64,000 bases of DNA from Treponema ruminis (GTDB taxonomy: Bacteria > Spirochaetota > Spirochaetia > Treponematales > Treponemataceae): NCBI GenBank assembly GCA_017161305.1, contig CP031518.1:806001-870000 (forward strand). Reading direction: 5' to 3'. Of the stretch, positions 1-64,000 are shown piece by piece. Within the stretch, counting starts at the first letter, position 1. Each line of letters opens with the position of its first letter. The notes beneath the pieces were generated by a model, which worked only from the letters and a program-made list of their open reading frames with translations, did not search any database and had not been told where the DNA came from. The translations under genes and the position numbers were made by a program.

Positions 1-91
1 AGCGGTTTTGCTGGAAAAATCATTGCATTGTCGTTATAATTTTAAGTGAAGATTAAGATTTGTTTTATCATAAAAAGTTAAGGAGTCAAAA

Positions 92-313
92 ATGAAAAAC
101 GAAAAGTTTGCAAAATGCATAAAGATGATGCGGCAGTTAGTTTCTGACATTCAGGGGGCGCCTATTCCAAGCGAGGATCTGGAACCAGAGCTTTACAGAA
201 TCTGGTTTGAGCATGTCCAGACAGCCGGCATGGAGTGTCTTTCTTATCTTGATGAAAATTTTCCTCTTGAAAAGGAAGATATTGACTCAACACTCAATAA
301 ATTCCTCAGATAA
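92..313 (+). CDS. small hypothetical protein (73 aa)
   Basis: A short acidic protein with no family I recognise. The ATG follows an AAGGAG ribosome site at about 79-84, and a TATAAT box lies at 35-40, so it looks like a genuinely expressed gene. There is no signal peptide, membrane segment or cysteine pattern; the sequence looks like a small helical cytoplasmic protein with its acidic part near the C terminus. It is followed by a 108-base gap and then the tocopherol-cyclase-like gene on the same strand. Function unknown; I am fairly sure it is coding because the start signals and reading frame are clean. Confidence 0.6.
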   Translation: MKNEKFAKCIKMMRQLVSDIQGAPIPSEDLEPELYRIWFEHVQTAGMECLSYLDENFPLEKEDIDSTLNKFLR

Positions 314-380
314 ATTAATGAAAAGATTGGTGCTGCCTGCTAAAGTTCATTATTTAAATTGTCGAGAATAAAAAAGATAG

Positions 381-405
381 TCAGTTTAAAATCATATTAA
401 ACTGA
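381..405 (+). promoter_or_regulatory. leader inverted repeat upstream of the 422-1588 gene
   Basis: A perfect 9-bp inverted repeat (TCAGTTTAA / TTAAACTGA) with a 7-base loop lies 16 bases before the ATG at 422. No U-run follows, so it is not a terminator. It could be an operator or an RNA hairpin near the ribosome site, which is itself weak here. Confidence 0.35.
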
Positions 406-421
406 TGTTGGTGGGCAGAAT

Positions 422-1588
422 ATGGCAAAGTCAAAAATTAATAAGCGTTTCGACCAGTATATACTCCGTGGAAAGTTAAGGCAGGAGGGCTTTGAGCGGT
501 GGCGATATGTCTTCACTGCTATGAGCAAGCTGAATGGCCGCGAGAGAAAGTTTTTTATAGAATTATACATTGTAAATCCTGCTATTTCTCCTAAAGTCGC
601 TGTAATCAGTCAGAAATCAAGACTTGCCATATCCGAAGCAGACTTGCAATATGCCCTTGCGGGAACGGAATCTGCCTCTCACGCCAATGATGAGATTGAT
701 GTAAAGCCTTCCTATGTGCTTGTAAAGGCAGGGATTTACGGCGAAGACGGCAAGCAGATGAATAAATTCTATGCATCATCTCAGTTTTCTTATGTAAAAA
801 ACACTGAAAATTTCAAAGTAGGGGACTGTCTTTTCAGTTCGAAAGGACTTTCCGGCTCAATTCTTGTTACCGCCCAGGATTTGCGGGTTAAACCGGAGCT
901 TCTTTGCAACGTTGGCTCCATGGACTGGGACTTGAAATTCGAGCGGGCAATTGAAAATTCTCCATTATACGACCGCAAGAACTATCTTTGGATTCCAATC
1001 GGCTTAAAAACCCTTTTCTCAGGCTCAATTCATGTTGACAATCAGGAATTTGTAGTTCTTCCAAAATCTTCAAACGGCTACATCGATAAAAGCTGGGGAG
1101 AAAGGCTTAATTCTCCTTATTTCCATATTTCTTCGTCAAACCTTACCAGCATTATTTCTGGCCGGCAGATGATGAATTCCTGCTTTGCCCTTGAAGGTGA
1201 GTTCAACGGAAAATTGTGCTCGGTTGTCGATCTTGAGGGGGAGAAATATTGCGTTGAAAACCGCAAAATCTTCAAAAAAGACGTGATAATCCACGACTGC
1301 TCCCAGCTCAGTGACAATCTTGAGGGGGAGAGGGTTCACTGGAGCGTAAGCATTCACAAGGGAAAATACGTAGTCGATATCGATATTTACTGCCGGGGCA
1401 AGGAAATGTTTGTCCGGGACTACGAAATGCCCCAGGGAAAGCGCTGCCTTTTGAAGGTTCTTGGCGGAACTGGAAAGGGTGAAATCAGGGTCTACAAGAA
1501 AGTCAGGAAGAATCTTGAGCTTCTTGAGCATGCAAACATTAATGATGCAATCTGTGAATTCGGTCAGACGGAAGAGGTCGGAAAATAA
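422..1588 (+). CDS. tocopherol cyclase-like family protein
   Basis: A 388-residue protein with no signal peptide. Its middle (around residues 175-260) has the pattern 'YIDKSWGERL..PYFHISSSN', which resembles the 'YIEKDWG..FP..WIW.QSN' signature of the bacterial tocopherol-cyclase-like / lipocalin-fold family (PF14249), as I remember it. These bacterial members are common in Firmicutes and gut bacteria and have no proven enzyme activity; tocopherol synthesis is not implied. The N-terminal 100 residues are basic and helical and may be a separate domain. It stands alone between a small hypothetical gene and the rimP promoter. The family call is moderate; the activity is unknown. Confidence 0.5.
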   Translation: MAKSKINKRFDQYILRGKLRQEGFERWRYVFTAMSKLNGRERKFFIELYIVNPAISPKVAVISQKSRLAISEADLQYALAGTESASHANDEIDVKPSYVLVKAGIYGEDGKQMNKFYASSQFSYVKNTENFKVGDCLFSSKGLSGSILVTAQDLRVKPELLCNVGSMDWDLKFERAIENSPLYDRKNYLWIPIGLKTLFSGSIHVDNQEFVVLPKSSNGYIDKSWGERLNSPYFHISSSNLTSIISGRQMMNSCFALEGEFNGKLCSVVDLEGEKYCVENRKIFKKDVIIHDCSQLSDNLEGERVHWSVSIHKGKYVVDIDIYCRGKEMFVRDYEMPQGKRCLLKVLGGTGKGEIRVYKKVRKNLELLEHANINDAICEFGQTEEVGK

Positions 1589-1597
1589 GGCCCGGTG

Positions 1598-1626
1598 TTG
1601 ACAGAATCTCTTAGAAATGTTAATAT
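1598..1626 (+). promoter_or_regulatory. sigma70 promoter of the rimP-nusA-infB-rbfA operon
   Basis: TTGACA at 1598-1603, a 17-base spacer, and TAATAT at 1621-1626. The -35 is perfect and the -10 has five of six consensus bases. Transcription should begin near 1633, giving a leader of about 80 bases that contains the hairpin at 1655-1680. Confidence 0.75.
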
Positions 1627-1654
1627 ATTCCTAACATTTTAATAGAAATATTTT

Positions 1655-1680
1655 AATGGACTCGCAAAAACGAGTCCATT
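1655..1680 (+). terminator. leader hairpin with U-rich tail, candidate attenuator of rimP operon
   Basis: A perfect 10-bp stem (AATGGACTCG / CGAGTCCATT) with a 6-base loop CAAAAA, followed by TTTATTTATT. It lies between the promoter and the rimP ATG at 1716, so as a terminator it would act inside the leader. The E. coli nusA operon leader is also controlled by termination and NusA feedback; that a similar loop works here is inference. Confidence 0.6.
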
Positions 1681-1715
1681 TTTATTTATTTGCAAGTTCG
1701 TGCAAGGAGGCACTC

Positions 1716-2189
1716 ATGGATTACATCGCTTTAGATTCTTATCCCCATTATACAGAATGTGAAAAAATCGTGAGTGAGCTTGGCTTTCATCTTGTTGAAC
1801 TTAAGATTTCCCCACAGAACGGTGTCACTCAGATTCTTGCAACAATCACCGGAGCAGATGCCAGCGTAAATATCGGCGTAAATGACTGTTCCCGCGTGCA
1901 TAAAGTCCTGCTTCCGGCCCTCGAAGAAATGCTTGGAACGGACAACACATACATGGAGCTTACATCTCCGGGTATGGAGCGCAATATCCGTAATGCGGCT
2001 GAATTTCCTCTCTTTTTGGGGCGTGAAATCCGCGTTTACGATAAAACTGTTACAGATTGGGTAGGCGGTCTTTTAAAGGCAGCTGATACAAATTCACTTA
2101 CATTGGAAGAAACAAAAGAAGACGGCACTTTGGAATCAAAGGTCATTTCTTTTGATAATATAGCAAAAGCAAAATTTATTCATTTGTAG
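1716..2189 (+). CDS. rimP: ribosome maturation factor RimP
   Basis: RimP binds the 30S subunit and helps its late assembly. I chose the ATG at 1716 because AAGGAGG sits just before it; an upstream in-frame ATG at 1656 lies inside the leader hairpin. The 157-residue product has the family's two-domain layout: an N-terminal alpha/beta domain with 'HLVELKISPQNG' and 'VNDCSRVHKVL', then the signature 'LTSPGMERNIRN' joining to a C-terminal SH3-like barrel. It is first in the operon with nusA (13-base gap), infB and rbfA, the usual bacterial order. Confidence 0.92.
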   Translation: MDYIALDSYPHYTECEKIVSELGFHLVELKISPQNGVTQILATITGADASVNIGVNDCSRVHKVLLPALEEMLGTDNTYMELTSPGMERNIRNAAEFPLFLGREIRVYDKTVTDWVGGLLKAADTNSLTLEETKEDGTLESKVISFDNIAKAKFIHL

Positions 2190-2202
2190 TAGGAGGCTCG
2201 AT

Positions 2203-3669
2203 ATGTCAGAAATGGCAGATGCAATCCGTGAACTGACTCAGGAAAAAGGTTTTTCATTGGATTCAGTCAAACAGACTATTGAGAACACTTTGCGTGCAGC
2301 TTACAAGCGTACTTTCGGTACTGCTGATAACTGTATCGTTACTTTCGCTGATGATATGTCAGATGTTACCGTCGCTTCTCGAAAAACTATCGTTGACGGC
2401 GTGTATGACCCGGTTACCGAAATTGAGCTTGAGGACGCTCTTAAACTTTCTCCAGAGTGTGAGCTTGGTGATGAAATTGATATCGTTGTGGATCCAAAAA
2501 CATTTGACCGTTCAGCAGTTTCTGTCGGAAAGCAGGAAACACATAAGGGCTTGAACGAGTCATTCAAAGATAAGCTTTATAACGAATACAAGGATAAGGT
2601 CGGTGAAATCATCATCGGTTATTTCCAGCGCGAGTACAACGGTAACATCTATGTTGACCTTGGAAAGGTTGAGGGCGTTTTGCCAAAGAAATATCAGTCT
2701 CCGCGTGAAGTTTACAACAAAAACGACCGAATTAAGGCTTTCATCGTTGACTTGAAGAGAATTTCATCTGGTTTGCAGCTTGTATTGAGCCGTTCAGATC
2801 CGAAATTCGTTCAGTCTATCCTTGAGCTTGAAGTTCCTGAGATTCAGGACAAAACAGTCGAAATCAAAAAAATTGTCCGCGATGCAGGCTACCGCACAAA
2901 GATTGCCGTTTCAACTACAAAAGAGGATGTTGATCCGGTCGGCTCATGTGTCGGTCCAAAGGGTATGCGAATCCAGAATGTTATCCGTGAGCTTGAAGGC
3001 GAGAAGATTGATGTCCTCCGCTATTCAGACGACCCGGTTGTATTCATCAAGAATGCCCTTTCTCCAGCTGAGGTTAACCGCGTAGTTATCCTCGATGACG
3101 AGAAAAAGACAGCGCTTGCAATCGTTAACGACGAGCAGTTCTCAGTTGCAATCGGTAAAAACGGTCAGAACGTCCGCCTTGCAAACCGCTTGTGTGACTG
3201 GAGCATTGACGTTAAAACAGAAGAGCAGGCAGCAGAGATGGATCTCACAGAGATTACAACCCGCCGTGCTCAGGAATTGTTCACAAATACAGCCGCTCCT
3301 GCTGAGCCAGAAGAAATTTCTGTCATCGCAGACCTTCCGGGAGTCAATCAGGAAGTTGCTGCCAAGCTCAAGGAAGCAGGCTATGAGGATATTGAGAAAT
3401 TCGCCCTTGCATATGAAAATGGTGAGTTGAACGGTCTTGAAAGTGTTACAGCAGAAGAGCTTGAGGAAGTAAGCAAGATTGTTCATAACACGGTAGAATT
3501 TGTCGAAGAAGAGGAAGAAGAAACTTCTGAGGTTGCTCCAACAGAAGAAAATACTGCCGAAGAGGAAGAAGAATACTTCTGCCCAGAGTGCGGTGCAAAA
3601 ATCACGCTTGACATGACACATTGTCCATCATGTGGCGTTGAATTCGAATTTGAAGAGGACGAAGAGTAA
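2203..3669 (+). CDS. nusA: transcription elongation/termination factor NusA with C-terminal zinc ribbon
   Basis: NusA rides on RNA polymerase and controls pausing, termination and antitermination. The 488-residue product has the N-terminal RNAP-binding domain (residues 1-125), the S1 domain (about 135-200, 'DLGKVEGVLPKKYQ'), and two KH domains (about 225-345, 'GSCVGPKGMRIQNV' and 'FSVAIGKNGQNVRLAN'). After these come a helix-hairpin-helix-like stretch ('DLPGVNQEVAAKLKEAG'), a Glu-rich linker, and at about residues 459-476 a CPECG...CPSCG pair that should bind one zinc. Many bacterial NusA proteins end after the KH domains, so this tail is unusual. AGGAGG precedes the ATG. It belongs to the rimP operon. 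Confidence 0.95.
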   Translation: MSEMADAIRELTQEKGFSLDSVKQTIENTLRAAYKRTFGTADNCIVTFADDMSDVTVASRKTIVDGVYDPVTEIELEDALKLSPECELGDEIDIVVDPKTFDRSAVSVGKQETHKGLNESFKDKLYNEYKDKVGEIIIGYFQREYNGNIYVDLGKVEGVLPKKYQSPREVYNKNDRIKAFIVDLKRISSGLQLVLSRSDPKFVQSILELEVPEIQDKTVEIKKIVRDAGYRTKIAVSTTKEDVDPVGSCVGPKGMRIQNVIRELEGEKIDVLRYSDDPVVFIKNALSPAEVNRVVILDDEKKTALAIVNDEQFSVAIGKNGQNVRLANRLCDWSIDVKTEEQAAEMDLTEITTRRAQELFTNTAAPAEPEEISVIADLPGVNQEVAAKLKEAGYEDIEKFALAYENGELNGLESVTAEELEEVSKIVHNTVEFVEEEEEETSEVAPTEENTAEEEEEYFCPECGAKITLDMTHCPSCGVEFEFEEDEE

Positions 3670-3686
3670 GAGGTTCATAGAGAAAT

Positions 3687-6383
3687 ATGGCGGAAGAAGC
3701 TGAAAAAAAACCAGAATTTGTTTTAAGAAAAAAGAAGCCTGAGGCTGCTGCAGAAAATTCAAAAAGCGAATCTTCTTCATTACCGGCAAAAAAGAAAATT
3801 GTCATAAAGAAGAAGAATCCTTCACCGAATGCTGGCAGCGAGGGCAAACCAGACTCAAACTCAGAAGAGCGGGCTAAAAATGGCGTCCATGTTGTCGTCA
3901 AAAAACCGACTCCGGCTCCTTCCCCTGCTCAAAAACCTTCTGAACAGCAGGAAAAGCCTCGTGTCGAACCTGCAAAACCTGAGGCTGCTCGTCCAGCAAA
4001 ATCATTTGAACTCAATTCAGCACGCCCGAACGTAAAGGCCGGAAATCTTTCTGACAAACGACAGGGCGGCTATAACCGTGACCGAAACGGCTACAACGGA
4101 AACCGTGGCGGCTATGGCCAGAACGGCGGCCGAAGCGGTGGTTTCACTGGCGCACAGGCTCGCGAGGGCTATCAGAACCGTGAGCGCGACAATAACCGTC
4201 AGGGCGGATTCAACCGTAACGGCGGCCAGGGTGGCTTTAACCGAAACGGCGGTCAGGGCGGATTCAACCGCGGCGGCTTTAACGGCCAGGGCGGACAGGG
4301 AAGACCTGGATTTGGAAACAGACCGGGCTTCGGCGGACAGGGCGGCAATCGTCCTGGATTCGGCGGTCCTCGTCCACAGGGCGGCGGATTTGCTCCACGC
4401 GGAGGATTCGCACCTGCTCCAATGCCGGCTCCACAGGCAGGCAAAAAGCAGTTTAAAGGCAAAAAACAGGTCTACGGACAGCGAAAAGATAAAGAAGAGC
4501 TTTTTGACGAGGAAGAACTTTACAAGAAGAAGCAGACAACTCAGGCGAGCGTAGTTCCAAAATCAATCGATATCATGGAAACTATTTCTGTTTCTGACCT
4601 TGCAAAGAAGATGAACCTCAAGGCTGGTGACATCATTGCTAAGCTCATGGGTATGGGCATGATGGTTACAATCAACCAGTCAATTGACTCTGATACAGCT
4701 ACTTTGCTTGCTGATGAATACGGCTGTGAAGTACATCTCGTTTCCCTCTATGATGAGACTGTTATCGAGCATGATGTCGGTGATGAAGAAAACCTTCGCA
4801 TTCGTCCGCCAATCGTTACCGTCATGGGTCACGTTGACCACGGTAAGACAAAGACTTTGGACGCAATCCGAAAGACAAATGTTGTCGCAGGCGAGGCCGG
4901 CGGCATCACACAGAAAATCGGTGCTTATCAGGTTCATACAGAAAAGGGAACAATCACATTCCTCGATACACCAGGTCACGAAGCATTCACAATGATGCGT
5001 GCCCGCGGTGCTCAGATTACGGATATCGTAGTTCTCGTTGTTGCAGCTGATGACGGCGTTATGCCTCAGACTCTCGAAGCTCTGAGCCACGCAAAGGATG
5101 CTAAGGTTCCTATCATCGTTGCAGTCAACAAAATTGATAAACCGGACGCAAATCCTGAGAACGTCATGACCCAGCTCTCAAATCAGGGGCTCACTCCTGA
5201 AGAATGGGGCGGTGACACTCAGTATGTTAAGATTTCTGCCCTCCGTGGTCAGGGAATCGACGACCTTCTCGATGCAATTCTCTTGCAGGCAGAGGTTCTG
5301 GAGCTTAAAGCCCAGTACGACACTCGTGCAGAAGGTAAAGTCATCGAGTCTCGAATCGATCAGGGACGCGGTGTTGTTGCTTCTGTCGTCGTTCAGAGCG
5401 GTACCCTCAAAATCGGTGATCCTTTTGTTGCAGGCATTTACTCAGGCCGTGTTCGTGCCATGTTCAATGACCGCGGCGAAAAGGTTCTGGAAGCATTGCC
5501 AAGTATGCCAGTTGAGGTTCTTGGTCTTGACGACATGCCGAACGCCGGTGATCCTTTCCAGGTTACAGAAACCGAAAAAGACGCACGCGCAATTTCTGCA
5601 AAACGACAGGAACTCAAGCGCTTTGAGGCTGCAAAGGCAGTCAAGAAAGTCAATCTTGATAACCTTGTATCAACAATTCAGGCAAGCGAAATCAACGAGC
5701 TCAAAGTCATCATCAAAGCTGACTTGCAGGGTTCTGCCGAGGCTCTTAAAACAAGCCTTGAAAAGCTCTCAACTCCGGAAATCCGCTTGAATGTAATCCA
5801 TTCTTCTGCCGGTGCAATCAACGAGTCAGACGTTACTTTGGCTGCAGCAGACGGAAACGCAATCCTCATCGGATTCAATGTCCGCCCGACACCAAAGGCA
5901 AAACTCCTTGCAGAGCAGGAAAAGGTCGATATCCGAAAATACAACATCATTTACAAGTGTGTTGAGGAAATCACCCTTGCAATGGAAGGCATGCTCAAGC
6001 CGGATACAAAAGAAGAAGTTACTGGACAGGTCGAAGTCCGCAACACATTCCGTGTTCCAAAAGTTGGCGTTATCGCCGGTTGTTACGTTACGGAAGGTGT
6101 CGTTAAGCGAACAAGCTCTGTCAACCTCATCCGCGATGGAATCGTTAAATACACTGGCAAAATCACTTCCCTCAAACGATTCAAGGACGATGCAAAAGAA
6201 GTTACATACGGCTTTGAATGTGGTATCGGTCTTGAAAACTGGCAGGATATCCAGGAAGGCGACGTATTCGAAGTATTCGAGTATGTTGAAATTGCCCGCA
6301 AGCTCGGCGACTCAATCGCAAAAGAGAAAGAAGCTGCTGCTAAGGCTGCCGCAGAAGGCACAGGCTCTGCTTCCGAGGAGTAG
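3687..6383 (+). CDS. infB: translation initiation factor IF-2
   Basis: IF-2 is the GTPase that brings initiator fMet-tRNA to the 30S subunit and promotes subunit joining. The GTPase domain starts near residue 372 with GHVDHGKT (G1), DTPGHEAF (G3) and NKID (G4, about residue 480), followed by the beta-barrel and the C-terminal fMet-tRNA-binding domains. It is 898 residues long because the N-terminal region is extended. Residues 1-115 are Lys/Ala/Pro-rich, and about 118-255 form a Gly/Asn/Arg-rich low-complexity tract of GGFNR- and GGQ-type repeats, like an RGG RNA-binding tail. A short IF2-N domain follows before the G domain. It lies 17 bases after nusA and 3 before rbfA. Confidence 0.95.
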   Translation: MAEEAEKKPEFVLRKKKPEAAAENSKSESSSLPAKKKIVIKKKNPSPNAGSEGKPDSNSEERAKNGVHVVVKKPTPAPSPAQKPSEQQEKPRVEPAKPEAARPAKSFELNSARPNVKAGNLSDKRQGGYNRDRNGYNGNRGGYGQNGGRSGGFTGAQAREGYQNRERDNNRQGGFNRNGGQGGFNRNGGQGGFNRGGFNGQGGQGRPGFGNRPGFGGQGGNRPGFGGPRPQGGGFAPRGGFAPAPMPAPQAGKKQFKGKKQVYGQRKDKEELFDEEELYKKKQTTQASVVPKSIDIMETISVSDLAKKMNLKAGDIIAKLMGMGMMVTINQSIDSDTATLLADEYGCEVHLVSLYDETVIEHDVGDEENLRIRPPIVTVMGHVDHGKTKTLDAIRKTNVVAGEAGGITQKIGAYQVHTEKGTITFLDTPGHEAFTMMRARGAQITDIVVLVVAADDGVMPQTLEALSHAKDAKVPIIVAVNKIDKPDANPENVMTQLSNQGLTPEEWGGDTQYVKISALRGQGIDDLLDAILLQAEVLELKAQYDTRAEGKVIESRIDQGRGVVASVVVQSGTLKIGDPFVAGIYSGRVRAMFNDRGEKVLEALPSMPVEVLGLDDMPNAGDPFQVTETEKDARAISAKRQELKRFEAAKAVKKVNLDNLVSTIQASEINELKVIIKADLQGSAEALKTSLEKLSTPEIRLNVIHSSAGAINESDVTLAAADGNAILIGFNVRPTPKAKLLAEQEKVDIRKYNIIYKCVEEITLAMEGMLKPDTKEEVTGQVEVRNTFRVPKVGVIAGCYVTEGVVKRTSSVNLIRDGIVKYTGKITSLKRFKDDAKEVTYGFECGIGLENWQDIQEGDVFEVFEYVEIARKLGDSIAKEKEAAAKAAAEGTGSASEE

Positions 6384-6386
6384 AAT

Positions 6387-6770
6387 ATGGGTGAATTCAG
6401 AATGCTCAAGCTTGGAGAGCAGATTCGTGATGAAATCTCCAAGCTTATAAGCTTACAGAAAGTCAAGGACCCGCGGGTCTCGACTTTCCTTTCAATAAAT
6501 CGTGTTGAGGTTGCTAAGGATTTGGCCTATGCAAAAGTCTATGTCTCAAGCTTCCTCAATGAATCACAGGTTAAAAAGGGCGTTGAGGGCTTGAATTCTG
6601 CCGCTGGCTTTATTCAGTCTTCAATCGCTAAAAAACTTACGATTTATAAGTTTCCTAAGCTCACTTTTATCGAGGATACAAGCATAAAAGACGGCTTCGA
6701 TATGGTGAACAAACTTAACCGCCTGGAAGAATCAGAAAAACAGGCCGAAGAAGCAAAATCAAACGAATAA
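6387..6770 (+). CDS. rbfA: ribosome-binding factor A
   Basis: RbfA is a small KH-fold protein needed for 16S rRNA 5'-end maturation and 30S assembly in the cold. The 127-residue length fits. Family features are the N-terminal 'LGEQIRDEISKLI' helix, 'VKDPRVSTFLSINRVEVAKDLAYAKVYVS' split by the beta sheet, and 'KFPKLTFIEDTSI' near the end. It begins three bases after the infB stop, so translation is probably coupled. In other treponemes, as I recall, truB follows; here the operon ends at the terminator at 6791-6825 and truB lies 32 kb away. Confidence 0.93.
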   Translation: MGEFRMLKLGEQIRDEISKLISLQKVKDPRVSTFLSINRVEVAKDLAYAKVYVSSFLNESQVKKGVEGLNSAAGFIQSSIAKKLTIYKFPKLTFIEDTSIKDGFDMVNKLNRLEESEKQAEEAKSNE

Positions 6771-6790
6771 TATTTCGTTTTTTAAACAAA

Positions 6791-6825
6791 AAATGCCACA
6801 GATTCAATTTGAACCTGTGGCATTT
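6791..6825. terminator. bidirectional terminator between rbfA and glnA
   Basis: An 11-bp stem (AAATGCCACAG / CTGTGGCATTT) with a further small inverted repeat in the loop, flanked by A-runs before and T-runs after. It can end both the rbfA operon on the plus strand and glnA on the minus strand. Confidence 0.85.
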
Positions 6826-6845
6826 TTATTTTATTTCAGCCTGAC

Positions 6846-8936
6846 TTATTTTACGCTGTAGAGGAGTTCGCCGTAGCTTGGAACAGGCCATTCGCTAGAT
6901 GGAAGGAAGCCTTCAAGCTCGTCTACTGCCTCACGCAAAGTTCCCATTACGCTGAAAACTTCTTTGCGGTAGTAGAGGGCGATTTCGCCTGCTGCAGAAA
7001 GTTTTGAAACACCGTCGACTGCTTTTTCAAGTTTCTGTACTTCGCTGTAAATCTTTCCTGTGAGTGCGCTGACTTTTTTGAGCAAGTCTGCCTCGTAAGA
7101 GTCATCTGCACCGCCGATTGATTTTTTGACAGCAACTGAGTCTGCAAGGAACTTGGCATATTTTGCTCCGGCTGGGAGATAGAGTTTTTTAACCATATCA
7201 ATCATCGTCAATGCTTCGATATTGATGATTTTTGAATAGTTCTCGTTGTGAATCTCGTAGCGGCTCTTAAGCTCAACCGGGCTGTAAACTCCGTGCTTCT
7301 CAAAGACTTTGACGTTCTTTTCGTCGAGAATCTTTGCCAGGGCTTCTGGAGTTGACTTCAAGTTCAAAAGTCCGCGTTTTTCTGCTTCTTTTACCCAAGA
7401 ATCATCGTAGCCGTTGCCGTTGAAAATGATTCGTTTGTGCTCTTTGATTGTCTTGAGGATGAGTTTGTGCAAGTCGCCCTTGAAGTCAGATGACTTTTCG
7501 AGTTCATCGGCAAACTGAGCCAATTCTTCTGCAACTGCCGTGTTAAGGAATACGTTTGCACATGCAACTGATTCGCTTGAACCCAGCATACGGAATTCGA
7601 ATTTGTTTCCTGTGAATGCGAACGGTGAAGTTCGGTTTCGGTCTGTTGTGTCCTTGTTGAAGTCCGGCAAAACAGTGACGCCAATCTGCATCTTCTCTTT
7701 TTCGTGGCTTCCGTAAGGTTTTCCCTGCTCAAGGCAGTCGAGAATTTCTGAAAGCTCGTCGCCAAGGAACATTGAAACGATTGCCGGTGGTGCCTCATTT
7801 GCGCCAAGGCGGTGATCGTTTCCGGCACTTGCTACAGAAATTCTCAGCAGATCTTGATACTCGTCCACAGCCTTAATTACAGCACACAAGAATAGGAGAA
7901 ATTGCGCGTTGCTTTCAGGTGTGGCACCAGGATCAAGAAGGTTCTTTCCAGTGTTTGTGGAAATGGACCAGTTATTATGTTTACCGCTTCCGTTTACGCC
8001 GGCAAATGGCTTTTCGTGAAGCAAACATACCATTCCATGCTTTGCGGCCACTTTTTTCATGAGCTCCATTGTGAGCTGGTTGTGGTCACATGCAATATTT
8101 GTTGTTGTGAAGATTGGAGCAAGCTCGTGCTGAGCCGGAGCAACTTCGTTGTGCTCAGTTTTTGCAAGGATTCCAAGCTTCCAGAGTTCTTCGTTCAAGT
8201 CTTTCATGAATGCCTGAACGCGTGGTTTAATCATACCGAAGTAGTGGTCTTCAAGTTCCTGTCCTTTCGGAGATTTTGCGCCGAAAAGTGTGCGGCCTGT
8301 GAAAATAAGATCCTCGCGTTTTTCCCATACTGCCTTATCAACGAGGAAGTATTCCTGCTCAGGACCGACTGTTGTTTTTACAGAAGTAACGTCCGGGTTT
8401 CCGAAAAGATGAAGGACTCGGACTGCCTGTTTTGAAATTGCCTGCATTGAGCGGAGGAGAGGAGTCTTTTTATCAAGAGCCTCACCTGTATATGAACAGA
8501 AGGCTGTCGGAATGCAGAGGACTCCGTCTTTAATGAAAGCATAAGATGTAGGATCCCATGCAGTGTAGCCGCGGGCTTCGAATGTAGCACGGATGCCGCC
8601 AGAAGGGAATGAAGAAGCGTCAGGCTCACCCTGAACAAGCTCTTTTCCGCTGAATTCCATGATTACCTTGCCTTCGCTTGAAGGTGTGATGAAAGAATCG
8701 TGCTTTTCGGCTGTTGTGCCTGTGAGCGGCTGGAACCAGTGTGTGAAGTGTGTTGCACCCTTTTCGATTGCCCAGTCTTTCATTGCGTTTGCAACGACAT
8801 TTGCGACTGTCGGGGCAAGTTTCTCACCGTCTTCAATAGTTTTCATAAGCTGTTTGAAAGTTTCTTTTGGAAGACGTGCTTTCATTACTGTTTCGTTAAA
8901 AACATTTTCACCAAAGATTGATGTTACAGAATCCAT
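6846..8936 (-). CDS. glnA: glutamine synthetase type III
   Basis: It makes glutamine from glutamate, ammonia and ATP, the main entry of ammonium nitrogen. At 696 residues it fits the large GSIII class (also called GlnN), not the ~470-residue GSI. Seen motifs: '[11 protein letters not shown]', '[14 protein letters not shown]' and '[13 protein letters not shown]' in the catalytic core, a GSIII-type N-terminal extension with '[20 protein letters not shown]', and a long helical C terminus. The start follows AATAGGAG. It is transcribed divergently from asnB, behind a leader with two ANTAR-like antiterminator/terminator modules (8964-9021 and 9050-9086). GSIII enzymes are not controlled by the adenylylation used for GSI, so transcript control fits. 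Confidence 0.95.
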
Positions 8937-8963
8937 TTGTTTCTCCTATTTTTTTAAAACTTA

Positions 8964-9021
8964 AAAGGCGCCGCACTTTCAGACCGTTGTACACCAGTCT
9001 TTAAATGCGGCGCCTTTGCCG
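8964..9021 (-). promoter_or_regulatory. glnA leader module 2: hexaloop antiterminator overlapping terminator
   Basis: Read on the minus strand, a stem CGGC / GCCG at 9021-9008 encloses the hexaloop AAAGGC (A1, G4). The loop's end and the 3' arm are also the 5' arm of a terminator at 9017-8964, whose 12-bp stem TGCGGCGCC-type arms close over about 30 bases, followed by TTTTAAGTTTT. The two structures cannot form at once. This is the layout of an ANTAR-bound antiterminator; the binding protein is inferred. Confidence 0.7.
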
Positions 9022-9049
9022 TTTTTTTGATACCTGTATAAAACGAAAA

Positions 9050-9086
9050 AGGTCGCAAGAATTGCCTTCCTGCGACCTCATTGTCG
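9050..9086 (-). promoter_or_regulatory. glnA leader module 1: hexaloop antiterminator overlapping terminator
   Basis: On the minus strand, CGAC / GTCG (9086-9073) encloses the loop AATGAG (A1, G4), and its 3' arm is the start of a terminator at 9078-9050 with a 12-bp stem, a GGCAA loop and a TTTTT tail. A block of 42 bases covering this module (9046-9087) is identical in the amt leader (38946-38987). Confidence 0.75.
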
Positions 9087-9098
9087 TTTGATAGTTCT

Positions 9099-9127
9099 GT
9101 TATAGCGTGAAGAATTTTTTTTGTCAA
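9099..9127 (-). promoter_or_regulatory. glnA promoter
   Basis: On the minus strand, TTGACA (9127-9122), a 17-base spacer and TATAAC (9104-9099). Transcription should begin near 9092, only a few bases before leader module 1, leaving an untranslated leader of about 155 bases. Confidence 0.75.
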
Positions 9128-9164
9128 GTAAAAAATATTGATTTTTATTTCAAAAAATATGCTC

Positions 9165-9194
9165 TTGACCAATCTTTCGGATTTTCGATATAGT
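9165..9194 (+). promoter_or_regulatory. asnB-pyrG-carA promoter
   Basis: TTGACC at 9165-9170 and TATAGT at 9189-9194 with an 18-base spacer. The 17 bases around the -10 (GATTTTCG then TATAGTAT) match the carB promoter at 16 of 17 positions, so the two promoters look related beyond the consensus boxes. It faces away from the glnA promoter, with 37 bases between the two -35 boxes. Confidence 0.65.
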
Positions 9195-9209
9195 ATTTAG
9201 GTAAATTAT

Positions 9210-9247
9210 GTCAAAGACGACGCTATTCGTGGTAATGGTGTCGTCTT
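9210..9247 (+). promoter_or_regulatory. asnB leader module: hexaloop antiterminator overlapping terminator
   Basis: GTC / GAC (9210-9212 and 9219-9221, extendable by one U-G pair) encloses the loop AAAGAC (A1, G4). It overlaps a 14-bp terminator stem at 9214-9247 capped by the six-base loop CGTGGT and followed by eight or more T. Only one module is present, and its antiterminator stem is short. The leader ends at AATAGGAG before the asnB ATG at 9277. Confidence 0.65.
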
Positions 9248-9276
9248 TTTTTTGTTTTTGAATAGGAGATTTTAAA

Positions 9277-11031
9277 ATGTGTGGTTTTGTAGGTGCATTT
9301 GATTTGGCTTCGGGTGGAAAACCGATTGCAGAAGGATTAAAAGAAGAACTTCGTGCACAGGTTTTGGAAATGAGCAAAAAAATCCGCCACCGCGGTCCGG
9401 ACTGGAGCGGCGTTTACACAGGCAATAATGCGATTTTGAGCCATGAGCGTCTTTCTATCGTAGATCCTCTTTCAGGAAAGCAGCCTCTTGTAAGCGATGA
9501 CGGAAAAATCATTCTTGCCGCAAACGGTGAAATCTACAATCACAAGGAAATCCGCCGTGAATTTGAGGGAAAATATAACTTTTTGACAGGAAGTGACTGT
9601 GAGGCAATCATTCCCCTCTATAAAAAATACCGTGAAAGCGGAAACTTTGCTGAAATGATTGAAAAACTGAGCGGTATTTTTGCTTTTGCCCTCTATGACT
9701 CAGAAAACGACGTCTATCTTATTTCCCGCGACGAAATCGGTGTAATCCCTCTTTACCAGGGCTGGGACAAGGCCGGCCGCTACTATGTTGCAAGCGAGCT
9801 TAAGGCTCTTGAAGGCGACTGTCAGACAATCGAGGAATTCCCAAACGGACACTTCCTCTACTCAAAAAGCGGAAAAGTTGAGCGCTGGTACAAGCGTGAC
9901 TGGGAAACTTTCGATGCAGTAAAGAATTCTCCGAAAGCCACAGACGAAAAGGGCGAGGTAATCAATCCTAGCGTAATCGAAAAAGTTCGAAATGGACTTG
10001 AATCTGCCGTAAAGGCTCAGCTCATGTCTGACGTTCCTTATGGAGTACTTCTTTCAGGCGGTCTTGATTCTTCTATTATCGCCGCAATCACACAGAAATT
10101 CTCAAAAAAACGTGTTGAGACTGATTCAAAGGAAGCTGCATGGTGGCCTCAGCTCCACTCATTCGCAGTCGGACTTGAAGGTTCTCCTGACCTTATCGCA
10201 GCCCAGAAAGCGGCTGACTATATCGGAACCGTTCACCACGAAGTTCACTTTACGATTCAGGAAGCACTCGATGCCCTGCCTGACGTAATCTACCACATTG
10301 AAACATACGACATCACTACAGTCCGTGCATCAACTCCGATGTACCTTTTGGCCCGCGTAATCAAATCAATGGGAATCAAAATGGTTCTTTCGGGCGAGGG
10401 AAGTGACGAGCTTTTCGGCGGATATTTGTACTTCCATAAGGCTCCTAATGCCCAGGAATTCCACGAAGAACTTGTCCGCAAAATGAGCAAACTTCATCTT
10501 TATGACTGTCTCCGTGCCAACAAATCGCTTATGGCATGGGGTGTTGAAGGCCGCGTTCCTTTCCTGGACAAGGATTTCATCGACATTGCAATGAGATTGA
10601 ATCCGAGCGACAAAATGAACATCAAGCTGGCTGACGGCAAGCAGCGCATGGAAAAATGGATTTTGCGCAAGGCATTTGAAGACCTGCTCCCTGAAAGCAT
10701 CGCATGGCGACAAAAGGAACAGTTCTCTGACGGAGTCGGCTACAACTGGATTGATACCCTCAAAAAAATGACAGAAGAAAAGGTAAGCGACGCAGAATTT
10801 GCCCGCCGTGAAAACCGCTTCCCGGTAAATCCTCCAAAGACAAAAGAGGAATACTACTACCGAGAAATTTACAGCCGCCTCTTCCCAAGCGACTCTGCTG
10901 CCCGCTGTGTTCCTCACGAAGCCGGAGTTGCCTGCTCAACAGCAAAAGCCCTGGAATGGGATGCCGCATGGAAGAACATGGATGAACCATCAGGAAGAGC
11001 AATCGCTGGAGTGCACGACAAAGCATATTAA
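9277..11031 (+). CDS. asnB: asparagine synthetase B, glutamine-hydrolysing
   Basis: It converts aspartate, glutamine and ATP to asparagine. The chain starts Met-Cys-Gly, so removal of Met exposes the N-terminal Cys nucleophile of the class II glutaminase domain (residues 1-200; 'RHRGPDWSG', 'LSHERLSIVD', 'ANGEIYNH'). The synthetase domain follows from about residue 230 with the ATP pyrophosphatase loop 'LLSGGLDSSII', then 'VLSGEGSDELFGGY' and 'GVEGRVPFLDK'. 584 residues is a normal length. It is the first gene of an apparent operon with pyrG and carA (gaps of 30 and 22 bases); all three spend glutamine amide nitrogen. Control is probably through the leader module at 9210-9247. Confidence 0.95.
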   Translation: MCGFVGAFDLASGGKPIAEGLKEELRAQVLEMSKKIRHRGPDWSGVYTGNNAILSHERLSIVDPLSGKQPLVSDDGKIILAANGEIYNHKEIRREFEGKYNFLTGSDCEAIIPLYKKYRESGNFAEMIEKLSGIFAFALYDSENDVYLISRDEIGVIPLYQGWDKAGRYYVASELKALEGDCQTIEEFPNGHFLYSKSGKVERWYKRDWETFDAVKNSPKATDEKGEVINPSVIEKVRNGLESAVKAQLMSDVPYGVLLSGGLDSSIIAAITQKFSKKRVETDSKEAAWWPQLHSFAVGLEGSPDLIAAQKAADYIGTVHHEVHFTIQEALDALPDVIYHIETYDITTVRASTPMYLLARVIKSMGIKMVLSGEGSDELFGGYLYFHKAPNAQEFHEELVRKMSKLHLYDCLRANKSLMAWGVEGRVPFLDKDFIDIAMRLNPSDKMNIKLADGKQRMEKWILRKAFEDLLPESIAWRQKEQFSDGVGYNWIDTLKKMTEEKVSDAEFARRENRFPVNPPKTKEEYYYREIYSRLFPSDSAARCVPHEAGVACSTAKALEWDAAWKNMDEPSGRAIAGVHDKAY

Positions 11032-12675
<1,644 letters not shown>

Positions 12676-12697
12676 GTCCGGCGTTAAGAGGAATAAA

Positions 12698-13891
12698 ATG
12701 AGCAAAGCATATTTGATTCTTGCTGATGGAAGCTTTTTTGAGGGAAATTCTATCGGAGCAGAAGGCAAAACGATTGGTGAAACGGTTTTTACAACCGGAA
12801 TGACGGGCTACGTTGAAACTTTGACTGACCCAAGCTATTTCGGTCAGATTGTTACCCAGACTTTTCCTTTAATCGGAAACTACGGAGTCCAGCCCGAGGA
12901 TTTTGAGAGCAAAAAAAGCTGGGTTCGCGGATATATTGTCCGGGAACTTTGCGACGGACCAAGTAATTTCCGCTGCCAGGGTGACCTGGATTCTTTCCTT
13001 AAAGCACAGAATATCGTGGGAATTTGCGGAATTGACACAAGAAAACTCACGAAAATTCTGCGTGAAGCTGGTGTCATGAACGGAATGATAATCAGCGGCC
13101 AGGAAGCTGAGAAAATAGGGATTAAGAAAGCTGATGATGGTTCTTGCCAGCTTGTCTCAGAAGCCATATTGAAGGAAATTAAAGAATATAAGATAGAAAA
13201 TGCCGTCGAAAGCGTTCAAAGCCTTTGTAAAGAAAAGGGCGGGGATTTTAAGGGGCAGCGCCCCTTAGGAGAAGGGGTAGCGGAAAACGCCGAAGGCGCT
13301 TGCAGCGAGGGGGAGACTTCCCCCGTTAAATTCTCTGTCTGTCTCTTTGATTTCGGTGCAAAGGCAAATATTGAGCGGGAACTTGAAAAACGGGGCTGTA
13401 AGGTCACTGTTCTTCCATACGATGCCACGGCTCAGGATGTGATTGAGCTTAATCCGGACGGAATTATGCTCAGCAACGGTCCTGGAGACCCTGCGGAGAA
13501 TGTCAGTATAATAGAAGAAATCAGAAAGTTGTGCCAGTCAAAGATTCCGATTTTTGGAATTTGCCTTGGTCATCAGATGCTTGCCCTGGCCCGGGGTGCA
13601 AAAACTTCTAAGCTCAAATACGGTCACCGTGGCGGAAATCACCCGGTAAAGGATTTGGAGAGCGGTCGGGTTTACATCACCAGCCAGAACCACGGCTATG
13701 CTGTTGAAAGCGACACGATTCCAGCCTATGCCAAACTGAGCTTTGTAAATGCCAATGACAATACTTGCGAGGGCCTGACATACACTGATATTCCGGCCTT
13801 CAGCGTTCAGTTCCACCCGGAAGCCTGTGGCGGTCCTCATGACACGAATTTCCTCTTTGACAGATTCATTGCCATGATGCAGGAAAAATAG
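12698..13891 (+). CDS. carA: carbamoyl-phosphate synthase small subunit, with in-frame repeat insertion
   Basis: CarA hydrolyses glutamine and passes ammonia to CarB for carbamoyl phosphate (pyrimidine and arginine synthesis). Seen: the N-terminal CPSase small domain ('GMTGYVETLTDPSYFGQ' region), then a class I glutaminase with the catalytic Cys in 'IFGICLGHQM' and His-Glu in 'QFHPEACGGP'. Between the domains, at about residues 181-211, sits an extra Gly/Glu-rich stretch encoded by a palindromic repeat element (13249-13324) that also occurs in gltB and before galK; the frame stays open. It is third in the asnB operon. carB is separate, 6 kb downstream. Confidence 0.94.
   Translation: MSKAYLILADGSFFEGNSIGAEGKTIGETVFTTGMTGYVETLTDPSYFGQIVTQTFPLIGNYGVQPEDFESKKSWVRGYIVRELCDGPSNFRCQGDLDSFLKAQNIVGICGIDTRKLTKILREAGVMNGMIISGQEAEKIGIKKADDGSCQLVSEAILKEIKEYKIENAVESVQSLCKEKGGDFKGQRPLGEGVAENAEGACSEGETSPVKFSVCLFDFGAKANIERELEKRGCKVTVLPYDATAQDVIELNPDGIMLSNGPGDPAENVSIIEEIRKLCQSKIPIFGICLGHQMLALARGAKTSKLKYGHRGGNHPVKDLESGRVYITSQNHGYAVESDTIPAYAKLSFVNANDNTCEGLTYTDIPAFSVQFHPEACGGPHDTNFLFDRFIAMMQEK
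13249..13324 (+). repeat. palindromic repeat element inside carA
   Basis: It starts with a perfect 8-bp hairpin (TAAGGGGC, loop AGC, GCCCCTTA). Then come AGAAGGGGTAGCGGAAAACG, a GC-rich inverted repeat around CGCCGAAGGCG, and a terminal GGGGGA / TCCCCC hairpin. The middle and end closely match the element in gltB (27508-27577), and the ends match the one at 46239-46316. It adds about 30 residues to CarA without breaking the frame. Confidence 0.75.
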
Positions 13892-13918
13892 AAAATTTAT
13901 TTAAATTTTTCCCAAGTG

Positions 13919-13927
13919 TGGTATAAT
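13919..13927 (+). promoter_or_regulatory. extended -10 promoter before the esterase gene
   Basis: TGGTATAAT is a perfect -10 with the TGn extension, 27 bases before the chosen ATG. No good -35 is visible, as is common for extended -10 promoters. Confidence 0.6.
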
Positions 13928-13953
13928 TTTCATATATAAAAAAGAGGATGAAA

Positions 13954-14784
13954 ATGATTACCACACTTAAGCAGCCCGCCAAAAAAAGAATCATTCTTGC
14001 CTTAGGCCTGCTGCTTGGCTTCTTACTTTTAGCTTTTTTATCTTTGTTTCTCCTTTATGTCCGTAAGCCCATGGATTTTTCTTTTGACGCCGCATATTTC
14101 TGGGCAGAAAAAAAGGTTTACATCGACAAGTGGCTTTACGAGGAACTGCCTTCCGGTCACGATTATTATCTTTTCCTTCCAGATAAATACCGCAATGACA
14201 AGGATAACGAGAGCGCAAAACTTCCTTTGATTGTAGTTTTTCACGGCAGTGACGAAAAATATTCATCCCTGCGTAAATACGGCCGCCAGTTTGCCACGAA
14301 AGATTTCCAGCAGAAGATTTATCCAGAAGGAGCGGCGGTCCTGGTCATCCTTTCCCGCATTAATTATTTTACGGATCCTGCAAGCACGAGTCTTTTGATT
14401 CAGAATATTGCCGTCCGTAATAAATGCATCGATAAAAGTAAAATCATCGGCTATGGTTTTTCCCAGGGGGCAAAATTCGTAGTCGAGCTGGCCTGCCATG
14501 AGCCGCGCCTTTTCCGGGCCGTGATTTCTGGAAGCGGATTTTACGATATAAGTCTTAGGGAGCTGATTTCAGTTTTGCCGGTACAGTTTTATTCCGCTGT
14601 TTCCAAAAATGACAAGGGAATTTACGAGCCGGGGAGCAGAGTCGGCAAACTTTGCGGAAAATGGTGTAAAAATTCACATTATATTGAATATGAAACCCGG
14701 GGACACTTTTGGGTTGAACTTAACGATAAGACGGAAAATGCTGACGAGACTGTTACTGACTGGCTTATCAGGCTGTTAAATTAG
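13954..14784 (+). CDS. membrane-anchored alpha/beta-hydrolase (PHB-depolymerase/esterase-like)
   Basis: A 276-residue protein with one N-terminal membrane segment (about residues 11-34) and an alpha/beta-hydrolase domain outside the membrane. Visible catalytic features are the oxyanion 'VFHGSD', the nucleophile elbow 'GYGFSQGA' (Ser within G-x-S-x-G), and a likely catalytic His in 'TRGHFWVEL'. These suggest an esterase of the PHB-depolymerase / feruloyl-esterase type; the substrate is unknown. I chose the second ATG, since AGAGG at 13943-13947 is too close to the ATG at 13948. It has its own promoter after carA. Confidence 0.6.
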   Translation: MITTLKQPAKKRIILALGLLLGFLLLAFLSLFLLYVRKPMDFSFDAAYFWAEKKVYIDKWLYEELPSGHDYYLFLPDKYRNDKDNESAKLPLIVVFHGSDEKYSSLRKYGRQFATKDFQQKIYPEGAAVLVILSRINYFTDPASTSLLIQNIAVRNKCIDKSKIIGYGFSQGAKFVVELACHEPRLFRAVISGSGFYDISLRELISVLPVQFYSAVSKNDKGIYEPGSRVGKLCGKWCKNSHYIEYETRGHFWVELNDKTENADETVTDWLIRLLN

Positions 14785-14794
14785 TTTTTTTGCC

Positions 14795-14861
14795 TGCATC
14801 TTATCCAAAATAGCTGCTGAATATTGCATTTCATCGGTAAAAACTTGCATCTTGTCTAAAA
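14795..14861 (+). repeat. direct repeat upstream of the sigma-like gene
   Basis: TGCATCTTATCCAAAA (14795-14810) and TGCATCTTGTCTAAAA (14846-14861) match at 14 of 16 positions and lie 51 bases apart, upstream of the gene at 14930. They may be promoter or operator copies for the sigma-like gene. Confidence 0.4.
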
Positions 14862-14929
14862 ATCATTCTCAGAAATTTGATTTGTCATTAGTATATTCTG
14901 GAAAAGATGAAAAAAAGAGGCTGATGTCG

Positions 14930-15172
14930 ATGAAAACTTTAACTAATCGTGATTTTTCAGAATTATACCAGAAATACGCTCCGATGGTTCTCAGGTGCTG
15001 CCGTTCAATTTTGAATGATGAGGATTTGGCTCTAGCTGCGATGCAAAAGGTTTTTGTTCAGATTATGAGCGATAGGGTTAAAAAACAGAAGCTTTCGGCA
15101 AATTTCTTTTATATGGCTGCAAATAGGGTTTGCCGGGAAATTTGTGATCTACGATTAATAAAAGAGGGGTAA
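14930..15172 (+). CDS. sigma-70 region 2-only protein (short ECF-like)
   Basis: An 80-residue protein resembling region 2 of ECF sigma factors: 'FSELYQKYAPMVLRCCRSIL' then 'DEDLALAAMQKVFVQIM' and a helix with 'NFFYMAANRVCREI'. Region 4, which reads the -35 box, is absent: the chain stops four bases before the MATE gene and no frameshifted remainder is visible. AAAGAGG precedes the start; ATG 14924 is an alternative. It may be a remnant or a small regulator that binds core polymerase. A direct repeat (14795-14861) lies in front of it. The MATE exporter probably shares its transcript. Confidence 0.5.
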   Translation: MKTLTNRDFSELYQKYAPMVLRCCRSILNDEDLALAAMQKVFVQIMSDRVKKQKLSANFFYMAANRVCREICDLRLIKEG

Positions 15173-15175
15173 ATT

Positions 15176-16537
15176 ATGAATGTAAAGTTAAAAGAATACA
15201 AAGTTTATTATTCAAGACTTTTAGCTATTGCGGTTCCGCTGATTCTCAGCAATATCATAAACCAGCTTCAGATGCTGATTGACCGCATTTTTTTGGGAAA
15301 CGCAAATTCCCTTTACATGAGCGTTTTGGGAAATGCAAATTCTCCAATCTGGACAACAATGTCGGTCTGTATTTCAATCGCGACCGGCGCTTCAATCCTG
15401 ATCAGTCAGAACGTTGGGGCAAAAAATCAGGAGAATGTTGAGGAATATTCAGGTGCCCTCTTGAAATTCAACAATATTCTTCCAGTAATGCTTTTCTTTT
15501 TGTGGGGATTCGGTTCCGTTCCGGTTTTCCGTCTCATGGGCGTTTCAGAGAACATTCTTCCCTGGTGCGTGGATTATGCCCGCTATTCTTCGCCGGTTTT
15601 CCTTTTAATCGGTTTGGGCGGCTCACTCATGGTGATTTTTCAGACATCGAACCACACAAAGCATCTGGCAATCTGGAGTCTTTTGCGTTCCTGCCTGAAC
15701 ATTTTCTTTGACTGGGTATTGATTTTCGGCCGCTTTGGCTTTCCTGAAATGGGCGTAAAGGGTGCGGCTCTGGGTACAACCCTTGCAGAGTATCTCGGTG
15801 CCCTCTACATGCTTGTCGCCTATGCAAGAAGCCGTAAGCTTTCAACAAGACCAAAGGCTCCTGCCCTCAAAAAGGCAAAATTCTCAAGCTACCTCCATTC
15901 GGCCCGGCTTGGAATCAACACGGCCCTCGAAGATTTCTGCTGGAATTTAGGAAACCTTGCCATCATTCGAATATTGAATACGATAAACGAGCTGGCGGCG
16001 GGAATTTTCTCGATTGTTTTTGGCGTCGAGCTGCTTGCAGTTGTCGTCGTAGGTGCATTGGGAAGCGGAACTTTGACTTTAAGTTCTGAGGCTGTCGGAA
16101 AAGGGGATGCAAAGCAGTACAAGGGCGTATGTTTGTCCGCCTATTCAATCTGCTTTGTCATTGCCCTGATAATGGTGGCGGCTTCTCTTGCCTTCCCCCA
16201 GGAAATAATTTCGGTCTTTACAAAGGACGAGAGGATTACCACAACTTCGGGAATTTATCTTCTCTTCATTGCGGTAAACCTCTTCTCAAAGTCCGGAAAC
16301 ATAATCGTGGGAAGCGGAATCCGTGGAAGCGGCGACACAAAATGGATGTTCTGCACTCAGATTTTCGGAACTGTTTTCGTAATCAGCTGTGCAAGTCTTT
16401 TTGTATTCGCCCTGCATCTTGGCGTTTCCGGAGTATTCTTTGCGGTAATGGCTGATGAGTTTGTACGCTTCATCATCAATCTCGCAAAGTACAGGAAAAT
16501 TTGCAGAAGCTCTATTCCTGGGCCTTCTTCCATGTGA
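15176..16537 (+). CDS. MATE family multidrug/cation efflux protein
   Basis: A 453-residue membrane protein with about 12 hydrophobic segments in two homologous halves. The N-terminal 'AIAVPLILSNIINQLQMLID' helix is typical of the MatE family, Na+ or H+ driven exporters of the inner membrane. There is no recognisable substrate signal. GAGG precedes the ATG. It follows the sigma-like gene by three bases, and its 3' end overlaps the convergent SUMF1 lipoprotein gene by 26 bases. Confidence 0.85.
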   Translation: MNVKLKEYKVYYSRLLAIAVPLILSNIINQLQMLIDRIFLGNANSLYMSVLGNANSPIWTTMSVCISIATGASILISQNVGAKNQENVEEYSGALLKFNNILPVMLFFLWGFGSVPVFRLMGVSENILPWCVDYARYSSPVFLLIGLGGSLMVIFQTSNHTKHLAIWSLLRSCLNIFFDWVLIFGRFGFPEMGVKGAALGTTLAEYLGALYMLVAYARSRKLSTRPKAPALKKAKFSSYLHSARLGINTALEDFCWNLGNLAIIRILNTINELAAGIFSIVFGVELLAVVVVGALGSGTLTLSSEAVGKGDAKQYKGVCLSAYSICFVIALIMVAASLAFPQEIISVFTKDERITTTSGIYLLFIAVNLFSKSGNIIVGSGIRGSGDTKWMFCTQIFGTVFVISCASLFVFALHLGVSGVFFAVMADEFVRFIINLAKYRKICRSSIPGPSSM

Positions 16538-17267
16538 TTCTGAATCCTGCAGTTTTGAATTGCCTTGAGGCATAATTCAGTTCTTTATTAGTACATTTTC
16601 CGGCACGGGCCGCATCAAAGTAACTGCCTCCCCTTAGATAGCGGCTCGTGTCTTTTCTTACGCTCCAGACCCATTCAAAAACATTGCCCGACATGTCGTA
16701 AATTCCGTAGCCGTTTGGCTTTAACTGGGCAACCTCGTGCAAAAGGCCTCCGCTGTTGCAGTCAGTCCAGGCAACTGAATCCAGATCTTCGCTTCCTGAG
16801 TAGGTGAAATTTTCTCCGCCTTTGATTGCAAAATCCCATTCTTCCATTGTAGGCAGGTGGAAGCCGTCTGCATCAGGGTTGAATTCGATTTCGTCTTCTA
16901 TGATTGAGCTCTGGTGGGGAGTGTAGTTCCACTGGTCGGGATTTGTGCTGCCGTTGATTTTGTAGGCCGGAGTTTTTCCGAGAAGGGCGCTCAGTTTGTT
17001 GCAGAAAACAAGCGAGTCGTACCAGCTGACTGATTCGACAGGAAATTTTGCTCCCTTGGTCTGAGATGGATTTACCCCGGTGACGGCCTCGTAGAATTCC
17101 TGGGTTACTTCAGTTTTTGCGATGCAGAAATCTTTGCCCGGAATGGAAACATAGCCGAGTGAGACTCCGTTTTCCAGAGTGATTTTTGGGCTCCTGCCTC
17201 CGCAAGATGAGAGAGATGCGATTCCCAAAGCCAAAATTAAAACCTTTAAGTTTGTCCTGATTTTCAT
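16512..17267 (-). CDS. SUMF1/formylglycine-generating-enzyme-like lipoprotein
   Basis: A 251-residue protein with a lipoprotein signal ending at the lipobox 'SLSSC', so it is probably anchored on the cell surface or in the periplasm. The rest is an FGE-sulfatase fold: 'VESVSWYDSLVFCNKLS', 'GFHLPTMEEWDFAIKGG', 'YDMSGNVFEWVWSV' and the closing 'YLRGGSYFDAARAGKC', 'GFRITW'. Many bacterial members are binding or scaffold proteins and not true formylglycine enzymes; no sulfatase is nearby. AGGAGG precedes the ATG. Its tail overlaps the MATE gene. Confidence 0.8.
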   Translation of the reverse strand: MKIRTNLKVLILALGIASLSSCGGRSPKITLENGVSLGYVSIPGKDFCIAKTEVTQEFYEAVTGVNPSQTKGAKFPVESVSWYDSLVFCNKLSALLGKTPAYKINGSTNPDQWNYTPHQSSIIEDEIEFNPDADGFHLPTMEEWDFAIKGGENFTYSGSEDLDSVAWTDCNSGGLLHEVAQLKPNGYGIYDMSGNVFEWVWSVRKDTSRYLRGGSYFDAARAGKCTNKELNYASRQFKTAGFRITWKKAQE

Positions 17268-17378
17268 AATGTCCTCCTTTTTTTTTACTGATGATTTGAC
17301 TTTATCACTTAAATTAAAATTAACAAGAAAGGAAAATGATTTTTAATAGGTTGATTTTGATATTTTGGTCAAAAATAT

Positions 17379-17407
17379 TTGTTTTTTTGCCATTTTTATT
17401 TTAGAAT
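17379..17407 (+). promoter_or_regulatory. promoter abutting the AraC-type gene (leaderless)
   Basis: TTGTTT at 17379-17384, a 17-base spacer, and TAGAAT at 17402-17407. The ATG at 17414 is exactly where transcription should start, and no ribosome site is present. Confidence 0.55.
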
Positions 17408-17413
17408 ATTGAC

Positions 17414-18250
17414 ATGAAAGAATTTAAGCACGAGAACATCCTGCACAAGCGGCACTTTGACCTTCAGTTTTCAATCCGCTTCGAGGTCGTTGATGACGTC
17501 AATTTTTATTCTCCCTTTCACTGGCACAACCATATCGAGATTCTTTATGTCCTTGAGGGAAAGATTGATTTTACGGTCGAGCAGAGAAAATATCTCCTTA
17601 CGGACGGCGACATGATAATCATCAACTCTGAATTGATTCATTCCTCAAAATTGTGCGGCCATGCCAGGTATATTCTTTTGCAGGTGCCCCTGAGTGCCTT
17701 TGAGGGTGTCTATGACGAAATCGAAAACGTGCTTTTAAAGGAAAAGCCTGAAAGCGGGGAGGCGGAAAAACTTTTTTCTTACCTTTCGCTTATGCTTAAG
17801 TCAGTTGATGACCAGAGGCAGGAAAACAAAATCAAATTCATTTCTCTTCTTTATGACTTTTTTTATCAGCTGCTTACATCTTATAAAGTTGAGCAGAAAA
17901 AGGCGGGGACTCTTTCATATTACGGAATCAATAGGATTTCACCGGTCATGGCTTATGTCGAAAAGGAATTCCGCAATAAAATCTCTCTGAGTGACGTGGC
18001 TGAAATCCTCAATGTAACGCCTGAGCACATGTGCCGTCTTTTCAAAAAGTATACGGACATGACTTTTAACGAATACCTGATGTCGCTGAGGATTTCGGCC
18101 TTTTATCAGATGCTTCAAAATACGAACCAGAAAATTTCGGTGATTCTGGAAGAATGCGGGATTACGAACTACAAGGTATTTATCCGGGAGTTCAAAAAAA
18201 CTTTCGGAAAAACACCTGAAGTAATCCGTAGTGAAATGCAGGGAAGCTAG
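17414..18250 (+). CDS. AraC-family transcriptional regulator with cupin sensor
   Basis: A 278-residue regulator. The N-terminal cupin has 'FHWHNHIEILYVLEGKIDF', a sugar-sensing barrel pattern. The C-terminal part (about residues 180-278) carries two helix-turn-helices: 'ISLSDVAEILNVTPEHMCRL' then 'ISVILEECGITNYKVF' and 'KKTFGKTPEVIR'. It is convergent with the GH5 gene, the two stops overlapping, so a role in regulating sugar use is plausible but not shown. The start lies at the predicted transcription start, so the mRNA should be leaderless. Confidence 0.85.
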   Translation: MKEFKHENILHKRHFDLQFSIRFEVVDDVNFYSPFHWHNHIEILYVLEGKIDFTVEQRKYLLTDGDMIIINSELIHSSKLCGHARYILLQVPLSAFEGVYDEIENVLLKEKPESGEAEKLFSYLSLMLKSVDDQRQENKIKFISLLYDFFYQLLTSYKVEQKKAGTLSYYGINRISPVMAYVEKEFRNKISLSDVAEILNVTPEHMCRLFKKYTDMTFNEYLMSLRISAFYQMLQNTNQKISVILEECGITNYKVFIREFKKTFGKTPEVIRSEMQGS

Positions 18251-19896
18251 CGGACGATTTTTATGTCCTTGAGCATGAAGCCGCTTTTTGAAGGGCTGGC
18301 TCCGTTGTCAAAAATAAGGGCGTCGACCAGGCTCCAGCTGAATTTGTGCTCGCCGTTTTTCCAGCCCTCTGCGTTTGTCCAGCCGCCGATGTCTGAAAAA
18401 TCTTTGAGCGGGATGGTGACTTTGTGCCATTCTCCGTCTGCCTTGACTACCTTTGAATTGAGCGAGTATGAAGCCCGCCATGGGAAAATCTTTGACTCCA
18501 TGTCCCTGAAATAAAGGGAAATATTGAGGGCCTTGTCCTTGCTTTTTATAAGGAATTCAACTTGGGCGCCTGAATCCTTAAGTTCTGTAAAATCACAGGC
18601 CTCGCCAAAGCTGAAGCAGATCTGGCCGTATGGGCTTATGCTGCTGAGGAAAATGACCTGCTCGGAATCAATTTTATGGGTGAGGCTTCCTTCTGCGCTG
18701 TAGGCGTTGGCCTTTAAAAGCCCTATGCTGCCGTTCTTGTAGATTGTCCAGTCGCCGCTTTCCCTTGCATTGTTGAACCAGGTCTTGCTTTTTCCGGCCG
18801 GGAGTTTAAATCCCATTGCTTCCAAAAGAGGTGCGTTCAAGTCTTCCGGGAAGCGTGATTCGTTGGGCGAATTGAATACGCCGAATTCCTGGGTGTAATC
18901 CCAGCTTACCCGGATGATGTTTCTATCTGCCATCCAGCCGCATTTGATTCTGTACCAGTTGACCCTTTCTTCAGGCTGGGCATAATTCATGTAGACGCCG
19001 AATTCGTTGCACATGAGGGAAGCATTTCTCTTGTTTGCAAATTCAACGGCCTTGTCCAGAGGTGAGACCAGAACTTCCTCTGAGGAATTCTTTTCGTAGT
19101 TCTTGTATTCCCTTTTTTCGTCCTGGCTGGCATTTTTTGGAAGGGGAGGCATTTTTTCCTTTACATAGGGGAAGGGAATGTTAGTCAGCCGCTTGGTGTA
19201 GGTCCATGTAGCTCCCTGATGAGTGAAAAGGAATGGCGTGTAATCGTGGAAATTGTAAATCAAATTGTCGTCGTCATAATCAGGAAGGGCCAGCATTGAG
19301 TCCAAAGAATTCCAGTCACCGCCGCCGACTATAATCGTGTGGCTTTTGTCGATTTCTCGGATAGCCTTTAAGACATTTCCCTGAATTTTACCCCATTTAC
19401 TGATGTCGGACTTGAGGTTTCCGCTTGAAAAATGAGGCTCGTTCATAACTTCGTAGACAATGTGGCTGCCCCTGTCCTTGTAGTGCTCTACAATCTGGGG
19501 CCAGATTTTAAGGAGGACCTTTTCGATTTTGGGATTGGTCTTTGAAGAGCCGTTGCAGTCGTTGTGAAAGTCAATGATGATGTAAAGACCAAGTTCCTTT
19601 GCCCAGTCAACTGCCTTGTCAATCATTTCAAAACATTCGGGCACAACTTTGTATTCTGATGAGCCGTCATTCCAGATTTCAAACCAGACTGGAAGACGGA
19701 CAATCTCGACTCCCATGCTCTTGAGGTTTTCAAAATCCTGCCTGCCGTAGCGGAGGGTGTTGAGGCGGTTGTATTCAAGCCAGCCTGGCAGGTTTATGCC
19801 CTTGGAAAAGGGAAGTGACTTTTGAACGCTCTGGGCGGCAAATCCAGATCCAGCAAAAAAACTCAAAATTAAAAATAAGGAAAATAGTTTCTTCAT
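18247..19896 (-). CDS. secreted glycoside hydrolase family 5 (endoglucanase-like) with C-terminal carbohydrate-binding-like domain
   Basis: An exported enzyme that probably cleaves beta-1,4-glucan or mannan. The start at 19896 gives a clean signal peptide ('MKKLFSLFLILSFFAGSGF'). The GH5 barrel (about residues 25-370) has the acid/base Glu in 'YEVMNEPHF' and the nucleophile Glu in 'LMCNEFGVY', plus 'LYIIIDFHND'. The last 150 residues form a beta-sandwich with 'WHKVTIPLKDF' and 'FSWSLVDALIFDNG', like CBM11/CIA30-type modules. The promoter lies directly against the ATG. Fine substrate cannot be told from sequence alone. Confidence 0.85.
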   Translation of the reverse strand: MKKLFSLFLILSFFAGSGFAAQSVQKSLPFSKGINLPGWLEYNRLNTLRYGRQDFENLKSMGVEIVRLPVWFEIWNDGSSEYKVVPECFEMIDKAVDWAKELGLYIIIDFHNDCNGSSKTNPKIEKVLLKIWPQIVEHYKDRGSHIVYEVMNEPHFSSGNLKSDISKWGKIQGNVLKAIREIDKSHTIIVGGGDWNSLDSMLALPDYDDDNLIYNFHDYTPFLFTHQGATWTYTKRLTNIPFPYVKEKMPPLPKNASQDEKREYKNYEKNSSEEVLVSPLDKAVEFANKRNASLMCNEFGVYMNYAQPEERVNWYRIKCGWMADRNIIRVSWDYTQEFGVFNSPNESRFPEDLNAPLLEAMGFKLPAGKSKTWFNNARESGDWTIYKNGSIGLLKANAYSAEGSLTHKIDSEQVIFLSSISPYGQICFSFGEACDFTELKDSGAQVEFLIKSKDKALNISLYFRDMESKIFPWRASYSLNSKVVKADGEWHKVTIPLKDFSDIGGWTNAEGWKNGEHKFSWSLVDALIFDNGASPSKSGFMLKDIKIVR

Positions 19897-19904
19897 GATG
19901 AAAT

Positions 19905-19933
19905 ATTGTAAATGACTAAGGTCCAAATGACAA
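19905..19933 (-). promoter_or_regulatory. promoter abutting the GH5 gene (leaderless)
   Basis: On the minus strand, TTGTCA (19933-19928), a 17-base spacer, and TACAAT (19910-19905). Only eight bases separate the -10 from the ATG at 19896, and there is no ribosome site. Confidence 0.55.
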
Positions 19934-19967
19934 GTTAAAAAGACTTCCATAAAAAGCCGATTTTCGC

Positions 19968-19973
19968 TATAGT
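19968..19973 (+). promoter_or_regulatory. carB promoter (-10 box)
   Basis: TATAGT within GATTTTCGC-TATAGTAT, which matches the asnB promoter at 16 of 17 positions. The -35 is poor (TTCCAT at 19945-19950, 17-base spacer). Confidence 0.5.
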
Positions 19974-19980
19974 ATATAGC

Positions 19981-20020
19981 GTCAAAGGCGACATCATTCC
20001 ACGGGGGTGCTGTCGCTTTT
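19981..20020 (+). promoter_or_regulatory. carB leader module: hexaloop antiterminator overlapping terminator
   Basis: GTC / GAC (19981-19983, 19990-19992) encloses the loop AAAGGC (A1, G4). It overlaps a 10-bp terminator stem (19984-19993 with 20011-20020) followed by eight T. Transcription should begin at about 19980, so the module is at the very 5' end of the RNA. The antiterminator stem is only three pairs, the weakest of the set. Confidence 0.6.
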
Positions 20021-20042
20021 TTTTATTCAGGCGAGGTTAGAA

Positions 20043-23000
20043 ATGCCACTTAATAAAAATATCCACAAAGTTATGATTATTGGTTCCGGCCCGATTGTAA
20101 TCGGTCAGGCAGCGGAATTTGATTATGCAGGAAACCAGGCTTGTAAAGCCTTAAAGTCACTGGGACTTGAAGTTTGTCTTGTGAATTCAAACCCTGCAAC
20201 CCTCATGACGGACCATTTTATGGCGGATGAGATTTATCTGGAGCCGCTTACGCTTGAATCTTTGCAAAGAATTATCGAAAAAGAAAAGCCCGATTCACTT
20301 CTTTCGACTTTGGGCGGTCAGACAGGCCTCACTCTGAGTATGGAGCTTGCAAAATCAGGATTTTTAAAGAGCCACAATGTACAGCTTTTGGGTGCCCGGC
20401 CGGAGACAATCGACAAGGCCGAAGACCGACAGATGTTCAAGGATACTATGGAAGCAATCGATGAGCCCTGCATTCCGAGTAAGGTCGTTACGACTTATGA
20501 AGACGCGGCTGATTTTGTTCATAATGTGATTGGATTCCCGGCAATTATCCGACCGGCATTTACGCTCGGTGGTACCGGCGGCGGTATCGTAAACAATGAC
20601 CGGGAGCTTGACGAGATTGCCCACAATGGCCTTCACCGCTCGCCGATTCATCAGATTCTTGTTGAAAAATGTATTTCAGGCTGGAAGGAAGTTGAATTTG
20701 AGGTAATGAGGGATTCAACAGGCAACGTAATCACAGTCTGTTCAATGGAAAACTTTGACCCGGTCGGCGTCCACACAGGAGACTCAATTGTAATCGCTCC
20801 GACAGTAACCCTTGCCGACAAAGAATATCAGATGCTCCGTTCTGCGGCCTTAAACATTATTTCAGCCCTTGAGATTGAAGGCGGCTGTAACTGTCAGTTT
20901 GCCTTAAACCCGGATTCTTTTGAATATGCTGTAATCGAAGTAAACCCTCGTGTTTCACGCTCTTCAGCCCTCGCTTCAAAGGCCACAGGCTATCCGATTG
21001 CAAAAGTTGCGGCCCTGATTGCGGTCGGCTTTACCCTCGATGAAATTCCTAACTTCGTAACCAAAAAGACAAAAGCCTGCTTTGAGCCAGTTTTGGATTA
21101 TGTCGTAGTAAAAATGCCGAAATTCCCGTTCGACAAATTCGTTTATGCAGCCCGAAAGCTCGGTACCCAGATGAAGGCGACAGGCGAGGTAATGGCAATC
21201 GGCCAGAATTTCGAGGAAGCAATCTTAAAGGCTGCCCGCGGTCTTGAAGTCGGAGTAAAGGACTTGAACCTTCCAGCCTTTGTAAAGGAAAGTGACGAGA
21301 AAATCCGCGAGCGGGTAACAAAATGCACTGACCAGAGGATTTTTGCAATTTACCAGGCTTTGAAGAGAAATCTTCTTACAGTCGAAGAAATTCACGAAAT
21401 CACAAAGATTGACGAATGGTTCTTGTGGAAACTTGAAAAGATTTGCAATGCCGAAAAAGCAGCCGGCGAAAAGATGCTCTTCCAGCCAAAGAGTTTCAAA
21501 ATGGTTGATACCTGTGCGGGCGAGTTCGATGCGGAAACTCCGTATTTCTACTCAACGACATCAGGCGAAAACGAAGCCGAGACCTTCCTGAATGAAAGAA
21601 AACGCTCATCAAAAGGAACTATCGTAGTCCTCGGTTCTGGACCAATCCGAATCGGTCAGGGAATTGAGTTCGACTATGCTAGCGTTCAGTGCGTGCGTGC
21701 CCTCAAAAAACTGGGCTACGAGGTCGCAATCGTAAACAATAACCCTGAGACCGTTTCGACAGACTTTGACACGGCGGACAGGCTTTACTTTGAGCCGCTA
21801 ACTCCGGTTGATGTCATGAATGTCCTTGCCGTTGAAAAGCCGCTCGGCGTTGTAGTTGCCTTTGGCGGCGGAACTGCGATTAAGCTTGCTAAATTCCTTG
21901 ACGAACAGGGAATCAAGATTCTCGGAACCAGTGCCGATGCAATTGACCTTGCCGAAGACCGCGAGCGTTTTGAGGAGCTTTGTGACCGGCTTCAAATCAA
22001 ACGGCCGAAGGGAATGACCGTCTTTACTGAGGTTGAGGCTCTTGAGACTGCCGAAAAAATCACTTACCCGGTTTTGATGAGGCCTAGCTATGTTTTGGGC
22101 GGCCAGAACATGATTGTTGCCCGAAACTCTGCTGATGTAAAGGAATACATGGCAATCATCCTGCGCCAGAAAATCGAAAATCCTGTTTTGATTGATAAAT
22201 ATATGGAAGGAAAGGAACTTGAAGTCGACTGTATCTGCGACGGCGAGAATGTCCTTATTCCTGGAATCATGGAGCACATCGAGCGTACCGGAATCCACTC
22301 AGGCGACTCGATTGCAGTCTATCCGGGCGAGTTTGAATCTGACATCGAATCAAAAATCGTAAAGCAGTCGGTTGACTTAGCCCTTGCCCTGGGAACAAAA
22401 GGTCTTGTAAACATCCAGTATTTGATTTACGAAAATGACCTCTATATCATCGAGGCAAATCCGCGCTCAAGCCGAACCGTTCCTTACATTTCAAAAGTTT
22501 CGGGCATTCCGATGATTGACCTTGCAACCCGGGCAATGCTGGGCGAGAAGGTGAGTGAAATGGGCTACGGAACAGGCCTCTACCGAAAGCCGAATTATTT
22601 TGCAGTAAAAGTTCCTGTCTTCAGCTTTGAAAAGCTCATGGATGTGGACACTCATCTTGGTCCTGAAATGAAGTCAACCGGCGAAGTTCTGGGAATCGCA
22701 AGCACAAGAAATGAAGCAGTTTTCAAGGGCATGGCCGCTGCAGGCTGGAAGAGCCTGAAGACTGGCGGCGTTTTGTTCTCTGTTCGCCAGAGCGATTTGC
22801 CAGAGCTTCCGTCCCTTGCCCGAAAATTCTATGATCTGGGCTTTAAATTGTACGCTACCAGCGGAAATGCGGCTACAATCGAGCGTTCCGGCATGGAAGT
22901 TGAGTATGTTGCAAAAGTTCATGAAAACTACAATGACAATGTAATGACCCTGCTTGAAAGCGGAAAGGTAGTCTATGTCGTTTCAACCTCAGCCAAGGGC

Positions 23001-23162
23001 CGAGACCCGGTAGCAGAAAGCGTCAAGCTCCGCCGCCTTGCAGTAGAACGTGACATCGACTGCCTCACAGCCATCGACACGGCAAATGCACTGGCAGACT
23101 GTTTGGCAAGCCCCTATACGCTAGGAAATGCAAGCCTGGTAGACATCAACCACGATTTATAA
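20043..23162 (+). CDS. carB: carbamoyl-phosphate synthase large subunit
   Basis: CarB makes carbamoyl phosphate from bicarbonate, two ATP and ammonia supplied by CarA. Two ATP-grasp halves are visible: 'VMIIGSGPIVIGQAAEFDYA' opens the first and 'VVLGSGPIRIGQGIEFDYA' the second (from about residue 530), each with 'EVNPR' or 'EANPRSSRT' metal-site motifs. A C-terminal MGS-like allosteric domain ends the 1039-residue chain. I chose the ATG at 20043 behind GAGG; a GTG at 20007 lies within the terminator. It is monocistronic and far from carA, but shares its leader type. Confidence 0.95.
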   Translation: MPLNKNIHKVMIIGSGPIVIGQAAEFDYAGNQACKALKSLGLEVCLVNSNPATLMTDHFMADEIYLEPLTLESLQRIIEKEKPDSLLSTLGGQTGLTLSMELAKSGFLKSHNVQLLGARPETIDKAEDRQMFKDTMEAIDEPCIPSKVVTTYEDAADFVHNVIGFPAIIRPAFTLGGTGGGIVNNDRELDEIAHNGLHRSPIHQILVEKCISGWKEVEFEVMRDSTGNVITVCSMENFDPVGVHTGDSIVIAPTVTLADKEYQMLRSAALNIISALEIEGGCNCQFALNPDSFEYAVIEVNPRVSRSSALASKATGYPIAKVAALIAVGFTLDEIPNFVTKKTKACFEPVLDYVVVKMPKFPFDKFVYAARKLGTQMKATGEVMAIGQNFEEAILKAARGLEVGVKDLNLPAFVKESDEKIRERVTKCTDQRIFAIYQALKRNLLTVEEIHEITKIDEWFLWKLEKICNAEKAAGEKMLFQPKSFKMVDTCAGEFDAETPYFYSTTSGENEAETFLNERKRSSKGTIVVLGSGPIRIGQGIEFDYASVQCVRALKKLGYEVAIVNNNPETVSTDFDTADRLYFEPLTPVDVMNVLAVEKPLGVVVAFGGGTAIKLAKFLDEQGIKILGTSADAIDLAEDRERFEELCDRLQIKRPKGMTVFTEVEALETAEKITYPVLMRPSYVLGGQNMIVARNSADVKEYMAIILRQKIENPVLIDKYMEGKELEVDCICDGENVLIPGIMEHIERTGIHSGDSIAVYPGEFESDIESKIVKQSVDLALALGTKGLVNIQYLIYENDLYIIEANPRSSRTVPYISKVSGIPMIDLATRAMLGEKVSEMGYGTGLYRKPNYFAVKVPVFSFEKLMDVDTHLGPEMKSTGEVLGIASTRNEAVFKGMAAAGWKSLKTGGVLFSVRQSDLPELPSLARKFYDLGFKLYATSGNAATIERSGMEVEYVAKVHENYNDNVMTLLESGKVVYVVSTSAKGRDPVAESVKLRRLAVERDIDCLTAIDTANALADCLASPYTLGNASLVDINHDL

Positions 23163-23170
23163 AATAAAAA

Positions 23171-23194
23171 AAAATCTCCTTTTCAGGAGATTTT
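23171..23194. terminator. bidirectional terminator between carB and gltD
   Basis: A 10-bp stem (AAAATCTCCT / AGGAGATTTT) with a TTTC loop and long A- and T-runs on either side, between convergent genes. Confidence 0.85.
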
Positions 23195-23211
23195 TTTTTA
23201 GCTGCTTTTTA

Positions 23212-24747
23212 TTACCTCATCAGCCAGTCATCGATTGCCTTTGCACAGGCTCGGCCTTCTGCGATTGCCCAGACTACCAGCGACTGGCCTCTGTGCATGT
23301 CTCCGGCCGTGAAGATTTTTTCGTTTTCGGTCTGGTAGCTTTCTGCTGAGGATGTGACTACTGTGTTTCGTGGAGAAAGCTTTGTTCCGAATGATGAAGC
23401 TGAGTATTCTTCTGCGCCCAAAAATCCTGCCGCAACAAGAATCAAATCTGCCTCAAGTTCCTTTTCGCTTCCTTCGATTTCAACGAGTTTTCTTACTCCG
23501 TCAACGTTCTTGAACTCGACTTCAACTGTCTTTACGCCGGTGACTTTTCCGTCCTTTGAATAGACTTCCTTGATTGTGGTTTTGAAGACCCTCGGATCAT
23601 GGCCGAATTTTGCGATTGATTCTTCTGCACCGTAATCAGTCTTGAGGGTTTTAGGCCACTGTGGCCACGGATTGTCTGCTGTGCGCTCGAGAGGCGGTTT
23701 CGGCATCATCTCAATCTGGGTGACGCTTTTTGCGCCCAGACGGATACAGGTTCCGGTACAGTCGTTGCCTGTGTCACCGCCGCCAAGGACAATTACGCTT
23801 TTTCCTTCTATATTTATGCCTTTCTTTTCAAGTGAAAGGGCTATGTTTTTGTTGGTGATTACAAGGTCTCCGTCAAAAGATTTTTCAGCCTCGCTCAGGG
23901 CAACGACAGATTTTGTGACTTTTGTAAGAAAATCAACCGCGAACATGAGTCCGCCTTTTTCTGCCGGGAGAAGTTTTTCAGCTCCGCTTGCTGAGAGGGG
24001 GCGGGGATTTTTTGCACCGCAGCAGAGGGCTACGGCATCGTAATTTTTGAGGATGTCGTCAGAAGAGAAGGTGCGGCCGACATCAGCGTTAAAGATGAAC
24101 TGAACTCCCTCATCCTTCATCAGCTGGATTCGCCTTTCGACGATTTTTTTGTCCAGCTTCATGTTTGGAATTCCGTACATCAAAAGTCCGCCGGCCCTGT
24201 CCTCACGCTCGTAAACAGTGACTGAGTGACCGCGCCTGTTGAGCCAGTCGGCTACTGCAAGGCCCGCAGGACCTGAGCCGATTACGGCAATTCTCTTTCC
24301 AGAGCGGCTTTTTGGAATTTCCGGCTTCATGTAGCCTGTGGCAAAGGCCCTCTCGATGATGTAAAGCTCGTTGTCGTGAATCGTGACAGCGTCATTTTCG
24401 AGGTTGCAGGCCTTTTCACAGAGAGCCGGGCAGACACGACCAGTAAATTCAGGGAAACTTGAAGTCTTTAAAAGCCTCCATGCTGCCATGTCATATTGAC
24501 CCTTGTAAAGGGCGTCGTTCCATTCCGGAATAAAGTTGTGGAGCGGACAGCCTGTGACCATTCCACCTAATCTTATCGCGCTCTGGCACATCGGAACACC
24601 GCAGTTCATGCAGCGGGCAGCCTGCTCGCGGCGGGCCTTGTCGTCAAGAACAGGATGAAATTCCTTAAAATTCGTTATTCTTTCGAGTGGAGCAAAATTA
24701 CCGTTCTCCTTTCTCGCATAATCCATAAATCCAGTGAGCTTTCCCAT
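23212..24747 (-). CDS. gltD: glutamate synthase small subunit
   Basis: The FAD/iron-sulfur subunit of GOGAT passes electrons from NAD(P)H to the large subunit. The N terminus has the Cys-rich cluster region 'ARCMNCGVPMCQ' and 'GCPLHNFIPEWN', with 'FTGRVCPALCEKACNL' later. FAD and NAD(P)H Rossmann motifs follow: 'IAVIGSGPAGLAVADWLNRR' and 'VIVLGGGDTGNDC', then 'FTAGDMHRGQSLVVWA'. I start it at 24747 (511 aa); the ORF opens further upstream inside gltB. It lies 25 bases after gltB and is surely in its operon. Confidence 0.95.
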   Translation of the reverse strand: MGKLTGFMDYARKENGNFAPLERITNFKEFHPVLDDKARREQAARCMNCGVPMCQSAIRLGGMVTGCPLHNFIPEWNDALYKGQYDMAAWRLLKTSSFPEFTGRVCPALCEKACNLENDAVTIHDNELYIIERAFATGYMKPEIPKSRSGKRIAVIGSGPAGLAVADWLNRRGHSVTVYEREDRAGGLLMYGIPNMKLDKKIVERRIQLMKDEGVQFIFNADVGRTFSSDDILKNYDAVALCCGAKNPRPLSASGAEKLLPAEKGGLMFAVDFLTKVTKSVVALSEAEKSFDGDLVITNKNIALSLEKKGINIEGKSVIVLGGGDTGNDCTGTCIRLGAKSVTQIEMMPKPPLERTADNPWPQWPKTLKTDYGAEESIAKFGHDPRVFKTTIKEVYSKDGKVTGVKTVEVEFKNVDGVRKLVEIEGSEKELEADLILVAAGFLGAEEYSASSFGTKLSPRNTVVTSSAESYQTENEKIFTAGDMHRGQSLVVWAIAEGRACAKAIDDWLMR

Positions 24748-24772
24748 TTCTTTTTTCTCCCTTTTTCCTTTT

Positions 24773-27700
24773 TTACTTAGCCTGCATTGCTGCAATTTTT
24801 ACTTTGAGGTAGTCGTTTGGAATAATCTTCTTGAAGCGCGGAATATAACTCTCAAAGTCGGAAAGAATCTCCCTGCCTTTTTCTGAGCCGGTTTCCTTGA
24901 CGTGCTTTTCAAGAAGGGAACGGAGTTTTTCGACATCAGGATTGCTGCCGTCAGCAAATTTTTCATCTACAAGTGCCGTAACTTCATCGTCCAGGTCGTA
25001 CATCGTGACGAATTCACGGTTGAGCTTTTTGTAAACCTCGTGCTTTTCGTCGAGGATGTATGCGATGCCGCCGCTCATTCCGGCTGCAAGGTTTCGTCCT
25101 GTCTCGCCAAGAATGACCGCTACGCCGCCTGTCATGTATTCAAGGGCATGGTCGCCAGTTCCTTCGACAACAGCAGTTGCGCCCGAATTTCGTACGCAGA
25201 ATCGCTCTCCTGCAACACCGTTGATGAAAGCCTGTCCGCTTGTTGAGCCGAAGAGGGCAACGTTACCAATGATGATGTTTTCGTCAGCCTTTCCGCCAAA
25301 ATCACCAGCCTTTTTAACTACGATTTTTCCGCCGCTCAGGCCCTTTCCGAGATAGTCGTTTGCATCTCCCTCAAGGTAAACGCTCAAGCCCTTTGGAATG
25401 AAGGCTCCGAAGCTCTGTCCGGCACCACCGGCAAAATGAACTTTGAATGCATCTTCCTCAACTTTTCCGCCGTATTTTTTCTGAATCTCGCTGCCCAAAA
25501 TAGTGCAGGCTGTTCTGTCTGTTGATTCAATGCGGTAGTTTGAAGAGCTGGCATTTTCCTTCAGTTCTGCCAGAAGTTCCTTCATATCAAGAGTTGCTTC
25601 CAGCTTGAAGTCGTAGAGGCTGCGCTCAGTTTTCCAGCTTTCAGCTTTTCCTTCTTCTGCCTTTGCAAGGACTCGTGACAGGTCAAGAAGGTTTGCCCGC
25701 TTAAAGCCCTGCTTTTCCTTGAGCTTGAGAAGGTCAGTTCTTCCGCAAAGTTCCTCGACTGTCCTGATTCCGAGCTTTGCCATGAATTCACGGAGTTCTT
25801 CTGCTACAAAGCGCATGAAATTCTCAACATATTCTGCCTTGCCCTTGAAGTTTGCACGAAGTTTTTCGTTCTGGGTTGCGATTCCGAAAGGACAGGTATC
25901 GCTCTGGCAGGCACGCATCATTCGGCAGCCCATTGTTACGAGAGGAGCTGTCGCAAATCCGAATTCCTCCGCACCGAGCAGGGCCGCAATAGCAACATCA
26001 CGTCCGCTCATGAGTTTTCCGTCGGTTTCGATGATTACCCGGCCGCGTAAGCCGTTCTGAATCAGAGTCTGGTGGGCTTCGGCTAGTCCTAGCTCCCAAG
26101 GTAAGCCTGCATTGTGAATTGATGAGATTGGAGCCGCACCAGTTCCGCCGTCGTGACCTGAAATCAAGATTACCTGGGCACCTGCTTTTGCAACACCGGC
26201 TGCGACAGTTCCGACACCAGCTTCACTTACCAGCTTGACGCTAATTCGGGCATCCCGGTTGGCATTCTTCAAGTCGTAAATGAGCTGGGCCAGATCCTCG
26301 ATTGAATAGATGTCGTGGTGTGGTGGAGGCGAAATCAAGCTTACTCCAGGAGTTGCATAACGGGTCTGGGCAATCCAGGGATAAACTTTCTTTCCAGGAA
26401 GGTGTCCGCCCTCGCCAGGCTTTGCTCCCTGTGCCATTTTAATCTGAATCTCTTTTGCGCTGAGAAGATATTCTTCTGTAACGCCGAATCGTCCCGAAGC
26501 GACCTGCTTGATTGCGGAATTGAAGACAGTTCCCAGACGCTCTGGTTTTTCGCCGCCCTCACCACTGTTGCTTTTTCCGTGAAGGTGATTCATTGCCTCG
26601 GCCATGCACTTGTGGGCTTCCTCAGAAATTGAGCCGTAAGACATGGCACCAGTCTTAAAGCGCTGAACGATTTGGTCTACGCTCTCGACTTCATCAAGCG
26701 GGATTCCGCTGTTTTTGTCGTAGTTGAAATCAAGCATTGCGCGCAGTGTGTGTGGCTTTTCGTCAGCATCAACAAGGGCAGTGTATTCCTTGAATCGCTT
26801 GTAGTCGCCTTTCTGTGTCGATTCCTGAAGTGCGATGATTGTCTCAGGATTGTAAAGATGGTCTTCTGCTCCAGGACCCCGACGCATCTTGTGGTAGCCG
26901 GTTGAATCCAGGTGGCTGTTTTCCGTGAGGCCGTTTGGATTCCATGCCTTGTTGTGGTGATAGATGATGTCTTCTTCGATTTCCTTGAGGGTGATTCCGC
27001 CGACTCGGCTGACCGTGTTTGTGAAGTATTTTTCAGTGACTTCAGGGGAAATGCCGACAGCCTCAAAAATCTGTGCCGACTGATAAGACTGAACCGTGCT
27101 GATTCCCATCTTAGCGCCGATTTTTACGATTCCGTTGATGATTGCGAAATTGTAGTCGTTGATTGCCGTGTGGTAGTCCTTGTCGAGGATTTTCTGGTCA
27201 ATGAGCTCAGCGATTGCCTCATGGGCAAGGTAAGGATTTACAGCCCGCGCACCATAGCCTAAGCACATTGCAGCCTGATGAACATTGCGGACTTCAGCGC
27301 TCTCAAGGAGGATTGAAATCTTTGTTCGTTTTTTTGTGCGGATAAGATACTGCTCAACGGCACTGACAGCGAGCAGGGAAGGAATTGCCGCATGTTTTTC
27401 GTCAACGCCACGGTCAGAAAGAACGATGATGTTGTAGCCATCTTCATAAGCCGAATCAATCTGCTTGAAAAGATTTTCCAGTGCCACCTCAAGAACTGGG
27501 GGCGTTGTGGGGGTAGCCCCCGCAGAAGGGGTAGCGGAAGACGCGTCAGCGGCTGCAGCGAGGGGAAGGCTTTCCCCGCTTTCAATTTTCAATTTTCCGT
27601 TTTCAATTTTTAGAAGCAGTGAAAGTGTCGTCGTTCTCAGGCCTTTCTGGTCCAGTGCCTTGATTTTAATCAGGTCTGTGCCTGTGAGGATCGGATTGTG

Positions 27701-29329
27701 GATTTCGAGGACATGGCAGTTTTTGCCCTTTGGATCAAGAAGGTCGCCGTCACTTCCGACATAGACAGTCGTGTCAGTTACGATTTTTTCACGGAGTGAG
27801 TCAATCGGCGGGTTTGTGACTTGGGCGAAGAGCTGCTTGAAGTATTCAAAAAGACTCGGGTGATTGTCGCTCATGCAGGCAAGCGGTGTGTCAACGCCCA
27901 TAGATCCGATCGGCTCGACACCAGTTTTTGCCATTGAAAGAACCATCTCGTTGACGTCCTCGTAATTCCAGCCGAAAGCCCTGTAAAGCCTGTCCCGTTC
28001 TTCCTGAGTTGAAACAGGAACCTTTTTGTTAGGAATCTTGAGGGATGCAAGCTGGATGAGGTTCTGGCTGATCCATTCGCCGTAAGGATGCTCAGATGCG
28101 TAGTGACTCTTGATTTCGTCGTCTGTGATGACTTTTTTTGCCTTTGTATCGACCAGAAGCATTTTTCCCGGCATGAGGCGTGATTTTTTGACGATTTTGC
28201 TTTCCGGGATTTCAAGAACGCCGACTTCCGAGCTGAGGATGAGCATGTTGTCGCTTGTGATATAGTAGCGGCTAGGGCGAAGTCCGTTTCGGTCGAGTGT
28301 GGCACCCAAAACGTCACCGTCGCTGAAAAGGATTGCGGCAGGACCGTCCCATGGCTCCATCATTGTTGCCCAGTAGTGGTAGAAGTCTTTTTTGTCCTGA
28401 CCGAGGGTGTCTTCGTGCTTCCATGCCTGTGGGATACAGACCATTACGGCAAGAGGCAAGTCCATTCCGTTCATTACCAGATATTCAAGAGTGTTGTCGA
28501 GCATTGCCGAGTCAGAGCCTGTCGTGTCGACTTCACCTTCGCGGGCAATCATGCGGTCAACGTTTCCGCGGATTGTATTGATTTCGCCGTTGTGGGCGAT
28601 AAAGCGGTTAGGGTGGGCTCTCTGCCAGCTTGGGTTAGTGTTTGTAGAAAATCGTGAGTGAACGAGGGCAAGTGAAGAAGAATAAAGATCAGATTGAAGG
28701 TCATGATAGAAAGTGCGGAGCTGCTGGACAAGGAACATTCCCTTGTAAACGATTGTCCTGCTGCTCATGGAACAGATGTAAGTTTTTGAATCTGCTCCTT
28801 TTTCAAAGGCAAGGCGGGCTTTATAAAGGAGTTTGTCGAACTCAAGACCCCTCTCGCAGTTTTCCGGGCGGGCTAGAAAGGCCTGCCATACTTCCGGCAT
28901 ACAGTCCCTTGCTTTCTGGCCAAGGACTTCGGCTTTTACAGGAACTTTTCGCCAGCCGATGAAATTCAATTTTTCTGAGGCACAGATTTTTTCGAAGCGA
29001 GATTTTTCTGATTCGAAATTATCTGCCGGGAAGAAGAACATTCCGATTCCGTAGTCTCTCTCGTCTCCCAAAGATTCAATTTTTTTGCCAGCCAGTGAAA
29101 TCTCGCCTTTTTTTGCGGCTTCATTAAAAAAATCGTGGCTGATCTGGACGAGGATTCCAACGCCGTCACCTGTTTCGCCGCTAGCGTCTTTGCCAGCGCG
29201 ATGCTCCAGTTTTTCGACGATGGAAAGAGCATTTTCAACGACTCCGTGCGATTTTTTGCCATCAATGTTAACGACCGCTCCGATACCGCAGGAATCATGC
29301 TCAAACGATGGTTCGTAAAGTGTCTTCAA
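24773..29329 (-). CDS. gltB: glutamate synthase large subunit, with in-frame repeat insertion
   Basis: It transfers the glutamine amide to 2-oxoglutarate, giving two glutamates. A short propeptide precedes the nucleophile Cys in 'HDSCGIGAV'. Then come the class II glutaminase domain, the central domain, the FMN/3Fe-4S synthase domain ('AGAQVILISGHDGGTGAAP', 'GCRMMRACQSDTCPFGIATQ') and the C-terminal glutamate-synthase beta helix ('GGVAVILGETGRN'). AATAGGAG lies eight bases before a TTG, so I take TTG 29329 as the start, not ATG. Residues about 570-613 are an Ala/Pro/Thr-rich insertion encoded by a palindromic repeat (27508-27577) and an adjoining repeat. The leader holds two antiterminator modules. 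Confidence 0.94.
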   Translation of the reverse strand: MKTLYEPSFEHDSCGIGAVVNIDGKKSHGVVENALSIVEKLEHRAGKDASGETGDGVGILVQISHDFFNEAAKKGEISLAGKKIESLGDERDYGIGMFFFPADNFESEKSRFEKICASEKLNFIGWRKVPVKAEVLGQKARDCMPEVWQAFLARPENCERGLEFDKLLYKARLAFEKGADSKTYICSMSSRTIVYKGMFLVQQLRTFYHDLQSDLYSSSLALVHSRFSTNTNPSWQRAHPNRFIAHNGEINTIRGNVDRMIAREGEVDTTGSDSAMLDNTLEYLVMNGMDLPLAVMVCIPQAWKHEDTLGQDKKDFYHYWATMMEPWDGPAAILFSDGDVLGATLDRNGLRPSRYYITSDNMLILSSEVGVLEIPESKIVKKSRLMPGKMLLVDTKAKKVITDDEIKSHYASEHPYGEWISQNLIQLASLKIPNKKVPVSTQEERDRLYRAFGWNYEDVNEMVLSMAKTGVEPIGSMGVDTPLACMSDNHPSLFEYFKQLFAQVTNPPIDSLREKIVTDTTVYVGSDGDLLDPKGKNCHVLEIHNPILTGTDLIKIKALDQKGLRTTTLSLLLKIENGKLKIESGESLPLAAAADASSATPSAGATPTTPPVLEVALENLFKQIDSAYEDGYNIIVLSDRGVDEKHAAIPSLLAVSAVEQYLIRTKKRTKISILLESAEVRNVHQAAMCLGYGARAVNPYLAHEAIAELIDQKILDKDYHTAINDYNFAIINGIVKIGAKMGISTVQSYQSAQIFEAVGISPEVTEKYFTNTVSRVGGITLKEIEEDIIYHHNKAWNPNGLTENSHLDSTGYHKMRRGPGAEDHLYNPETIIALQESTQKGDYKRFKEYTALVDADEKPHTLRAMLDFNYDKNSGIPLDEVESVDQIVQRFKTGAMSYGSISEEAHKCMAEAMNHLHGKSNSGEGGEKPERLGTVFNSAIKQVASGRFGVTEEYLLSAKEIQIKMAQGAKPGEGGHLPGKKVYPWIAQTRYATPGVSLISPPPHHDIYSIEDLAQLIYDLKNANRDARISVKLVSEAGVGTVAAGVAKAGAQVILISGHDGGTGAAPISSIHNAGLPWELGLAEAHQTLIQNGLRGRVIIETDGKLMSGRDVAIAALLGAEEFGFATAPLVTMGCRMMRACQSDTCPFGIATQNEKLRANFKGKAEYVENFMRFVAEELREFMAKLGIRTVEELCGRTDLLKLKEKQGFKRANLLDLSRVLAKAEEGKAESWKTERSLYDFKLEATLDMKELLAELKENASSSNYRIESTDRTACTILGSEIQKKYGGKVEEDAFKVHFAGGAGQSFGAFIPKGLSVYLEGDANDYLGKGLSGGKIVVKKAGDFGGKADENIIIGNVALFGSTSGQAFINGVAGERFCVRNSGATAVVEGTGDHALEYMTGGVAVILGETGRNLAAGMSGGIAYILDEKHEVYKKLNREFVTMYDLDDEVTALVDEKFADGSNPDVEKLRSLLEKHVKETGSEKGREILSDFESYIPRFKKIIPNDYLKVKIAAMQAK
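27508..27613. repeat. palindromic repeat element inside gltB
   Basis: In plus-strand order: GGGGGTAGCCCCC hairpin, AGAAGGGGTAGCGGAAGACG, CTGCAGCGAGGGG and a closing GGGGAAGGCTTTCCCC-type hairpin, ending near 27577. It is followed by tandem TTTTCAATTTTC-type units to about 27613. The first 70 bases match the carA element (13249-13324) closely in order and sequence. It is read in frame on the minus strand as part of GltB. Confidence 0.75.
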
Positions 29330-29354
29330 TTTTGTTCTCCTATTCAAAACAAAA

Positions 29355-29405
29355 AAGTCGCAGACGATGCCCTTAAAAAAAACATCACCTGCGACTTCAT
29401 TGTCG
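29355..29405 (-). promoter_or_regulatory. gltB leader module 2: hexaloop antiterminator overlapping terminator
   Basis: On the minus strand, CGAC / GTCG (29405-29392) encloses AATGAA (A1, G4). It overlaps a terminator (29397-29355) with arms AAGTCGCA / TGCGACTT, an inner GATG / CATC pairing and a TTTTTT tail, just before the AATAGGAG ribosome site. Confidence 0.7.
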
Positions 29406-29429
29406 TTTTTTTCTTTTGTTATAAAAACA

Positions 29430-29489
29430 AAAGAGGTCGTAGATTTTACGCCTGAATCTCAAGCAGAAAATCTACGACCTCTTTGCCGT
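29430..29489 (-). promoter_or_regulatory. gltB leader module 1: hexaloop antiterminator overlapping terminator
   Basis: On the minus strand, ACGGC / GTCGT (29489-29474, one G-U pair) encloses AAAGAG (A1, G4). The overlapping terminator has a perfect 18-bp stem (29484-29467 with 29447-29430) and a TTTTGTTTTT tail. It starts at the very 5' end of the RNA. Confidence 0.72.
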
Positions 29490-29495
29490 TAATTT

Positions 29496-29524
29496 TTTAT
29501 ACACTAACGGCTTATTTTTGTCAA
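29496..29524 (-). promoter_or_regulatory. gltB promoter
   Basis: On the minus strand, TTGACA (29524-29519), a 17-base spacer and TATAAA (29501-29496). The predicted RNA starts near 29489, giving a leader of about 160 bases. Confidence 0.75.
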
Positions 29525-29549
29525 TATACTTATTAATCCTGACTCTGGC

Positions 29550-29885
29550 TTAGGTCTGACCGCGTACCATTGTTGTCAGCACTTGCAGAATGGCCTTTTT
29601 GTTTTCGGGGGAAAGGCGGGAAATCAGCGTGAGGATGTGCTTTTCCTGTTTTTTGTCTTCGGCCAGTGCGTTGGAATTGTCTTCGCCACCAAGCAGGTTT
29701 TCAACGCTGGTGTTTAGAACTTTTGCAATCCGGCATGCGTAGTCGGCGGGGGGAATTGTAGCACGTGAATTTAAGTAGTTTTCTAATGTTTGGTACGGAA
29801 TCTTTGCTTTTTGAGAGAGTTCTTTAGCTGTTATACCTAAAAACGACAATTCATCTTTTACATTTTCTCTGAATGAATTTCCCAT
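29550..29885 (-). CDS. XRE-family helix-turn-helix regulator
   Basis: A 111-residue protein with an N-terminal Cro/C1-type HTH (about residues 8-65): 'LGITAKELSQKAKIPYQTLE' and 'LNSRATIPPADYACRIAKVL', ending 'TSVENLLGG'. The C-terminal 45 residues are helical and may dimerise. I take ATG 29885; an in-frame TTG lies 18 bases upstream. No strong ribosome site is seen. It is divergent from the lipoprotein genes at 30035 and 31694, and the space between them carries three ACTCA-type sites, so it probably controls itself and those genes. Confidence 0.8.
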   Translation of the reverse strand: MGNSFRENVKDELSFLGITAKELSQKAKIPYQTLENYLNSRATIPPADYACRIAKVLNTSVENLLGGEDNSNALAEDKKQEKHILTLISRLSPENKKAILQVLTTMVRGQT

Positions 29886-29928
29886 GGCTTTATAATAATT
29901 CAATTAGATATATACAAATATTCGCAAA

Positions 29929-30001
29929 ACTCAATGAGCAATTTATATTGCCTAGAAAACTCAAATAGCATAATATATACTTAAGTGTAACTCAATTGAG
30001 T
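29929..30001. promoter_or_regulatory. three phased ACTCA-type operator sites between XRE gene and lipoprotein genes
   Basis: ACTCAATGAG (from 29929), ACTCAAATAG (from 29959) and the perfect palindrome ACTCAATTGAGT (29990-30001) begin 30 and 31 bases apart, about three helical turns. They surround a promoter at 29948-29976. They are good candidates for the XRE binding sites. Confidence 0.6.
29948..29976 (+). promoter_or_regulatory. promoter of the surface-lipoprotein genes
   Basis: TTGCCT at 29948-29953, a 17-base spacer containing the second ACTCA site, and TAATAT at 29971-29976. The palindromic site lies just past the predicted start near 29983. Confidence 0.6.
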
Positions 30002-30034
30002 GTCAACTTTGATGCAAGATCGTGGGGGCGAATT

Positions 30035-31681
30035 ATGAAAAAAATCCTTTCTGTAGTGGCATTACTTGCGGCAATGTTCTTTTTATTTGCAAATTGTTCT
30101 ACTGACAGTTCTGGTGACAGCGGAAATGAAAATCAGAAGACTGAGAAAACAGATGAAGATGAAAAATCCAAGGACTCAGACGAAAGCGAAAAGGAAGATG
30201 ATGGCAAGAAAACGGAAGATGGAAAAACGTATTACACACTTTCCCTTGATGCAAACGGCGGAGAAGGCTCAATTTCATACAATAATATAGAAACAAATAA
30301 AGAATTTAAGCTTGAAAAAGCGAAGGGGCTTGGCGTAAGCCGTGAGGGATATACCTTTGCGGGCTGGGCTCGTTCTGCAACTGCGATAAGTGCGAATTAT
30401 GATGACGGTGACTCTGTAATCGTCAATTCAGACATAACTCTCTATGCTGTGTGGGTGAAAAATACAGAAGCTGAGAATACTGATAAGCCGGGAGAAGGGG
30501 AAAATCCGGGGAAAACTGATGAAGAAGATAAGCCGGGAGAAAATGAAAATCCTGGAAAAACTGAGGAAGAAGATAAGCCTGGTGAAACTGATAATCCTGC
30601 ACAGACCGATGAACCTGGCAAGCAGGATAAACCGACGGAGCAGGAGCAGGAAAAGCCGTCCGAAAAGGAAGACGAACAGAAAACTATAAAATACACAATT
30701 CGTTTCAACTCAAACGCTTCTGATGCATCTGGCTCTCTGAGCGATATTGCCGCTTCTCAGGGGGAAGTTCTTACTTTGCCAAAAAGCACATTCTTGAGAA
30801 CGGGCTTTACATTTGAGGGTTGGGCAAAAACCAGCAGTGCAACTTCTGCGGACTATGCGGACGGTGCTAGCGTAAAAGACCTTTCTTCAACTGATGGAGA
30901 AGTGGTCACGCTTTATGCAGTATGGATGCTTGTCGTTAAAGAAGCAGAACTTTCTTCAATATACTTCAATAGAAATCCTGCAAAAACGGAATACAAATAC
31001 GGAGAATCTGTTGATGTCAGTGGCGCGGAACTTATCGCAGCATATTCTGACGGCACAAAAAAGACGATAGAAAGCGGCTTCACGGTGTCACCGGAAAAAC
31101 TGAACTCTGTTGGAAGTCAAACCGTCACGGTAACTTATGAAGGTAAAACTGTGACATTCGATGTTGAAGTTTACAATGAACTGACAGGTCTTTCTTTCAT
31201 GACAAAGCCATATAAAACCTTATACGACATAGGTGATTCGGTTGATACGGACGGAACTGTGCTTCTTGCAACATACTCTGATGGAACAAGCAAGACTATT
31301 GAAAGTGGATTTAGCGTATCTCCAGAAACACTGGACTCTGAGGGGGAGCAGACAATAACGATTACATACGGTGAAAAGACCGTGACATACAGAGTTGATG
31401 TCATAAAGTCTCTGAGTTTCTCACTGAATGTAACAATCAGGGATTTTACTGATGAAGATGGCCTGCTTTCCTATTACGAGAAAACAAATATGTTCATCGC
31501 AAAAGACGGCTTCAAAAAATACAAATGGTGGATAGACGACAAGGCCCAGTCAATTACGGACGGTTTCTGCAAAATCACGCAGTCACTTGTAAGCGACAAA
31601 CGAAATCACACGATAATGGTCATCGTTACTGATGATGATGGAAACCGGTATTCGGCAACGGCTGAATTTACATTGCGATAG
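30035..31681 (+). CDS. surface lipoprotein with InlB B-repeats and Ig-like (BIG) domains
   Basis: A 548-residue lipoprotein. The ATG at 30035 starts a signal peptide ending at the lipobox 'LFANC'. Next comes a Glu/Lys/Asp-rich stretch, then an InlB B-repeat ('FAGWARSATAISANYDDGD', 'ITLYAVW'). A Pro/Gly/Glu/Lys spacer with three near-repeats (KPGEGENPGK-type) follows, then a second B-repeat, then two bacterial Ig-like repeats sharing 'YGESVDVSGAELIAAYSDGT' and 'TVTYEGKTVTFDVEV' type units. The end may be another beta domain. It is exposed and probably adhesive. It sits 12 bases before the BspA-like gene and lies in an A+T-rich block next to an XRE regulator. Confidence 0.82.
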   Translation: MKKILSVVALLAAMFFLFANCSTDSSGDSGNENQKTEKTDEDEKSKDSDESEKEDDGKKTEDGKTYYTLSLDANGGEGSISYNNIETNKEFKLEKAKGLGVSREGYTFAGWARSATAISANYDDGDSVIVNSDITLYAVWVKNTEAENTDKPGEGENPGKTDEEDKPGENENPGKTEEEDKPGETDNPAQTDEPGKQDKPTEQEQEKPSEKEDEQKTIKYTIRFNSNASDASGSLSDIAASQGEVLTLPKSTFLRTGFTFEGWAKTSSATSADYADGASVKDLSSTDGEVVTLYAVWMLVVKEAELSSIYFNRNPAKTEYKYGESVDVSGAELIAAYSDGTKKTIESGFTVSPEKLNSVGSQTVTVTYEGKTVTFDVEVYNELTGLSFMTKPYKTLYDIGDSVDTDGTVLLATYSDGTSKTIESGFSVSPETLDSEGEQTITITYGEKTVTYRVDVIKSLSFSLNVTIRDFTDEDGLLSYYEKTNMFIAKDGFKKYKWWIDDKAQSITDGFCKITQSLVSDKRNHTIMVIVTDDDGNRYSATAEFTLR

Positions 31682-31693
31682 GAGGAAAATTAA

Positions 31694-34600
31694 ATGAAGA
31701 AAATCTTTAAATCCATTTTTTTATGTTTGTGCGCATCTTTTTTTGTTCTCTCATGCTCTGATTCTGATACAGACAATAATTCTTCGGAAGAAATGACTGC
31801 AGGGGAAATCTCTTCTTCTAAAAAGGCTTATATTACAGTTTCTTTGGAAGAATCTCAGCCCGAAAGGACTATCATGCCAACAACTCTGAATAAAGAAGAC
31901 TTTATTTATGAGCTTTGGGGAAGCGGTCCTAATGATTCCGTCAAGAGAAAAATTGCGACATGGGTGACATACAGCAAGCTGAAGGAAAAAAAGGTGATTG
32001 AAGTTGATGTAGGAAACTGGTCTTTCACCCTTAAAGCATATCTGGACAGCAACACACAGCTTTTAGAGGATACGATTTCAAAAACAATTAGCTATGGTTT
32101 GAATTCACTCGGCTTTTATATGAAGGAAGTTGCCGGCCGTGGCGATATTGATGTGACTTTCTGGTATCCGAAGCTTGAGACAGGTTGTGTAAAGGCTGAA
32201 CTGGTTCTCATTGCACAAAATTTTCAGACTGGCCTTGACAGCGAAATTACTGTTCTGGCAAAAAAGACTTTGGAAATCACTTCCGAAGAAAAAATCATTG
32301 ATGAACACCCATATTCATCTGTCGTTTTTCAAAAATCAGATGTGCAGAGCGGATATTACGTCCTCAAATTTTACATCTATGACAGCACGGCAAATTCTGC
32401 CGAGCCAAAAAGCTATTACACGACCCTTGTGAAAGTTTCAAACGGCAGCACCAGCAAGGGGGAAGAAACTCTCCGGACAGGAAACTACATCACGATATTC
32501 AGAACTGCTTCGGGAATTGCCTGGAACACCGTTCCGTATGCAGAAAAATATAAGATTTTCAAGTACGAGACGGAAGGCTTCATTGATGTAAAGAATTTTA
32601 ATGCAGCTCTGTTTACGGAAGAGCCGGAAGAAATCCAGAATACAGAATATGTGGTTGAAAATACATCTGACGAAAAAAATCTTTATATTGCAATCAAAGC
32701 GTATTCAGAGGAGGAAGAATCAGAATTCAGCAATGTGATTTTGCTGCCAGCTCCTTACAAGATTACTTATGAACTGAACGGCGGAACGAACAGTGCGGAA
32801 AATCCGGTAGCTTATACGGCAAAAGATGATACCTTTGATTTTAAGGATGCGACACGTGAAGGGTATAAATTTGCAGGCTGGTACACGGATGATTCATTTG
32901 CAGATGAAAGTAAAGTGTCAAAAATAGAAAAAGGCAGCAGCGGAAGACTCACGCTTTATGCAAAATGGGAAATAATCGAATATGACATTGAATATGTGCT
33001 GAATGATGGTAGTAACAACAGTGAGAATCCTGAAAAATATACAGTAGAATCTAGTTTTACATTAAAAGATCCGGTTCGTGAGGATTACTTTTTCGGCGGA
33101 TGGTATACAAGCTCCACATTTGAAGCAGAAAGTCAGCTTGAAAAAATCGAAAAGGGGTGTACAGGAAAGCTTACACTGTATGCGAAATGGAAAGAAACTT
33201 ACACGATAATTTTTAATGCAAATATTAATGATGCCACAGGTTCAATGGACAATCTTAAAGCCGCATGTGGTGAAGATGTTGAATTGCCAAAGAATCTATT
33301 TTCTTATAATGGTAAAGTATTTATGGGGTGGACAACCGATAAGAACTCAGAAAACGCAGAGTATGCCGATAAGCAGACTGTTGCAAGTCTCTGCCCGGAA
33401 CAAGGCGGAAGGGTTGTTCTTTATGCTGTTTGGGTAAATGAATTAACCTCAAGTGAAATAGTGAACAAGATAAAGTCGCTCACAAAAAGTGCAAGTCTGC
33501 TTGTGACGGGTGAAATTACACAGTCAAAAATACGCGAAATAAATTCTGCATTAAAAAATTTGGAAAGTAAGAATTCAGAGATACGCGTTAGCCTGGATTT
33601 GTCCAGAACCTCAGGATTGACTTATTTGGAAAGCGCATCTTCTGAACCGACAAAATCATTTCGTGGATGTTCTAATTTGTCGGCAATTGCTTTACCAGAC
33701 AGCTTGAAGAGCATAGGGGAAGGGGCGTTCTATGGATGCAGCGGACTTAAAACAGTGTATTACGCAGGAACGATAGAGCAGTGGCTGGGAATTCAGTTTG
33801 AATGGTGGAATAGCAATCCATGCTGTAATGGAGCTGATTTATATATAAATGGCGAAAAACTTACCGAGCTAGTAGTACCGGACAGTGTGACGAGCATAGG
33901 GCAATTTGCGTTCTCTGGATGCAGCGGACTCACGAGCGTGGAGATAGGAAACGGCGTTACGAGCATAGGAGAGTATGTGTTCTATGGATGCAGCGGGCTT
34001 ACGAGCGTGGAGGTACCAGACAGTGTGATGAGCATAGGACAAGGGGCATTCTCTGAATGCAGCTCCCTTGAAAGTATTACAATTCCGTTTGTCGGTGCCA
34101 GTGCAGATATCGAAAGTAAATCAATAGAGTTTAAATATATATTCGATACTGTTCCTTCATCATTGAAAAAAGTAAAAGTAACAGGCGGAAAACTGTTTAA
34201 CGGTGCGTTCTCTAAATGTAGTGGACTAACGAGTGTGGAGTTAGGAAACGGCGTAACGAGCATAGGAGAAAATACGTTCTATTACTGCAGCGGACTTACG
34301 AGCGTGGAGATATCAGACAGCGTGACGAGCATAGGAAAGTATGCGTTCTCTGGATGCAGCGGACTTAAAACAGTGTATTACGCAGGAACGATAGAGCAGT
34401 GGTTGGGAATTCAGTTTGAAGGGGTGGCTAGCAATCCATGTTGTAATGGAGCTGATTTATATATAAATGGCGAAAAACTTACCAAGCTAGTAGTACCAGA
34501 CAGTGTGACGAGCATAGGAGAGTATGCGTTCTCTGGATGCAGCGGGCTTACGAGCGTGGAGATACCAGACAGCGTGACGAGCATAGGATCTAGTGCGTTC

Positions 34601-35059
34601 TTTAAATGCAGCGGACTTAAAACAGTGTATTACGCAGGAACGATAGAGCAGTGGCTGGGAATTCAGTTTGAAGGGGTGGATAGCAATCCATGTTGTAATG
34701 GAGCTGATTTATATATAAATGGCGAAAAACTTACCGGGCTAGTAGTACCGGACAGTGTGAAGAGCATAGGAGAGTATGCGTTCTCTGGATGCAGCGGGCT
34801 TACGAGCGTGGAGATACCAGACAGCGTGAAGAGCATAGGAGAGTATGCGTTCTCTGGATGCAGCGGACTTACGAGCGTGGAGATACCTGGCAGTGTGACG
34901 AGCATAGGGGGGAGGGCGTTCTTATATTGCAAAAATCTTTCAACAATCAATTTTGCAGGAACTAAAGCAGAATGGAACAGCATTACAAAAGGTTCACGTT
35001 GGAAAGAAGATGTCGCCGCTACTGTCGTGCATTGCTCTGATGGAAATGTGTCTCTGTAG
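31694..35059 (+). CDS. BspA-type leucine-rich-repeat surface lipoprotein
   Basis: A 1121-residue lipoprotein (lipobox 'FVLSC'). The N-terminal 350 residues are unlike known domains to my eye. Three InlB B-repeats follow (about 353-585; 'REGYKFAGWYTD', 'RLTLYAKW'). From about residue 655 to 1105 there are many TpLRR/LRR_5 units of the form 'VTSIGEYAFSGCSGLTSVEI', broken by a 'YYAGTIEQWLGIQF..NPCCNGADLYINGEKL' insert present three times. The DNA of that insert is repeated almost exactly (163-base units). Such proteins bind host or bacterial surfaces in oral treponemes and Tannerella; here the ligand is unknown. AGGAGG precedes the ATG. Confidence 0.88.
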   Translation: MKKIFKSIFLCLCASFFVLSCSDSDTDNNSSEEMTAGEISSSKKAYITVSLEESQPERTIMPTTLNKEDFIYELWGSGPNDSVKRKIATWVTYSKLKEKKVIEVDVGNWSFTLKAYLDSNTQLLEDTISKTISYGLNSLGFYMKEVAGRGDIDVTFWYPKLETGCVKAELVLIAQNFQTGLDSEITVLAKKTLEITSEEKIIDEHPYSSVVFQKSDVQSGYYVLKFYIYDSTANSAEPKSYYTTLVKVSNGSTSKGEETLRTGNYITIFRTASGIAWNTVPYAEKYKIFKYETEGFIDVKNFNAALFTEEPEEIQNTEYVVENTSDEKNLYIAIKAYSEEEESEFSNVILLPAPYKITYELNGGTNSAENPVAYTAKDDTFDFKDATREGYKFAGWYTDDSFADESKVSKIEKGSSGRLTLYAKWEIIEYDIEYVLNDGSNNSENPEKYTVESSFTLKDPVREDYFFGGWYTSSTFEAESQLEKIEKGCTGKLTLYAKWKETYTIIFNANINDATGSMDNLKAACGEDVELPKNLFSYNGKVFMGWTTDKNSENAEYADKQTVASLCPEQGGRVVLYAVWVNELTSSEIVNKIKSLTKSASLLVTGEITQSKIREINSALKNLESKNSEIRVSLDLSRTSGLTYLESASSEPTKSFRGCSNLSAIALPDSLKSIGEGAFYGCSGLKTVYYAGTIEQWLGIQFEWWNSNPCCNGADLYINGEKLTELVVPDSVTSIGQFAFSGCSGLTSVEIGNGVTSIGEYVFYGCSGLTSVEVPDSVMSIGQGAFSECSSLESITIPFVGASADIESKSIEFKYIFDTVPSSLKKVKVTGGKLFNGAFSKCSGLTSVELGNGVTSIGENTFYYCSGLTSVEISDSVTSIGKYAFSGCSGLKTVYYAGTIEQWLGIQFEGVASNPCCNGADLYINGEKLTKLVVPDSVTSIGEYAFSGCSGLTSVEIPDSVTSIGSSAFFKCSGLKTVYYAGTIEQWLGIQFEGVDSNPCCNGADLYINGEKLTGLVVPDSVKSIGEYAFSGCSGLTSVEIPDSVKSIGEYAFSGCSGLTSVEIPGSVTSIGGRAFLYCKNLSTINFAGTKAEWNSITKGSRWKEDVAATVVHCSDGNVSL
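33738..34770 (+). repeat. three near-identical 163-base repeats within the LRR gene
   Basis: Copies at 33738-33900, 34356-34518 and 34608-34770 differ at only a few positions. Shorter units of about 69 bases coding single LRRs lie between and after them. The near identity of the DNA, not only of the protein, points to recent duplication or gene conversion. Confidence 0.9.
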
Positions 35060-35189
35060 ATGTAAATGTAACTTACGGAGAGAGTTTAGAAAGTTTGCAA
35101 GCTAAATCCGCACTTCTGCACAATACGGTTCGTTGAGCTATGTGCAGGGGGCGGAATGAGAAAGATTTTTCAAAGGGAGAAAAACGAAT

Positions 35190-35588
35190 ATGAATGAGAT
35201 GTTTGTATTACAGGGGGCAACGAACACTGGAAAAAAAAAGACTCTTAAAGCGTTAAGAGAAATGCTGAAGAATTTATATCCTGATTATCAAGAAGAGGAA
35301 CTTTATACAGATACTGTTTATATTCTAAGTGGGAAAAATACCCCGAAGATTGGACTTTTAATAGATGATAAGTACGAAAAGTTCATAAAATCTCATCTGG
35401 AAACTTTTCGGGATAAGGGATGTGAGATAGTTTTCTGTGCATGCCTAACTGATGGCGATACTTTGGATGCTGTTAATACAATGAAGAATGATTATTCGAT
35501 TCATTTTATCGGCAGGGGGCAAGGGGGGGGCTTCCCTGATGATTGCATTGTCCAGGCACACGAATTACGGAAATTTGCGAGGTTGTAA
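35190..35588 (+). CDS. hypothetical protein with Walker-A-like motif
   Basis: A 132-residue protein whose start, 'FVLQGATNTGKKKTLKAL', resembles a P-loop (GxxxxGK followed by K/T) at about residues 8-15. No clear Walker B is seen, although 'GLLIDDK' and 'EIVFCACL' are buried-strand-like. It may be a small nucleotide-binding protein. GGGAG precedes the ATG. It is followed after one base by a SUMF1-like gene, so the two probably work together. The pair is A+T-rich and unlike the backbone genes. Function unknown. Confidence 0.5.
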   Translation: MNEMFVLQGATNTGKKKTLKALREMLKNLYPDYQEEELYTDTVYILSGKNTPKIGLLIDDKYEKFIKSHLETFRDKGCEIVFCACLTDGDTLDAVNTMKNDYSIHFIGRGQGGGFPDDCIVQAHELRKFARL

Positions 35589-35589
35589 A

Positions 35590-36339
35590 ATGAGCGGTAT
35601 TGTTTATCTTAAAGACTTATCTGAAAATGAAAGGGAAAAAAGTACTCAACTTCTTATGAAACGATTAAATTCATTTAGAGAAGAGTTGAATAAAAACAAA
35701 AATTTTCATGAGGTTTGTGAAATACCTGATGATGCTCTTATCGATAAACATATTGCACTTGATATACCTGTCACATGGTATGAAGCTGTGTGTTTATGCA
35801 TATTGCGCTCTGAAATAGAACATCTGACTCCGTGCTATCAGATAGAAAATCCTGCAATCTGCAATGGTGAATTTGTATTTGATGTAAAAAGTCGGGATTC
35901 TGACGGATACAGATTACCTACTGCTGATGAATTCAAGTTTTTTGCAGATAATACAACTTTTGAAATTAAGTCTCTGGGAATTATTGATAAAAATATTTGG
36001 TGTGATGATGTACATAATGAGGATGGAAAATATTCAATAGTTTTAATCAAAAAAGAAAAGAACTGGGATGAAGAAGAATTAAAGTTACATCGAGGTTATT
36101 CTTTTCCAAATGAAAAAATGGGATATGTTATGATGGTTAGAAATCCAGATTCTGAATGCAAAAAAAAACTTGAAGTTACTATGAATAATGAAGTTCTGAA
36201 ATATACAGAGGGATTGCTAAAAAATGCTAATAAAGAGATTAAAAGTAATTCTCGCAAGAAAAAAACTTCTGTGAAGTGGGGAAACATTAGCGAATTAAAT
36301 TCTTTAGAAAACTCTAAATTAAAAACAGATGAAGAGTAG
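35590..36339 (+). CDS. degenerate SUMF1/FGE-fold protein
   Basis: A 249-residue cytoplasmic-looking protein (no signal peptide). Its centre has the FGE-sulfatase pattern 'TWYEAVCLCILRSEIEHLTP' and 'DGYRLPTADEFKFFADN', with a possible 'WCDDV' element, but the usual C-terminal 'GNVWEW' and 'RGGS' signatures are missing. It is therefore a divergent member. I start it at 35590, right after the stop of the P-loop gene; the open frame extends upstream without a good start. The Lys-rich tail ends at 36339. The role with its neighbour is unknown. Confidence 0.5.
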   Translation: MSGIVYLKDLSENEREKSTQLLMKRLNSFREELNKNKNFHEVCEIPDDALIDKHIALDIPVTWYEAVCLCILRSEIEHLTPCYQIENPAICNGEFVFDVKSRDSDGYRLPTADEFKFFADNTTFEIKSLGIIDKNIWCDDVHNEDGKYSIVLIKKEKNWDEEELKLHRGYSFPNEKMGYVMMVRNPDSECKKKLEVTMNNEVLKYTEGLLKNANKEIKSNSRKKKTSVKWGNISELNSLENSKLKTDEE

Positions 36340-36344
36340 AAGCC

Positions 36345-36419
36345 ATGAAATCAGAATATGAAATTATTTTTACGGAAGGAAATTCTGCTGATGCATTGTG
36401 GCGTATGGCAAAAGTATAA
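36345..36419 (+). other. 24-codon open frame after the SUMF1-like gene
   Basis: An ATG five bases after the previous stop, with a purine-rich GAAGAG near it, opens a 24-residue frame (begins MKSEYEIIF). It could be the stub of a lost gene or a chance frame. I cannot support more. From its end to 36543 I see no gene. Confidence 0.2.
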
Positions 36420-36542
36420 AAAAACTTTTCCCAAAAAACAAAAAAAATATTTACGTATAATTATTATCATATAAAAGGAAGGAACGAGCTGAAACAAACA
36501 AAGCCTCCCTTGCTCGCCAGCGGAATTTCCTGCAACGGCAAA

Positions 36543-36574
36543 AACAGGGACTGTCCTCACGGACATTCCCTGTT
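36543..36574 (-). terminator. terminator of the Rpn remnant
   Basis: Stem AACAGGGA / TCCCTGTT with an inner TGTCC / GGACA pairing, then a T-run on the minus strand. The bases before it (CTTTCAAACAAGA) are the same as before the amt terminator at 37027-37054. Confidence 0.7.
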
Positions 36575-36592
36575 ACGTCTTGTTTGAAAGTT

Positions 36593-37000
36593 TTAACTTC
36601 CCGTTTTCAATTTTTCTTTAAGAGCCAGCACTTGTTCCAATGGCAGTGAAGTCCATTTTGCAACTTGTTCTTCAGGAACACAGTCAGTCAGCATTTTCTT
36701 CGCGTTTGTAATGGAAGCTTGCTTTTCGCCCTGCATGAAGGCGTATTTTTCGCGCGAGATGCAGTCATGGACAAATCTTTCGTAGCCGATCTGGTTTTCC
36801 CATTCCTGCTGGTCGCGGCTCATCTGATTCAAAAGTGCCTGTGCCATGTCCATTTCCTCCTGCATCCTGGTAAGTTTGTTGAGCAGAAGCCGTGCTTTCT
36901 TGTTCTCTTCTGCCATTATTAGAATACTCCAGAACTCAATTTCTGACAACTCTGCGACCGGCTTGTCAAAAAGTTCTTTGATTTTCGGCAATGCAAATGA
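36593..37000 (-). pseudogene. C-terminal remnant of an Rpn/PD-(D/E)XK transposase-like nuclease
   Basis: The frame encodes 'FALPKIKELFDKPVAELSE' followed by a helical, Gln/Glu-rich tail ending in 'EEQVAKWTSLPLEQVLALK'. This is typical of the C-terminal half of Rpn family (recombination-promoting nuclease) proteins, which are common in treponemes. The N-terminal nuclease domain of about 150 residues is missing. The frame runs open to a nominal ATG at 37048, but that part falls inside the amt terminator and is not real protein. No new promoter is seen. I call it a truncated pseudogene. Confidence 0.65.
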
Positions 37001-37026
37001 AAAAAAGTCAGAAAAATCCAAAAAAA

Positions 37027-37054
37027 AGGGGAATGCCCTTGAAGACATTCCCCT
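37027..37054 (-). terminator. terminator of amt-PII
   Basis: A 9-bp stem (AGGGGAATG / CATTCCCCT) with a 10-base loop and a seven-T run on the minus strand, 23 bases after the stop. Confidence 0.85.
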
Positions 37055-37076
37055 CTATCTCTTGTTTGAAAGATTT

Positions 37077-38807
37077 TTAGTCCTGCAAAGCGTCGTAACC
37101 TTCTTCGCCGGTTCTTACTTTGATTACATTCTCAACATCGTATACGAAAATCTTTCCGTCGCCGATGTGGCCTGTGTACAAAACTTCCTTGGCGGCTGTG
37201 ACAACCAAATCAACAGGAACTTCGCTTACGACGATTTCAACCTTAATCTTAGGAAGAAGTGTCATATCAATCTGAGCACCGCGGTAGAACTCTCCTGCAC
37301 CGTGCTGTACGCCACAGCCAAGTACGTTTGTTACAGTCATACCTGTTACTCCGATGTCGTTCATTGCAGACTTGATTTCGTCGAATTTTGTCTGACGTGT
37401 TACGATGACAACCTTGTGGAATTTTGCATCCGGCTTGCTTGAAGGAACTTTGACGACCGGAACAGCCTTTTCTTCCGGAACCTTTACGCCGGCAGAAGCA
37501 GCTGCCTTGAGCTCTGCGCTTGAATAGTGCTGCTCGATGTCGAAGCCTGAGTAGCTTGAATCCAAGCCGTGCTCAATCTTATCAAGACCGATGATTTCTT
37601 CCTCAACACTGACTCGCAATCCCATGATTTTCTTGATGATTGTGAAAAGGATTGTGATTGTAAGGACTGTCCAGAGCATGATGATGAACATGCCGCCGAA
37701 CTGCTTTCCGAGCTGGGCAAATCCGCCGCCGTAGAAAAGACCTTCCTGAATTCCTGCAAGTTCAAATCCTGGAGCTGATTTTGTGGCGAAAAGACCTACG
37801 GCAATTGTACCCCAGATACCGTTCATCATGTGAACTGCAACGGCACCAACCGGGTCATCAATGTGGAGCTTGTAGTCCAAAAGCCAGATTCCGAATACTA
37901 CGAGCAGGCCTGCTACGGCACCGATGATTGCCGCACCAGCACAGTCTGTAACGTCACATGGAGCTGTGATTGCAACCAATCCTGCAAGTGAGGCGTTCAA
38001 ACACATTGAAACATCAGGCTTGCCATATTTAATCCATGTGAAAATCATTGTAACTACAGTTGCAACAGCAGGAGCTACAGTTGTTGTAAGGAATACTGAA
38101 CCGAGGGTTGGAACGTCAGTTGCGGCAGCACCGTTGAATCCGTACCAGCCCAACCAGAGGATGAATACACCCAGGGCACCGATTGTCAGGTTGTGGCCAG
38201 GGAAAGCCTTTACCTTTGTGACCTTACCGGCTGCATCGCGTGTGAATTTTCCGATACGAGGACCGACCATTGCGGCACCAATCAGGGCACAGATACCGCC
38301 TACCATGTGGATACATGCTGAACCTGCGTAATCGTGGAAGCCCCACTGTGCCAAAAATCCGCCGCCCCATGTCCAGTGAGCTTCGATAGGGTAGATGATA
38401 CCAGAAATGATTGCTGAATAGATACAGTATGAGCTGAATTTTGTTCGCTCTGCCATTGCACCAGAAACGATTGTTGCTGTTGTGGCACAGAAAACAAGGT
38501 TGAAGACGAAGTTTGAGAAATCAAAGTGAGCATAGTCGCTGAAAACTGAGAAGCCGGGTTTTCCGAGAACGCTCCAGATTCCTTTGCTTACTTCACCTGT
38601 TACAGGATCTGTGAAAGAAAGCATCATTGATGCACCAATCAGGAACCACATTACGGTTCCGATACAGAAATCCATCAGGTTCTTCATGATGATGTTGCCG
38701 GCGTTTTTTGCGCGTGTGAAACCTGTCTCCACCATCGCAAAACCTGCCTGCATCCAGAATACGAATGCGGCACCAATTAAGAACCATACACTCCATAAAT
38801 CTTGCAT
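37077..38807 (-). CDS. amt: ammonium transporter fused to a PII signalling domain
   Basis: An 11-helix Amt/Mep ammonium channel (about residues 1-400) with a C-terminal PII (GlnK) domain (about 463-576) in one chain of 576 residues. The two pore histidines are seen in 'SACIHMVGG' and 'VAVHMMNG'. The PII part has 'GEFYRGAQIDMTLLPKIKVEIVV' spread over the T-loop and the following strand, but the position of the uridylylated Tyr51 is Ile. PII normally plugs Amt when nitrogen is plentiful; here it is tethered. I start at ATG 38807 behind AGGAGG. The leader carries three antiterminator modules. Confidence 0.94.
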   Translation of the reverse strand: MQDLWSVWFLIGAAFVFWMQAGFAMVETGFTRAKNAGNIIMKNLMDFCIGTVMWFLIGASMMLSFTDPVTGEVSKGIWSVLGKPGFSVFSDYAHFDFSNFVFNLVFCATTATIVSGAMAERTKFSSYCIYSAIISGIIYPIEAHWTWGGGFLAQWGFHDYAGSACIHMVGGICALIGAAMVGPRIGKFTRDAAGKVTKVKAFPGHNLTIGALGVFILWLGWYGFNGAAATDVPTLGSVFLTTTVAPAVATVVTMIFTWIKYGKPDVSMCLNASLAGLVAITAPCDVTDCAGAAIIGAVAGLLVVFGIWLLDYKLHIDDPVGAVAVHMMNGIWGTIAVGLFATKSAPGFELAGIQEGLFYGGGFAQLGKQFGGMFIIMLWTVLTITILFTIIKKIMGLRVSVEEEIIGLDKIEHGLDSSYSGFDIEQHYSSAELKAAASAGVKVPEEKAVPVVKVPSSKPDAKFHKVVIVTRQTKFDEIKSAMNDIGVTGMTVTNVLGCGVQHGAGEFYRGAQIDMTLLPKIKVEIVVSEVPVDLVVTAAKEVLYTGHIGDGKIFVYDVENVIKVRTGEEGYDALQD

Positions 38808-38834
38808 TTTTTTACCTCCTATTTTTGCAAAAAA

Positions 38835-38883
38835 ATCGACGATAACATCAGACACTGCGCACATGCCCGACACCATCGTCGAT
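38835..38883 (-). promoter_or_regulatory. amt leader module 3: hexaloop stem overlapping terminator
   Basis: On the minus strand, CGAC / GTCG (38881-38868) encloses GATGGT, which keeps G4 but has G, not A, at position 1. The overlapping terminator has arms ATCGACGAT / ATCGTCGAT (38883-38835) and a seven-T tail. It is the most divergent of the nine modules. Confidence 0.55.
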
Positions 38884-38891
38884 AATAAAAA

Positions 38892-38933
38892 AAGCCGCGA
38901 ATTCAAATTTGAACTCACGGCTTCATTGCCATG
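38892..38933 (-). promoter_or_regulatory. amt leader module 2: hexaloop antiterminator overlapping terminator
   Basis: On the minus strand, CATGGC / GCCGTG (38933-38916, one U-G pair) encloses AATGAA (A1, G4). The overlapping terminator (38923-38892) is a 13-bp stem with two wobble pairs, an AAATTT loop and a T-run. Confidence 0.72.
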
Positions 38934-38949
38934 TTAATAACACAAAAAA

Positions 38950-38986
38950 AGGTCGCAAGAATTGCCTTCCTGCGACCTCATTGTCG
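38950..38986 (-). promoter_or_regulatory. amt leader module 1: hexaloop antiterminator overlapping terminator
   Basis: Same structure as glnA module 1: CGAC / GTCG around AATGAG (38986-38973) overlapping a 12-bp terminator (38978-38950) and T-run. Forty-two bases are identical with the glnA leader. Confidence 0.75.
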
Positions 38987-38998
38987 TGTGATATTCTA

Positions 38999-39027
38999 TT
39001 TATATCTTTTTGAAAAAAAAATGTCAA
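38999..39027 (-). promoter_or_regulatory. amt-PII promoter
   Basis: On the minus strand, TTGACA (39027-39022), a 17-base spacer, TATAAA (39004-38999). RNA should start near 38992, leaving a leader of about 185 bases. The gap between amt and truB (38808-39103) holds only this leader, its promoter and the truB promoter. Confidence 0.78.
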
Positions 39028-39058
39028 GATAGTTAAAGAAAATCTTAATGACTTTAAC

Positions 39059-39087
39059 TTGACACCCAATCGTAAAATTGCTAGTCT
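39059..39087 (+). promoter_or_regulatory. truB-ribF promoter
   Basis: TTGACA at 39059-39064, a 17-base spacer and TAGTCT at 39082-39087. The predicted start is about 10 bases before the ATG at 39104, and no ribosome site is seen. Confidence 0.5.
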
Positions 39088-39103
39088 TTTTTCAATTATA
39101 TAG

Positions 39104-40903
39104 ATGAAAAAGAATAAGAACTCGGATTCAGGCTTGTCCGGTATTGTTCTGCTTGCAAAACAGGCAGGTCTCACAAGTTTTTCTTCTCTCTCCTCGGTCA
39201 AGCGCGCACTTTCCACCACAAAAGTCGGTCATACAGGCACGCTGGATTCATTTGCCGACGGTCTTCTGGTCGTTCTTGTAGGAAAACTCACTCATTTAGT
39301 TCCCCATATCACAAATTTTGACAAAACTTATATAGCCCTTGTTGAATTCGGAAGCGAAACTGACACCCTGGACCCGACTGGTCAGGTCATTAAAACAGGA
39401 AAAATCCCATCCAGAGAAGAAGTTGAAGCCGTCCTTCCCCAGTTTTTAGGTGAGATTGATCAGGTTCCTCCTGCCTACAGCGCCCTTCATGTTGACGGAA
39501 AAAGGGCCAGTGACTTGATGCGTGAGGGAAAGGCTGTCGAATTAAAAGCCAGAAAAATTACAATTTCTTCTATTAAATTGCTTGATTTTTATGATAATTT
39601 TGCCCGAATCGAAATTTCATGCTCCAAAGGAACTTACATTCGCTCGCTTGCCCGTGATATTGCTTCGGCCTGCGGAAGTGTCGCTCATCTCAAAGAACTC
39701 AAGCGCACGCGGGTAGGGCCGTTCAAGCTCGAGGATGCAGTCGGTGCTGATTGTTCGCCAAAAAATCCTGCTGATGATGAAAAGTTGTATTCTCAAATCC
39801 GTTCACATCTTCTTGATATGGACATGGATCTTGCCCGACTTTGCGGCATGGACACAGCCGTTCTTGCCCACCGCTACATCAATGATTTTAACAATGGCCG
39901 TCCTTTAAAGGCTAAGATGTTCGTCCATGATTTAAACAGCGAGAACGTCAAAAATGAAGTCGCTGTTTTTTATGATGACGGAAAATTTGGCGGAGTCATC
40001 ACAAAAAAGGCTGACGGCAATAAATTTCTGCTCAATTACGGTTTTGTGATTCATTACCCTGAGCAAAAAATGAAGATTTTTTCCTGGGATCAGGTTGTAA
40101 ACGGAAAATTCCCGGAAGAATTAAAAAATGCCGGCACTGCAATCACAATCGGAAGTTTTGACGGCTCTCACTTGGGACACAGGGCGATTTTTGATTCAGT
40201 TATTGCGCAAAAAGAAAATAAACTTGTTCCGGGAGTGCTTACTTTTACGCGCTCACTCCGTGGCTATAAAAATCCGCAGTCTTACGAAGGCGATGTCGTT
40301 TCATTGTCTCAAAAAATCGAAAATCTTACGGAACAAGGATTTGCATTTGCCATAGTCATTGACTTTTCTTCTGAATTCGGTAGAATAGAAGGACGTGATT
40401 TTCTTAATGTGCTGGTGCAGAATTGCGGGCTCAAGTATCTTGCAGAAGGATCAGATTTCCACTGCGGTTACAAAGGTCTTGTCGGCATGGAAGAAATCAA
40501 AAATATCGCGGCAGATTTAGATTTTGCTGTCCAAACAATTGATTCGGTTATTTTTGAAGGCGAAAAGGTTTCTTCTTCCAGGATCCGAACTTGTGTTCTG
40601 GAGCGTCAGTTCCATCAGGCTCAAAAAATGCTTCTAAAGAATTTCGAGCTTGATTGCACTGGTTTCAATTGGCACAAACAGGGCAAAAATCAAATTTATG
40701 CTGCAAAAAAGGGTGCGCAGCTTTTGCCTCCCGAAGGAACTTACAAAACGATTGTGAGTTTCTACGATTTTAGTCAAAAATCTGGTGAAGCACAAAATTA
40801 CCGTGCAGCCAATTCTGATTGTACATTAGAGGATGGGAATCTTCGCCTCGCATTCTCTGATAATTTAATCAGTGGCTTTGTTCGGTCAATTCAGTTCTTA
40901 TAA
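39104..40903 (+). CDS. truB-ribF: fusion of tRNA pseudouridine-55 synthase TruB and FAD synthetase RibF
   Basis: One 599-residue frame joins two enzymes. Residues 1-315 are TruB: the catalytic Asp48 lies in 'GHTGTLDSFADGLL', with 'VPPAYSALHVDGKRA' and 'CSKGTYIRSLARDI' following. From about residue 323 the chain is RibF-like: 'ITIGSFDGSHLGHRAIF' (HxGH-type nucleotidyltransferase) and 'KVSSSRIRTCVL', the FMN adenylyltransferase domain. The final 80 residues stand where riboflavin kinase should be but lack its 'GFPTAN' motif; only 'LLPPEGTYKTIV' is reminiscent. truB and ribF are neighbours in other treponemes, so fusion by loss of a stop is likely. No ribosome site is seen at the RibF Met323. 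Confidence 0.9.
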   Translation: MKKNKNSDSGLSGIVLLAKQAGLTSFSSLSSVKRALSTTKVGHTGTLDSFADGLLVVLVGKLTHLVPHITNFDKTYIALVEFGSETDTLDPTGQVIKTGKIPSREEVEAVLPQFLGEIDQVPPAYSALHVDGKRASDLMREGKAVELKARKITISSIKLLDFYDNFARIEISCSKGTYIRSLARDIASACGSVAHLKELKRTRVGPFKLEDAVGADCSPKNPADDEKLYSQIRSHLLDMDMDLARLCGMDTAVLAHRYINDFNNGRPLKAKMFVHDLNSENVKNEVAVFYDDGKFGGVITKKADGNKFLLNYGFVIHYPEQKMKIFSWDQVVNGKFPEELKNAGTAITIGSFDGSHLGHRAIFDSVIAQKENKLVPGVLTFTRSLRGYKNPQSYEGDVVSLSQKIENLTEQGFAFAIVIDFSSEFGRIEGRDFLNVLVQNCGLKYLAEGSDFHCGYKGLVGMEEIKNIAADLDFAVQTIDSVIFEGEKVSSSRIRTCVLERQFHQAQKMLLKNFELDCTGFNWHKQGKNQIYAAKKGAQLLPPEGTYKTIVSFYDFSQKSGEAQNYRAANSDCTLEDGNLRLAFSDNLISGFVRSIQFL

Positions 40904-40937
40904 GCCAGTAAAATTTATATTTTTAAGGAGTAAGTAA

Positions 40938-41207
40938 ATGGCACTTACAAAAGAAACAACAGCTGCTTTGGTCAGCAAATTCGGCGCTAACGAGGCTGAC
41001 ACAGGTAACACAAAAGTTCAGATCGCTCTTCTCACAGAACGAATCAAGCAGCTCACAACACACTCACAGAACTTCCCAAAAGACACAAGCTGCAAACGCG
41101 CTTTGCTCAAAGTAATCGGTGCTCGCCGCTCTCTTCTCAAATATCTCCAGAGAAAAGACCTCGAGACATACCGCTCACTCATTAAAGAGCTCGGCCTCCG
41201 CAAATAA
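40938..41207 (+). CDS. rpsO: 30S ribosomal protein S15
   Basis: S15 binds the 16S rRNA central domain early in 30S assembly and contacts 23S rRNA. The 89-residue length and the helices 'DTGNTKVQIALLTERIKQL', 'CKRALLKVIGARRSLLKYL' and 'LETYRSLIKELGLRK' are typical. AAGGAG precedes the ATG. It lies 34 bases after truB-ribF and before pnp, the classic bacterial order. Confidence 0.97.
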   Translation: MALTKETTAALVSKFGANEADTGNTKVQIALLTERIKQLTTHSQNFPKDTSCKRALLKVIGARRSLLKYLQRKDLETYRSLIKELGLRK

Positions 41208-41222
41208 TTCTGTTTTTTTTGC

Positions 41223-41252
41223 AATCCCATCAGGCAGATGTCTGGTGGGATT
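41223..41252 (+). terminator. terminator after rpsO
   Basis: An 11-bp stem (AATCCCATCAG / CTGGTGGGATT, one wobble) with a ten-T run. It separates rpsO from pnp. Confidence 0.85.
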
Positions 41253-41294
41253 TTTTTTTTGCCCATTTTGAAAACTTTTCATTGATTATTATCT

Positions 41295-41300
41295 TATAAT
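41295..41300 (+). promoter_or_regulatory. pnp promoter (-10 box)
   Basis: A perfect TATAAT 70 bases before the pnp ATG; no convincing -35 is visible at the right distance. Confidence 0.45.
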
Positions 41301-41331
41301 AGTTTAAAATTATAAAGTTATTATATTTAAA

Positions 41332-41358
41332 ACGTACATCGGATGTAGTGATGTATGT
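41332..41358 (+). promoter_or_regulatory. pnp leader hairpin next to the ribosome site
   Basis: A 9-bp stem (ACGTACATC / GATGTATGT, one G-U pair) with a 9-base loop ends where the TAGGAG ribosome site begins. PNPase controls its own mRNA through a leader stem in E. coli; a similar role here is inference. Confidence 0.5.
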
Positions 41359-41370
41359 AGGAGTAAAATT

Positions 41371-43476
41371 ATGTCTGTAGAAAGAGTAACCTACAAACTT
41401 GGAGATTCCGAACTTATCCTTGAGACTGGTAAAATCGGTAAGCAGGCAAATGGTTGTGTATATGCACAGTATGCAGGTGCAGCAATCGTTGCTACAGTTT
41501 GTGCTTCATCAGAAGTAAAAGAGGGATTGGACTTCGTTCCTGTTACAGTTGAGTACAACGAAAAATATTATGCAGCTGGTAAAATTCCTGGCGGATTCAT
41601 CAAGCGTGAAGGACGCCCAAAGGACAAGGAAATCCTTGTTTCACGTCTTATCGACCGCCCGATGCGCCCGCTTTTTGAAGTAAGCTTCGGCCGCGAAATT
41701 CAGATTGTTCCAACATGCGTTTCATCTGACGGAATCAACCCGCCGGACATTCTTGCAGTTATCGCTTCTTCTGCTGCAGTTTCAATTTCTGACATTCCGT
41801 TCCACGGCCCTGTCGCAGCCGCTCGTGTTGCTTACATCAACGGTGAATATGTCATCAACCCGACATTCCAGCAGCAGGAAAAGGCAGAGCTTGAAATCGT
41901 TGTTGCCGGTACAAAAGACGGCTTCACAATGGTAGAAGGCGGTGCAAACGAAGTTTCTGAAGACATCATGCTCGGCGCCCTCGAAAAGGCACAGGGCTTT
42001 ATCACAGCAATGTGTGAGCTTCAGGAACAGCTTGTTGCAAAATGCGGCAAAGAAAAGCTTCCTCTCGCTCCACTCAATGTTGAGCTTGAGAACAAGGATG
42101 CCATCATCGCAGAAGCAACACCACTTTTGGAAAAAGCCTGCTTCCAGGACGGCAAAATGAACCGCGGCAAGGCAATTTCTGAGGTTAAAAAGCAGGTTGT
42201 TGCAAATCACGCAGAGCAGCTCGCTGACGAAATCCAGAAAAAGCTCTTTGACCAGTGCTTCGATGACATTCAGTACAACCTTCTCCGAAAATCAATTTTG
42301 GACAAGGGCTTGCGAATCGACGGACGCAAATGCGACGAAATCCGCCCAATCACTTGTGAAGTCAACGTTCTCCCACGTCCTCACGGCTCGGCTTTGTTCA
42401 CACGCGGTGAAACACAGTCTCTCGCTGTAACAACTTTGGGAACAGCACTCGACGCACAGGTTCTCGACGATATCGACGGAGAGAGAAGCGAAAACTTCAT
42501 CCTCCACTACAACTTCCCGCCATATTCAGTTGGTGAGACAGGCCGCCTGACAACTGGCCGCCGCGAAATCGGTCACGGAAACTTGGCTCGCCGTTCTTTG
42601 GCCCCAATGATTCCTCCAATGTCAGAATTCCCATACACAATCCGTGTAGTTTCAGAGATTATGGAATCAAACGGCTCATCTTCACAGGCTTCAACTTGTG
42701 GTGGGTGTCTCTCATTGCTGGCTGCTGGCGTTCCAATGAAAAAGATGGTTGCCGGTATCGCAATGGGCCTTATCACAGAGCCGGAAGGCGACAATCCATA
42801 CGGACGCTACAAGATTCTTTCTGATATCCTCGGTGAAGAAGATCACTTGGGCGACATGGACTTCAAGGTTGCCGGTACAAAAGACGGTATCACTGGCTTC
42901 CAGATGGATATCAAGATTGCCGGCGTTACAACAGAAATCATGAAGAACGCTTTGGCACAGGCAAAAGCTGGCCGCCTGCACATCCTTTCAATCATGGAGA
43001 AGTGCATCGACAAGCCTCAGCCAATCAGCCCGTTCGCTCCGAAAATCCTCACAATGAAGATTGCTCCGGACAAGATCGGCGCCCTCATCGGACCAGGCGG
43101 AAAGAACATCAAGGCTCTCTGCGCTCAGTACGGTGTTACAATCAACACAGAAGACGACGGAACAGTTCAGATTTACGGCAAAACAGGCAAATCAGCCGAA
43201 GAAGCAAAAATCGCCGTTAAAGGCATCTGCGAAGACCCGGAAGTCGGCACAATTTACAACGGAACTGTTAAACGAATCATGGAATTCGGTGCGTTCGTTG
43301 AGATTTTGCCAGGCAAAGAAGGCTTGTGTCACATTTCCAAACTTTCACGCGGCCGCGTAGAGAAGGTAACTGACGTTCTCAAGGAAGGACAGCAGATTCC
43401 TGTAAAACTTCTCGAAGTTGACAAGCAGGGAAGATTGAATCTTTCTTACATCGACGCAATCGAAGCAAAGAAATAA
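41371..43476 (+). CDS. pnp: polyribonucleotide nucleotidyltransferase (PNPase)
   Basis: PNPase degrades RNA from the 3' end with phosphate and is a degradosome core enzyme. The 701-residue chain has two RNase PH domains ('GKIPGGFIKREGRPKDKE' in the first; 'RTLSPMIPP'-like 'RRSLAPMIPPMSEFPYTIR' in the second with 'SNGSSSQASTCGG'), then KH ('KIGALIGPGGKNIKAL') and S1 ('GTVKRIMEFGAFVEILPGKE') domains at the C terminus. TAGGAG precedes the ATG, next to a leader hairpin. It ends one block of conserved treponemal genes; dut, the next, is 10.7 kb away. Confidence 0.96.
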   Translation: MSVERVTYKLGDSELILETGKIGKQANGCVYAQYAGAAIVATVCASSEVKEGLDFVPVTVEYNEKYYAAGKIPGGFIKREGRPKDKEILVSRLIDRPMRPLFEVSFGREIQIVPTCVSSDGINPPDILAVIASSAAVSISDIPFHGPVAAARVAYINGEYVINPTFQQQEKAELEIVVAGTKDGFTMVEGGANEVSEDIMLGALEKAQGFITAMCELQEQLVAKCGKEKLPLAPLNVELENKDAIIAEATPLLEKACFQDGKMNRGKAISEVKKQVVANHAEQLADEIQKKLFDQCFDDIQYNLLRKSILDKGLRIDGRKCDEIRPITCEVNVLPRPHGSALFTRGETQSLAVTTLGTALDAQVLDDIDGERSENFILHYNFPPYSVGETGRLTTGRREIGHGNLARRSLAPMIPPMSEFPYTIRVVSEIMESNGSSSQASTCGGCLSLLAAGVPMKKMVAGIAMGLITEPEGDNPYGRYKILSDILGEEDHLGDMDFKVAGTKDGITGFQMDIKIAGVTTEIMKNALAQAKAGRLHILSIMEKCIDKPQPISPFAPKILTMKIAPDKIGALIGPGGKNIKALCAQYGVTINTEDDGTVQIYGKTGKSAEEAKIAVKGICEDPEVGTIYNGTVKRIMEFGAFVEILPGKEGLCHISKLSRGRVEKVTDVLKEGQQIPVKLLEVDKQGRLNLSYIDAIEAKK

Positions 43477-43481
43477 TTTTA

Positions 43482-43568
43482 ATCCACAGATTAACACAGA
43501 TTTTCACAGATTATGTGTTTTGCAATATGAAATTTGTAATCGGTGCTAATCTGTGTCTATCTGTGTAT
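43482..43568. repeat. CACAGATT-type inverted repeat after pnp
   Basis: CACAGATTAACACAGATT, with a further CACAGATT, at 43485-43519 is mirrored by AATCTGTGTCTATCTGTGT at 43548-43567, forming a long imperfect hairpin. Similar CACAGATT repeats occur as dispersed elements in many bacteria. Confidence 0.7.
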
Positions 43569-43574
43569 ATTTTT

Positions 43575-43599
43575 AACTCCAGTCATCACGACTGGAGTT
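43575..43599 (+). terminator. terminator after pnp
   Basis: A perfect 10-bp stem (AACTCCAGTC / GACTGGAGTT), loop ATCAC, then a T-run. Confidence 0.85.
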
Positions 43600-43657
43600 T
43601 TTTTATGAAAAATTGAAAAAAAATGATAGTACCGCTATCAAAAATCGTAAATTTCTA

Positions 43658-43687
43658 TTGATAATTTTGTGCAATCGGTTGTACAAT
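43658..43687 (+). promoter_or_regulatory. galT promoter with LacI-type operator in the spacer
   Basis: TTGATA at 43658-43663 and TACAAT at 43682-43687, spacer 18. The near-palindrome GTGCAATCGGTTGTAC (43669-43684), with the LacI-family central CG, fills the spacer and enters the -10. The ATG at 43695 is seven bases after the -10, so the mRNA should be leaderless. Confidence 0.75.
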
Positions 43688-43694
43688 ATTAGTC

Positions 43695-45212
43695 ATGAGC
43701 ATTTACAATGAGATTAACCGCCTTGCTTCTTATGGACTTAAAGCAGGGCTTATTGAAAAAGAGGACTTGATTTTCGTCAAAAACCAGTTTCTTCTTCTTT
43801 TGAATCTTGACGGATTTGAAAAGGACGAGGATGTTTCTTCTCTTCCGAACGTTGAAATTTCTGACCTTGAAGACATCCTCAAAAACATTCTTGATTATGC
43901 CGTTGAAAAGGGACTTACCGGGGGAGAGGGCGTTGTTTACCGTGATTTGTTTGATGCCCGCCTTATGAGCGTAATGGTTGACAGACCATCGAACATCATT
44001 AAAAAATTCAATGAGCTTTACGCAAAGTCTCCCAAAGAGGCTACGGACTTTTTCTATAAATTGAGTCAGGATTCTGACTATATCCGCCGTTACCGTGTCT
44101 GCAAGGACTTAAAGTGGATTTCAAAAACTCCATACGGAGACATGGATATCACTATCAATCTTTCTAAGCCAGAAAAGGACCCCAAGGCAATCGCCGCTGC
44201 CAAGCTCATGAAGCAGGCGGGCTATCCTAAGTGCCTTTTGTGCAAGGAAAACGAGGGCTACGCCGGTCGTGTAAATCATCCTGCCCGCGAAAATCACCGC
44301 ATTATTCCGATTGAACTTGCCGGAGAAAAATGGGGCTTCCAGTATTCTCCTTATGTCTACTACAACGAGCACTGTATCGTCTTCAAGTTCGAGCATTCGC
44401 CCATGGCAATCTCCAGAAAAACTTTCGAGAGACTTTTGGATTTCGTTGAAAAATTCCCTCACTATATTCTTGGAAGCAACGCGGACTTGCCGATTGTCGG
44501 CGGTTCAATCCTTACCCACGACCATTTTCAGGGCGGAGCTTACGAGTTCCCGATGGCAAAGGCTCCTGTTGAAAAGGAATTTACGGTCAAGGGCTTTGAA
44601 GATTTAAAATGCGGAATCGTAAAATGGCCGATGAGCGTTATCCGTGTCGCAGGCGAGAAAAAAGAGAGGCTTGTCGAGTTTGCAGAGCATGTTCTTGAAA
44701 AGTGGCGCGCTTACTCTGACGAAAGTGCCTTTATATTTGCTGAGACTGACGGAGAGGCGCACAATACATTGAATCCGATTGCCCGCCGCCGTGGAAAACT
44801 CTTTGAGCTTGACCTGGTTTTACGCAACAACATCACGACTGCTGAGCATCCGCTTGGAGTCTATCATCCTCACGCAGAGCTTCACCACATCAAAAAGGAA
44901 AATATCGGCCTGATTGAAGTCATGGGACTTGCGATTCTGCCGGGGCGACTCAAGACTGAGCTTTTAGACTTGAACACAGCCTTGCGTGCTGGAAAAGACA
45001 TTGCTTGTGACGAGAATCTTTCAAAGCACGCTGACTGGGTGGCAGAACTCCGGGAAAGATACGATTTTGCATCTATGAGCGAAGAAAAGTGTGATTCAGT
45101 CCTTAAGGAAGAAGTCGGTCATGTATTCTCTAAAGTCCTTGAACATGCGGGCGTTTATAAATACACTGATGAAGGAAGAGCCTCGTTCATGAAATTTGTT
45201 GAGGCTCTGTAA
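43695..45212 (+). CDS. galT: galactose-1-phosphate uridylyltransferase, type 2
   Basis: It swaps UMP between UDP-glucose and galactose-1-phosphate in the Leloir pathway. The 505-residue size and the motifs 'GGSILTHDHFQGGAYEF' and 'GVYHPHAELHHIKKENIG' match the large Firmicutes-type GalT (GalT_2), not the ~350-residue E. coli type. No ribosome site precedes the ATG, which coincides with the predicted transcription start. It is first in galT-galM-galK; galE is not in the window. Control by the LacI-type regulator at 47571 is very likely, as the same operator is present. Confidence 0.92.
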   Translation: MSIYNEINRLASYGLKAGLIEKEDLIFVKNQFLLLLNLDGFEKDEDVSSLPNVEISDLEDILKNILDYAVEKGLTGGEGVVYRDLFDARLMSVMVDRPSNIIKKFNELYAKSPKEATDFFYKLSQDSDYIRRYRVCKDLKWISKTPYGDMDITINLSKPEKDPKAIAAAKLMKQAGYPKCLLCKENEGYAGRVNHPARENHRIIPIELAGEKWGFQYSPYVYYNEHCIVFKFEHSPMAISRKTFERLLDFVEKFPHYILGSNADLPIVGGSILTHDHFQGGAYEFPMAKAPVEKEFTVKGFEDLKCGIVKWPMSVIRVAGEKKERLVEFAEHVLEKWRAYSDESAFIFAETDGEAHNTLNPIARRRGKLFELDLVLRNNITTAEHPLGVYHPHAELHHIKKENIGLIEVMGLAILPGRLKTELLDLNTALRAGKDIACDENLSKHADWVAELRERYDFASMSEEKCDSVLKEEVGHVFSKVLEHAGVYKYTDEGRASFMKFVEAL

Positions 45213-45224
45213 AAGGGGAATTTT

Positions 45225-46235
45225 ATGACAGAAGTTAAAAAACTGGACGACGAAATTACAGCTTTCACTGTATCAAACGGAAAAGTCAGCTTTACTGCAA
45301 TTGAATGGGGCTGCACAATCACAAACCTTTATGTGCCTGCAAAGGACGGCTCAAAAGTTGACATCCTTCTTGGATTCGACACTCTTGACCAGTGGAAAAA
45401 GGGAACTGAGGCTCACAACGCAATTGTAGGCCGTTTTGCAAACCGAATCCGCGGTGCAAAATTCAGCCTCGAAGGAAAAACTTACACTCTCGACAAAAAT
45501 GACGGCGAAAACTGCCTTCACGGCGGAAACACACGCTACGAAAAACAGCTTTGGAAGGGCGAGAAATATTCTGATTCAGAGGGCGAGGGCGTAAAATTTA
45601 CACGAACTAGCCCGGACGGCGAGCAGGGCTTCCCTGGAAACGTCGAACTTTCTGTAATCTACAAGCTCAACGACAAAAACGAGCTTATCTGGGAATATTC
45701 TGCAACAAGCGACAAGGCAACACCTCTCAACCTTACCAACCATGCTTACTTCAACCTCAACGGAAAGGGCAGCGTAGAAGGCCATCACCTTCAGCTTGAC
45801 TGCAAGTCAATCCTTGAGACAGCCGCAGACTCGGCACCAACCGGAAAAATCCTCGACGTAGCCGGAACTGTATTCGACTTCACTAGTGAAAAACTGGTCG
45901 GAAAGGACTGCGACAAGGTTGAGCCGCTCAAAAACGGCTACGACCAGTGCTTCATCACAGGCGGAAACGAGACAGGTCTCGTCCGCTTTGGAAAAATCTG
46001 GTCAGACGAAAGCGGAATCAGCATGGAAATGTTCACGAACCAGGCAGGCGTTCACGTCTACACGGCAAACTATATCGGCGGAAAAATCGGAAAGGGCGGT
46101 GTAACTCACAAGCCTCACGACGGTATCTGCTTTGAGACAGAGCGCTTCCCGAACGCAATCAACGAACCAAGCTTCCCGACTTGTGTCCTGAATCCTGGTG
46201 AGAAATATTTCCATAAAACGATTTTTAAGTTCTAG
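45225..46235 (+). CDS. galM: aldose 1-epimerase (mutarotase)
   Basis: GalM interconverts alpha and beta galactose or glucose, feeding the kinase with the alpha form. 336 residues is a typical size. Visible family residues include 'NAIVGRFANRIRGAKF', 'NLTNHAYFNLNG' with the catalytic His, 'YDQCFI' and a closing 'HDGICFETERFPNAINEP' with the catalytic Glu. GGGG before the ATG serves as ribosome site. It follows galT by 12 bases; a palindromic repeat separates it from galK. Confidence 0.93.
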   Translation: MTEVKKLDDEITAFTVSNGKVSFTAIEWGCTITNLYVPAKDGSKVDILLGFDTLDQWKKGTEAHNAIVGRFANRIRGAKFSLEGKTYTLDKNDGENCLHGGNTRYEKQLWKGEKYSDSEGEGVKFTRTSPDGEQGFPGNVELSVIYKLNDKNELIWEYSATSDKATPLNLTNHAYFNLNGKGSVEGHHLQLDCKSILETAADSAPTGKILDVAGTVFDFTSEKLVGKDCDKVEPLKNGYDQCFITGGNETGLVRFGKIWSDESGISMEMFTNQAGVHVYTANYIGGKIGKGGVTHKPHDGICFETERFPNAINEPSFPTCVLNPGEKYFHKTIFKF

Positions 46236-46238
46236 CCC

Positions 46239-46316
46239 GCGTTGCGCCCGGCGTTTGAGGGCGCAGAGGGGGTAGGGCACAACGAAGTGTGACCGAAGGG
46301 GGAGGCTTCCCCCTTC
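46239..46316. repeat. palindromic repeat between galM and galK
   Basis: A TGCGCCC / GGGCGCA hairpin (46244-46266), then GAGGGGGTAGGGCACAACGA and a closing GGGGGAGGCTTCCCCC hairpin. The order and ends match the elements inside carA and gltB; the middle differs. Confidence 0.65.
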
Positions 46317-46333
46317 TTGAATAGGAGAATAAA

Positions 46334-47527
46334 ATGGGATTGACCGCAAAAGAATACGACCCCAAGGATTTGCCGGGGGAATTCATTAAAACTTACGGCG
46401 GAAAAATTGAAGATGTGCGCGTATACGCTTCACCGGCACGAATCAACATCATCGGTGAGCACATTGACTACAACGGCGGAAAGGTTTTCCCTGCCAGCAT
46501 CGACCGCTATCTTTATGTTGCGATTCGTAAGCGTGCGGATTCAAAAATCATCTACAACGACGTGCGTTTTCCGGGAACTTACGAGTTTGACGTAAACGAC
46601 AATTTTGCCTTTGACAAAAAAAATGACTATGCAAACTACCTCAACGGCATTTTGAGCCAGATTAAGGCTCAGGGCTACAAGCTCGACTCTGGCTTTGAGA
46701 TTCTCATGGTCAGCAATGTTCCTGCAGGCGGAGGAATTTCTTCTTCCTCTGCCCTGGAGTGCGGCTTTGCCTGGGCTGTGAGCGAGACTTTCGGCTTCAA
46801 TATTGACCGGGTTGAAATCGCTAAGCTTGGGCAGATGAGCGAGCACAATTTCATGGGCGTAAACTGCGGAATCATGGATCAGTTCATCATCGCGACAGGC
46901 AAAAAAAATACCGCCGAAATGCTGGACTGTGCAACACTTGAATACGAGTACGCGCCTCTGGAACTTGGCGACTACCGCTTTGTCGTAATGAACACGAACA
47001 AGGTGAGAAAGCTTTCTGACTCAAAATACAACGAAAGGCGGAGCCAGTGCGAAGCTGCCTTGAAGATTTTGCAGGACAAGGGCCTTTCAATTAAGGCTTT
47101 GTGCGAGCTTACTCCTTCAAAATGGGAAGAAGTCAAAACTTTTGTAAGCGATGAAATCCTTTTGAAGAGGGCAAAGCACTGCGTTTACGAAAACCAACGG
47201 GTTCTCGATGCCGTTACTGCCCTCAGGGCAGGTGACCTTAAAAAACTCGGCTCCCTTTTGAACGAATCCCACAAATCGCTCAAAGAAGACTACGAAGTCA
47301 CTGGAATCGAGCTCGACACTCTGGCTGAAACTTCTCAGAAGCAGGAAGGCTGTCTTGGTGCCCGCATGACTGGTGCAGGTTTCGGTGGCTGTGCAATCGC
47401 ACTCGTCCACAAGGACAAGGTTAAGCAGTTCATCGATAACGTCCAGAAAGAGTATACTGCCAAGATTGGCTATGCTGCCGGCTTCTTCCAGTGTGAGACT
47501 GGCGACGGAGTTACCCGCATAATTTAA
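46334..47527 (+). CDS. galK: galactokinase
   Basis: It phosphorylates alpha-galactose at C1 with ATP. GHMP-kinase motifs are clear: 'ASPARINIIGEHIDYNGG' (galactokinase signature, about residue 33), the ATP loop 'VPAGGGISSSSALECG' (about 128) and 'GARMTGAGFGGCAIALV' near the end. 397 residues is normal. AATAGGAG precedes the ATG. It is third in the gal gene group, behind a repeat-filled gap, and just ahead of the regulator gene. Confidence 0.95.
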   Translation: MGLTAKEYDPKDLPGEFIKTYGGKIEDVRVYASPARINIIGEHIDYNGGKVFPASIDRYLYVAIRKRADSKIIYNDVRFPGTYEFDVNDNFAFDKKNDYANYLNGILSQIKAQGYKLDSGFEILMVSNVPAGGGISSSSALECGFAWAVSETFGFNIDRVEIAKLGQMSEHNFMGVNCGIMDQFIIATGKKNTAEMLDCATLEYEYAPLELGDYRFVVMNTNKVRKLSDSKYNERRSQCEAALKILQDKGLSIKALCELTPSKWEEVKTFVSDEILLKRAKHCVYENQRVLDAVTALRAGDLKKLGSLLNESHKSLKEDYEVTGIELDTLAETSQKQEGCLGARMTGAGFGGCAIALVHKDKVKQFIDNVQKEYTAKIGYAAGFFQCETGDGVTRII

Positions 47528-47535
47528 TTTTTTCC

Positions 47536-47588
47536 TTGACAATTCGTGCAATCGGTTGCACAATGTTTGTATGAGCAACCGATTGCAC
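47536..47588 (+). promoter_or_regulatory. galR promoter with two operators, one inside the coding start
   Basis: TTGACA at 47536-47541, spacer 17, CACAAT at 47559-47564. Operator 1, GTGCAATCGGTTGCAC (47546-47561), sits in the spacer. Operator 2, GAGCAACCGATTGCAC (47573-47588), is almost its reverse complement and overlaps codons 1-6 of the regulator. The centres are 27 bases apart. The ATG at 47571 is at the predicted RNA start. Confidence 0.8.
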
Positions 47589-48563
47589 ACTAATAATTTT
47601 ACAATGGAAGACATCGCTCTCGAACTCGGGCTTTCGAAAAGTACGGTTTCCCGTGCCCTGTCAGATTCCGGTAGAATTAGCATCGAAACAAAAGAAAAGG
47701 TAAGGGCTTGCGCAAAAAAGCATGGCTTTAAGCCAAATCTTGTTGCAAAAGCCCTTGCCGGTCAGAAAACCCTCAATATTGTCGCCATCATGCCCTTTGA
47801 GGCCAGCGCTTCCCAAATGCTGTTTTTCCATGAGTGCCTTTCGGGGATTGTAAGCCGCTCTTCCCAGGACGGTTATAGTATTCTTGTCAGCATGACCCAG
47901 GAAAAGGACAGCGGAATTCTGGAGAGGGTGCTTTCAAACGGCAAGGTTGACGCCGCAATCCTCACACAGCTGCGTCATGATGATAAGACTGTGGAACTGC
48001 TCAAAAGCCATCATCTTCCTTTTGTCGTAATCGGCTCTGGTGCCGGAAGTGATGTCGTTCACGTTGACTCACGAATGAAGGAATCCTGCGCTGAATTTAC
48101 GAGAATCTGTACAAAAAATCTTAAAAAAGACTCCCAGGTGCTTTTTGTCTGCGGTTCTCTTGATGTTGAAGCCAATAATAACCGTCTTTCAGGCTTTTTG
48201 AGCGGAATGGAAGATTCTGATTCCCTTCAATACGCGGTCTGTACCGAAGCGGCTGACATTGAGGACGAAATTTCCCTCAAATCTTGGAATATGATCCTCT
48301 GCTCAGATGACGTAATCTGCATGCAGGTTCTCGAATATCTTGAAAAAGAAAAGATTGCTGTCGGAAAGGATGTTAAAGTCGCTTCCTTCCACGACAGTCT
48401 GCTTCTCGAATCCCATTCGCCCGGCATAACGGCTCTTCATGTCGATGCCTTTAGTCTTGGTTCTACTGCTGCTGAACTTTCACTAAAAATCCTGGGTGAA
48501 AAGGAATATGATTTTGTAAACTATGTTGATTGCTCTTTCCAGATGCGCGAGTCAACATATTAA
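47571..48563 (+). CDS. galR: LacI-family regulator of the galactose genes
   Basis: A 330-residue regulator: N-terminal LacI HTH ('TMEDIALELGLSKSTVSRAL', hinge 'VRACAKKHGFKPNLVAKALAG') and a periplasmic-binding-protein-like sensor domain to the end. The start at 47571 gives 'MSNRLHTNNF'; these codons also form an operator, so the gene is probably autoregulated. The same operator lies over the galT promoter. The sugar ligand is probably galactose or a galactoside, from context only. The name galR is given by role. Confidence 0.88.
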   Translation: MSNRLHTNNFTMEDIALELGLSKSTVSRALSDSGRISIETKEKVRACAKKHGFKPNLVAKALAGQKTLNIVAIMPFEASASQMLFFHECLSGIVSRSSQDGYSILVSMTQEKDSGILERVLSNGKVDAAILTQLRHDDKTVELLKSHHLPFVVIGSGAGSDVVHVDSRMKESCAEFTRICTKNLKKDSQVLFVCGSLDVEANNNRLSGFLSGMEDSDSLQYAVCTEAADIEDEISLKSWNMILCSDDVICMQVLEYLEKEKIAVGKDVKVASFHDSLLLESHSPGITALHVDAFSLGSTAAELSLKILGEKEYDFVNYVDCSFQMRESTY

Positions 48564-48584
48564 TAAAGAAGGAGGAATTTTTGC

Positions 48585-49784
48585 ATGAAAAGAGTCGCAA
48601 AAATCGGAATGGTCGCACTTTGTGCTGTAACTTTGTTTGGTTTTTCTTCTTGCAACAAAAAAAAGGCTGCTGATGAAAAAATCACTTTGACGGTTTGGGA
48701 ATCTACTAACGGTCCTGATGAATTCATCAAACAGGCAGGTGAGGCTTTCACTAAGACACACCCAAATGTAGTAATCAAATATGAAAATGTCGAGCTTACA
48801 GATACAACAGGTAAGATTGCCCTTGACGGTCCTGCTGGAAAAGGTGCTGACGTTTTTGTAGCTCCGCATGATAAACTTGGTGCCCTTGTTGCAGGCGGCC
48901 ATGTTCTTCCGACAGCAAATCCTGATGATATTAAGGCTCGTGCTCTCGGCGCATGTTCACAGGCTCTTACTTACGAAGGCACAATGTACGGCTATCCTGT
49001 TTCTGCCGAAACATACGCCCTCTTCTACAACAAAAAACTGATTTCAGATAATGAAGTTCCGAAAAACTGGGATGACTTGAAAGCCTGGGTTTCAGACTTC
49101 AACTCAAAGAATCCTGGAAAATACGGTTTCGTTATGTGCTGCGAAGGCTACTACACAATCATCTTCACAACCCGAAATGGAAACCGCCTCTTCGGAAAAG
49201 ACGGTACAGACCGCAAGAACTCAAACATCAACTCTGCCGAGTCTATCGAAGGCATGAAATTCTTCCAGACTTTGAAGGATGTCGTAAAAGTTCCTTCATC
49301 TGACCTCGATACTGCAACAGTTGACGGTGCTTTTCAGAGCGGAAATGCCGCAATGCACATCACTGGCCTTTGGAATGTCGTTCCATTTGAAAAAGCAGGA
49401 ATCGAATTCGGCGTTGCTCCTCTTCCAGCCCTTCCTGGTGACTCAACTCCAGCCGCTTCATTCAGCGGAACACGCGCTATGTTCGTTTCTGCTTACTCAG
49501 AGCATCCTGCTGAGGCTAACGAATTTGCTGCCTTCCTCATGAGCGACGAAATGCAGAAACTCCGCTTCGAAATCACTGGTGCCCTTCCAAGTATCGATAC
49601 AAAAGTTTCAAGCCCTTATGCAGAAGGCTTCCTCAAGCAGCTTGACTATGCTTTCCCAATGCCTACAGTTCCTGAAATGGGAATGTACTGGGAAGCTATG
49701 AACAGCGCATCAAAGAACATTTGGGACGGCGCTGACGTTAAAGCCGAACTTGATGCATGTAACAAGGCAATGGTCGGAAACTAA
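48585..49784 (+). CDS. ABC sugar-binding lipoprotein (MalE/extracellular family 1)
   Basis: A 399-residue family 1 solute-binding protein, lipid-anchored through the lipobox 'GFSSC'. The fold opens with 'ITLTVWESTNGPDEFIKQ', with 'KGADVFVAPHDKLGALV' and 'YPVSAETYALFYNKKLI' as in MalE-type maltodextrin binders. The gal genes upstream and the GH35 enzyme downstream suggest a galactoside or galacto-oligosaccharide ligand. AGGAGG precedes the ATG, 21 bases after galR. Confidence 0.85.
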   Translation: MKRVAKIGMVALCAVTLFGFSSCNKKKAADEKITLTVWESTNGPDEFIKQAGEAFTKTHPNVVIKYENVELTDTTGKIALDGPAGKGADVFVAPHDKLGALVAGGHVLPTANPDDIKARALGACSQALTYEGTMYGYPVSAETYALFYNKKLISDNEVPKNWDDLKAWVSDFNSKNPGKYGFVMCCEGYYTIIFTTRNGNRLFGKDGTDRKNSNINSAESIEGMKFFQTLKDVVKVPSSDLDTATVDGAFQSGNAAMHITGLWNVVPFEKAGIEFGVAPLPALPGDSTPAASFSGTRAMFVSAYSEHPAEANEFAAFLMSDEMQKLRFEITGALPSIDTKVSSPYAEGFLKQLDYAFPMPTVPEMGMYWEAMNSASKNIWDGADVKAELDACNKAMVGN

Positions 49785-49829
49785 TTCTTCCGCTTCATTA
49801 CTTTTGTGAATTAAAATTGAGAGGAGTCT

Positions 49830-51146
49830 ATGGAACTTAAAAAAGATAAGTCGGACATGAAGAAAATAACAAAGACAGCCTGCTGCTTTATGGGACTTTC
49901 GCACCTTCTTTTTCTGAAGGATTATGTTAAGGGAGCTTTCTTTGCCCTCTGTGAAATCCTCTTCTTTGTTTCCCTTCCTCTTGTCGTAAAGAAAATTATC
50001 GGGCTCGTCACTCTTGGAAGTCCCCACCCGGAGCTTCCTGTTAAAATGCGTGACAATTCGATTTTCATGCTTATCGACGGTATTTTGATTATTGCCATCA
50101 TTGCAATTTTCGTCATTGTATATATTCTGAGCGTAAAAAGCGCCCAGAACGGCTATGCTGAATATTGCAGGACCGGCCGACTTAAGAATCAAAAAGAATC
50201 CTTAGACAATGCACTGGGAAAATCTTTCCCGATTTTTGGACTTGCGCCAGCTTTCGTCATGGTCTTAGTCTTTGTCGTAGTTCCTCTCCTTTTTAGTATC
50301 GCAGTTGCTTTTACAAATTACTCCGACCCGTCGCATATTCCTCCTAATAACACTGTCGACTGGGTCGGTTTCCAGAATTTCGTTGAGCTGCTTGGAGGCC
50401 AGAATTCATGGTCAGTCGGTTTCTTGAGGATTGCCGGCTGGACTTTAGTCTGGGCTGTTCTCGCGACCTTCACCTGCTATTTTGGCGGCCTGATTGTTGC
50501 GGTTCAGCTTAAGGAAATTCACGTTCGTATCGCTCCTGTCTTCAGGTTTATTTTCATTCTGCCATATGCGGTTCCTGGTGTCGTTTCGATGCTTGTCTGG
50601 AAAAATCTTCTGAACGGTTCTTTCGGAATCGTAAACAGAAGCCTCATGGCTCTTGGAATCATTTCTCAGCCGATTCCCTGGCTGGGTACTGCAACTATGG
50701 CCCAATTCACCTGCGTGGTCATAAACCTCTGGGCCGGTTTCGGTTATTTCATGCTCCTTTCGATGGGAACAATGACTGCAATCAGCGAGGACTTGAACGA
50801 AGCGGCCAGAATTGACGGTGCGAACAAAAAACAGATTTTCTCAAAAATTACTCTTCCCCTCGTTTTGTATCAGACTTTACCTTTAATCATCATGAGTTTT
50901 GCCCACAACGTAAACAATTTCGGGGCAATCTTCTTCCTCACAGGTGGAGCGCCGACAGTCTCGGACTCAACCACAACTCTCGCAGGCGGCACGGATATTC
51001 TTGTCACCTGGATTTACAAGCTTACGGTCAACCTCATGAAGTACAACTATGCTTCAGTCATCGCGGTCATGATTTTCATTGTTCTTGCTCCTTTCGCGAT
51101 TTTCAATTTCAAAAATACTAAGGCATACAAGGAAGGCTCTCTATGA
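49830..51146 (+). CDS. ABC sugar transporter permease (MalF-like)
   Basis: A 438-residue inner-membrane permease with about eight helices, more than usual because of an N-terminal extension like MalF. The binding-protein-dependent (EAA) loop is 'EDLNEAARIDGANKKQIFSKITLPLV'-like, split here as 'NEAARIDGANKKQIF' and 'KITLPLVLYQTLP', which docks the ATPase. GAGAGGAG precedes the ATG. Its stop overlaps the next permease start by four bases. Confidence 0.88.
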   Translation: MELKKDKSDMKKITKTACCFMGLSHLLFLKDYVKGAFFALCEILFFVSLPLVVKKIIGLVTLGSPHPELPVKMRDNSIFMLIDGILIIAIIAIFVIVYILSVKSAQNGYAEYCRTGRLKNQKESLDNALGKSFPIFGLAPAFVMVLVFVVVPLLFSIAVAFTNYSDPSHIPPNNTVDWVGFQNFVELLGGQNSWSVGFLRIAGWTLVWAVLATFTCYFGGLIVAVQLKEIHVRIAPVFRFIFILPYAVPGVVSMLVWKNLLNGSFGIVNRSLMALGIISQPIPWLGTATMAQFTCVVINLWAGFGYFMLLSMGTMTAISEDLNEAARIDGANKKQIFSKITLPLVLYQTLPLIIMSFAHNVNNFGAIFFLTGGAPTVSDSTTTLAGGTDILVTWIYKLTVNLMKYNYASVIAVMIFIVLAPFAIFNFKNTKAYKEGSL

Positions 51147-51994
51147 TAACTATTACAAAAGATCAGCTGGTCAACCGCTTGAACAAAGCCGTAATTTACA
51201 TGATTTTCTTTTTGATTTCACTCTTCGTAATCTATCCGCTGATTTATGTCGTGAGCGGTGCCTTTGCCCCCACGAACTCAATCGCGGCCCTTAATATAAT
51301 TCCCTTCAAAGACGGATTTACTCTTGAACACTTTGTCGATTTGTTCACGAAAAAATCCTACGGCAGATGGTTTTTGAACACCCTGCTGATTGCCACTGAA
51401 ACAAGTGCGGCTACGGTCGTGATTTCCTCACTTTCGGCCTATGTTTTTTCCCGCTTCAACTTCAGGTTCAAGAAGTCATTTTTGATGTCCCTTCTCATTC
51501 TTCAGATTTTCCCGAGTTTCGTCGGCATGATTGCGATTTATGTAATCCTGCTTAGAATCAACGGACTTGATACCCTCTGGGGCCTGGTTCTTGTCTATGT
51601 GGCAGGAAACATTCCCTACAACACCTGGCTGGTCAAGAACTACATGGACACGGTTTCAAAAAGTCTTGATGAGGCGGCAAGAATCGATGGTGCAAGCCAC
51701 TTCCGCGTATTCGCTCAGATTATAATGCCTGTGGCAAAGCCGATTATCACTTTCCTTGCAATCACAAGCTTTACGGCTCCCTGGATGGACTTCATTTTCC
51801 CAAAAATGGTTCTCCGAAGCCCGGAAAATCAGACCCTTGCCCTGGGACTTTTCGGATTTGTCACTGATAAAAAGAACGAATTCACGATTTTTGCGGCCGG
51901 TTCGCTGCTTGTATCAATTCCATTTGTAATTTTCTTCCTTGTGAGCCAGAAAACATTGATTTCCAGCTTCGGTGGCGCGGCTGTTAAGGAATAG
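51143..51994 (+). CDS. ABC sugar transporter permease (MalG-like)
   Basis: A 283-residue permease with six helices and the EAA loop 'LDEAARIDGASHFRVFAQI' followed by 'MPVAKPIITFLAI', typical of MalG. It starts within the stop of the previous permease (ATGA overlap), so the pair is translationally coupled. No ATP-binding subunit is encoded in this cluster; an MsmX/UgpC-type shared ATPase elsewhere must power it. Confidence 0.88.
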   Translation: MITITKDQLVNRLNKAVIYMIFFLISLFVIYPLIYVVSGAFAPTNSIAALNIIPFKDGFTLEHFVDLFTKKSYGRWFLNTLLIATETSAATVVISSLSAYVFSRFNFRFKKSFLMSLLILQIFPSFVGMIAIYVILLRINGLDTLWGLVLVYVAGNIPYNTWLVKNYMDTVSKSLDEAARIDGASHFRVFAQIIMPVAKPIITFLAITSFTAPWMDFIFPKMVLRSPENQTLALGLFGFVTDKKNEFTIFAAGSLLVSIPFVIFFLVSQKTLISSFGGAAVKE

Positions 51995-52025
51995 TTACCA
52001 ATTAGGAATTAGAAATGGAGATTTT

Positions 52026-54206
52026 ATGTCTTACAGTTTTGACAATATAAGCATTATGAAAGAGGGGGAGAGAATTTTCCCGATAATGGGGGAGATTCAT
52101 TATTCCCGCGTGCCCCGCACTGAATGGAAAGAGCGGCTTTTAAAGATGAAGGCCGGCGGCGTTACAATCGTCAGTGCCTATGTCATCTGGATTCATCATG
52201 AAGAAATTGAAGGACACTACGACTGGAGCGGCAACCGGGACCTGTCTGCCTTTATGGAATGCGTTAGTGAGTGCGGCTTGAAGATGCTGCTTAGAATCGG
52301 TCCCTGGTCTCATGGTGAAGTCAGAAACGGCGGCTTCCCTGACTGGCTTTTGCATAAAGATTTTGAGCCCCGCACGAATGACGAAAAATACTTCGCCCTT
52401 GTAAAAAAATGGTATTCAGAGATTTTTTGGCAGGTAAAAGGCTTTATCGCAAATCCTGCTGACGATTCGAGCAGGGAAAAGCCAATTATCGGTGTTCAGA
52501 TTGAAAATGAGTACGGACATTGCGGCGGCCTTTACGAAAAAGAAAGCGGTGAAGCTCACATGCAGCGTCTACAAAAAATCGCGAAAGAATGTGGCTTTAA
52601 CGTTGCTTTGTACACAGCGACTGGCTGGGGCGGTGCCTGGACCGGCGGAATGCTGCCTGTAATGGGCGGCTACTGCGATGCTCCCTGGGATCAGCGGGTC
52701 ACTGAGATTGAGCCTAGCGGAAACTATACCTTCACCCATGAGCGGAACGACCACAATATCGGAAGCGACCACGGCTTTGCCTACGGAATTACCTTCGATT
52801 TGAAAAAATTCCCTTACCTCACGGCGGAACTTGGCGGCGGACTCCAGGTTACAAGCCACAGGCGGACTATTGCCACTGCTAAGGATATTGCAGCCGTCGC
52901 CCTCTCAAAACTTGGAAGCGGGGTAAATTTGCTCGGATTTTACATGTACACCGGCGGCACGAATCCGGAAGGAAAGCTTACAACCTTGCAGGAATCCCGG
53001 GCAACCGGCTTTCTCAACGACCTTCCGGTTAAGTCTTATGATTTCAGGGCGGCCATCCGTGAATTCGGCCAGGTTTCGGACACCCTGCGCGAGCTCAAGC
53101 TCTTTTCATATTTTGCTGCCGAGTGGGGAAGCGATTTGTGCGGATTGCCGGCGGAAATCCCCTGCGAAGTAAAGCCGGATGATTTAACTTCCCTCCGCTA
53201 TTCTTTCCGAAGCGACAAAAAGCGGGGTTATATTTTCGTCAATAATTACGTCCGCCACCAGAAAATGGCTGAGCATAAGGACTTGGAATTAAAGTCTCCT
53301 GACTCAAAAATCCTTTTCCCGAAAATCAATGTTGAAAACGGCGACTTTTTCTTCTTCCCGTTCAACATGAGCTATGGAAAATCTCTGGTCAAAAGCGCTA
53401 GGGTAACGCCATTTACGAAAATCGGGGCAAATAAGGAAATCTCTGTATTCTACAAGCGGGAAAATGACTCCGCCAGTTCAGATTTCTTTGATTTTTCAGA
53501 AAGGGGAAATGAAAAATTCCTGGTCCTCAGCAAAAAAGACGCTTTGAATGCCTGGAAAATGAGCGATGGAAGGCTTGTGATTACAGACGGCCAGTCAAGC
53601 GCCCTTGAAGATGAAAAGGGCAGGATAGTGATTTCAACAAGAAGCAATGGAGAGCTTTTCGTTTATCCTGATTTTAAAAAAGAGCTGGCCGCCTTCAAAA
53701 AATCTGGCCTTGAAAACAAAAATGCCGCCAGCGATTTGGATCAGATTCTTTTTGCAAAATACCAGCCTCTTGAAAAGTGCGAAAAATCATGCGGAAAAAT
53801 CCCTTTTGAGAAAAAATCTTCGGAAGATGGAAAAGTTTCCTACAAAATCGATTTGAGCGCCTGTATCGAAAGCCTACGCAAAAAAGAACCTTCAAAAAAT
53901 CTTTCGGATATTTTCGTAAAAATAGCCTACACAGGAAATACTGCCGGCCTTTACGAAATAAAGGGCGGAGAGCGAAAACTGATTCTCGACAATTTCTATC
54001 TGGGCGAGAACTATCCCTGGGAAATCGGCTTGAAGCGTTTCCTTGAGGCTTCCATTGATTTTTCCAATCTTGAACTTGAAATCCTTCCTCTTAAAAAGGA
54101 TGAGAAAATCTACCTTGAAAAGTGGCCTGATTTCAGTGGCGGCGAAATTGCGGAACTTCATTCGATAATGACAAGTTTTGAGTTCTCCTATATAATAGAA
54201 GAATGA
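52026..54206 (+). CDS. beta-galactosidase, glycoside hydrolase family 35
   Basis: A 726-residue cytoplasmic enzyme (no signal peptide) that should split beta-galactosides brought in by the ABC system. The GH35 barrel opens with '[20 protein letters not shown]' and '[19 protein letters not shown]'. The acid/base Glu is in 'GVQIENEYG' and the likely nucleophile Glu in 'YLTAELGGG'. Beta-rich domains fill the C-terminal half. I chose ATG 52026 behind GGAG; the longer frame overlaps the permease. It overlaps dut by four bases. Confidence 0.87.
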
Positions 54207-54643
54207 ACAAAGTAACAGTCAAATGCGTCGCTTCTCAGGGAGCGATTATTCCTCAATATAAAACTTCCGGGGCTGCAGGTGCTGACATCTGCGCCCTTCT
54301 TGCTGAACCAGTCATTATCAAAAAGGGCGAGCGTGCAATGATTCCAACCGGGCTTTTCTTTTCAATCCCGGAAGGATATGAGATTCAGGTTCGCCCTCGT
54401 TCCGGTCTTGCTGCTAAAAATGGTGTCACGGTCCTCAACACACCGGGCACTATTGATTCTGATTACCGTGGCGAAGTCAAAGTCATCCTCATCAACCTTG
54501 GTAACGAAGATTTTGAAGTTAAAAACGGTGAGCGCATCGCACAGATTGTTCTTGCTCCGGTTACGATTGCTGATTTCGAGCAGGTTTCAGTCCTTGATGA
54601 GACAGAAAGAGGTTCAGGCGGATTCGGCTCAACTGGTAAGTAA
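54203..54643 (+). CDS. dut: dUTP diphosphatase
   Basis: A trimeric all-beta dUTPase that keeps uracil out of DNA and supplies dUMP. The 146-residue chain shows the five motifs: 'GAAGADI', 'PRSGLAAKN', '[11 protein letters not shown]', '[10 protein letters not shown]' and the C-terminal '[10 protein letters not shown]'. It overlaps the GH35 stop by four bases and the lptF start by one, so it is read in one chain of coupled genes. It marks the return to the conserved treponemal backbone. Confidence 0.96.
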
Positions 54644-56067
54644 TGGCATTCCCGATTTGGAAGCTCAGGCAGCTTATTGCAAAAAAAAAGAAGGAATTTC
54701 TCAAGCGATTTAAAAAGACTTCTGCCTTTTATCCCATCAAGCGCATTTTGGTTTCGGTTATTTATTACCGCCGCACATGGGCCAGGAGTCAGGCCAAGAA
54801 AAACCTCGAGGAATTCGGCAAGTTTCTTCTATTAAAATACAGCGAATTCAATCTTCTCAATTCCTGCTCGCGTAATCTTTCAAAACTTTTTGCCAGACTC
54901 AAGTTAAAGAAGCAGGCTGATTTTTTTGCGACCTTAACTCAGGAAGAATCGGGAATCAACAGGCATGTTCTTTTCCGCTATCTCATGAAGGAGCTTTTCC
55001 TTTATTTTTTTATCGCCTTCATCTTCTTTTTCATGGTCTTTTTCGTCAATCAGATTCTGCTCGTTGCCGAAAATATCCTCAAAAAACGTGTTCCTGTCAT
55101 GGACGTAATGCGCCTTATCACATATTCTCTTCCCATGGTAATTGCCCAGTCTGCGCCTTTTGCAACCCTGGTCGGATTTTTGATGTGTCTGGGACGACTT
55201 GCCAGCGAAAACGAGATTTTGATTTTCCGTGCGAGCGGTCAGGGCTACCGGGTTATCTTAAAGCCTGTACTGATTCTGGGCGTTATTATTTCAATCGGTT
55301 CTTTTTTCGTGAACGACTATCTTCTTCCTCTTGGAACCCTTAACTACAACAAGCTTTACCGTTCAATCCTCACTTCAAATCCTGCCGTCGAACTGGAGTC
55401 CAATTCAATCAAAAGAACGAATGACAAGACTCTGGTAATCGGTGAAGTCTCAGGTGAGAACGTGAGCGATTTGATTTTCTTTGATACTGACGGTGATGAC
55501 GGGCAGAGGATTATCGTTGCCAACAAATCCCAGATTAAAAAGGCTTCTGCCCCCGGCGTCCTCATGAAATTGATTATGAATGACGCAAGTGTAATCATGT
55601 TCGACCCCGACAAAAAAAATGACTACGACGTTCTTACGAGCGAAAATGTCGAGCTTAATATTTTTGAATCAACTTTCCTTGAAAATGACCGTGCCGTTTC
55701 TCCGCGTGAAATGACCAGTTACGACCTTTATAAAGAAATCCGCAAGATGAGGGGCGATGCCGATGTTTCCGAGAAAAAGCGCAACCGCTACCATCTTGAA
55801 ATGGCCAAAAAATTCTCAATGCCCTTCGGTTCGATTTTCTTTGCTATTCTTGCCATGCCTCTGGCCCTGATTTTTGGTAAGCACAACGGCCAGACAATCG
55901 GATTGATTATCGGTCTTTTTATTTCGGTTTTCTACTGGGCTGTCAGCATCGTCGGCCAGATTTTCAGTTCACGAACAGGTGTTTACGGTATTACCACAAT
56001 GTGGGCGCCAAACCTTTTGATTGGCGTTGCCGGAATTCTTTTCTATCTGAGGCTTTTGAGAAAATGA
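54643..56067 (+). CDS. lptF: LptF/LptG-family permease (YjgP/YjgQ), first copy
   Basis: A 474-residue membrane protein of the family that extracts lipopolysaccharide in the LptB2FG exporter. An N-terminal basic, helical extension of about 100 residues precedes the first helix ('LFLYFFIAFIFFFMVFFV'). The paired helices, a central beta-jellyroll-like soluble part ('LVIGEVSGENVSDLIFFDT') and three C-terminal helices are visible. The extension is not usual. Treponemes lack classical LPS or carry lipooligosaccharide-like lipids, so the cargo is uncertain. It overlaps both dut (one base) and the next gene (four bases). Confidence 0.85.
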   Translation: MAFPIWKLRQLIAKKKKEFLKRFKKTSAFYPIKRILVSVIYYRRTWARSQAKKNLEEFGKFLLLKYSEFNLLNSCSRNLSKLFARLKLKKQADFFATLTQEESGINRHVLFRYLMKELFLYFFIAFIFFFMVFFVNQILLVAENILKKRVPVMDVMRLITYSLPMVIAQSAPFATLVGFLMCLGRLASENEILIFRASGQGYRVILKPVLILGVIISIGSFFVNDYLLPLGTLNYNKLYRSILTSNPAVELESNSIKRTNDKTLVIGEVSGENVSDLIFFDTDGDDGQRIIVANKSQIKKASAPGVLMKLIMNDASVIMFDPDKKNDYDVLTSENVELNIFESTFLENDRAVSPREMTSYDLYKEIRKMRGDADVSEKKRNRYHLEMAKKFSMPFGSIFFAILAMPLALIFGKHNGQTIGLIIGLFISVFYWAVSIVGQIFSSRTGVYGITTMWAPNLLIGVAGILFYLRLLRK

Positions 56068-57134
56068 AAATTATTGAGTACCTTTTTAGAAAAGTAATTC
56101 CTCTCTTTGTGGGCGCGCTGATTTTTTTCGCCATGGTTCTCGTTTTGGTCGATTTGATGATGAACCTGTGGAATTTTATTTCAAATGGCGTTCCGGGCCT
56201 GAAGGTAATGAGGATTATGGGACTTTATGTGCCCAAATGCCTCTGGTACGCCACACCGATTGCAATTCTTTTTGCGGTTTCCTACACTTTGAGTGACTTG
56301 TACGCTAGCAATGAGCTTATCGCGATTTTTGCTTCAGGAATTTCACTTACGCGATTCACTTTCCCTCTTTTGATTTTTGCTTTTGTAATGAGCTTTGCCC
56401 TCTTTTTCTTTGATGACAAGGTAGTCGTGCCCACTTATGCCAAAAAAACTGCCGAACAGGAAGAAGTCCTCAACAAAAACAAAACTCTGAACAATGATAA
56501 AATCGTAATCCTGAGTGAAAACGGCAATATCTGCTATAAAGCTGAATTTTACGACGATGAGGCCAAAAGACTTACATCGCTTTACATTATAATTCGGAAC
56601 GAAGACAAGACATTGAACTCTGTTATCCGCGCTGATTCAGCAGTCTGGCGCGATGATCGCTGGGTTTTGTCCGGGGCAATTCAGTACACTCATGTTGAGG
56701 ACACGATTAAGGCCGTTTCGCTCTCTTCGGACGTGCTTGACCGCCTGGTTGAGCCGCCTGAAACATTCCAGAACAACGTAATAAGTGTTGAAACAGTAAA
56801 CTCTGCCACGGCAAAAGTCTACATAGAGCATCTGCAGAAAGCCGGTCTTCCTTTTGCCGAGCCGATGAGCCTTTATTACAAGAAATTCTCCTTTCCATTC
56901 ATTCTCTTCATAGTCGTCTTCCTGTCAGTTGGCCTGAGCGGTAAGACCCGCAAGAACGTAATGCTCATGAGCCTTGCTTCCTGCATCAGTGCGGCCGTCT
57001 TGTTCTACGTTACCCAGATGATTACCATGCTGCTGGCAAAGTTCGGCGCAATTTCCCCCTTCATGGGAGCCTGGTTCCCGGTCTTTATGTTCGTTGTGAT
57101 TGCGGCGGTGGTTTTGAGATATGCGAGAACGTAA
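56064..57134 (+). CDS. lptG: LptF/LptG-family permease (YjgP/YjgQ), second copy
   Basis: A 356-residue partner of the preceding permease, standard length. It starts at the ATGA overlap at 56064, giving 'MKIIEYLFRKVIPLFVGALI'; the open frame upstream lies inside lptF. Three N-terminal helices, a periplasmic jellyroll-like section ('ICYKAEFYDDEAKRLTSLYI') and three C-terminal helices are seen. Together the two would form the membrane part of an Lpt-type lipid exporter, with LptB elsewhere. Confidence 0.85.
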   Translation: MKIIEYLFRKVIPLFVGALIFFAMVLVLVDLMMNLWNFISNGVPGLKVMRIMGLYVPKCLWYATPIAILFAVSYTLSDLYASNELIAIFASGISLTRFTFPLLIFAFVMSFALFFFDDKVVVPTYAKKTAEQEEVLNKNKTLNNDKIVILSENGNICYKAEFYDDEAKRLTSLYIIIRNEDKTLNSVIRADSAVWRDDRWVLSGAIQYTHVEDTIKAVSLSSDVLDRLVEPPETFQNNVISVETVNSATAKVYIEHLQKAGLPFAEPMSLYYKKFSFPFILFIVVFLSVGLSGKTRKNVMLMSLASCISAAVLFYVTQMITMLLAKFGAISPFMGAWFPVFMFVVIAAVVLRYART

Positions 57135-57138
57135 AAAT

Positions 57139-57240
57139 TGGGCGCTCCCACCTTTGGTGGTCGGGTGTTCCGCCCTTTGCTCACGCTCATTGCCAGCAAG
57201 CTGGCAACTTCGGGGCTACATACCCTAGCGCGAGCAAAGT
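57139..57240. repeat. structured repeat-like element between lptG and the fabG-like gene
   Basis: About 100 bases of nested inverted repeats: CCACC-TTT-GGTGG (57148-57160), GCCAGC-AA-GCTGGC (57192-57205) and outer TTTGCTC / GAGCAAA arms (57176-57239). A T-run follows on the plus strand and an A+T-rich stretch on the other. It is not coding and resembles dispersed extragenic elements. It may also terminate one or both flanking genes. Confidence 0.6.
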
Positions 57241-57244
57241 TTTT

Positions 57245-58000
57245 TTACTGGAGTACGAATCCGCCGTTTGGTGAGATTATTTGTCCTGTAAGATATGGTG
57301 CTGTGAGAATGTATGCCAAAGCTCCTGCAATATCAGAAACATCGCCGATGTAGCCTTCCGGGATTGTTGCGGCGAGCGCGTTGAGTTCGTCCTGATTAAC
57401 TCCACGGAGCATGTCGGTCATAATCATGCCTGGTGCGATTGCATTTACACGTACTCCACGGCCTGCAAATTCAAGGGCGAGGGCACGGGTCAAACCAATG
57501 AGACCTGATTTTGAAGCACAGTAATCTGCTTGATTGATTACGCCTGTCATGCCGCCTACAGAAGATGTATTTACGATTACGCACTGTGAATCCTTTGAGG
57601 AATGATTAATCATGTGCGGAAGAACCAGATGTGTCATGTGAAGCGCGCTCATGAGATTTGTTCCGATTACACGCTCATAAGCTTCGTGTGTGATGTCAAT
57701 CCAGTTGCTGTTGTTTGTGATTCCTGCATTGTTTACGAGAACATCGATGTTATCACCGAATTTTTCTACGGTTGCTTTTACGAGCTTTTCGCAGTCTTCG
57801 TATTTGCTGACATCTGCTTTGACAACAAGTGTTCCGACTTTGTATTTGCTTTCAAGATCAGCTGCGATTTTTTCAGAAAGTGCCTTTGAAGAGTCGCTTC
57901 TGTAATTGATAACTACATTGTATCCGAGTTCGCCGAGTTTTTCGCTCATTGCCTGTCCGATACCACGAGATCCGCCTGTGATAATTGCTGTTTTTGACAT
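57245..58000 (-). CDS. short-chain dehydrogenase/reductase, FabG-like
   Basis: A 251-residue classical SDR. NAD(P)-binding 'ITGGSRGIGQAM' (residue about 8), 'VLVNNAGITNN', the catalytic Ser in 'IVNTSSVGG', and Tyr-Lys in 'YCASKSGLIGL' are all present. The closest fit is 3-oxoacyl-ACP reductase (FabG), but other SDRs look alike and no fatty-acid genes are near. I start it at 58000 after AGGAGG. It is divergent from tgt. Confidence 0.75.
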   Translation of the reverse strand: MSKTAIITGGSRGIGQAMSEKLGELGYNVVINYRSDSSKALSEKIAADLESKYKVGTLVVKADVSKYEDCEKLVKATVEKFGDNIDVLVNNAGITNNSNWIDITHEAYERVIGTNLMSALHMTHLVLPHMINHSSKDSQCVIVNTSSVGGMTGVINQADYCASKSGLIGLTRALALEFAGRGVRVNAIAPGMIMTDMLRGVNQDELNALAATIPEGYIGDVSDIAGALAYILTAPYLTGQIISPNGGFVLQ

Positions 58001-58033
58001 TAAAAGCCTCCTGTTTTTGTCATTGTCCTTTTC

Positions 58034-58049
58034 AGAATACAACGCTTTA

Positions 58050-58062
<13 letters not shown>
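58034..58062 (-). promoter_or_regulatory. promoter of the fabG-like gene
   Basis: On the minus strand, TCGACA (58062-58057), spacer 17, TATTCT (58039-58034). It overlaps the -35 of tgt, so the two divergent promoters may compete. Confidence 0.55.
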
Positions 58063-59237
<1,175 letters not shown>

Positions 59238-59252
59238 CGCTTTGGAGTCGTG

Positions 59253-60953
59253 ATGAAAAAGAGTACCTTGTTTTTAGCAATAACTTTTCTCGCCGGAGCA
59301 TCTTTTGCCCAGGAAGGGGAGTCTGGCTTTGGTCAGATTGAAATTGCTCCTTCTGAGCCGGCCATTCCAGAGCCGGAAATTTCGATTGAAAGCTCTGAAA
59401 TTTCGATTGAGGAAACGACCGTAATTTCATCTTCCGAAGACTTTGACGCGATTTCTGGGGCTGATGATTTTTCAATTGAAGAAGAGCCGCGTGTTAAAAA
59501 GGAAAGTCTTGCAGGCGTAAGCGATGTACCCAATTCAAAACGACCTAAATCTCCTGATTCTGCAAAAGTCGAGGAGCTTAATAACACGGATCCTGAGGCC
59601 AACGAAAAAAATGCTGATATCCTGAAGTATGGTCTTGAAGAGGACATTTCCGAGCTTCTGGACACTATGACCAAAAAAAAGGATGTGCGCTTTGTCAACG
59701 AGGTCTACGATCTTTTTCAGGACACAAAATCCGTCGCAATCCGCGAAAAAATCCTTAATTTCTTTAAGACTATCGAAGATCCCTGTCTTGAAGACTACGC
59801 CGTCATGGTTCTGAACGATCCTTATGACGAAAAAAATTCCACTGTAAACGCCTGTTTCTCATACCTTCAGATGGCTAAGACTAAGGAAGCCGTTCCTGCA
59901 ATCTGCACTTTGCTTGAAAGCGACAACGAAGAATACTTTACCGGTGCAATCGAGACTCTGGGAAAAATCGGTGGAAGCCGGGAAGCCGTCTACATCACAG
60001 AATATCTTGAGCGCGAGGATTTGACTGTTGCCCAGCGACAGAGCCTTGTGCGCGTGCTGGGCCAGCTTCATGCCCTTGAAACTTACGACAAGCTTGTTGA
60101 ATATGCCCAGGACAGCGACGAAAATGCCTTTGTTCGCATGTACAGTGCCGAGGCAATCGGTGTCATGGAAAAGCCTGAGGCCCAGGAAATACTTGCAGAC
60201 TTGTTCGAGGACACCAATCCCAACCTCCGCCAGTATGTAATCAAGGGAATCTCTCATTTTAAGAACAGCGAAGCCAATGAAATCTTGATTCAGGGCCTGA
60301 AGGACAGCCATTACAAGGTCCGCCAGGAATCAATCATCGCGATAAAGGAAAATGACGTCAAGGAAGCCGACGAATACCTGATTTACCGGGCAAAAAATGA
60401 CCCGGTTCAGGCCGTAAAGAATGACTGCCTCGACTGTCTTGCAAAACTCAACACCTCAAAGGGAAATGAATATCTTCTTTCCCAGATTACAGAAAAAAAA
60501 GTTCCTGATCCTCAGAGGGCCAGGGTTGCCAAAGTCCTTCTTGAAGAGGGGCGGGGAGCCAATGAAATCGTCGAGCTCTGCAAGGAGACTGTAAAGGACG
60601 ACAAACGGAAGCAGCTCCGTTACGCACTCGGAAAGGAAATGGCAAAATACGAAAATCCTGCCTTTGCCGACATAGCACTTGAATTCCTCAAGCACAAGGA
60701 CACTTCTACAATCGGAACAGGCCTCGACATCTGGGCAAAAGGACGCTACTCAAACTGTAACGAAGCCGTCAACGAGCTTGCCGACAAGGCTGACCTGACT
60801 GCCAAAAACAAAAATCAGCTTGCAATCAAGGCTGCCAGACTGCTTGGCCGTGACCTTGAAAAGCAGAGCGAGCAGAAGGAAGCCGAACGCAAGGCCGCCG
60901 AAGATGCCAAAAAAGCCAAAAAGAACGGCGCCGGCTTGGGCGACGTGGAATAA
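59253..60953 (+). CDS. exported HEAT-repeat protein
   Basis: A 566-residue protein with a signal peptide ('MKKSTLFLAITFLAGASFAQ'), an acidic Ser/Glu/Ile-rich linker to about residue 115, then HEAT-like helical repeats to about residue 520 ('EAVPAICTLLESDNEEYFTG', 'NLRQYVIKGISHFKNSEANE', 'HYKVRQESIIAIKEND'). A Lys/Glu/Ala-rich coiled tail ends it. It is likely a periplasmic scaffold; HEAT proteins beside tgt are familiar in treponemes. ATG 59253 follows GGAG. Confidence 0.82.
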   Translation: MKKSTLFLAITFLAGASFAQEGESGFGQIEIAPSEPAIPEPEISIESSEISIEETTVISSSEDFDAISGADDFSIEEEPRVKKESLAGVSDVPNSKRPKSPDSAKVEELNNTDPEANEKNADILKYGLEEDISELLDTMTKKKDVRFVNEVYDLFQDTKSVAIREKILNFFKTIEDPCLEDYAVMVLNDPYDEKNSTVNACFSYLQMAKTKEAVPAICTLLESDNEEYFTGAIETLGKIGGSREAVYITEYLEREDLTVAQRQSLVRVLGQLHALETYDKLVEYAQDSDENAFVRMYSAEAIGVMEKPEAQEILADLFEDTNPNLRQYVIKGISHFKNSEANEILIQGLKDSHYKVRQESIIAIKENDVKEADEYLIYRAKNDPVQAVKNDCLDCLAKLNTSKGNEYLLSQITEKKVPDPQRARVAKVLLEEGRGANEIVELCKETVKDDKRKQLRYALGKEMAKYENPAFADIALEFLKHKDTSTIGTGLDIWAKGRYSNCNEAVNELADKADLTAKNKNQLAIKAARLLGRDLEKQSEQKEAERKAAEDAKKAKKNGAGLGDVE

Positions 60954-60998
60954 GCCTGTTTTTTGAATCCTCTAACATAAAAAAATCTTAAAGAACTC

Positions 60999-61026
60999 TT
61001 GTTTTTTAATCCGCATACGGTATAAT
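60999..61026 (+). promoter_or_regulatory. promoter of the LPG-synthase-like operon
   Basis: TTGTTT at 60999-61004, spacer 16 and a perfect TATAAT at 61021-61026. The gap 60954-61058 holds nothing else that I can support. Confidence 0.6.
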
Positions 61027-61058
61027 CTTAAATGAAGTATAAAATTTGAGAGATTTTC

Positions 61059-61994
61059 ATGTTGGATTTTCAACCGTTTTCTTTGGATAAAAAGAACTTT
61101 CTTGACGATTATTTTTTTGCCTATGGCGAAGGTTCATGCCAGCATTCATTCGTTTCTTCATTCTGCATGTCAGAAAAATACGGTGATAAATTTGCCTTAA
61201 AAGATGACTTCCTTTTCATACTGCGCGAAAAACGCTGTACAAGTAATGAACGTATATATCTTTTCCCGCTTGGAAATATGGAAAAAACTGAAAGCCTGCG
61301 CCGGGCCGTGGATTGCCTCATTGAGGACGCTCATTCTCATGGTGCAAAAGTAAGGTTTGAAACAATAACTGAAAGGGCGAAGGATTTCATTGCAGAAAAC
61401 TATTCCGAGTCTCTTTCGATTACAGAAAGCCGTGACGTGGCAGAATACATATATGATTGCGAGAAGTTTGCGGCAATGCAGGGCGGGGAATATCATGACC
61501 GCAGAAAGCATGTGCGCAAATTCCTTGATACCTATAAGGACCGCTGGAATTTAGAGAATGTTTCACCGGCTTATTTTTCACAAATGCTCAGCCTGTCTGA
61601 AACATGGCTCAAAACAAAAGTGACTGACGATAACAGGACTCAACTTATGTGCGAGCATAGGGCCATCGAAAAATCACTTAAATATTGGAATGAGCTTGGA
61701 ATGGAAGGACTTGTGCTCTTTATTGACGGGGAGCTCAAGGGCTTTATTTACGGCATGAAGCTGGACAGCCAGACTTACAATGCCATGATTTTAAAATCTG
61801 ACAAATCCTGTGTTTATGTCAGTCCATTTTTGTACCGCTCTTACGCTGAATTATGCGGAAAAAGTGCTAAATGGGTGAATCTTGAGGAAGATTTGGGAGA
61901 TCCCGGTTTAAGGCAGATGAAGCTTTCTTACAGGCCTGACCACTTGCTGAATAAATATTTTGTAAAGGAAATTAACGCCGATGAACAAGCTTGA
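61059..61994 (+). CDS. LPG synthetase C-terminal-like (DUF2156) GNAT-fold protein
   Basis: A 311-residue soluble protein with two GNAT-like halves, matching the pattern of phosphatidylglycerol lysyltransferase C-terminal domains without the membrane part: 'FAYGEGSCQHSFVSSFCMSE' early, 'DRRKHVRKFLDTY' in the middle, 'GLVLFIDGELKGFIYGMKL' and 'VNLEEDLGDPGLRQMKLSYRP' late. DUF2156 proteins may move aminoacyl groups onto lipids or other targets; the substrate here is unknown. It overlaps the next gene by 14 bases, so the two are coupled. Confidence 0.75.
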   Translation: MLDFQPFSLDKKNFLDDYFFAYGEGSCQHSFVSSFCMSEKYGDKFALKDDFLFILREKRCTSNERIYLFPLGNMEKTESLRRAVDCLIEDAHSHGAKVRFETITERAKDFIAENYSESLSITESRDVAEYIYDCEKFAAMQGGEYHDRRKHVRKFLDTYKDRWNLENVSPAYFSQMLSLSETWLKTKVTDDNRTQLMCEHRAIEKSLKYWNELGMEGLVLFIDGELKGFIYGMKLDSQTYNAMILKSDKSCVYVSPFLYRSYAELCGKSAKWVNLEEDLGDPGLRQMKLSYRPDHLLNKYFVKEINADEQA

Positions 61995-63873
61995 GGCCAG
62001 CGTATCGCTTTTTATAATAACTTTCTTTTGTTCAATTCAGTATGCCTTTATCGCGGGCGTGCCGGAATCCGTATCTCAGTTTGCATATCTTACCGTCACC
62101 AACGCAATCGGCTTCATAATCATGCTGCTTTTTTTCTTCGGTGAGCTTTTCCGTATTGATAAAAAGCAGGTTTTTCAGTCATTCATCCTTTCCCTGGAGC
62201 TTGTGGCCTTCAATGTCTTTCTGGTACTGGGGTCATCAAAAGTCGGCGCTACTGTATGTTCCTGCCTGCTTTCTGCATATTTTGCCTTCGTTCCGCCCCT
62301 TGGACTGATTCTCTTCCGTGAAAAACCTGACTGGCGGACCTTTCCTGGAATCTTCCTCGTCCTCATCGGTCTTTTTTTAATGATGGATGCTGATTTTAAA
62401 GGGCTTCTCAACATGGGAACCTTGTATCTCATTCTCGCAGACATTGCCTTTGCCCTTTATATACTGAGCATGGGACGCTATTCTTCAACTTCAAACCCTT
62501 CAATCATTGCGATGGGCCAGGTATTTTTCTCCCTGCTTATTTCACTGGGATGCTGGATTGTTCAGGTTCTCTTTTTCGGAAAGACTTTTGCTCTTCCGAC
62601 CGAACCTTCTTTCTGGGTTTGCGCCATATACATAAGTTTCTTTATCCGCGGCATATATACCATCGTGCAGCTCTATGCAATGCGCTATGTCTCGGCTTTG
62701 GAGACCTCACTTATTTTTTCTACTGAAATCATCATGACCATGTTCATGTCGCCGGTTCTTGCCCTTGTCTTTAGTACCAAGGCTGAGGAAATTACCATAG
62801 GCCATATTATTGCCGCCGGATTCATGATAGCTGGAGTTCTTGCGGCGGACTCTTCCGTTCAGAAAGCTTTTTCGTCTGTATTTACAAAGATGAAGAATTC
62901 TCTTGGATTTTTGAGTCAGCTTTCTCTTTCCGGGACAAAGACTTCCTTCATGCGCTGGATGCGGGTATCGCTTATGGTTGCCCTTGTCTATGTCATGCTT
63001 GATTTTATGGTGCAGAAGGCAGGATTCTTACAGTACAGTTCAATCGTCGGCCTAAAGAATTTTCTTCCTCCCCTTGTGGGCGTGCTCTGGGGACTGTATG
63101 GGGCTTTGGGTACTGCAATCGGAAGCCTGCTTTCTTCCATTATATTGGGAGTTGCTCTCTCTACGGCCCTTGCAGAAATTCTCTGTAATTTTCTTATCGC
63201 TTCGGGAATGTGGCTTGCATGGCATGTTTTCAATGCTTCGGTTGGCCACACTGTCACTTTTAAGACTTGGAGAAGTCACCTTGTCTACAGCCTTTCCCTT
63301 GTCCTGCTCTCTTTTTTAAGTGCAATTATTGCCTCCCTTATTTCTGATTCAAGCATATTCATGCAGGTCTTCTGCTCTTATTTGATTCTGGGGCTTCTGC
63401 TGGGCGTGCCTTTGTGCATTATCTTTGGAAGCACTCTCTGCGTTGAGAATGTAATTCCTGTCTGGTATCTTGTCATGCCTGATTTAGCCTGTATTATTTC
63501 CGGCATGAATGAAAAGGATGCCGCAGACAGTGACCAGACCCTTGCCTATTGCAACGAGAAGATTGAGGAGACTGCGAGCTATTGTGGTATTCCCCAGAGG
63601 CGAATATTTGAGATGGAAGGATGTATTGAGGAGCTTTTTCTCCGCGTAAAGAAAGCCCTGCCTGATGCGGTTTTATATCTTGTCGTTAAGTACGGCAGCT
63701 CAATTTCACTTCGCATTACTTACAGCGGGGAATTCTACAATCCTTTCCGCCTGGAAAAAGACGAGGATATGCTTGATATTGCAAGCCTCAAGCTGCTGAG
63801 GCATCGGGCCCTGAGAGTCTCTGCATACTACAAGAAACGTGAGCATATGACTCATATTCATATCGTAATATAG
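61981..63873 (+). CDS. EamA-type membrane protein with added membrane domain and ATPase-like C terminus
   Basis: A 630-residue multi-domain protein. Residues 1-290 form a ten-helix EamA/DMT metabolite transporter ('LNMGTLYLILADIAFALYIL'). Residues about 320-500 are a second set of helices ('FLPPLVGVLWGLYGALGTAI'), like sensor-type input domains. The last 110 residues are soluble ('CIEELFLRVKKALPDAVLYL', 'SISLRITYSGEFYNPF') and recall an RsbW/HATPase-like fold, though the N and G boxes are not clear. No HisKA is present. It could sense a solute and signal to the next, membrane-bound gene product. Confidence 0.6.
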   Translation: MNKLEASVSLFIITFFCSIQYAFIAGVPESVSQFAYLTVTNAIGFIIMLLFFFGELFRIDKKQVFQSFILSLELVAFNVFLVLGSSKVGATVCSCLLSAYFAFVPPLGLILFREKPDWRTFPGIFLVLIGLFLMMDADFKGLLNMGTLYLILADIAFALYILSMGRYSSTSNPSIIAMGQVFFSLLISLGCWIVQVLFFGKTFALPTEPSFWVCAIYISFFIRGIYTIVQLYAMRYVSALETSLIFSTEIIMTMFMSPVLALVFSTKAEEITIGHIIAAGFMIAGVLAADSSVQKAFSSVFTKMKNSLGFLSQLSLSGTKTSFMRWMRVSLMVALVYVMLDFMVQKAGFLQYSSIVGLKNFLPPLVGVLWGLYGALGTAIGSLLSSIILGVALSTALAEILCNFLIASGMWLAWHVFNASVGHTVTFKTWRSHLVYSLSLVLLSFLSAIIASLISDSSIFMQVFCSYLILGLLLGVPLCIIFGSTLCVENVIPVWYLVMPDLACIISGMNEKDAADSDQTLAYCNEKIEETASYCGIPQRRIFEMEGCIEELFLRVKKALPDAVLYLVVKYGSSISLRITYSGEFYNPFRLEKDEDMLDIASLKLLRHRALRVSAYYKKREHMTHIHIVI

Positions 63874-63893
63874 ACATAAAAGGAGAAAACTTT

Positions 63894-64000
63894 ATGAATT
63901 CAAAAGAAAATACCAGAAATCCGATACGGCAGAAGATTCTTAAGATGGTGCTTAGGATAGCAATTCTTGCGCTTATTGTGACAAGCTTGGTCGGTACGGT
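63894..64000 (+). CDS. start of a membrane protein, cut by the window end
   Basis: AAGGAG at 63880-63884 precedes an ATG that opens a basic N terminus followed by a hydrophobic helix ('MVLRIAILALIVTSLVG'). The frame is open to the end of the window. This beginning would suit a membrane-bound sensor, phosphatase or chemoreceptor; I cannot say which. It is 20 bases after the EamA protein and likely in its operon. Confidence 0.55.
   Translation, partial: MNSKENTRNPIRQKILKMVLRIAILALIVTSLVGT

Follow-up and report, generated by a model that had tools for sequence, protein, structure and literature searches.

Candidate single-hexaloop ANTAR antiterminators in nitrogen-gene leaders of Treponema ruminis

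Antitermination by ANTAR proteins, in its published form, requires two RNA hairpins (PMC3369931, PMC8934654). In the eut leaders of Enterococcus faecalis, where EutV acts (PMC3369931, PMC8934654), a hexaloop with adenine at position 1 and guanine at position 4 (A1/G4) overlaps the 5′ arm of a terminator, and two such hexaloops are needed; EutV itself carries an ANTAR output domain and a phosphorylated receiver, and has a kinase partner. AmiR of P. aeruginosa (1qo0) is built of a pseudo-receiver, a coiled coil and an ANTAR domain; it acts on the ami leader and is held by AmiC (PMC8934654). NitR of Clostridium saccharobutylicum is described in a review (PMC6316151) as an ANTAR-family antiterminator for GS/GOGAT genes, induced by nitrogen limitation. 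ANTAR nitrogen regulons with many nitrogen-gene leaders have also been predicted, for example in Desulfotomaculum acetoxidans (Ramesh 2012, PMC3369931); the hits of that study include P-II, ammonium transporters, and glutamate and glutamine synthases, and its main text names neither Treponema nor spirochaetes. More recently, Walshe 2022 (PMC8934654) put forward a model in which an ANTAR dimer engages a single hexaloop at a time, considered why the eut leaders still need two, and asked for work on single-hexaloop motifs.

We have analysed a 64-kb stretch of DNA from Treponema ruminis (‘the window’; 64,000 nucleotides), in which an Rfam search returned nothing at gathering scores. As in the regulons of the Desulfotomaculum acetoxidans type, many of its leaders on nitrogen genes carry candidate ANTAR targets; those regulons, in contrast, were found with a dual-hairpin model. 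On our best reading, what is new here is the presence of single, promoter-proximal antiterminators in an otherwise known kind of GS-linked (NitR-type) ANTAR regulon. The differences from NitR would lie in the host, the Treponema group rather than Clostridia, and in the wider reach of the regulon (GSIII, asnB, carA, carB, pyrG and amt-PII).

Hexaloop modules in five nitrogen-gene leaders

By direct reading and by a composite scan of the whole window, we find eight modules in which an A1/G4 hexaloop is joined to a terminator, and all of them lie within five nitrogen-gene leaders: glnA (two), asnB-pyrG-carA (one), carB (one), gltBD (two) and amt-PII (two, plus a deviant third, amt3). The features are as follows; energies are predicted, and R1 is the model described in the next section.

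6846..8936, minus strand: glnA, glutamine synthetase type III (GSIII; Pfam GSIII_N 1.1e-83)
8965..9016, minus: glnA module 2 terminator, 14 bp, -34.6 kcal/mol (scan, folding)
9008..9021, minus: glnA module 2 antiterminator, CGGC-AAAGGC-GCCG (R1 58.6 bits, R1 seed)
9050..9078, minus: glnA module 1 terminator, 12 bp, -18.9 kcal/mol, then a T-run (scan, folding)
9073..9086, minus: glnA module 1 antiterminator, CGAC-AATGAG-GTCG (scan; R1 58.1 bits, R1 seed)
9210..9221, plus strand: asnB module antiterminator, GTC-AAAGAC-GAC (R1 20.3 bits, no R1 seed)
9214..9247, plus: asnB module terminator, 14 bp, -17.7 kcal/mol (scan, folding)
9277..13891, plus: asnB, pyrG and carA, glutamine amidotransferase genes (Pfam)
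19981..19992, plus: carB module antiterminator, GTC-AAAGGC-GAC (scan; missed by R1)
19985..20019, plus: carB module terminator, 9 bp, -17.8 kcal/mol (scan, folding)
20007..23162, plus: carB, mechanical ORF (Pfam)
23212..29347, minus: gltB and gltD, glutamate synthase (Pfam)
29355..29397, minus: gltB module 2 terminator, 15 bp, -23.4 kcal/mol (scan, folding)
29392..29405, minus: gltB module 2 antiterminator, CGAC-AATGAA-GTCG (R1 68.8 bits, R1 seed)
29431..29483, minus: gltB module 1 terminator, 17 bp, -33.3 kcal/mol (scan, folding)
29474..29489, minus: gltB module 1 antiterminator, ACGGC-AAAGAG-GTCGT (R1 60.8 bits, R1 seed)
37077..38807, minus: amt-PII fusion, an ammonium transporter with a C-terminal P-II domain (Pfam, clean translation)
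38836..38882, minus: amt module 3, deviant CGAC-GATGGT-GTCG (38881-38868) within its terminator (sequence, relatives' alignment)
38892..38923, minus: amt module 2 terminator, 14 bp, -20.2 kcal/mol (scan, folding)
38916..38933, minus: amt module 2 antiterminator, CATGGC-AATGAA-GCCGTG (R1 54.1 bits, R1 seed)
38950..38978, minus: amt module 1 terminator, 12 bp, -18.9 kcal/mol (scan, folding)
38973..38986, minus: amt module 1 antiterminator, CGAC-AATGAG-GTCG (R1 57 bits, R1 seed)

The first GTG of the carB ORF falls inside the terminator, so that the true start is probably an ATG near 20043; amt-PII starts with the ATG at 38807, with AGGAGG before it.

A preliminary description of this DNA had counted nine modules in the five leaders. 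Its loop sequences are confirmed, and eight of its modules stand as claimed, but the ninth, amt3, has G at loop position 1 and another register: here the terminator takes the 5′ arm and the loop start. Accordingly, the further statement that the loop end and 3′ arm double as the 5′ arm of the terminator in each case is right for eight modules and wrong for amt3. Mutual exclusion of antiterminator and terminator is predicted by that route for those eight, and via the 5′ arm for the ninth. When the amt leaders of four relatives were aligned, three proved to keep the deviant form of amt3. G4 is thus found in 9/9 and A1 in 8/9 of the window's modules, the two bases by which Ramesh 2012 recognise the hexaloop of an ANTAR target.

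When A1 and G4 are both required, the scan returns only these eight modules in 64 kb, compared with 0.32 on average and 3 at most in 100 dinucleotide-preserving shuffles of the window. Admitting any base at loop position 1 adds two matches, both within ORFs (mean 1.16 and maximum 4 in 100 such shuffles). The antiterminators have predicted energies of -0.7 to -7.7 kcal/mol, against -17.7 to -34.6 kcal/mol for the terminators; at the weak end, the asnB and carB stems have only three Watson-Crick pairs (folded in isolation, these hairpins are predicted at -0.9 and -0.7 kcal/mol), and the isolated asnB 12-mer is predicted to fold in another way. With antiterminators predicted to be so weak and terminators so strong, a protein would be required.

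Strong promoters, with the first module at about +1 to +30, had also been proposed. In the glnA, gltB and amt leaders the promoter match is 11 of 12 bases, and at asnB it is 10 of 12, with the predicted -10 box ending 6–14 nt before the stem; carB has no clear promoter, its best match being 9 of 12 bases and 25 nt away from the stem. The predicted promoters would place the hairpin at the 5′ end of the transcript, as the first structure transcribed.

Covariation and gene context in relatives

In a MAFFT alignment of all eight modules, asnB and carB came out shifted by three bases, and R1 was accordingly built on the six that remained. Over the window's own genome (944 candidates, 150 scored), R1 recovers all six of its seeds, along with three echoes on the reverse strand and a single weak match elsewhere; on the window alone it also finds asnB, at 20.3 bits, and misses carB. 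A model of six seed modules with CGRC stems is narrow, and unsuited to the stem types of carA, carB and pyrG, so additional members may exist in the same genome.

For a wider view we searched the window together with regions of its relatives and, with no stem required, gathered 231 distinct hexaloop-plus-terminator elements. Since AA[ACT]G[AG] was part of the search pattern, the loops of the relatives agree with AANGRN by construction and do not test it independently. At a loop of six, 123 of the 231 elements have a stem of at least 3 bp and 100 have at least 4 bp; after shuffling of the partners, stems of at least 4 bp number 39.0 on average and 53 at most (500 shuffles). Seven slid registers give at most 12 elements with at least 3 bp. 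The stem forms include CGAC/GTCG, CGGC/GCCG, GAAC/GTTC, GAGC/GCTC and GTC/GAC. Covariation of the small stem, on which the preliminary description had staked its reading, is thus present across relatives. In the R1-fitted alignment, which is biased to CGRC stems, the covariation score is above that of all 500 shuffles; only two of the five pairs there have changed on both sides, which 30 of the 500 shuffles also reach.

No stem pair at all is present in 75 of the 231 elements, so the collection includes ordinary terminators. Terminators are common, and it could be argued that these hairpins terminate weakly and constitutively, or stabilise the 5′ end, with no regulator involved; we regard this as most improbable, because the small stem is far above its shuffled partners and because the genes behind the elements mostly belong to one pathway. 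Behind 118 filtered elements (the window's included) stand GSIII (33), gltB (16), asnB (15), pyrG (9), GSI (8), carB (7), carA (6) and gltD (2); a further 18 are unassigned and four have no ORF. Seven of the unassigned ORFs were checked: four are Amt, and the others are purF-like, dapF-like and PucR-like.

A GS-linked ANTAR protein as the candidate regulator

The ANTAR profile PF03861 scores above its cut-off (27.3 bits) in 91 of 145 family genomes, and the ANTAR domain of one relative reaches 64.3 bits. Elements and protein occur together: an ANTAR gene is present in 28/28 near-complete genomes of the same genus with at least two R1 elements, and 0/9 near-complete genomes without ANTAR have two elements (Fisher p 7e-4, uncorrected for kinship; we infer that the R1 and ANTAR profile searches cover the same 118 genomes, and two genomes that match the ANTAR family profile only in its receiver part are counted as without ANTAR). 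Among 46 near-complete ANTAR-bearing genomes, 14 have no match and four have one match to R1, a narrow model of CGRC stems. Together with the A1/G4 loops and the covarying stem, this co-occurrence supports the ANTAR-type antitermination regulon that had been proposed.

The preliminary description had also called for an ANTAR gene in the same genome. On this point the relatives agree with it, but in the window's own assembly, a 2.9-Mb single contig that is 81% complete, neither an ANTAR gene (Pfam and family profile) nor GSI was found. A contig of this length without either gene might mean that, at least in the window's strain, some non-ANTAR RNA-binding protein reads the hexaloops. We consider this very unlikely: the nine nearest relatives among the Amt-PII matches listed (89–98% identity) all carry an ANTAR gene, and an ANTAR gene is missing from only 4 of the 34 genomes that are less than 90% complete and have at least two elements, where their mean completeness of 80.5% would predict six to seven. 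Moreover, a SPOR-domain gene and rsmG, which lie near the ANTAR gene in close relatives, are missing from the window's assembly too, so a gap is likely, and the regulator gene of this strain probably sits in the unassembled part of the genome.

Where the ANTAR gene is present, GSI (type I glutamine synthetase) lies no more than 400 nt upstream in 29/29 named Treponema and in 44/50 clostridial loci (73/79 together), and in eight of the nine nearest relatives listed an R1 element is placed either directly upstream of GSI-ANTAR (6/8) or one gene further up (2/8). We mapped the RNA-contact positions of EutV onto the ANTAR family alignment (n=28 proteins). The methionine plug, Met172 of EutV, is Met in 28/28 (M170 in the alignment), and the position of Lys147 is Arg or Lys in 28/28 (alignment position 145). 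The G4-stacking position, Tyr164 in EutV, is His in 28/28 (H162); this residue is changed, as in AmiR, and remains aromatic in kind. At the position of Arg142, the consensus is not basic. In the receiver domain the first pocket acid is Ser, Thr, Ala or Cys in 28/28 and Asp56 is kept in 26/28: judged from its sequence, this receiver is degenerate, and lacks the intact acidic pocket of the phospho-activated EutV type. A pseudo-receiver, coiled coil and ANTAR domain are also the parts of AmiR, although a partner such as AmiC was not seen here. A degenerate receiver and a GSI neighbour would thus distinguish the Treponema system from EutV, as would its use of one hexaloop.

We think it likely that a NitR-type, GS-linked ANTAR protein holds the single hexaloops of these nitrogen leaders and so brings about antitermination under nitrogen shortage. 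The protein would bind the AAWGRN hexaloop, on its stem of 3–6 bp, when nitrogen is short; the terminator that shares the loop end and 3′ arm could then not form, and RNA polymerase would enter the genes for ammonium uptake, for glutamine, for glutamate and for use of the amide. The signal would be nitrogen limitation. Since the acid pocket of the receiver is partly lost and the gene lies beside GSI, the signal probably arrives through contact with a protein that senses nitrogen, for which GSI is the first candidate. If GS acted in this way on the ANTAR protein, and the ANTAR protein on the leader, a glutamine signal could govern the regulon with neither a kinase nor a DNA-binding factor.

One hexaloop or two

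The leaders might instead belong to a canonical dual-hexaloop ANTAR system, the partner hairpin having been overlooked or being provided by an adjacent tandem module. Three of the five window leaders do have more than one module, and there is an excess of A1/G4 hairpins 46–80 nt upstream (12/123 Treponema elements, where shuffles average 1.2); among 13 listed hairpins of this upstream kind, 12 carry the first-module sequence. The asnB and carB leaders, however, have one module each, and the predicted -10 boxes, which mostly end 6–15 nt before the stem, leave no space for a partner in front of it. Nor are partners above chance at the spacing found in the control eut leader: a hairpin at 12–45 nt is found for 0/8 window elements, 1/123 Treponema elements (shuffle mean 1.4) and 0/43 clostridial elements. 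The same test is positive on that control, a single leader with a spacing of 23 nt, the AT-rich hairpin of which was admitted by loosening the criteria (two G-C pairs were no longer demanded); a second control region contained no element at all. Downstream partners are likewise not above chance (4/123 Treponema elements, shuffle mean 1.6, maximum 7). On this evidence we hold a dual-hexaloop arrangement to be very unlikely.

Each terminator therefore apparently has one hexaloop, unlike the published dual-hexaloop targets of ANTAR proteins. In spirochaetes of gut and rumen, and in Clostridia, the leaders would provide numerous single-hexaloop candidates on core nitrogen genes, and with them a minimal, testable switch. 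More tentatively, and with some doubt, we suggest that the whole GS-linked ANTAR branch, Treponema and Clostridia together, may use one hexaloop: the choice between stop and go would be made within the first 40–70 nucleotides, and glutamine synthetase, as the sensor, would restrain or release the antiterminator via a dead receiver. The clostridial loci in which GSI lies just upstream of the ANTAR gene, as in the NitR type, also carry single-hexaloop elements.

Leader modules in the window and their conservation

The window covers 64 kb of a genome assembled as a single contig of 2.9 Mb, with an estimated completeness of 81%. Its nitrogen genes form five transcription units:

6846-8936, minus strand: type III glutamine synthetase, GSIII (glnA)
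9277-13891, plus strand: asnB-pyrG-carA
20007-23162, plus strand: carB (ORF)
23212-29347, minus strand: gltB-gltD
37077-38807, minus strand: ammonium transporter with fused P-II domain (amt-PII)

Across the five leaders we find eight modules, each a 3-6 bp stem around a hexaloop with A at position 1 and G at position 4 (A1 and G4); in all eight, the hexaloop end and the small stem's 3' arm form the 5' arm of a terminator (9-17 bp, then a T-run). The preliminary description had listed nine such modules: eight stand, and the exception is amt3, the third amt terminator (window 38836-38882, minus strand), which has a G1 hexaloop and another terminator register, pairing via the hexaloop's 5' arm. 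The amt3 arrangement is kept in three of four aligned amt leaders of relatives, plus a long near-identical stretch alongside. A scan of the 64-kb window for A1/G4 modules retrieved the eight leader modules only, against a mean of 0.32 and a maximum of 3 in 100 dinucleotide shuffles. Taken in isolation, the antiterminator stems have low predicted stability (-0.7 to -7.7 kcal/mol). The eight terminators are strong (predicted -17.7 to -34.6 kcal/mol), and in predicted folds of each whole module the terminator wins; thus the RNA alone should terminate, and the small hairpin would need a holder.

At window 9050-9248 two regulated leaders, those of glnA (minus) and asnB (plus), have their promoters and modules back to back and share some 200 bp. 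A small Cro/CI-type helix-turn-helix gene (29550-29903, minus) sits immediately upstream of the gltB promoter. Inside the nitrogen block are also a large BspA-type leucine-rich repeat gene (31694-35059), some of whose repeats are 252 nt apart, and an adjoining gene with Listeria-Bacteroides and Big_3 repeats (29996-31681).

A covariance model search of related genomes had been proposed; our model R1, seeded with six of the eight window modules and with the terminator as its only structure, finds matches (E <= 0.01) in 76 of the 118 same-genus genomes searched (own genome counted). From the window and loci of relatives (L042-L120) we collected 231 distinct elements in which a terminator overlaps an AA[ACT]G[AG] loop, with the small stem not required. 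The small-stem covariation on which the preliminary description depended is present: a stem of 4 bp or more closes a loop of exactly six in 100 of these elements (500 partner shuffles: mean 39.0, maximum 53), and stems change on both sides (CGAC/GTCG and CGGC/GCCG; GAAC/GTTC at carA, GAGC/GCTC at pyrG, GTC/GAC at carB). Stems of at least 3 bp number 123 in the true register versus at most 12 in any of seven slid registers. No stem pair whatever occurs in 75 of the 231, so the collection includes plain terminators. The alignment fitted to R1 is biased towards CGRC stems; in it the covariation score lies above all 500 shuffles, and two of five pairs show a two-sided change, a count equally high in 30 of 500 shuffles.

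One hexaloop per terminator

Published ANTAR leaders carry two hexaloop hairpins ahead of the terminator, both needed, according to passages of PMC3369931 and PMC8934654. We sought an A1/G4 partner hairpin upstream of every element; in our one control, the eutA leader of Cetobacterium somerae (L188), it was found 23 nt upstream. At 12-45 nt upstream, a partner was found for 1 of 123 Treponema elements (shuffle mean 1.4), none of 43 clostridial elements (shuffle mean 0.5) and none of the eight window modules. At 46-80 nt the counts are 12/123, 4/43 and 2/8, respectively, and nearly all of those listed match a first tandem module in sequence. Downstream, 4 of 123 Treponema elements have a partner (shuffle mean 1.6, maximum 7).

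A promoter match of at least 10/12 bases stands before 78 of the 123 elements from Treponema (shuffles: about 5) and 34 of the 43 clostridial ones (shuffles: 2); second tandem modules have no promoter of their own, as is natural for their position. At a threshold of 9/12, the predicted -10 end lies 6-15 nt before the stem in 84 of 89 Treponema elements and 5-12 nt before it in 29 of 35 clostridial elements. Since predicted promoters stand just before the stem, the hairpin would come first in the predicted transcript. The sequences point to one hexaloop per terminator; its place at the transcript start is a prediction, and for carB a doubtful one.

The regulon was counted on 118 elements, the window's included (the 123 minus five with fewer than two G-C pairs). 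They precede GSIII (33), gltB (16), asnB (15), pyrG (9), type I glutamine synthetase, GSI (8), carB (7), carA (6) and gltD (2); 18 stand before ORFs without assignment and four before no ORF. Seven of those 18 ORFs were checked: four ammonium transporters and one each of purF-like amidotransferase, dapF-like and PucR-like genes. The 43 single-hexaloop elements of clostridial loci with a glutamine synthetase (GS)-linked ANTAR gene (L121-L170), many reading ATGAGC-AAAGGC-GTTCAT, precede GSI (10), GSIII (7), gltB (6) and 17 genes without assignment, some of which resemble gdhA, asnA or amt by eye.

ANTAR genes in relatives and a probable gap in the own assembly

The preliminary description expected an ANTAR gene in the same genome. 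Pfam and profile searches did not find one in the 81%-complete own assembly; among near-complete relatives it holds for those with two or more R1 matches. R1 and profile A1, a family protein profile for the ANTAR gene, were searched in what, judged by the genome handles, is one draw of 118 genomes, and the profile matched in 105, two of which (G118, G170) we counted as receiver-only. In the set with 90% completeness or more, all 28 with two or more R1 matches have ANTAR; the other 18 of the 46 with ANTAR have one match (four) or none (14). None of the nine without ANTAR has two matches, and G126 and G152 have one each (Fisher p = 7e-4 for 28/18 versus 0/9, kinship ignored). Of 34 genomes below 90% with two or more matches, four lack ANTAR, the own genome being one; from their mean completeness of 80.5%, six or seven would be expected.

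GSI was likewise not found in the own assembly. By Amt-PII, among the matches listed (200 genomes), the nearest relatives are G195 and G174 (98%), G508 (95%, partial gene), G157, G113, G096, G167 and G138 (94%) and G109 (89%), and all nine have ANTAR. In eight near-relative regions an R1 element lies directly upstream of GSI-ANTAR (six) or one gene further up (two). A SPOR-domain gene on the opposite strand follows the ANTAR gene in G195, G174, G096, G157 and G138, with rsmG further along in G174, G096 and G138. Neither was found in the own assembly with G174 proteins as queries, an empty answer that alone proves nothing; the same search recovered the own Amt-PII. Because rsmG is near universal in bacteria, an assembly gap is a likelier cause for the absence of the GSI-ANTAR segment than its deletion from the genome.

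A GSI-linked ANTAR protein as candidate regulator

PF03861 scores above cut-off in 91 of 145 family genomes. The ANTAR protein, of about 190 residues, comprises a degenerate receiver, a coiled coil and ANTAR, and its best matches of known structure are Rv1626 (1s8n), EutV (6wsh), AmiR (1qo0) and NasR (4akk). In the receiver pocket all 28 sequences carry another residue in place of the first acid, and 26 retain the phospho-acceptor aspartate; histidine and methionine at EutV RNA-contact positions are invariant in 28 ANTAR sequences. Among the best 79 of 587 relatives, GSI lies within 400 nt upstream of the ANTAR gene in 29/29 named Treponema and 44/50 named clostridial loci; of the six exceptions, three begin close to the start of a contig, and the remaining three carry the synthetase at another position in the locus.

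We take the elements, on their sequence, to mediate antitermination by this GS-linked protein. Passages of PMC6316151, citing Stutz 2007, describe NitR of C. saccharobutylicum, a GS-linked ANTAR protein, as capable of antitermination and as an inducer of GS/GOGAT genes when nitrogen is limiting; by analogy, the Treponema protein is likely active under nitrogen limitation. Because the receiver is degenerate and GSI adjoins the ANTAR gene, we hypothesize that the signal is contact with a protein. We propose a likeness to AmiR-AmiC, where protein contact governs an ANTAR protein (passages of PMC8934654), and to glutamine synthetase-TnrA of B. subtilis, where the synthetase is the sensor (passages of PMC6316151).

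This kind of system is already known, since Ramesh 2012 (passages of PMC3369931) describes ANTAR RNAs upstream of numerous nitrogen genes, among them those for P-II, ammonium transporters and the synthases of glutamate and glutamine; the main text of that paper mentions neither Treponema nor spirochaetes. The matches listed for ANTAR literature, most subscription papers lying outside the search, include no paper on these leaders. What we call new relative to known ANTAR nitrogen leaders is the single-hexaloop form.

The ANTAR-linked GSI is short in Treponema (387-416 aa in 27 of 29, versus 443 in the B. subtilis 4lnf chain). In B. subtilis glutamine synthetase, glutamine feedback is linked to the arginine in the FVRIEES stretch; aligned to 4lnf, the GSI of one relative's locus (L093:7763-8992) is without this arginine, and its catalytic motifs look intact by eye.
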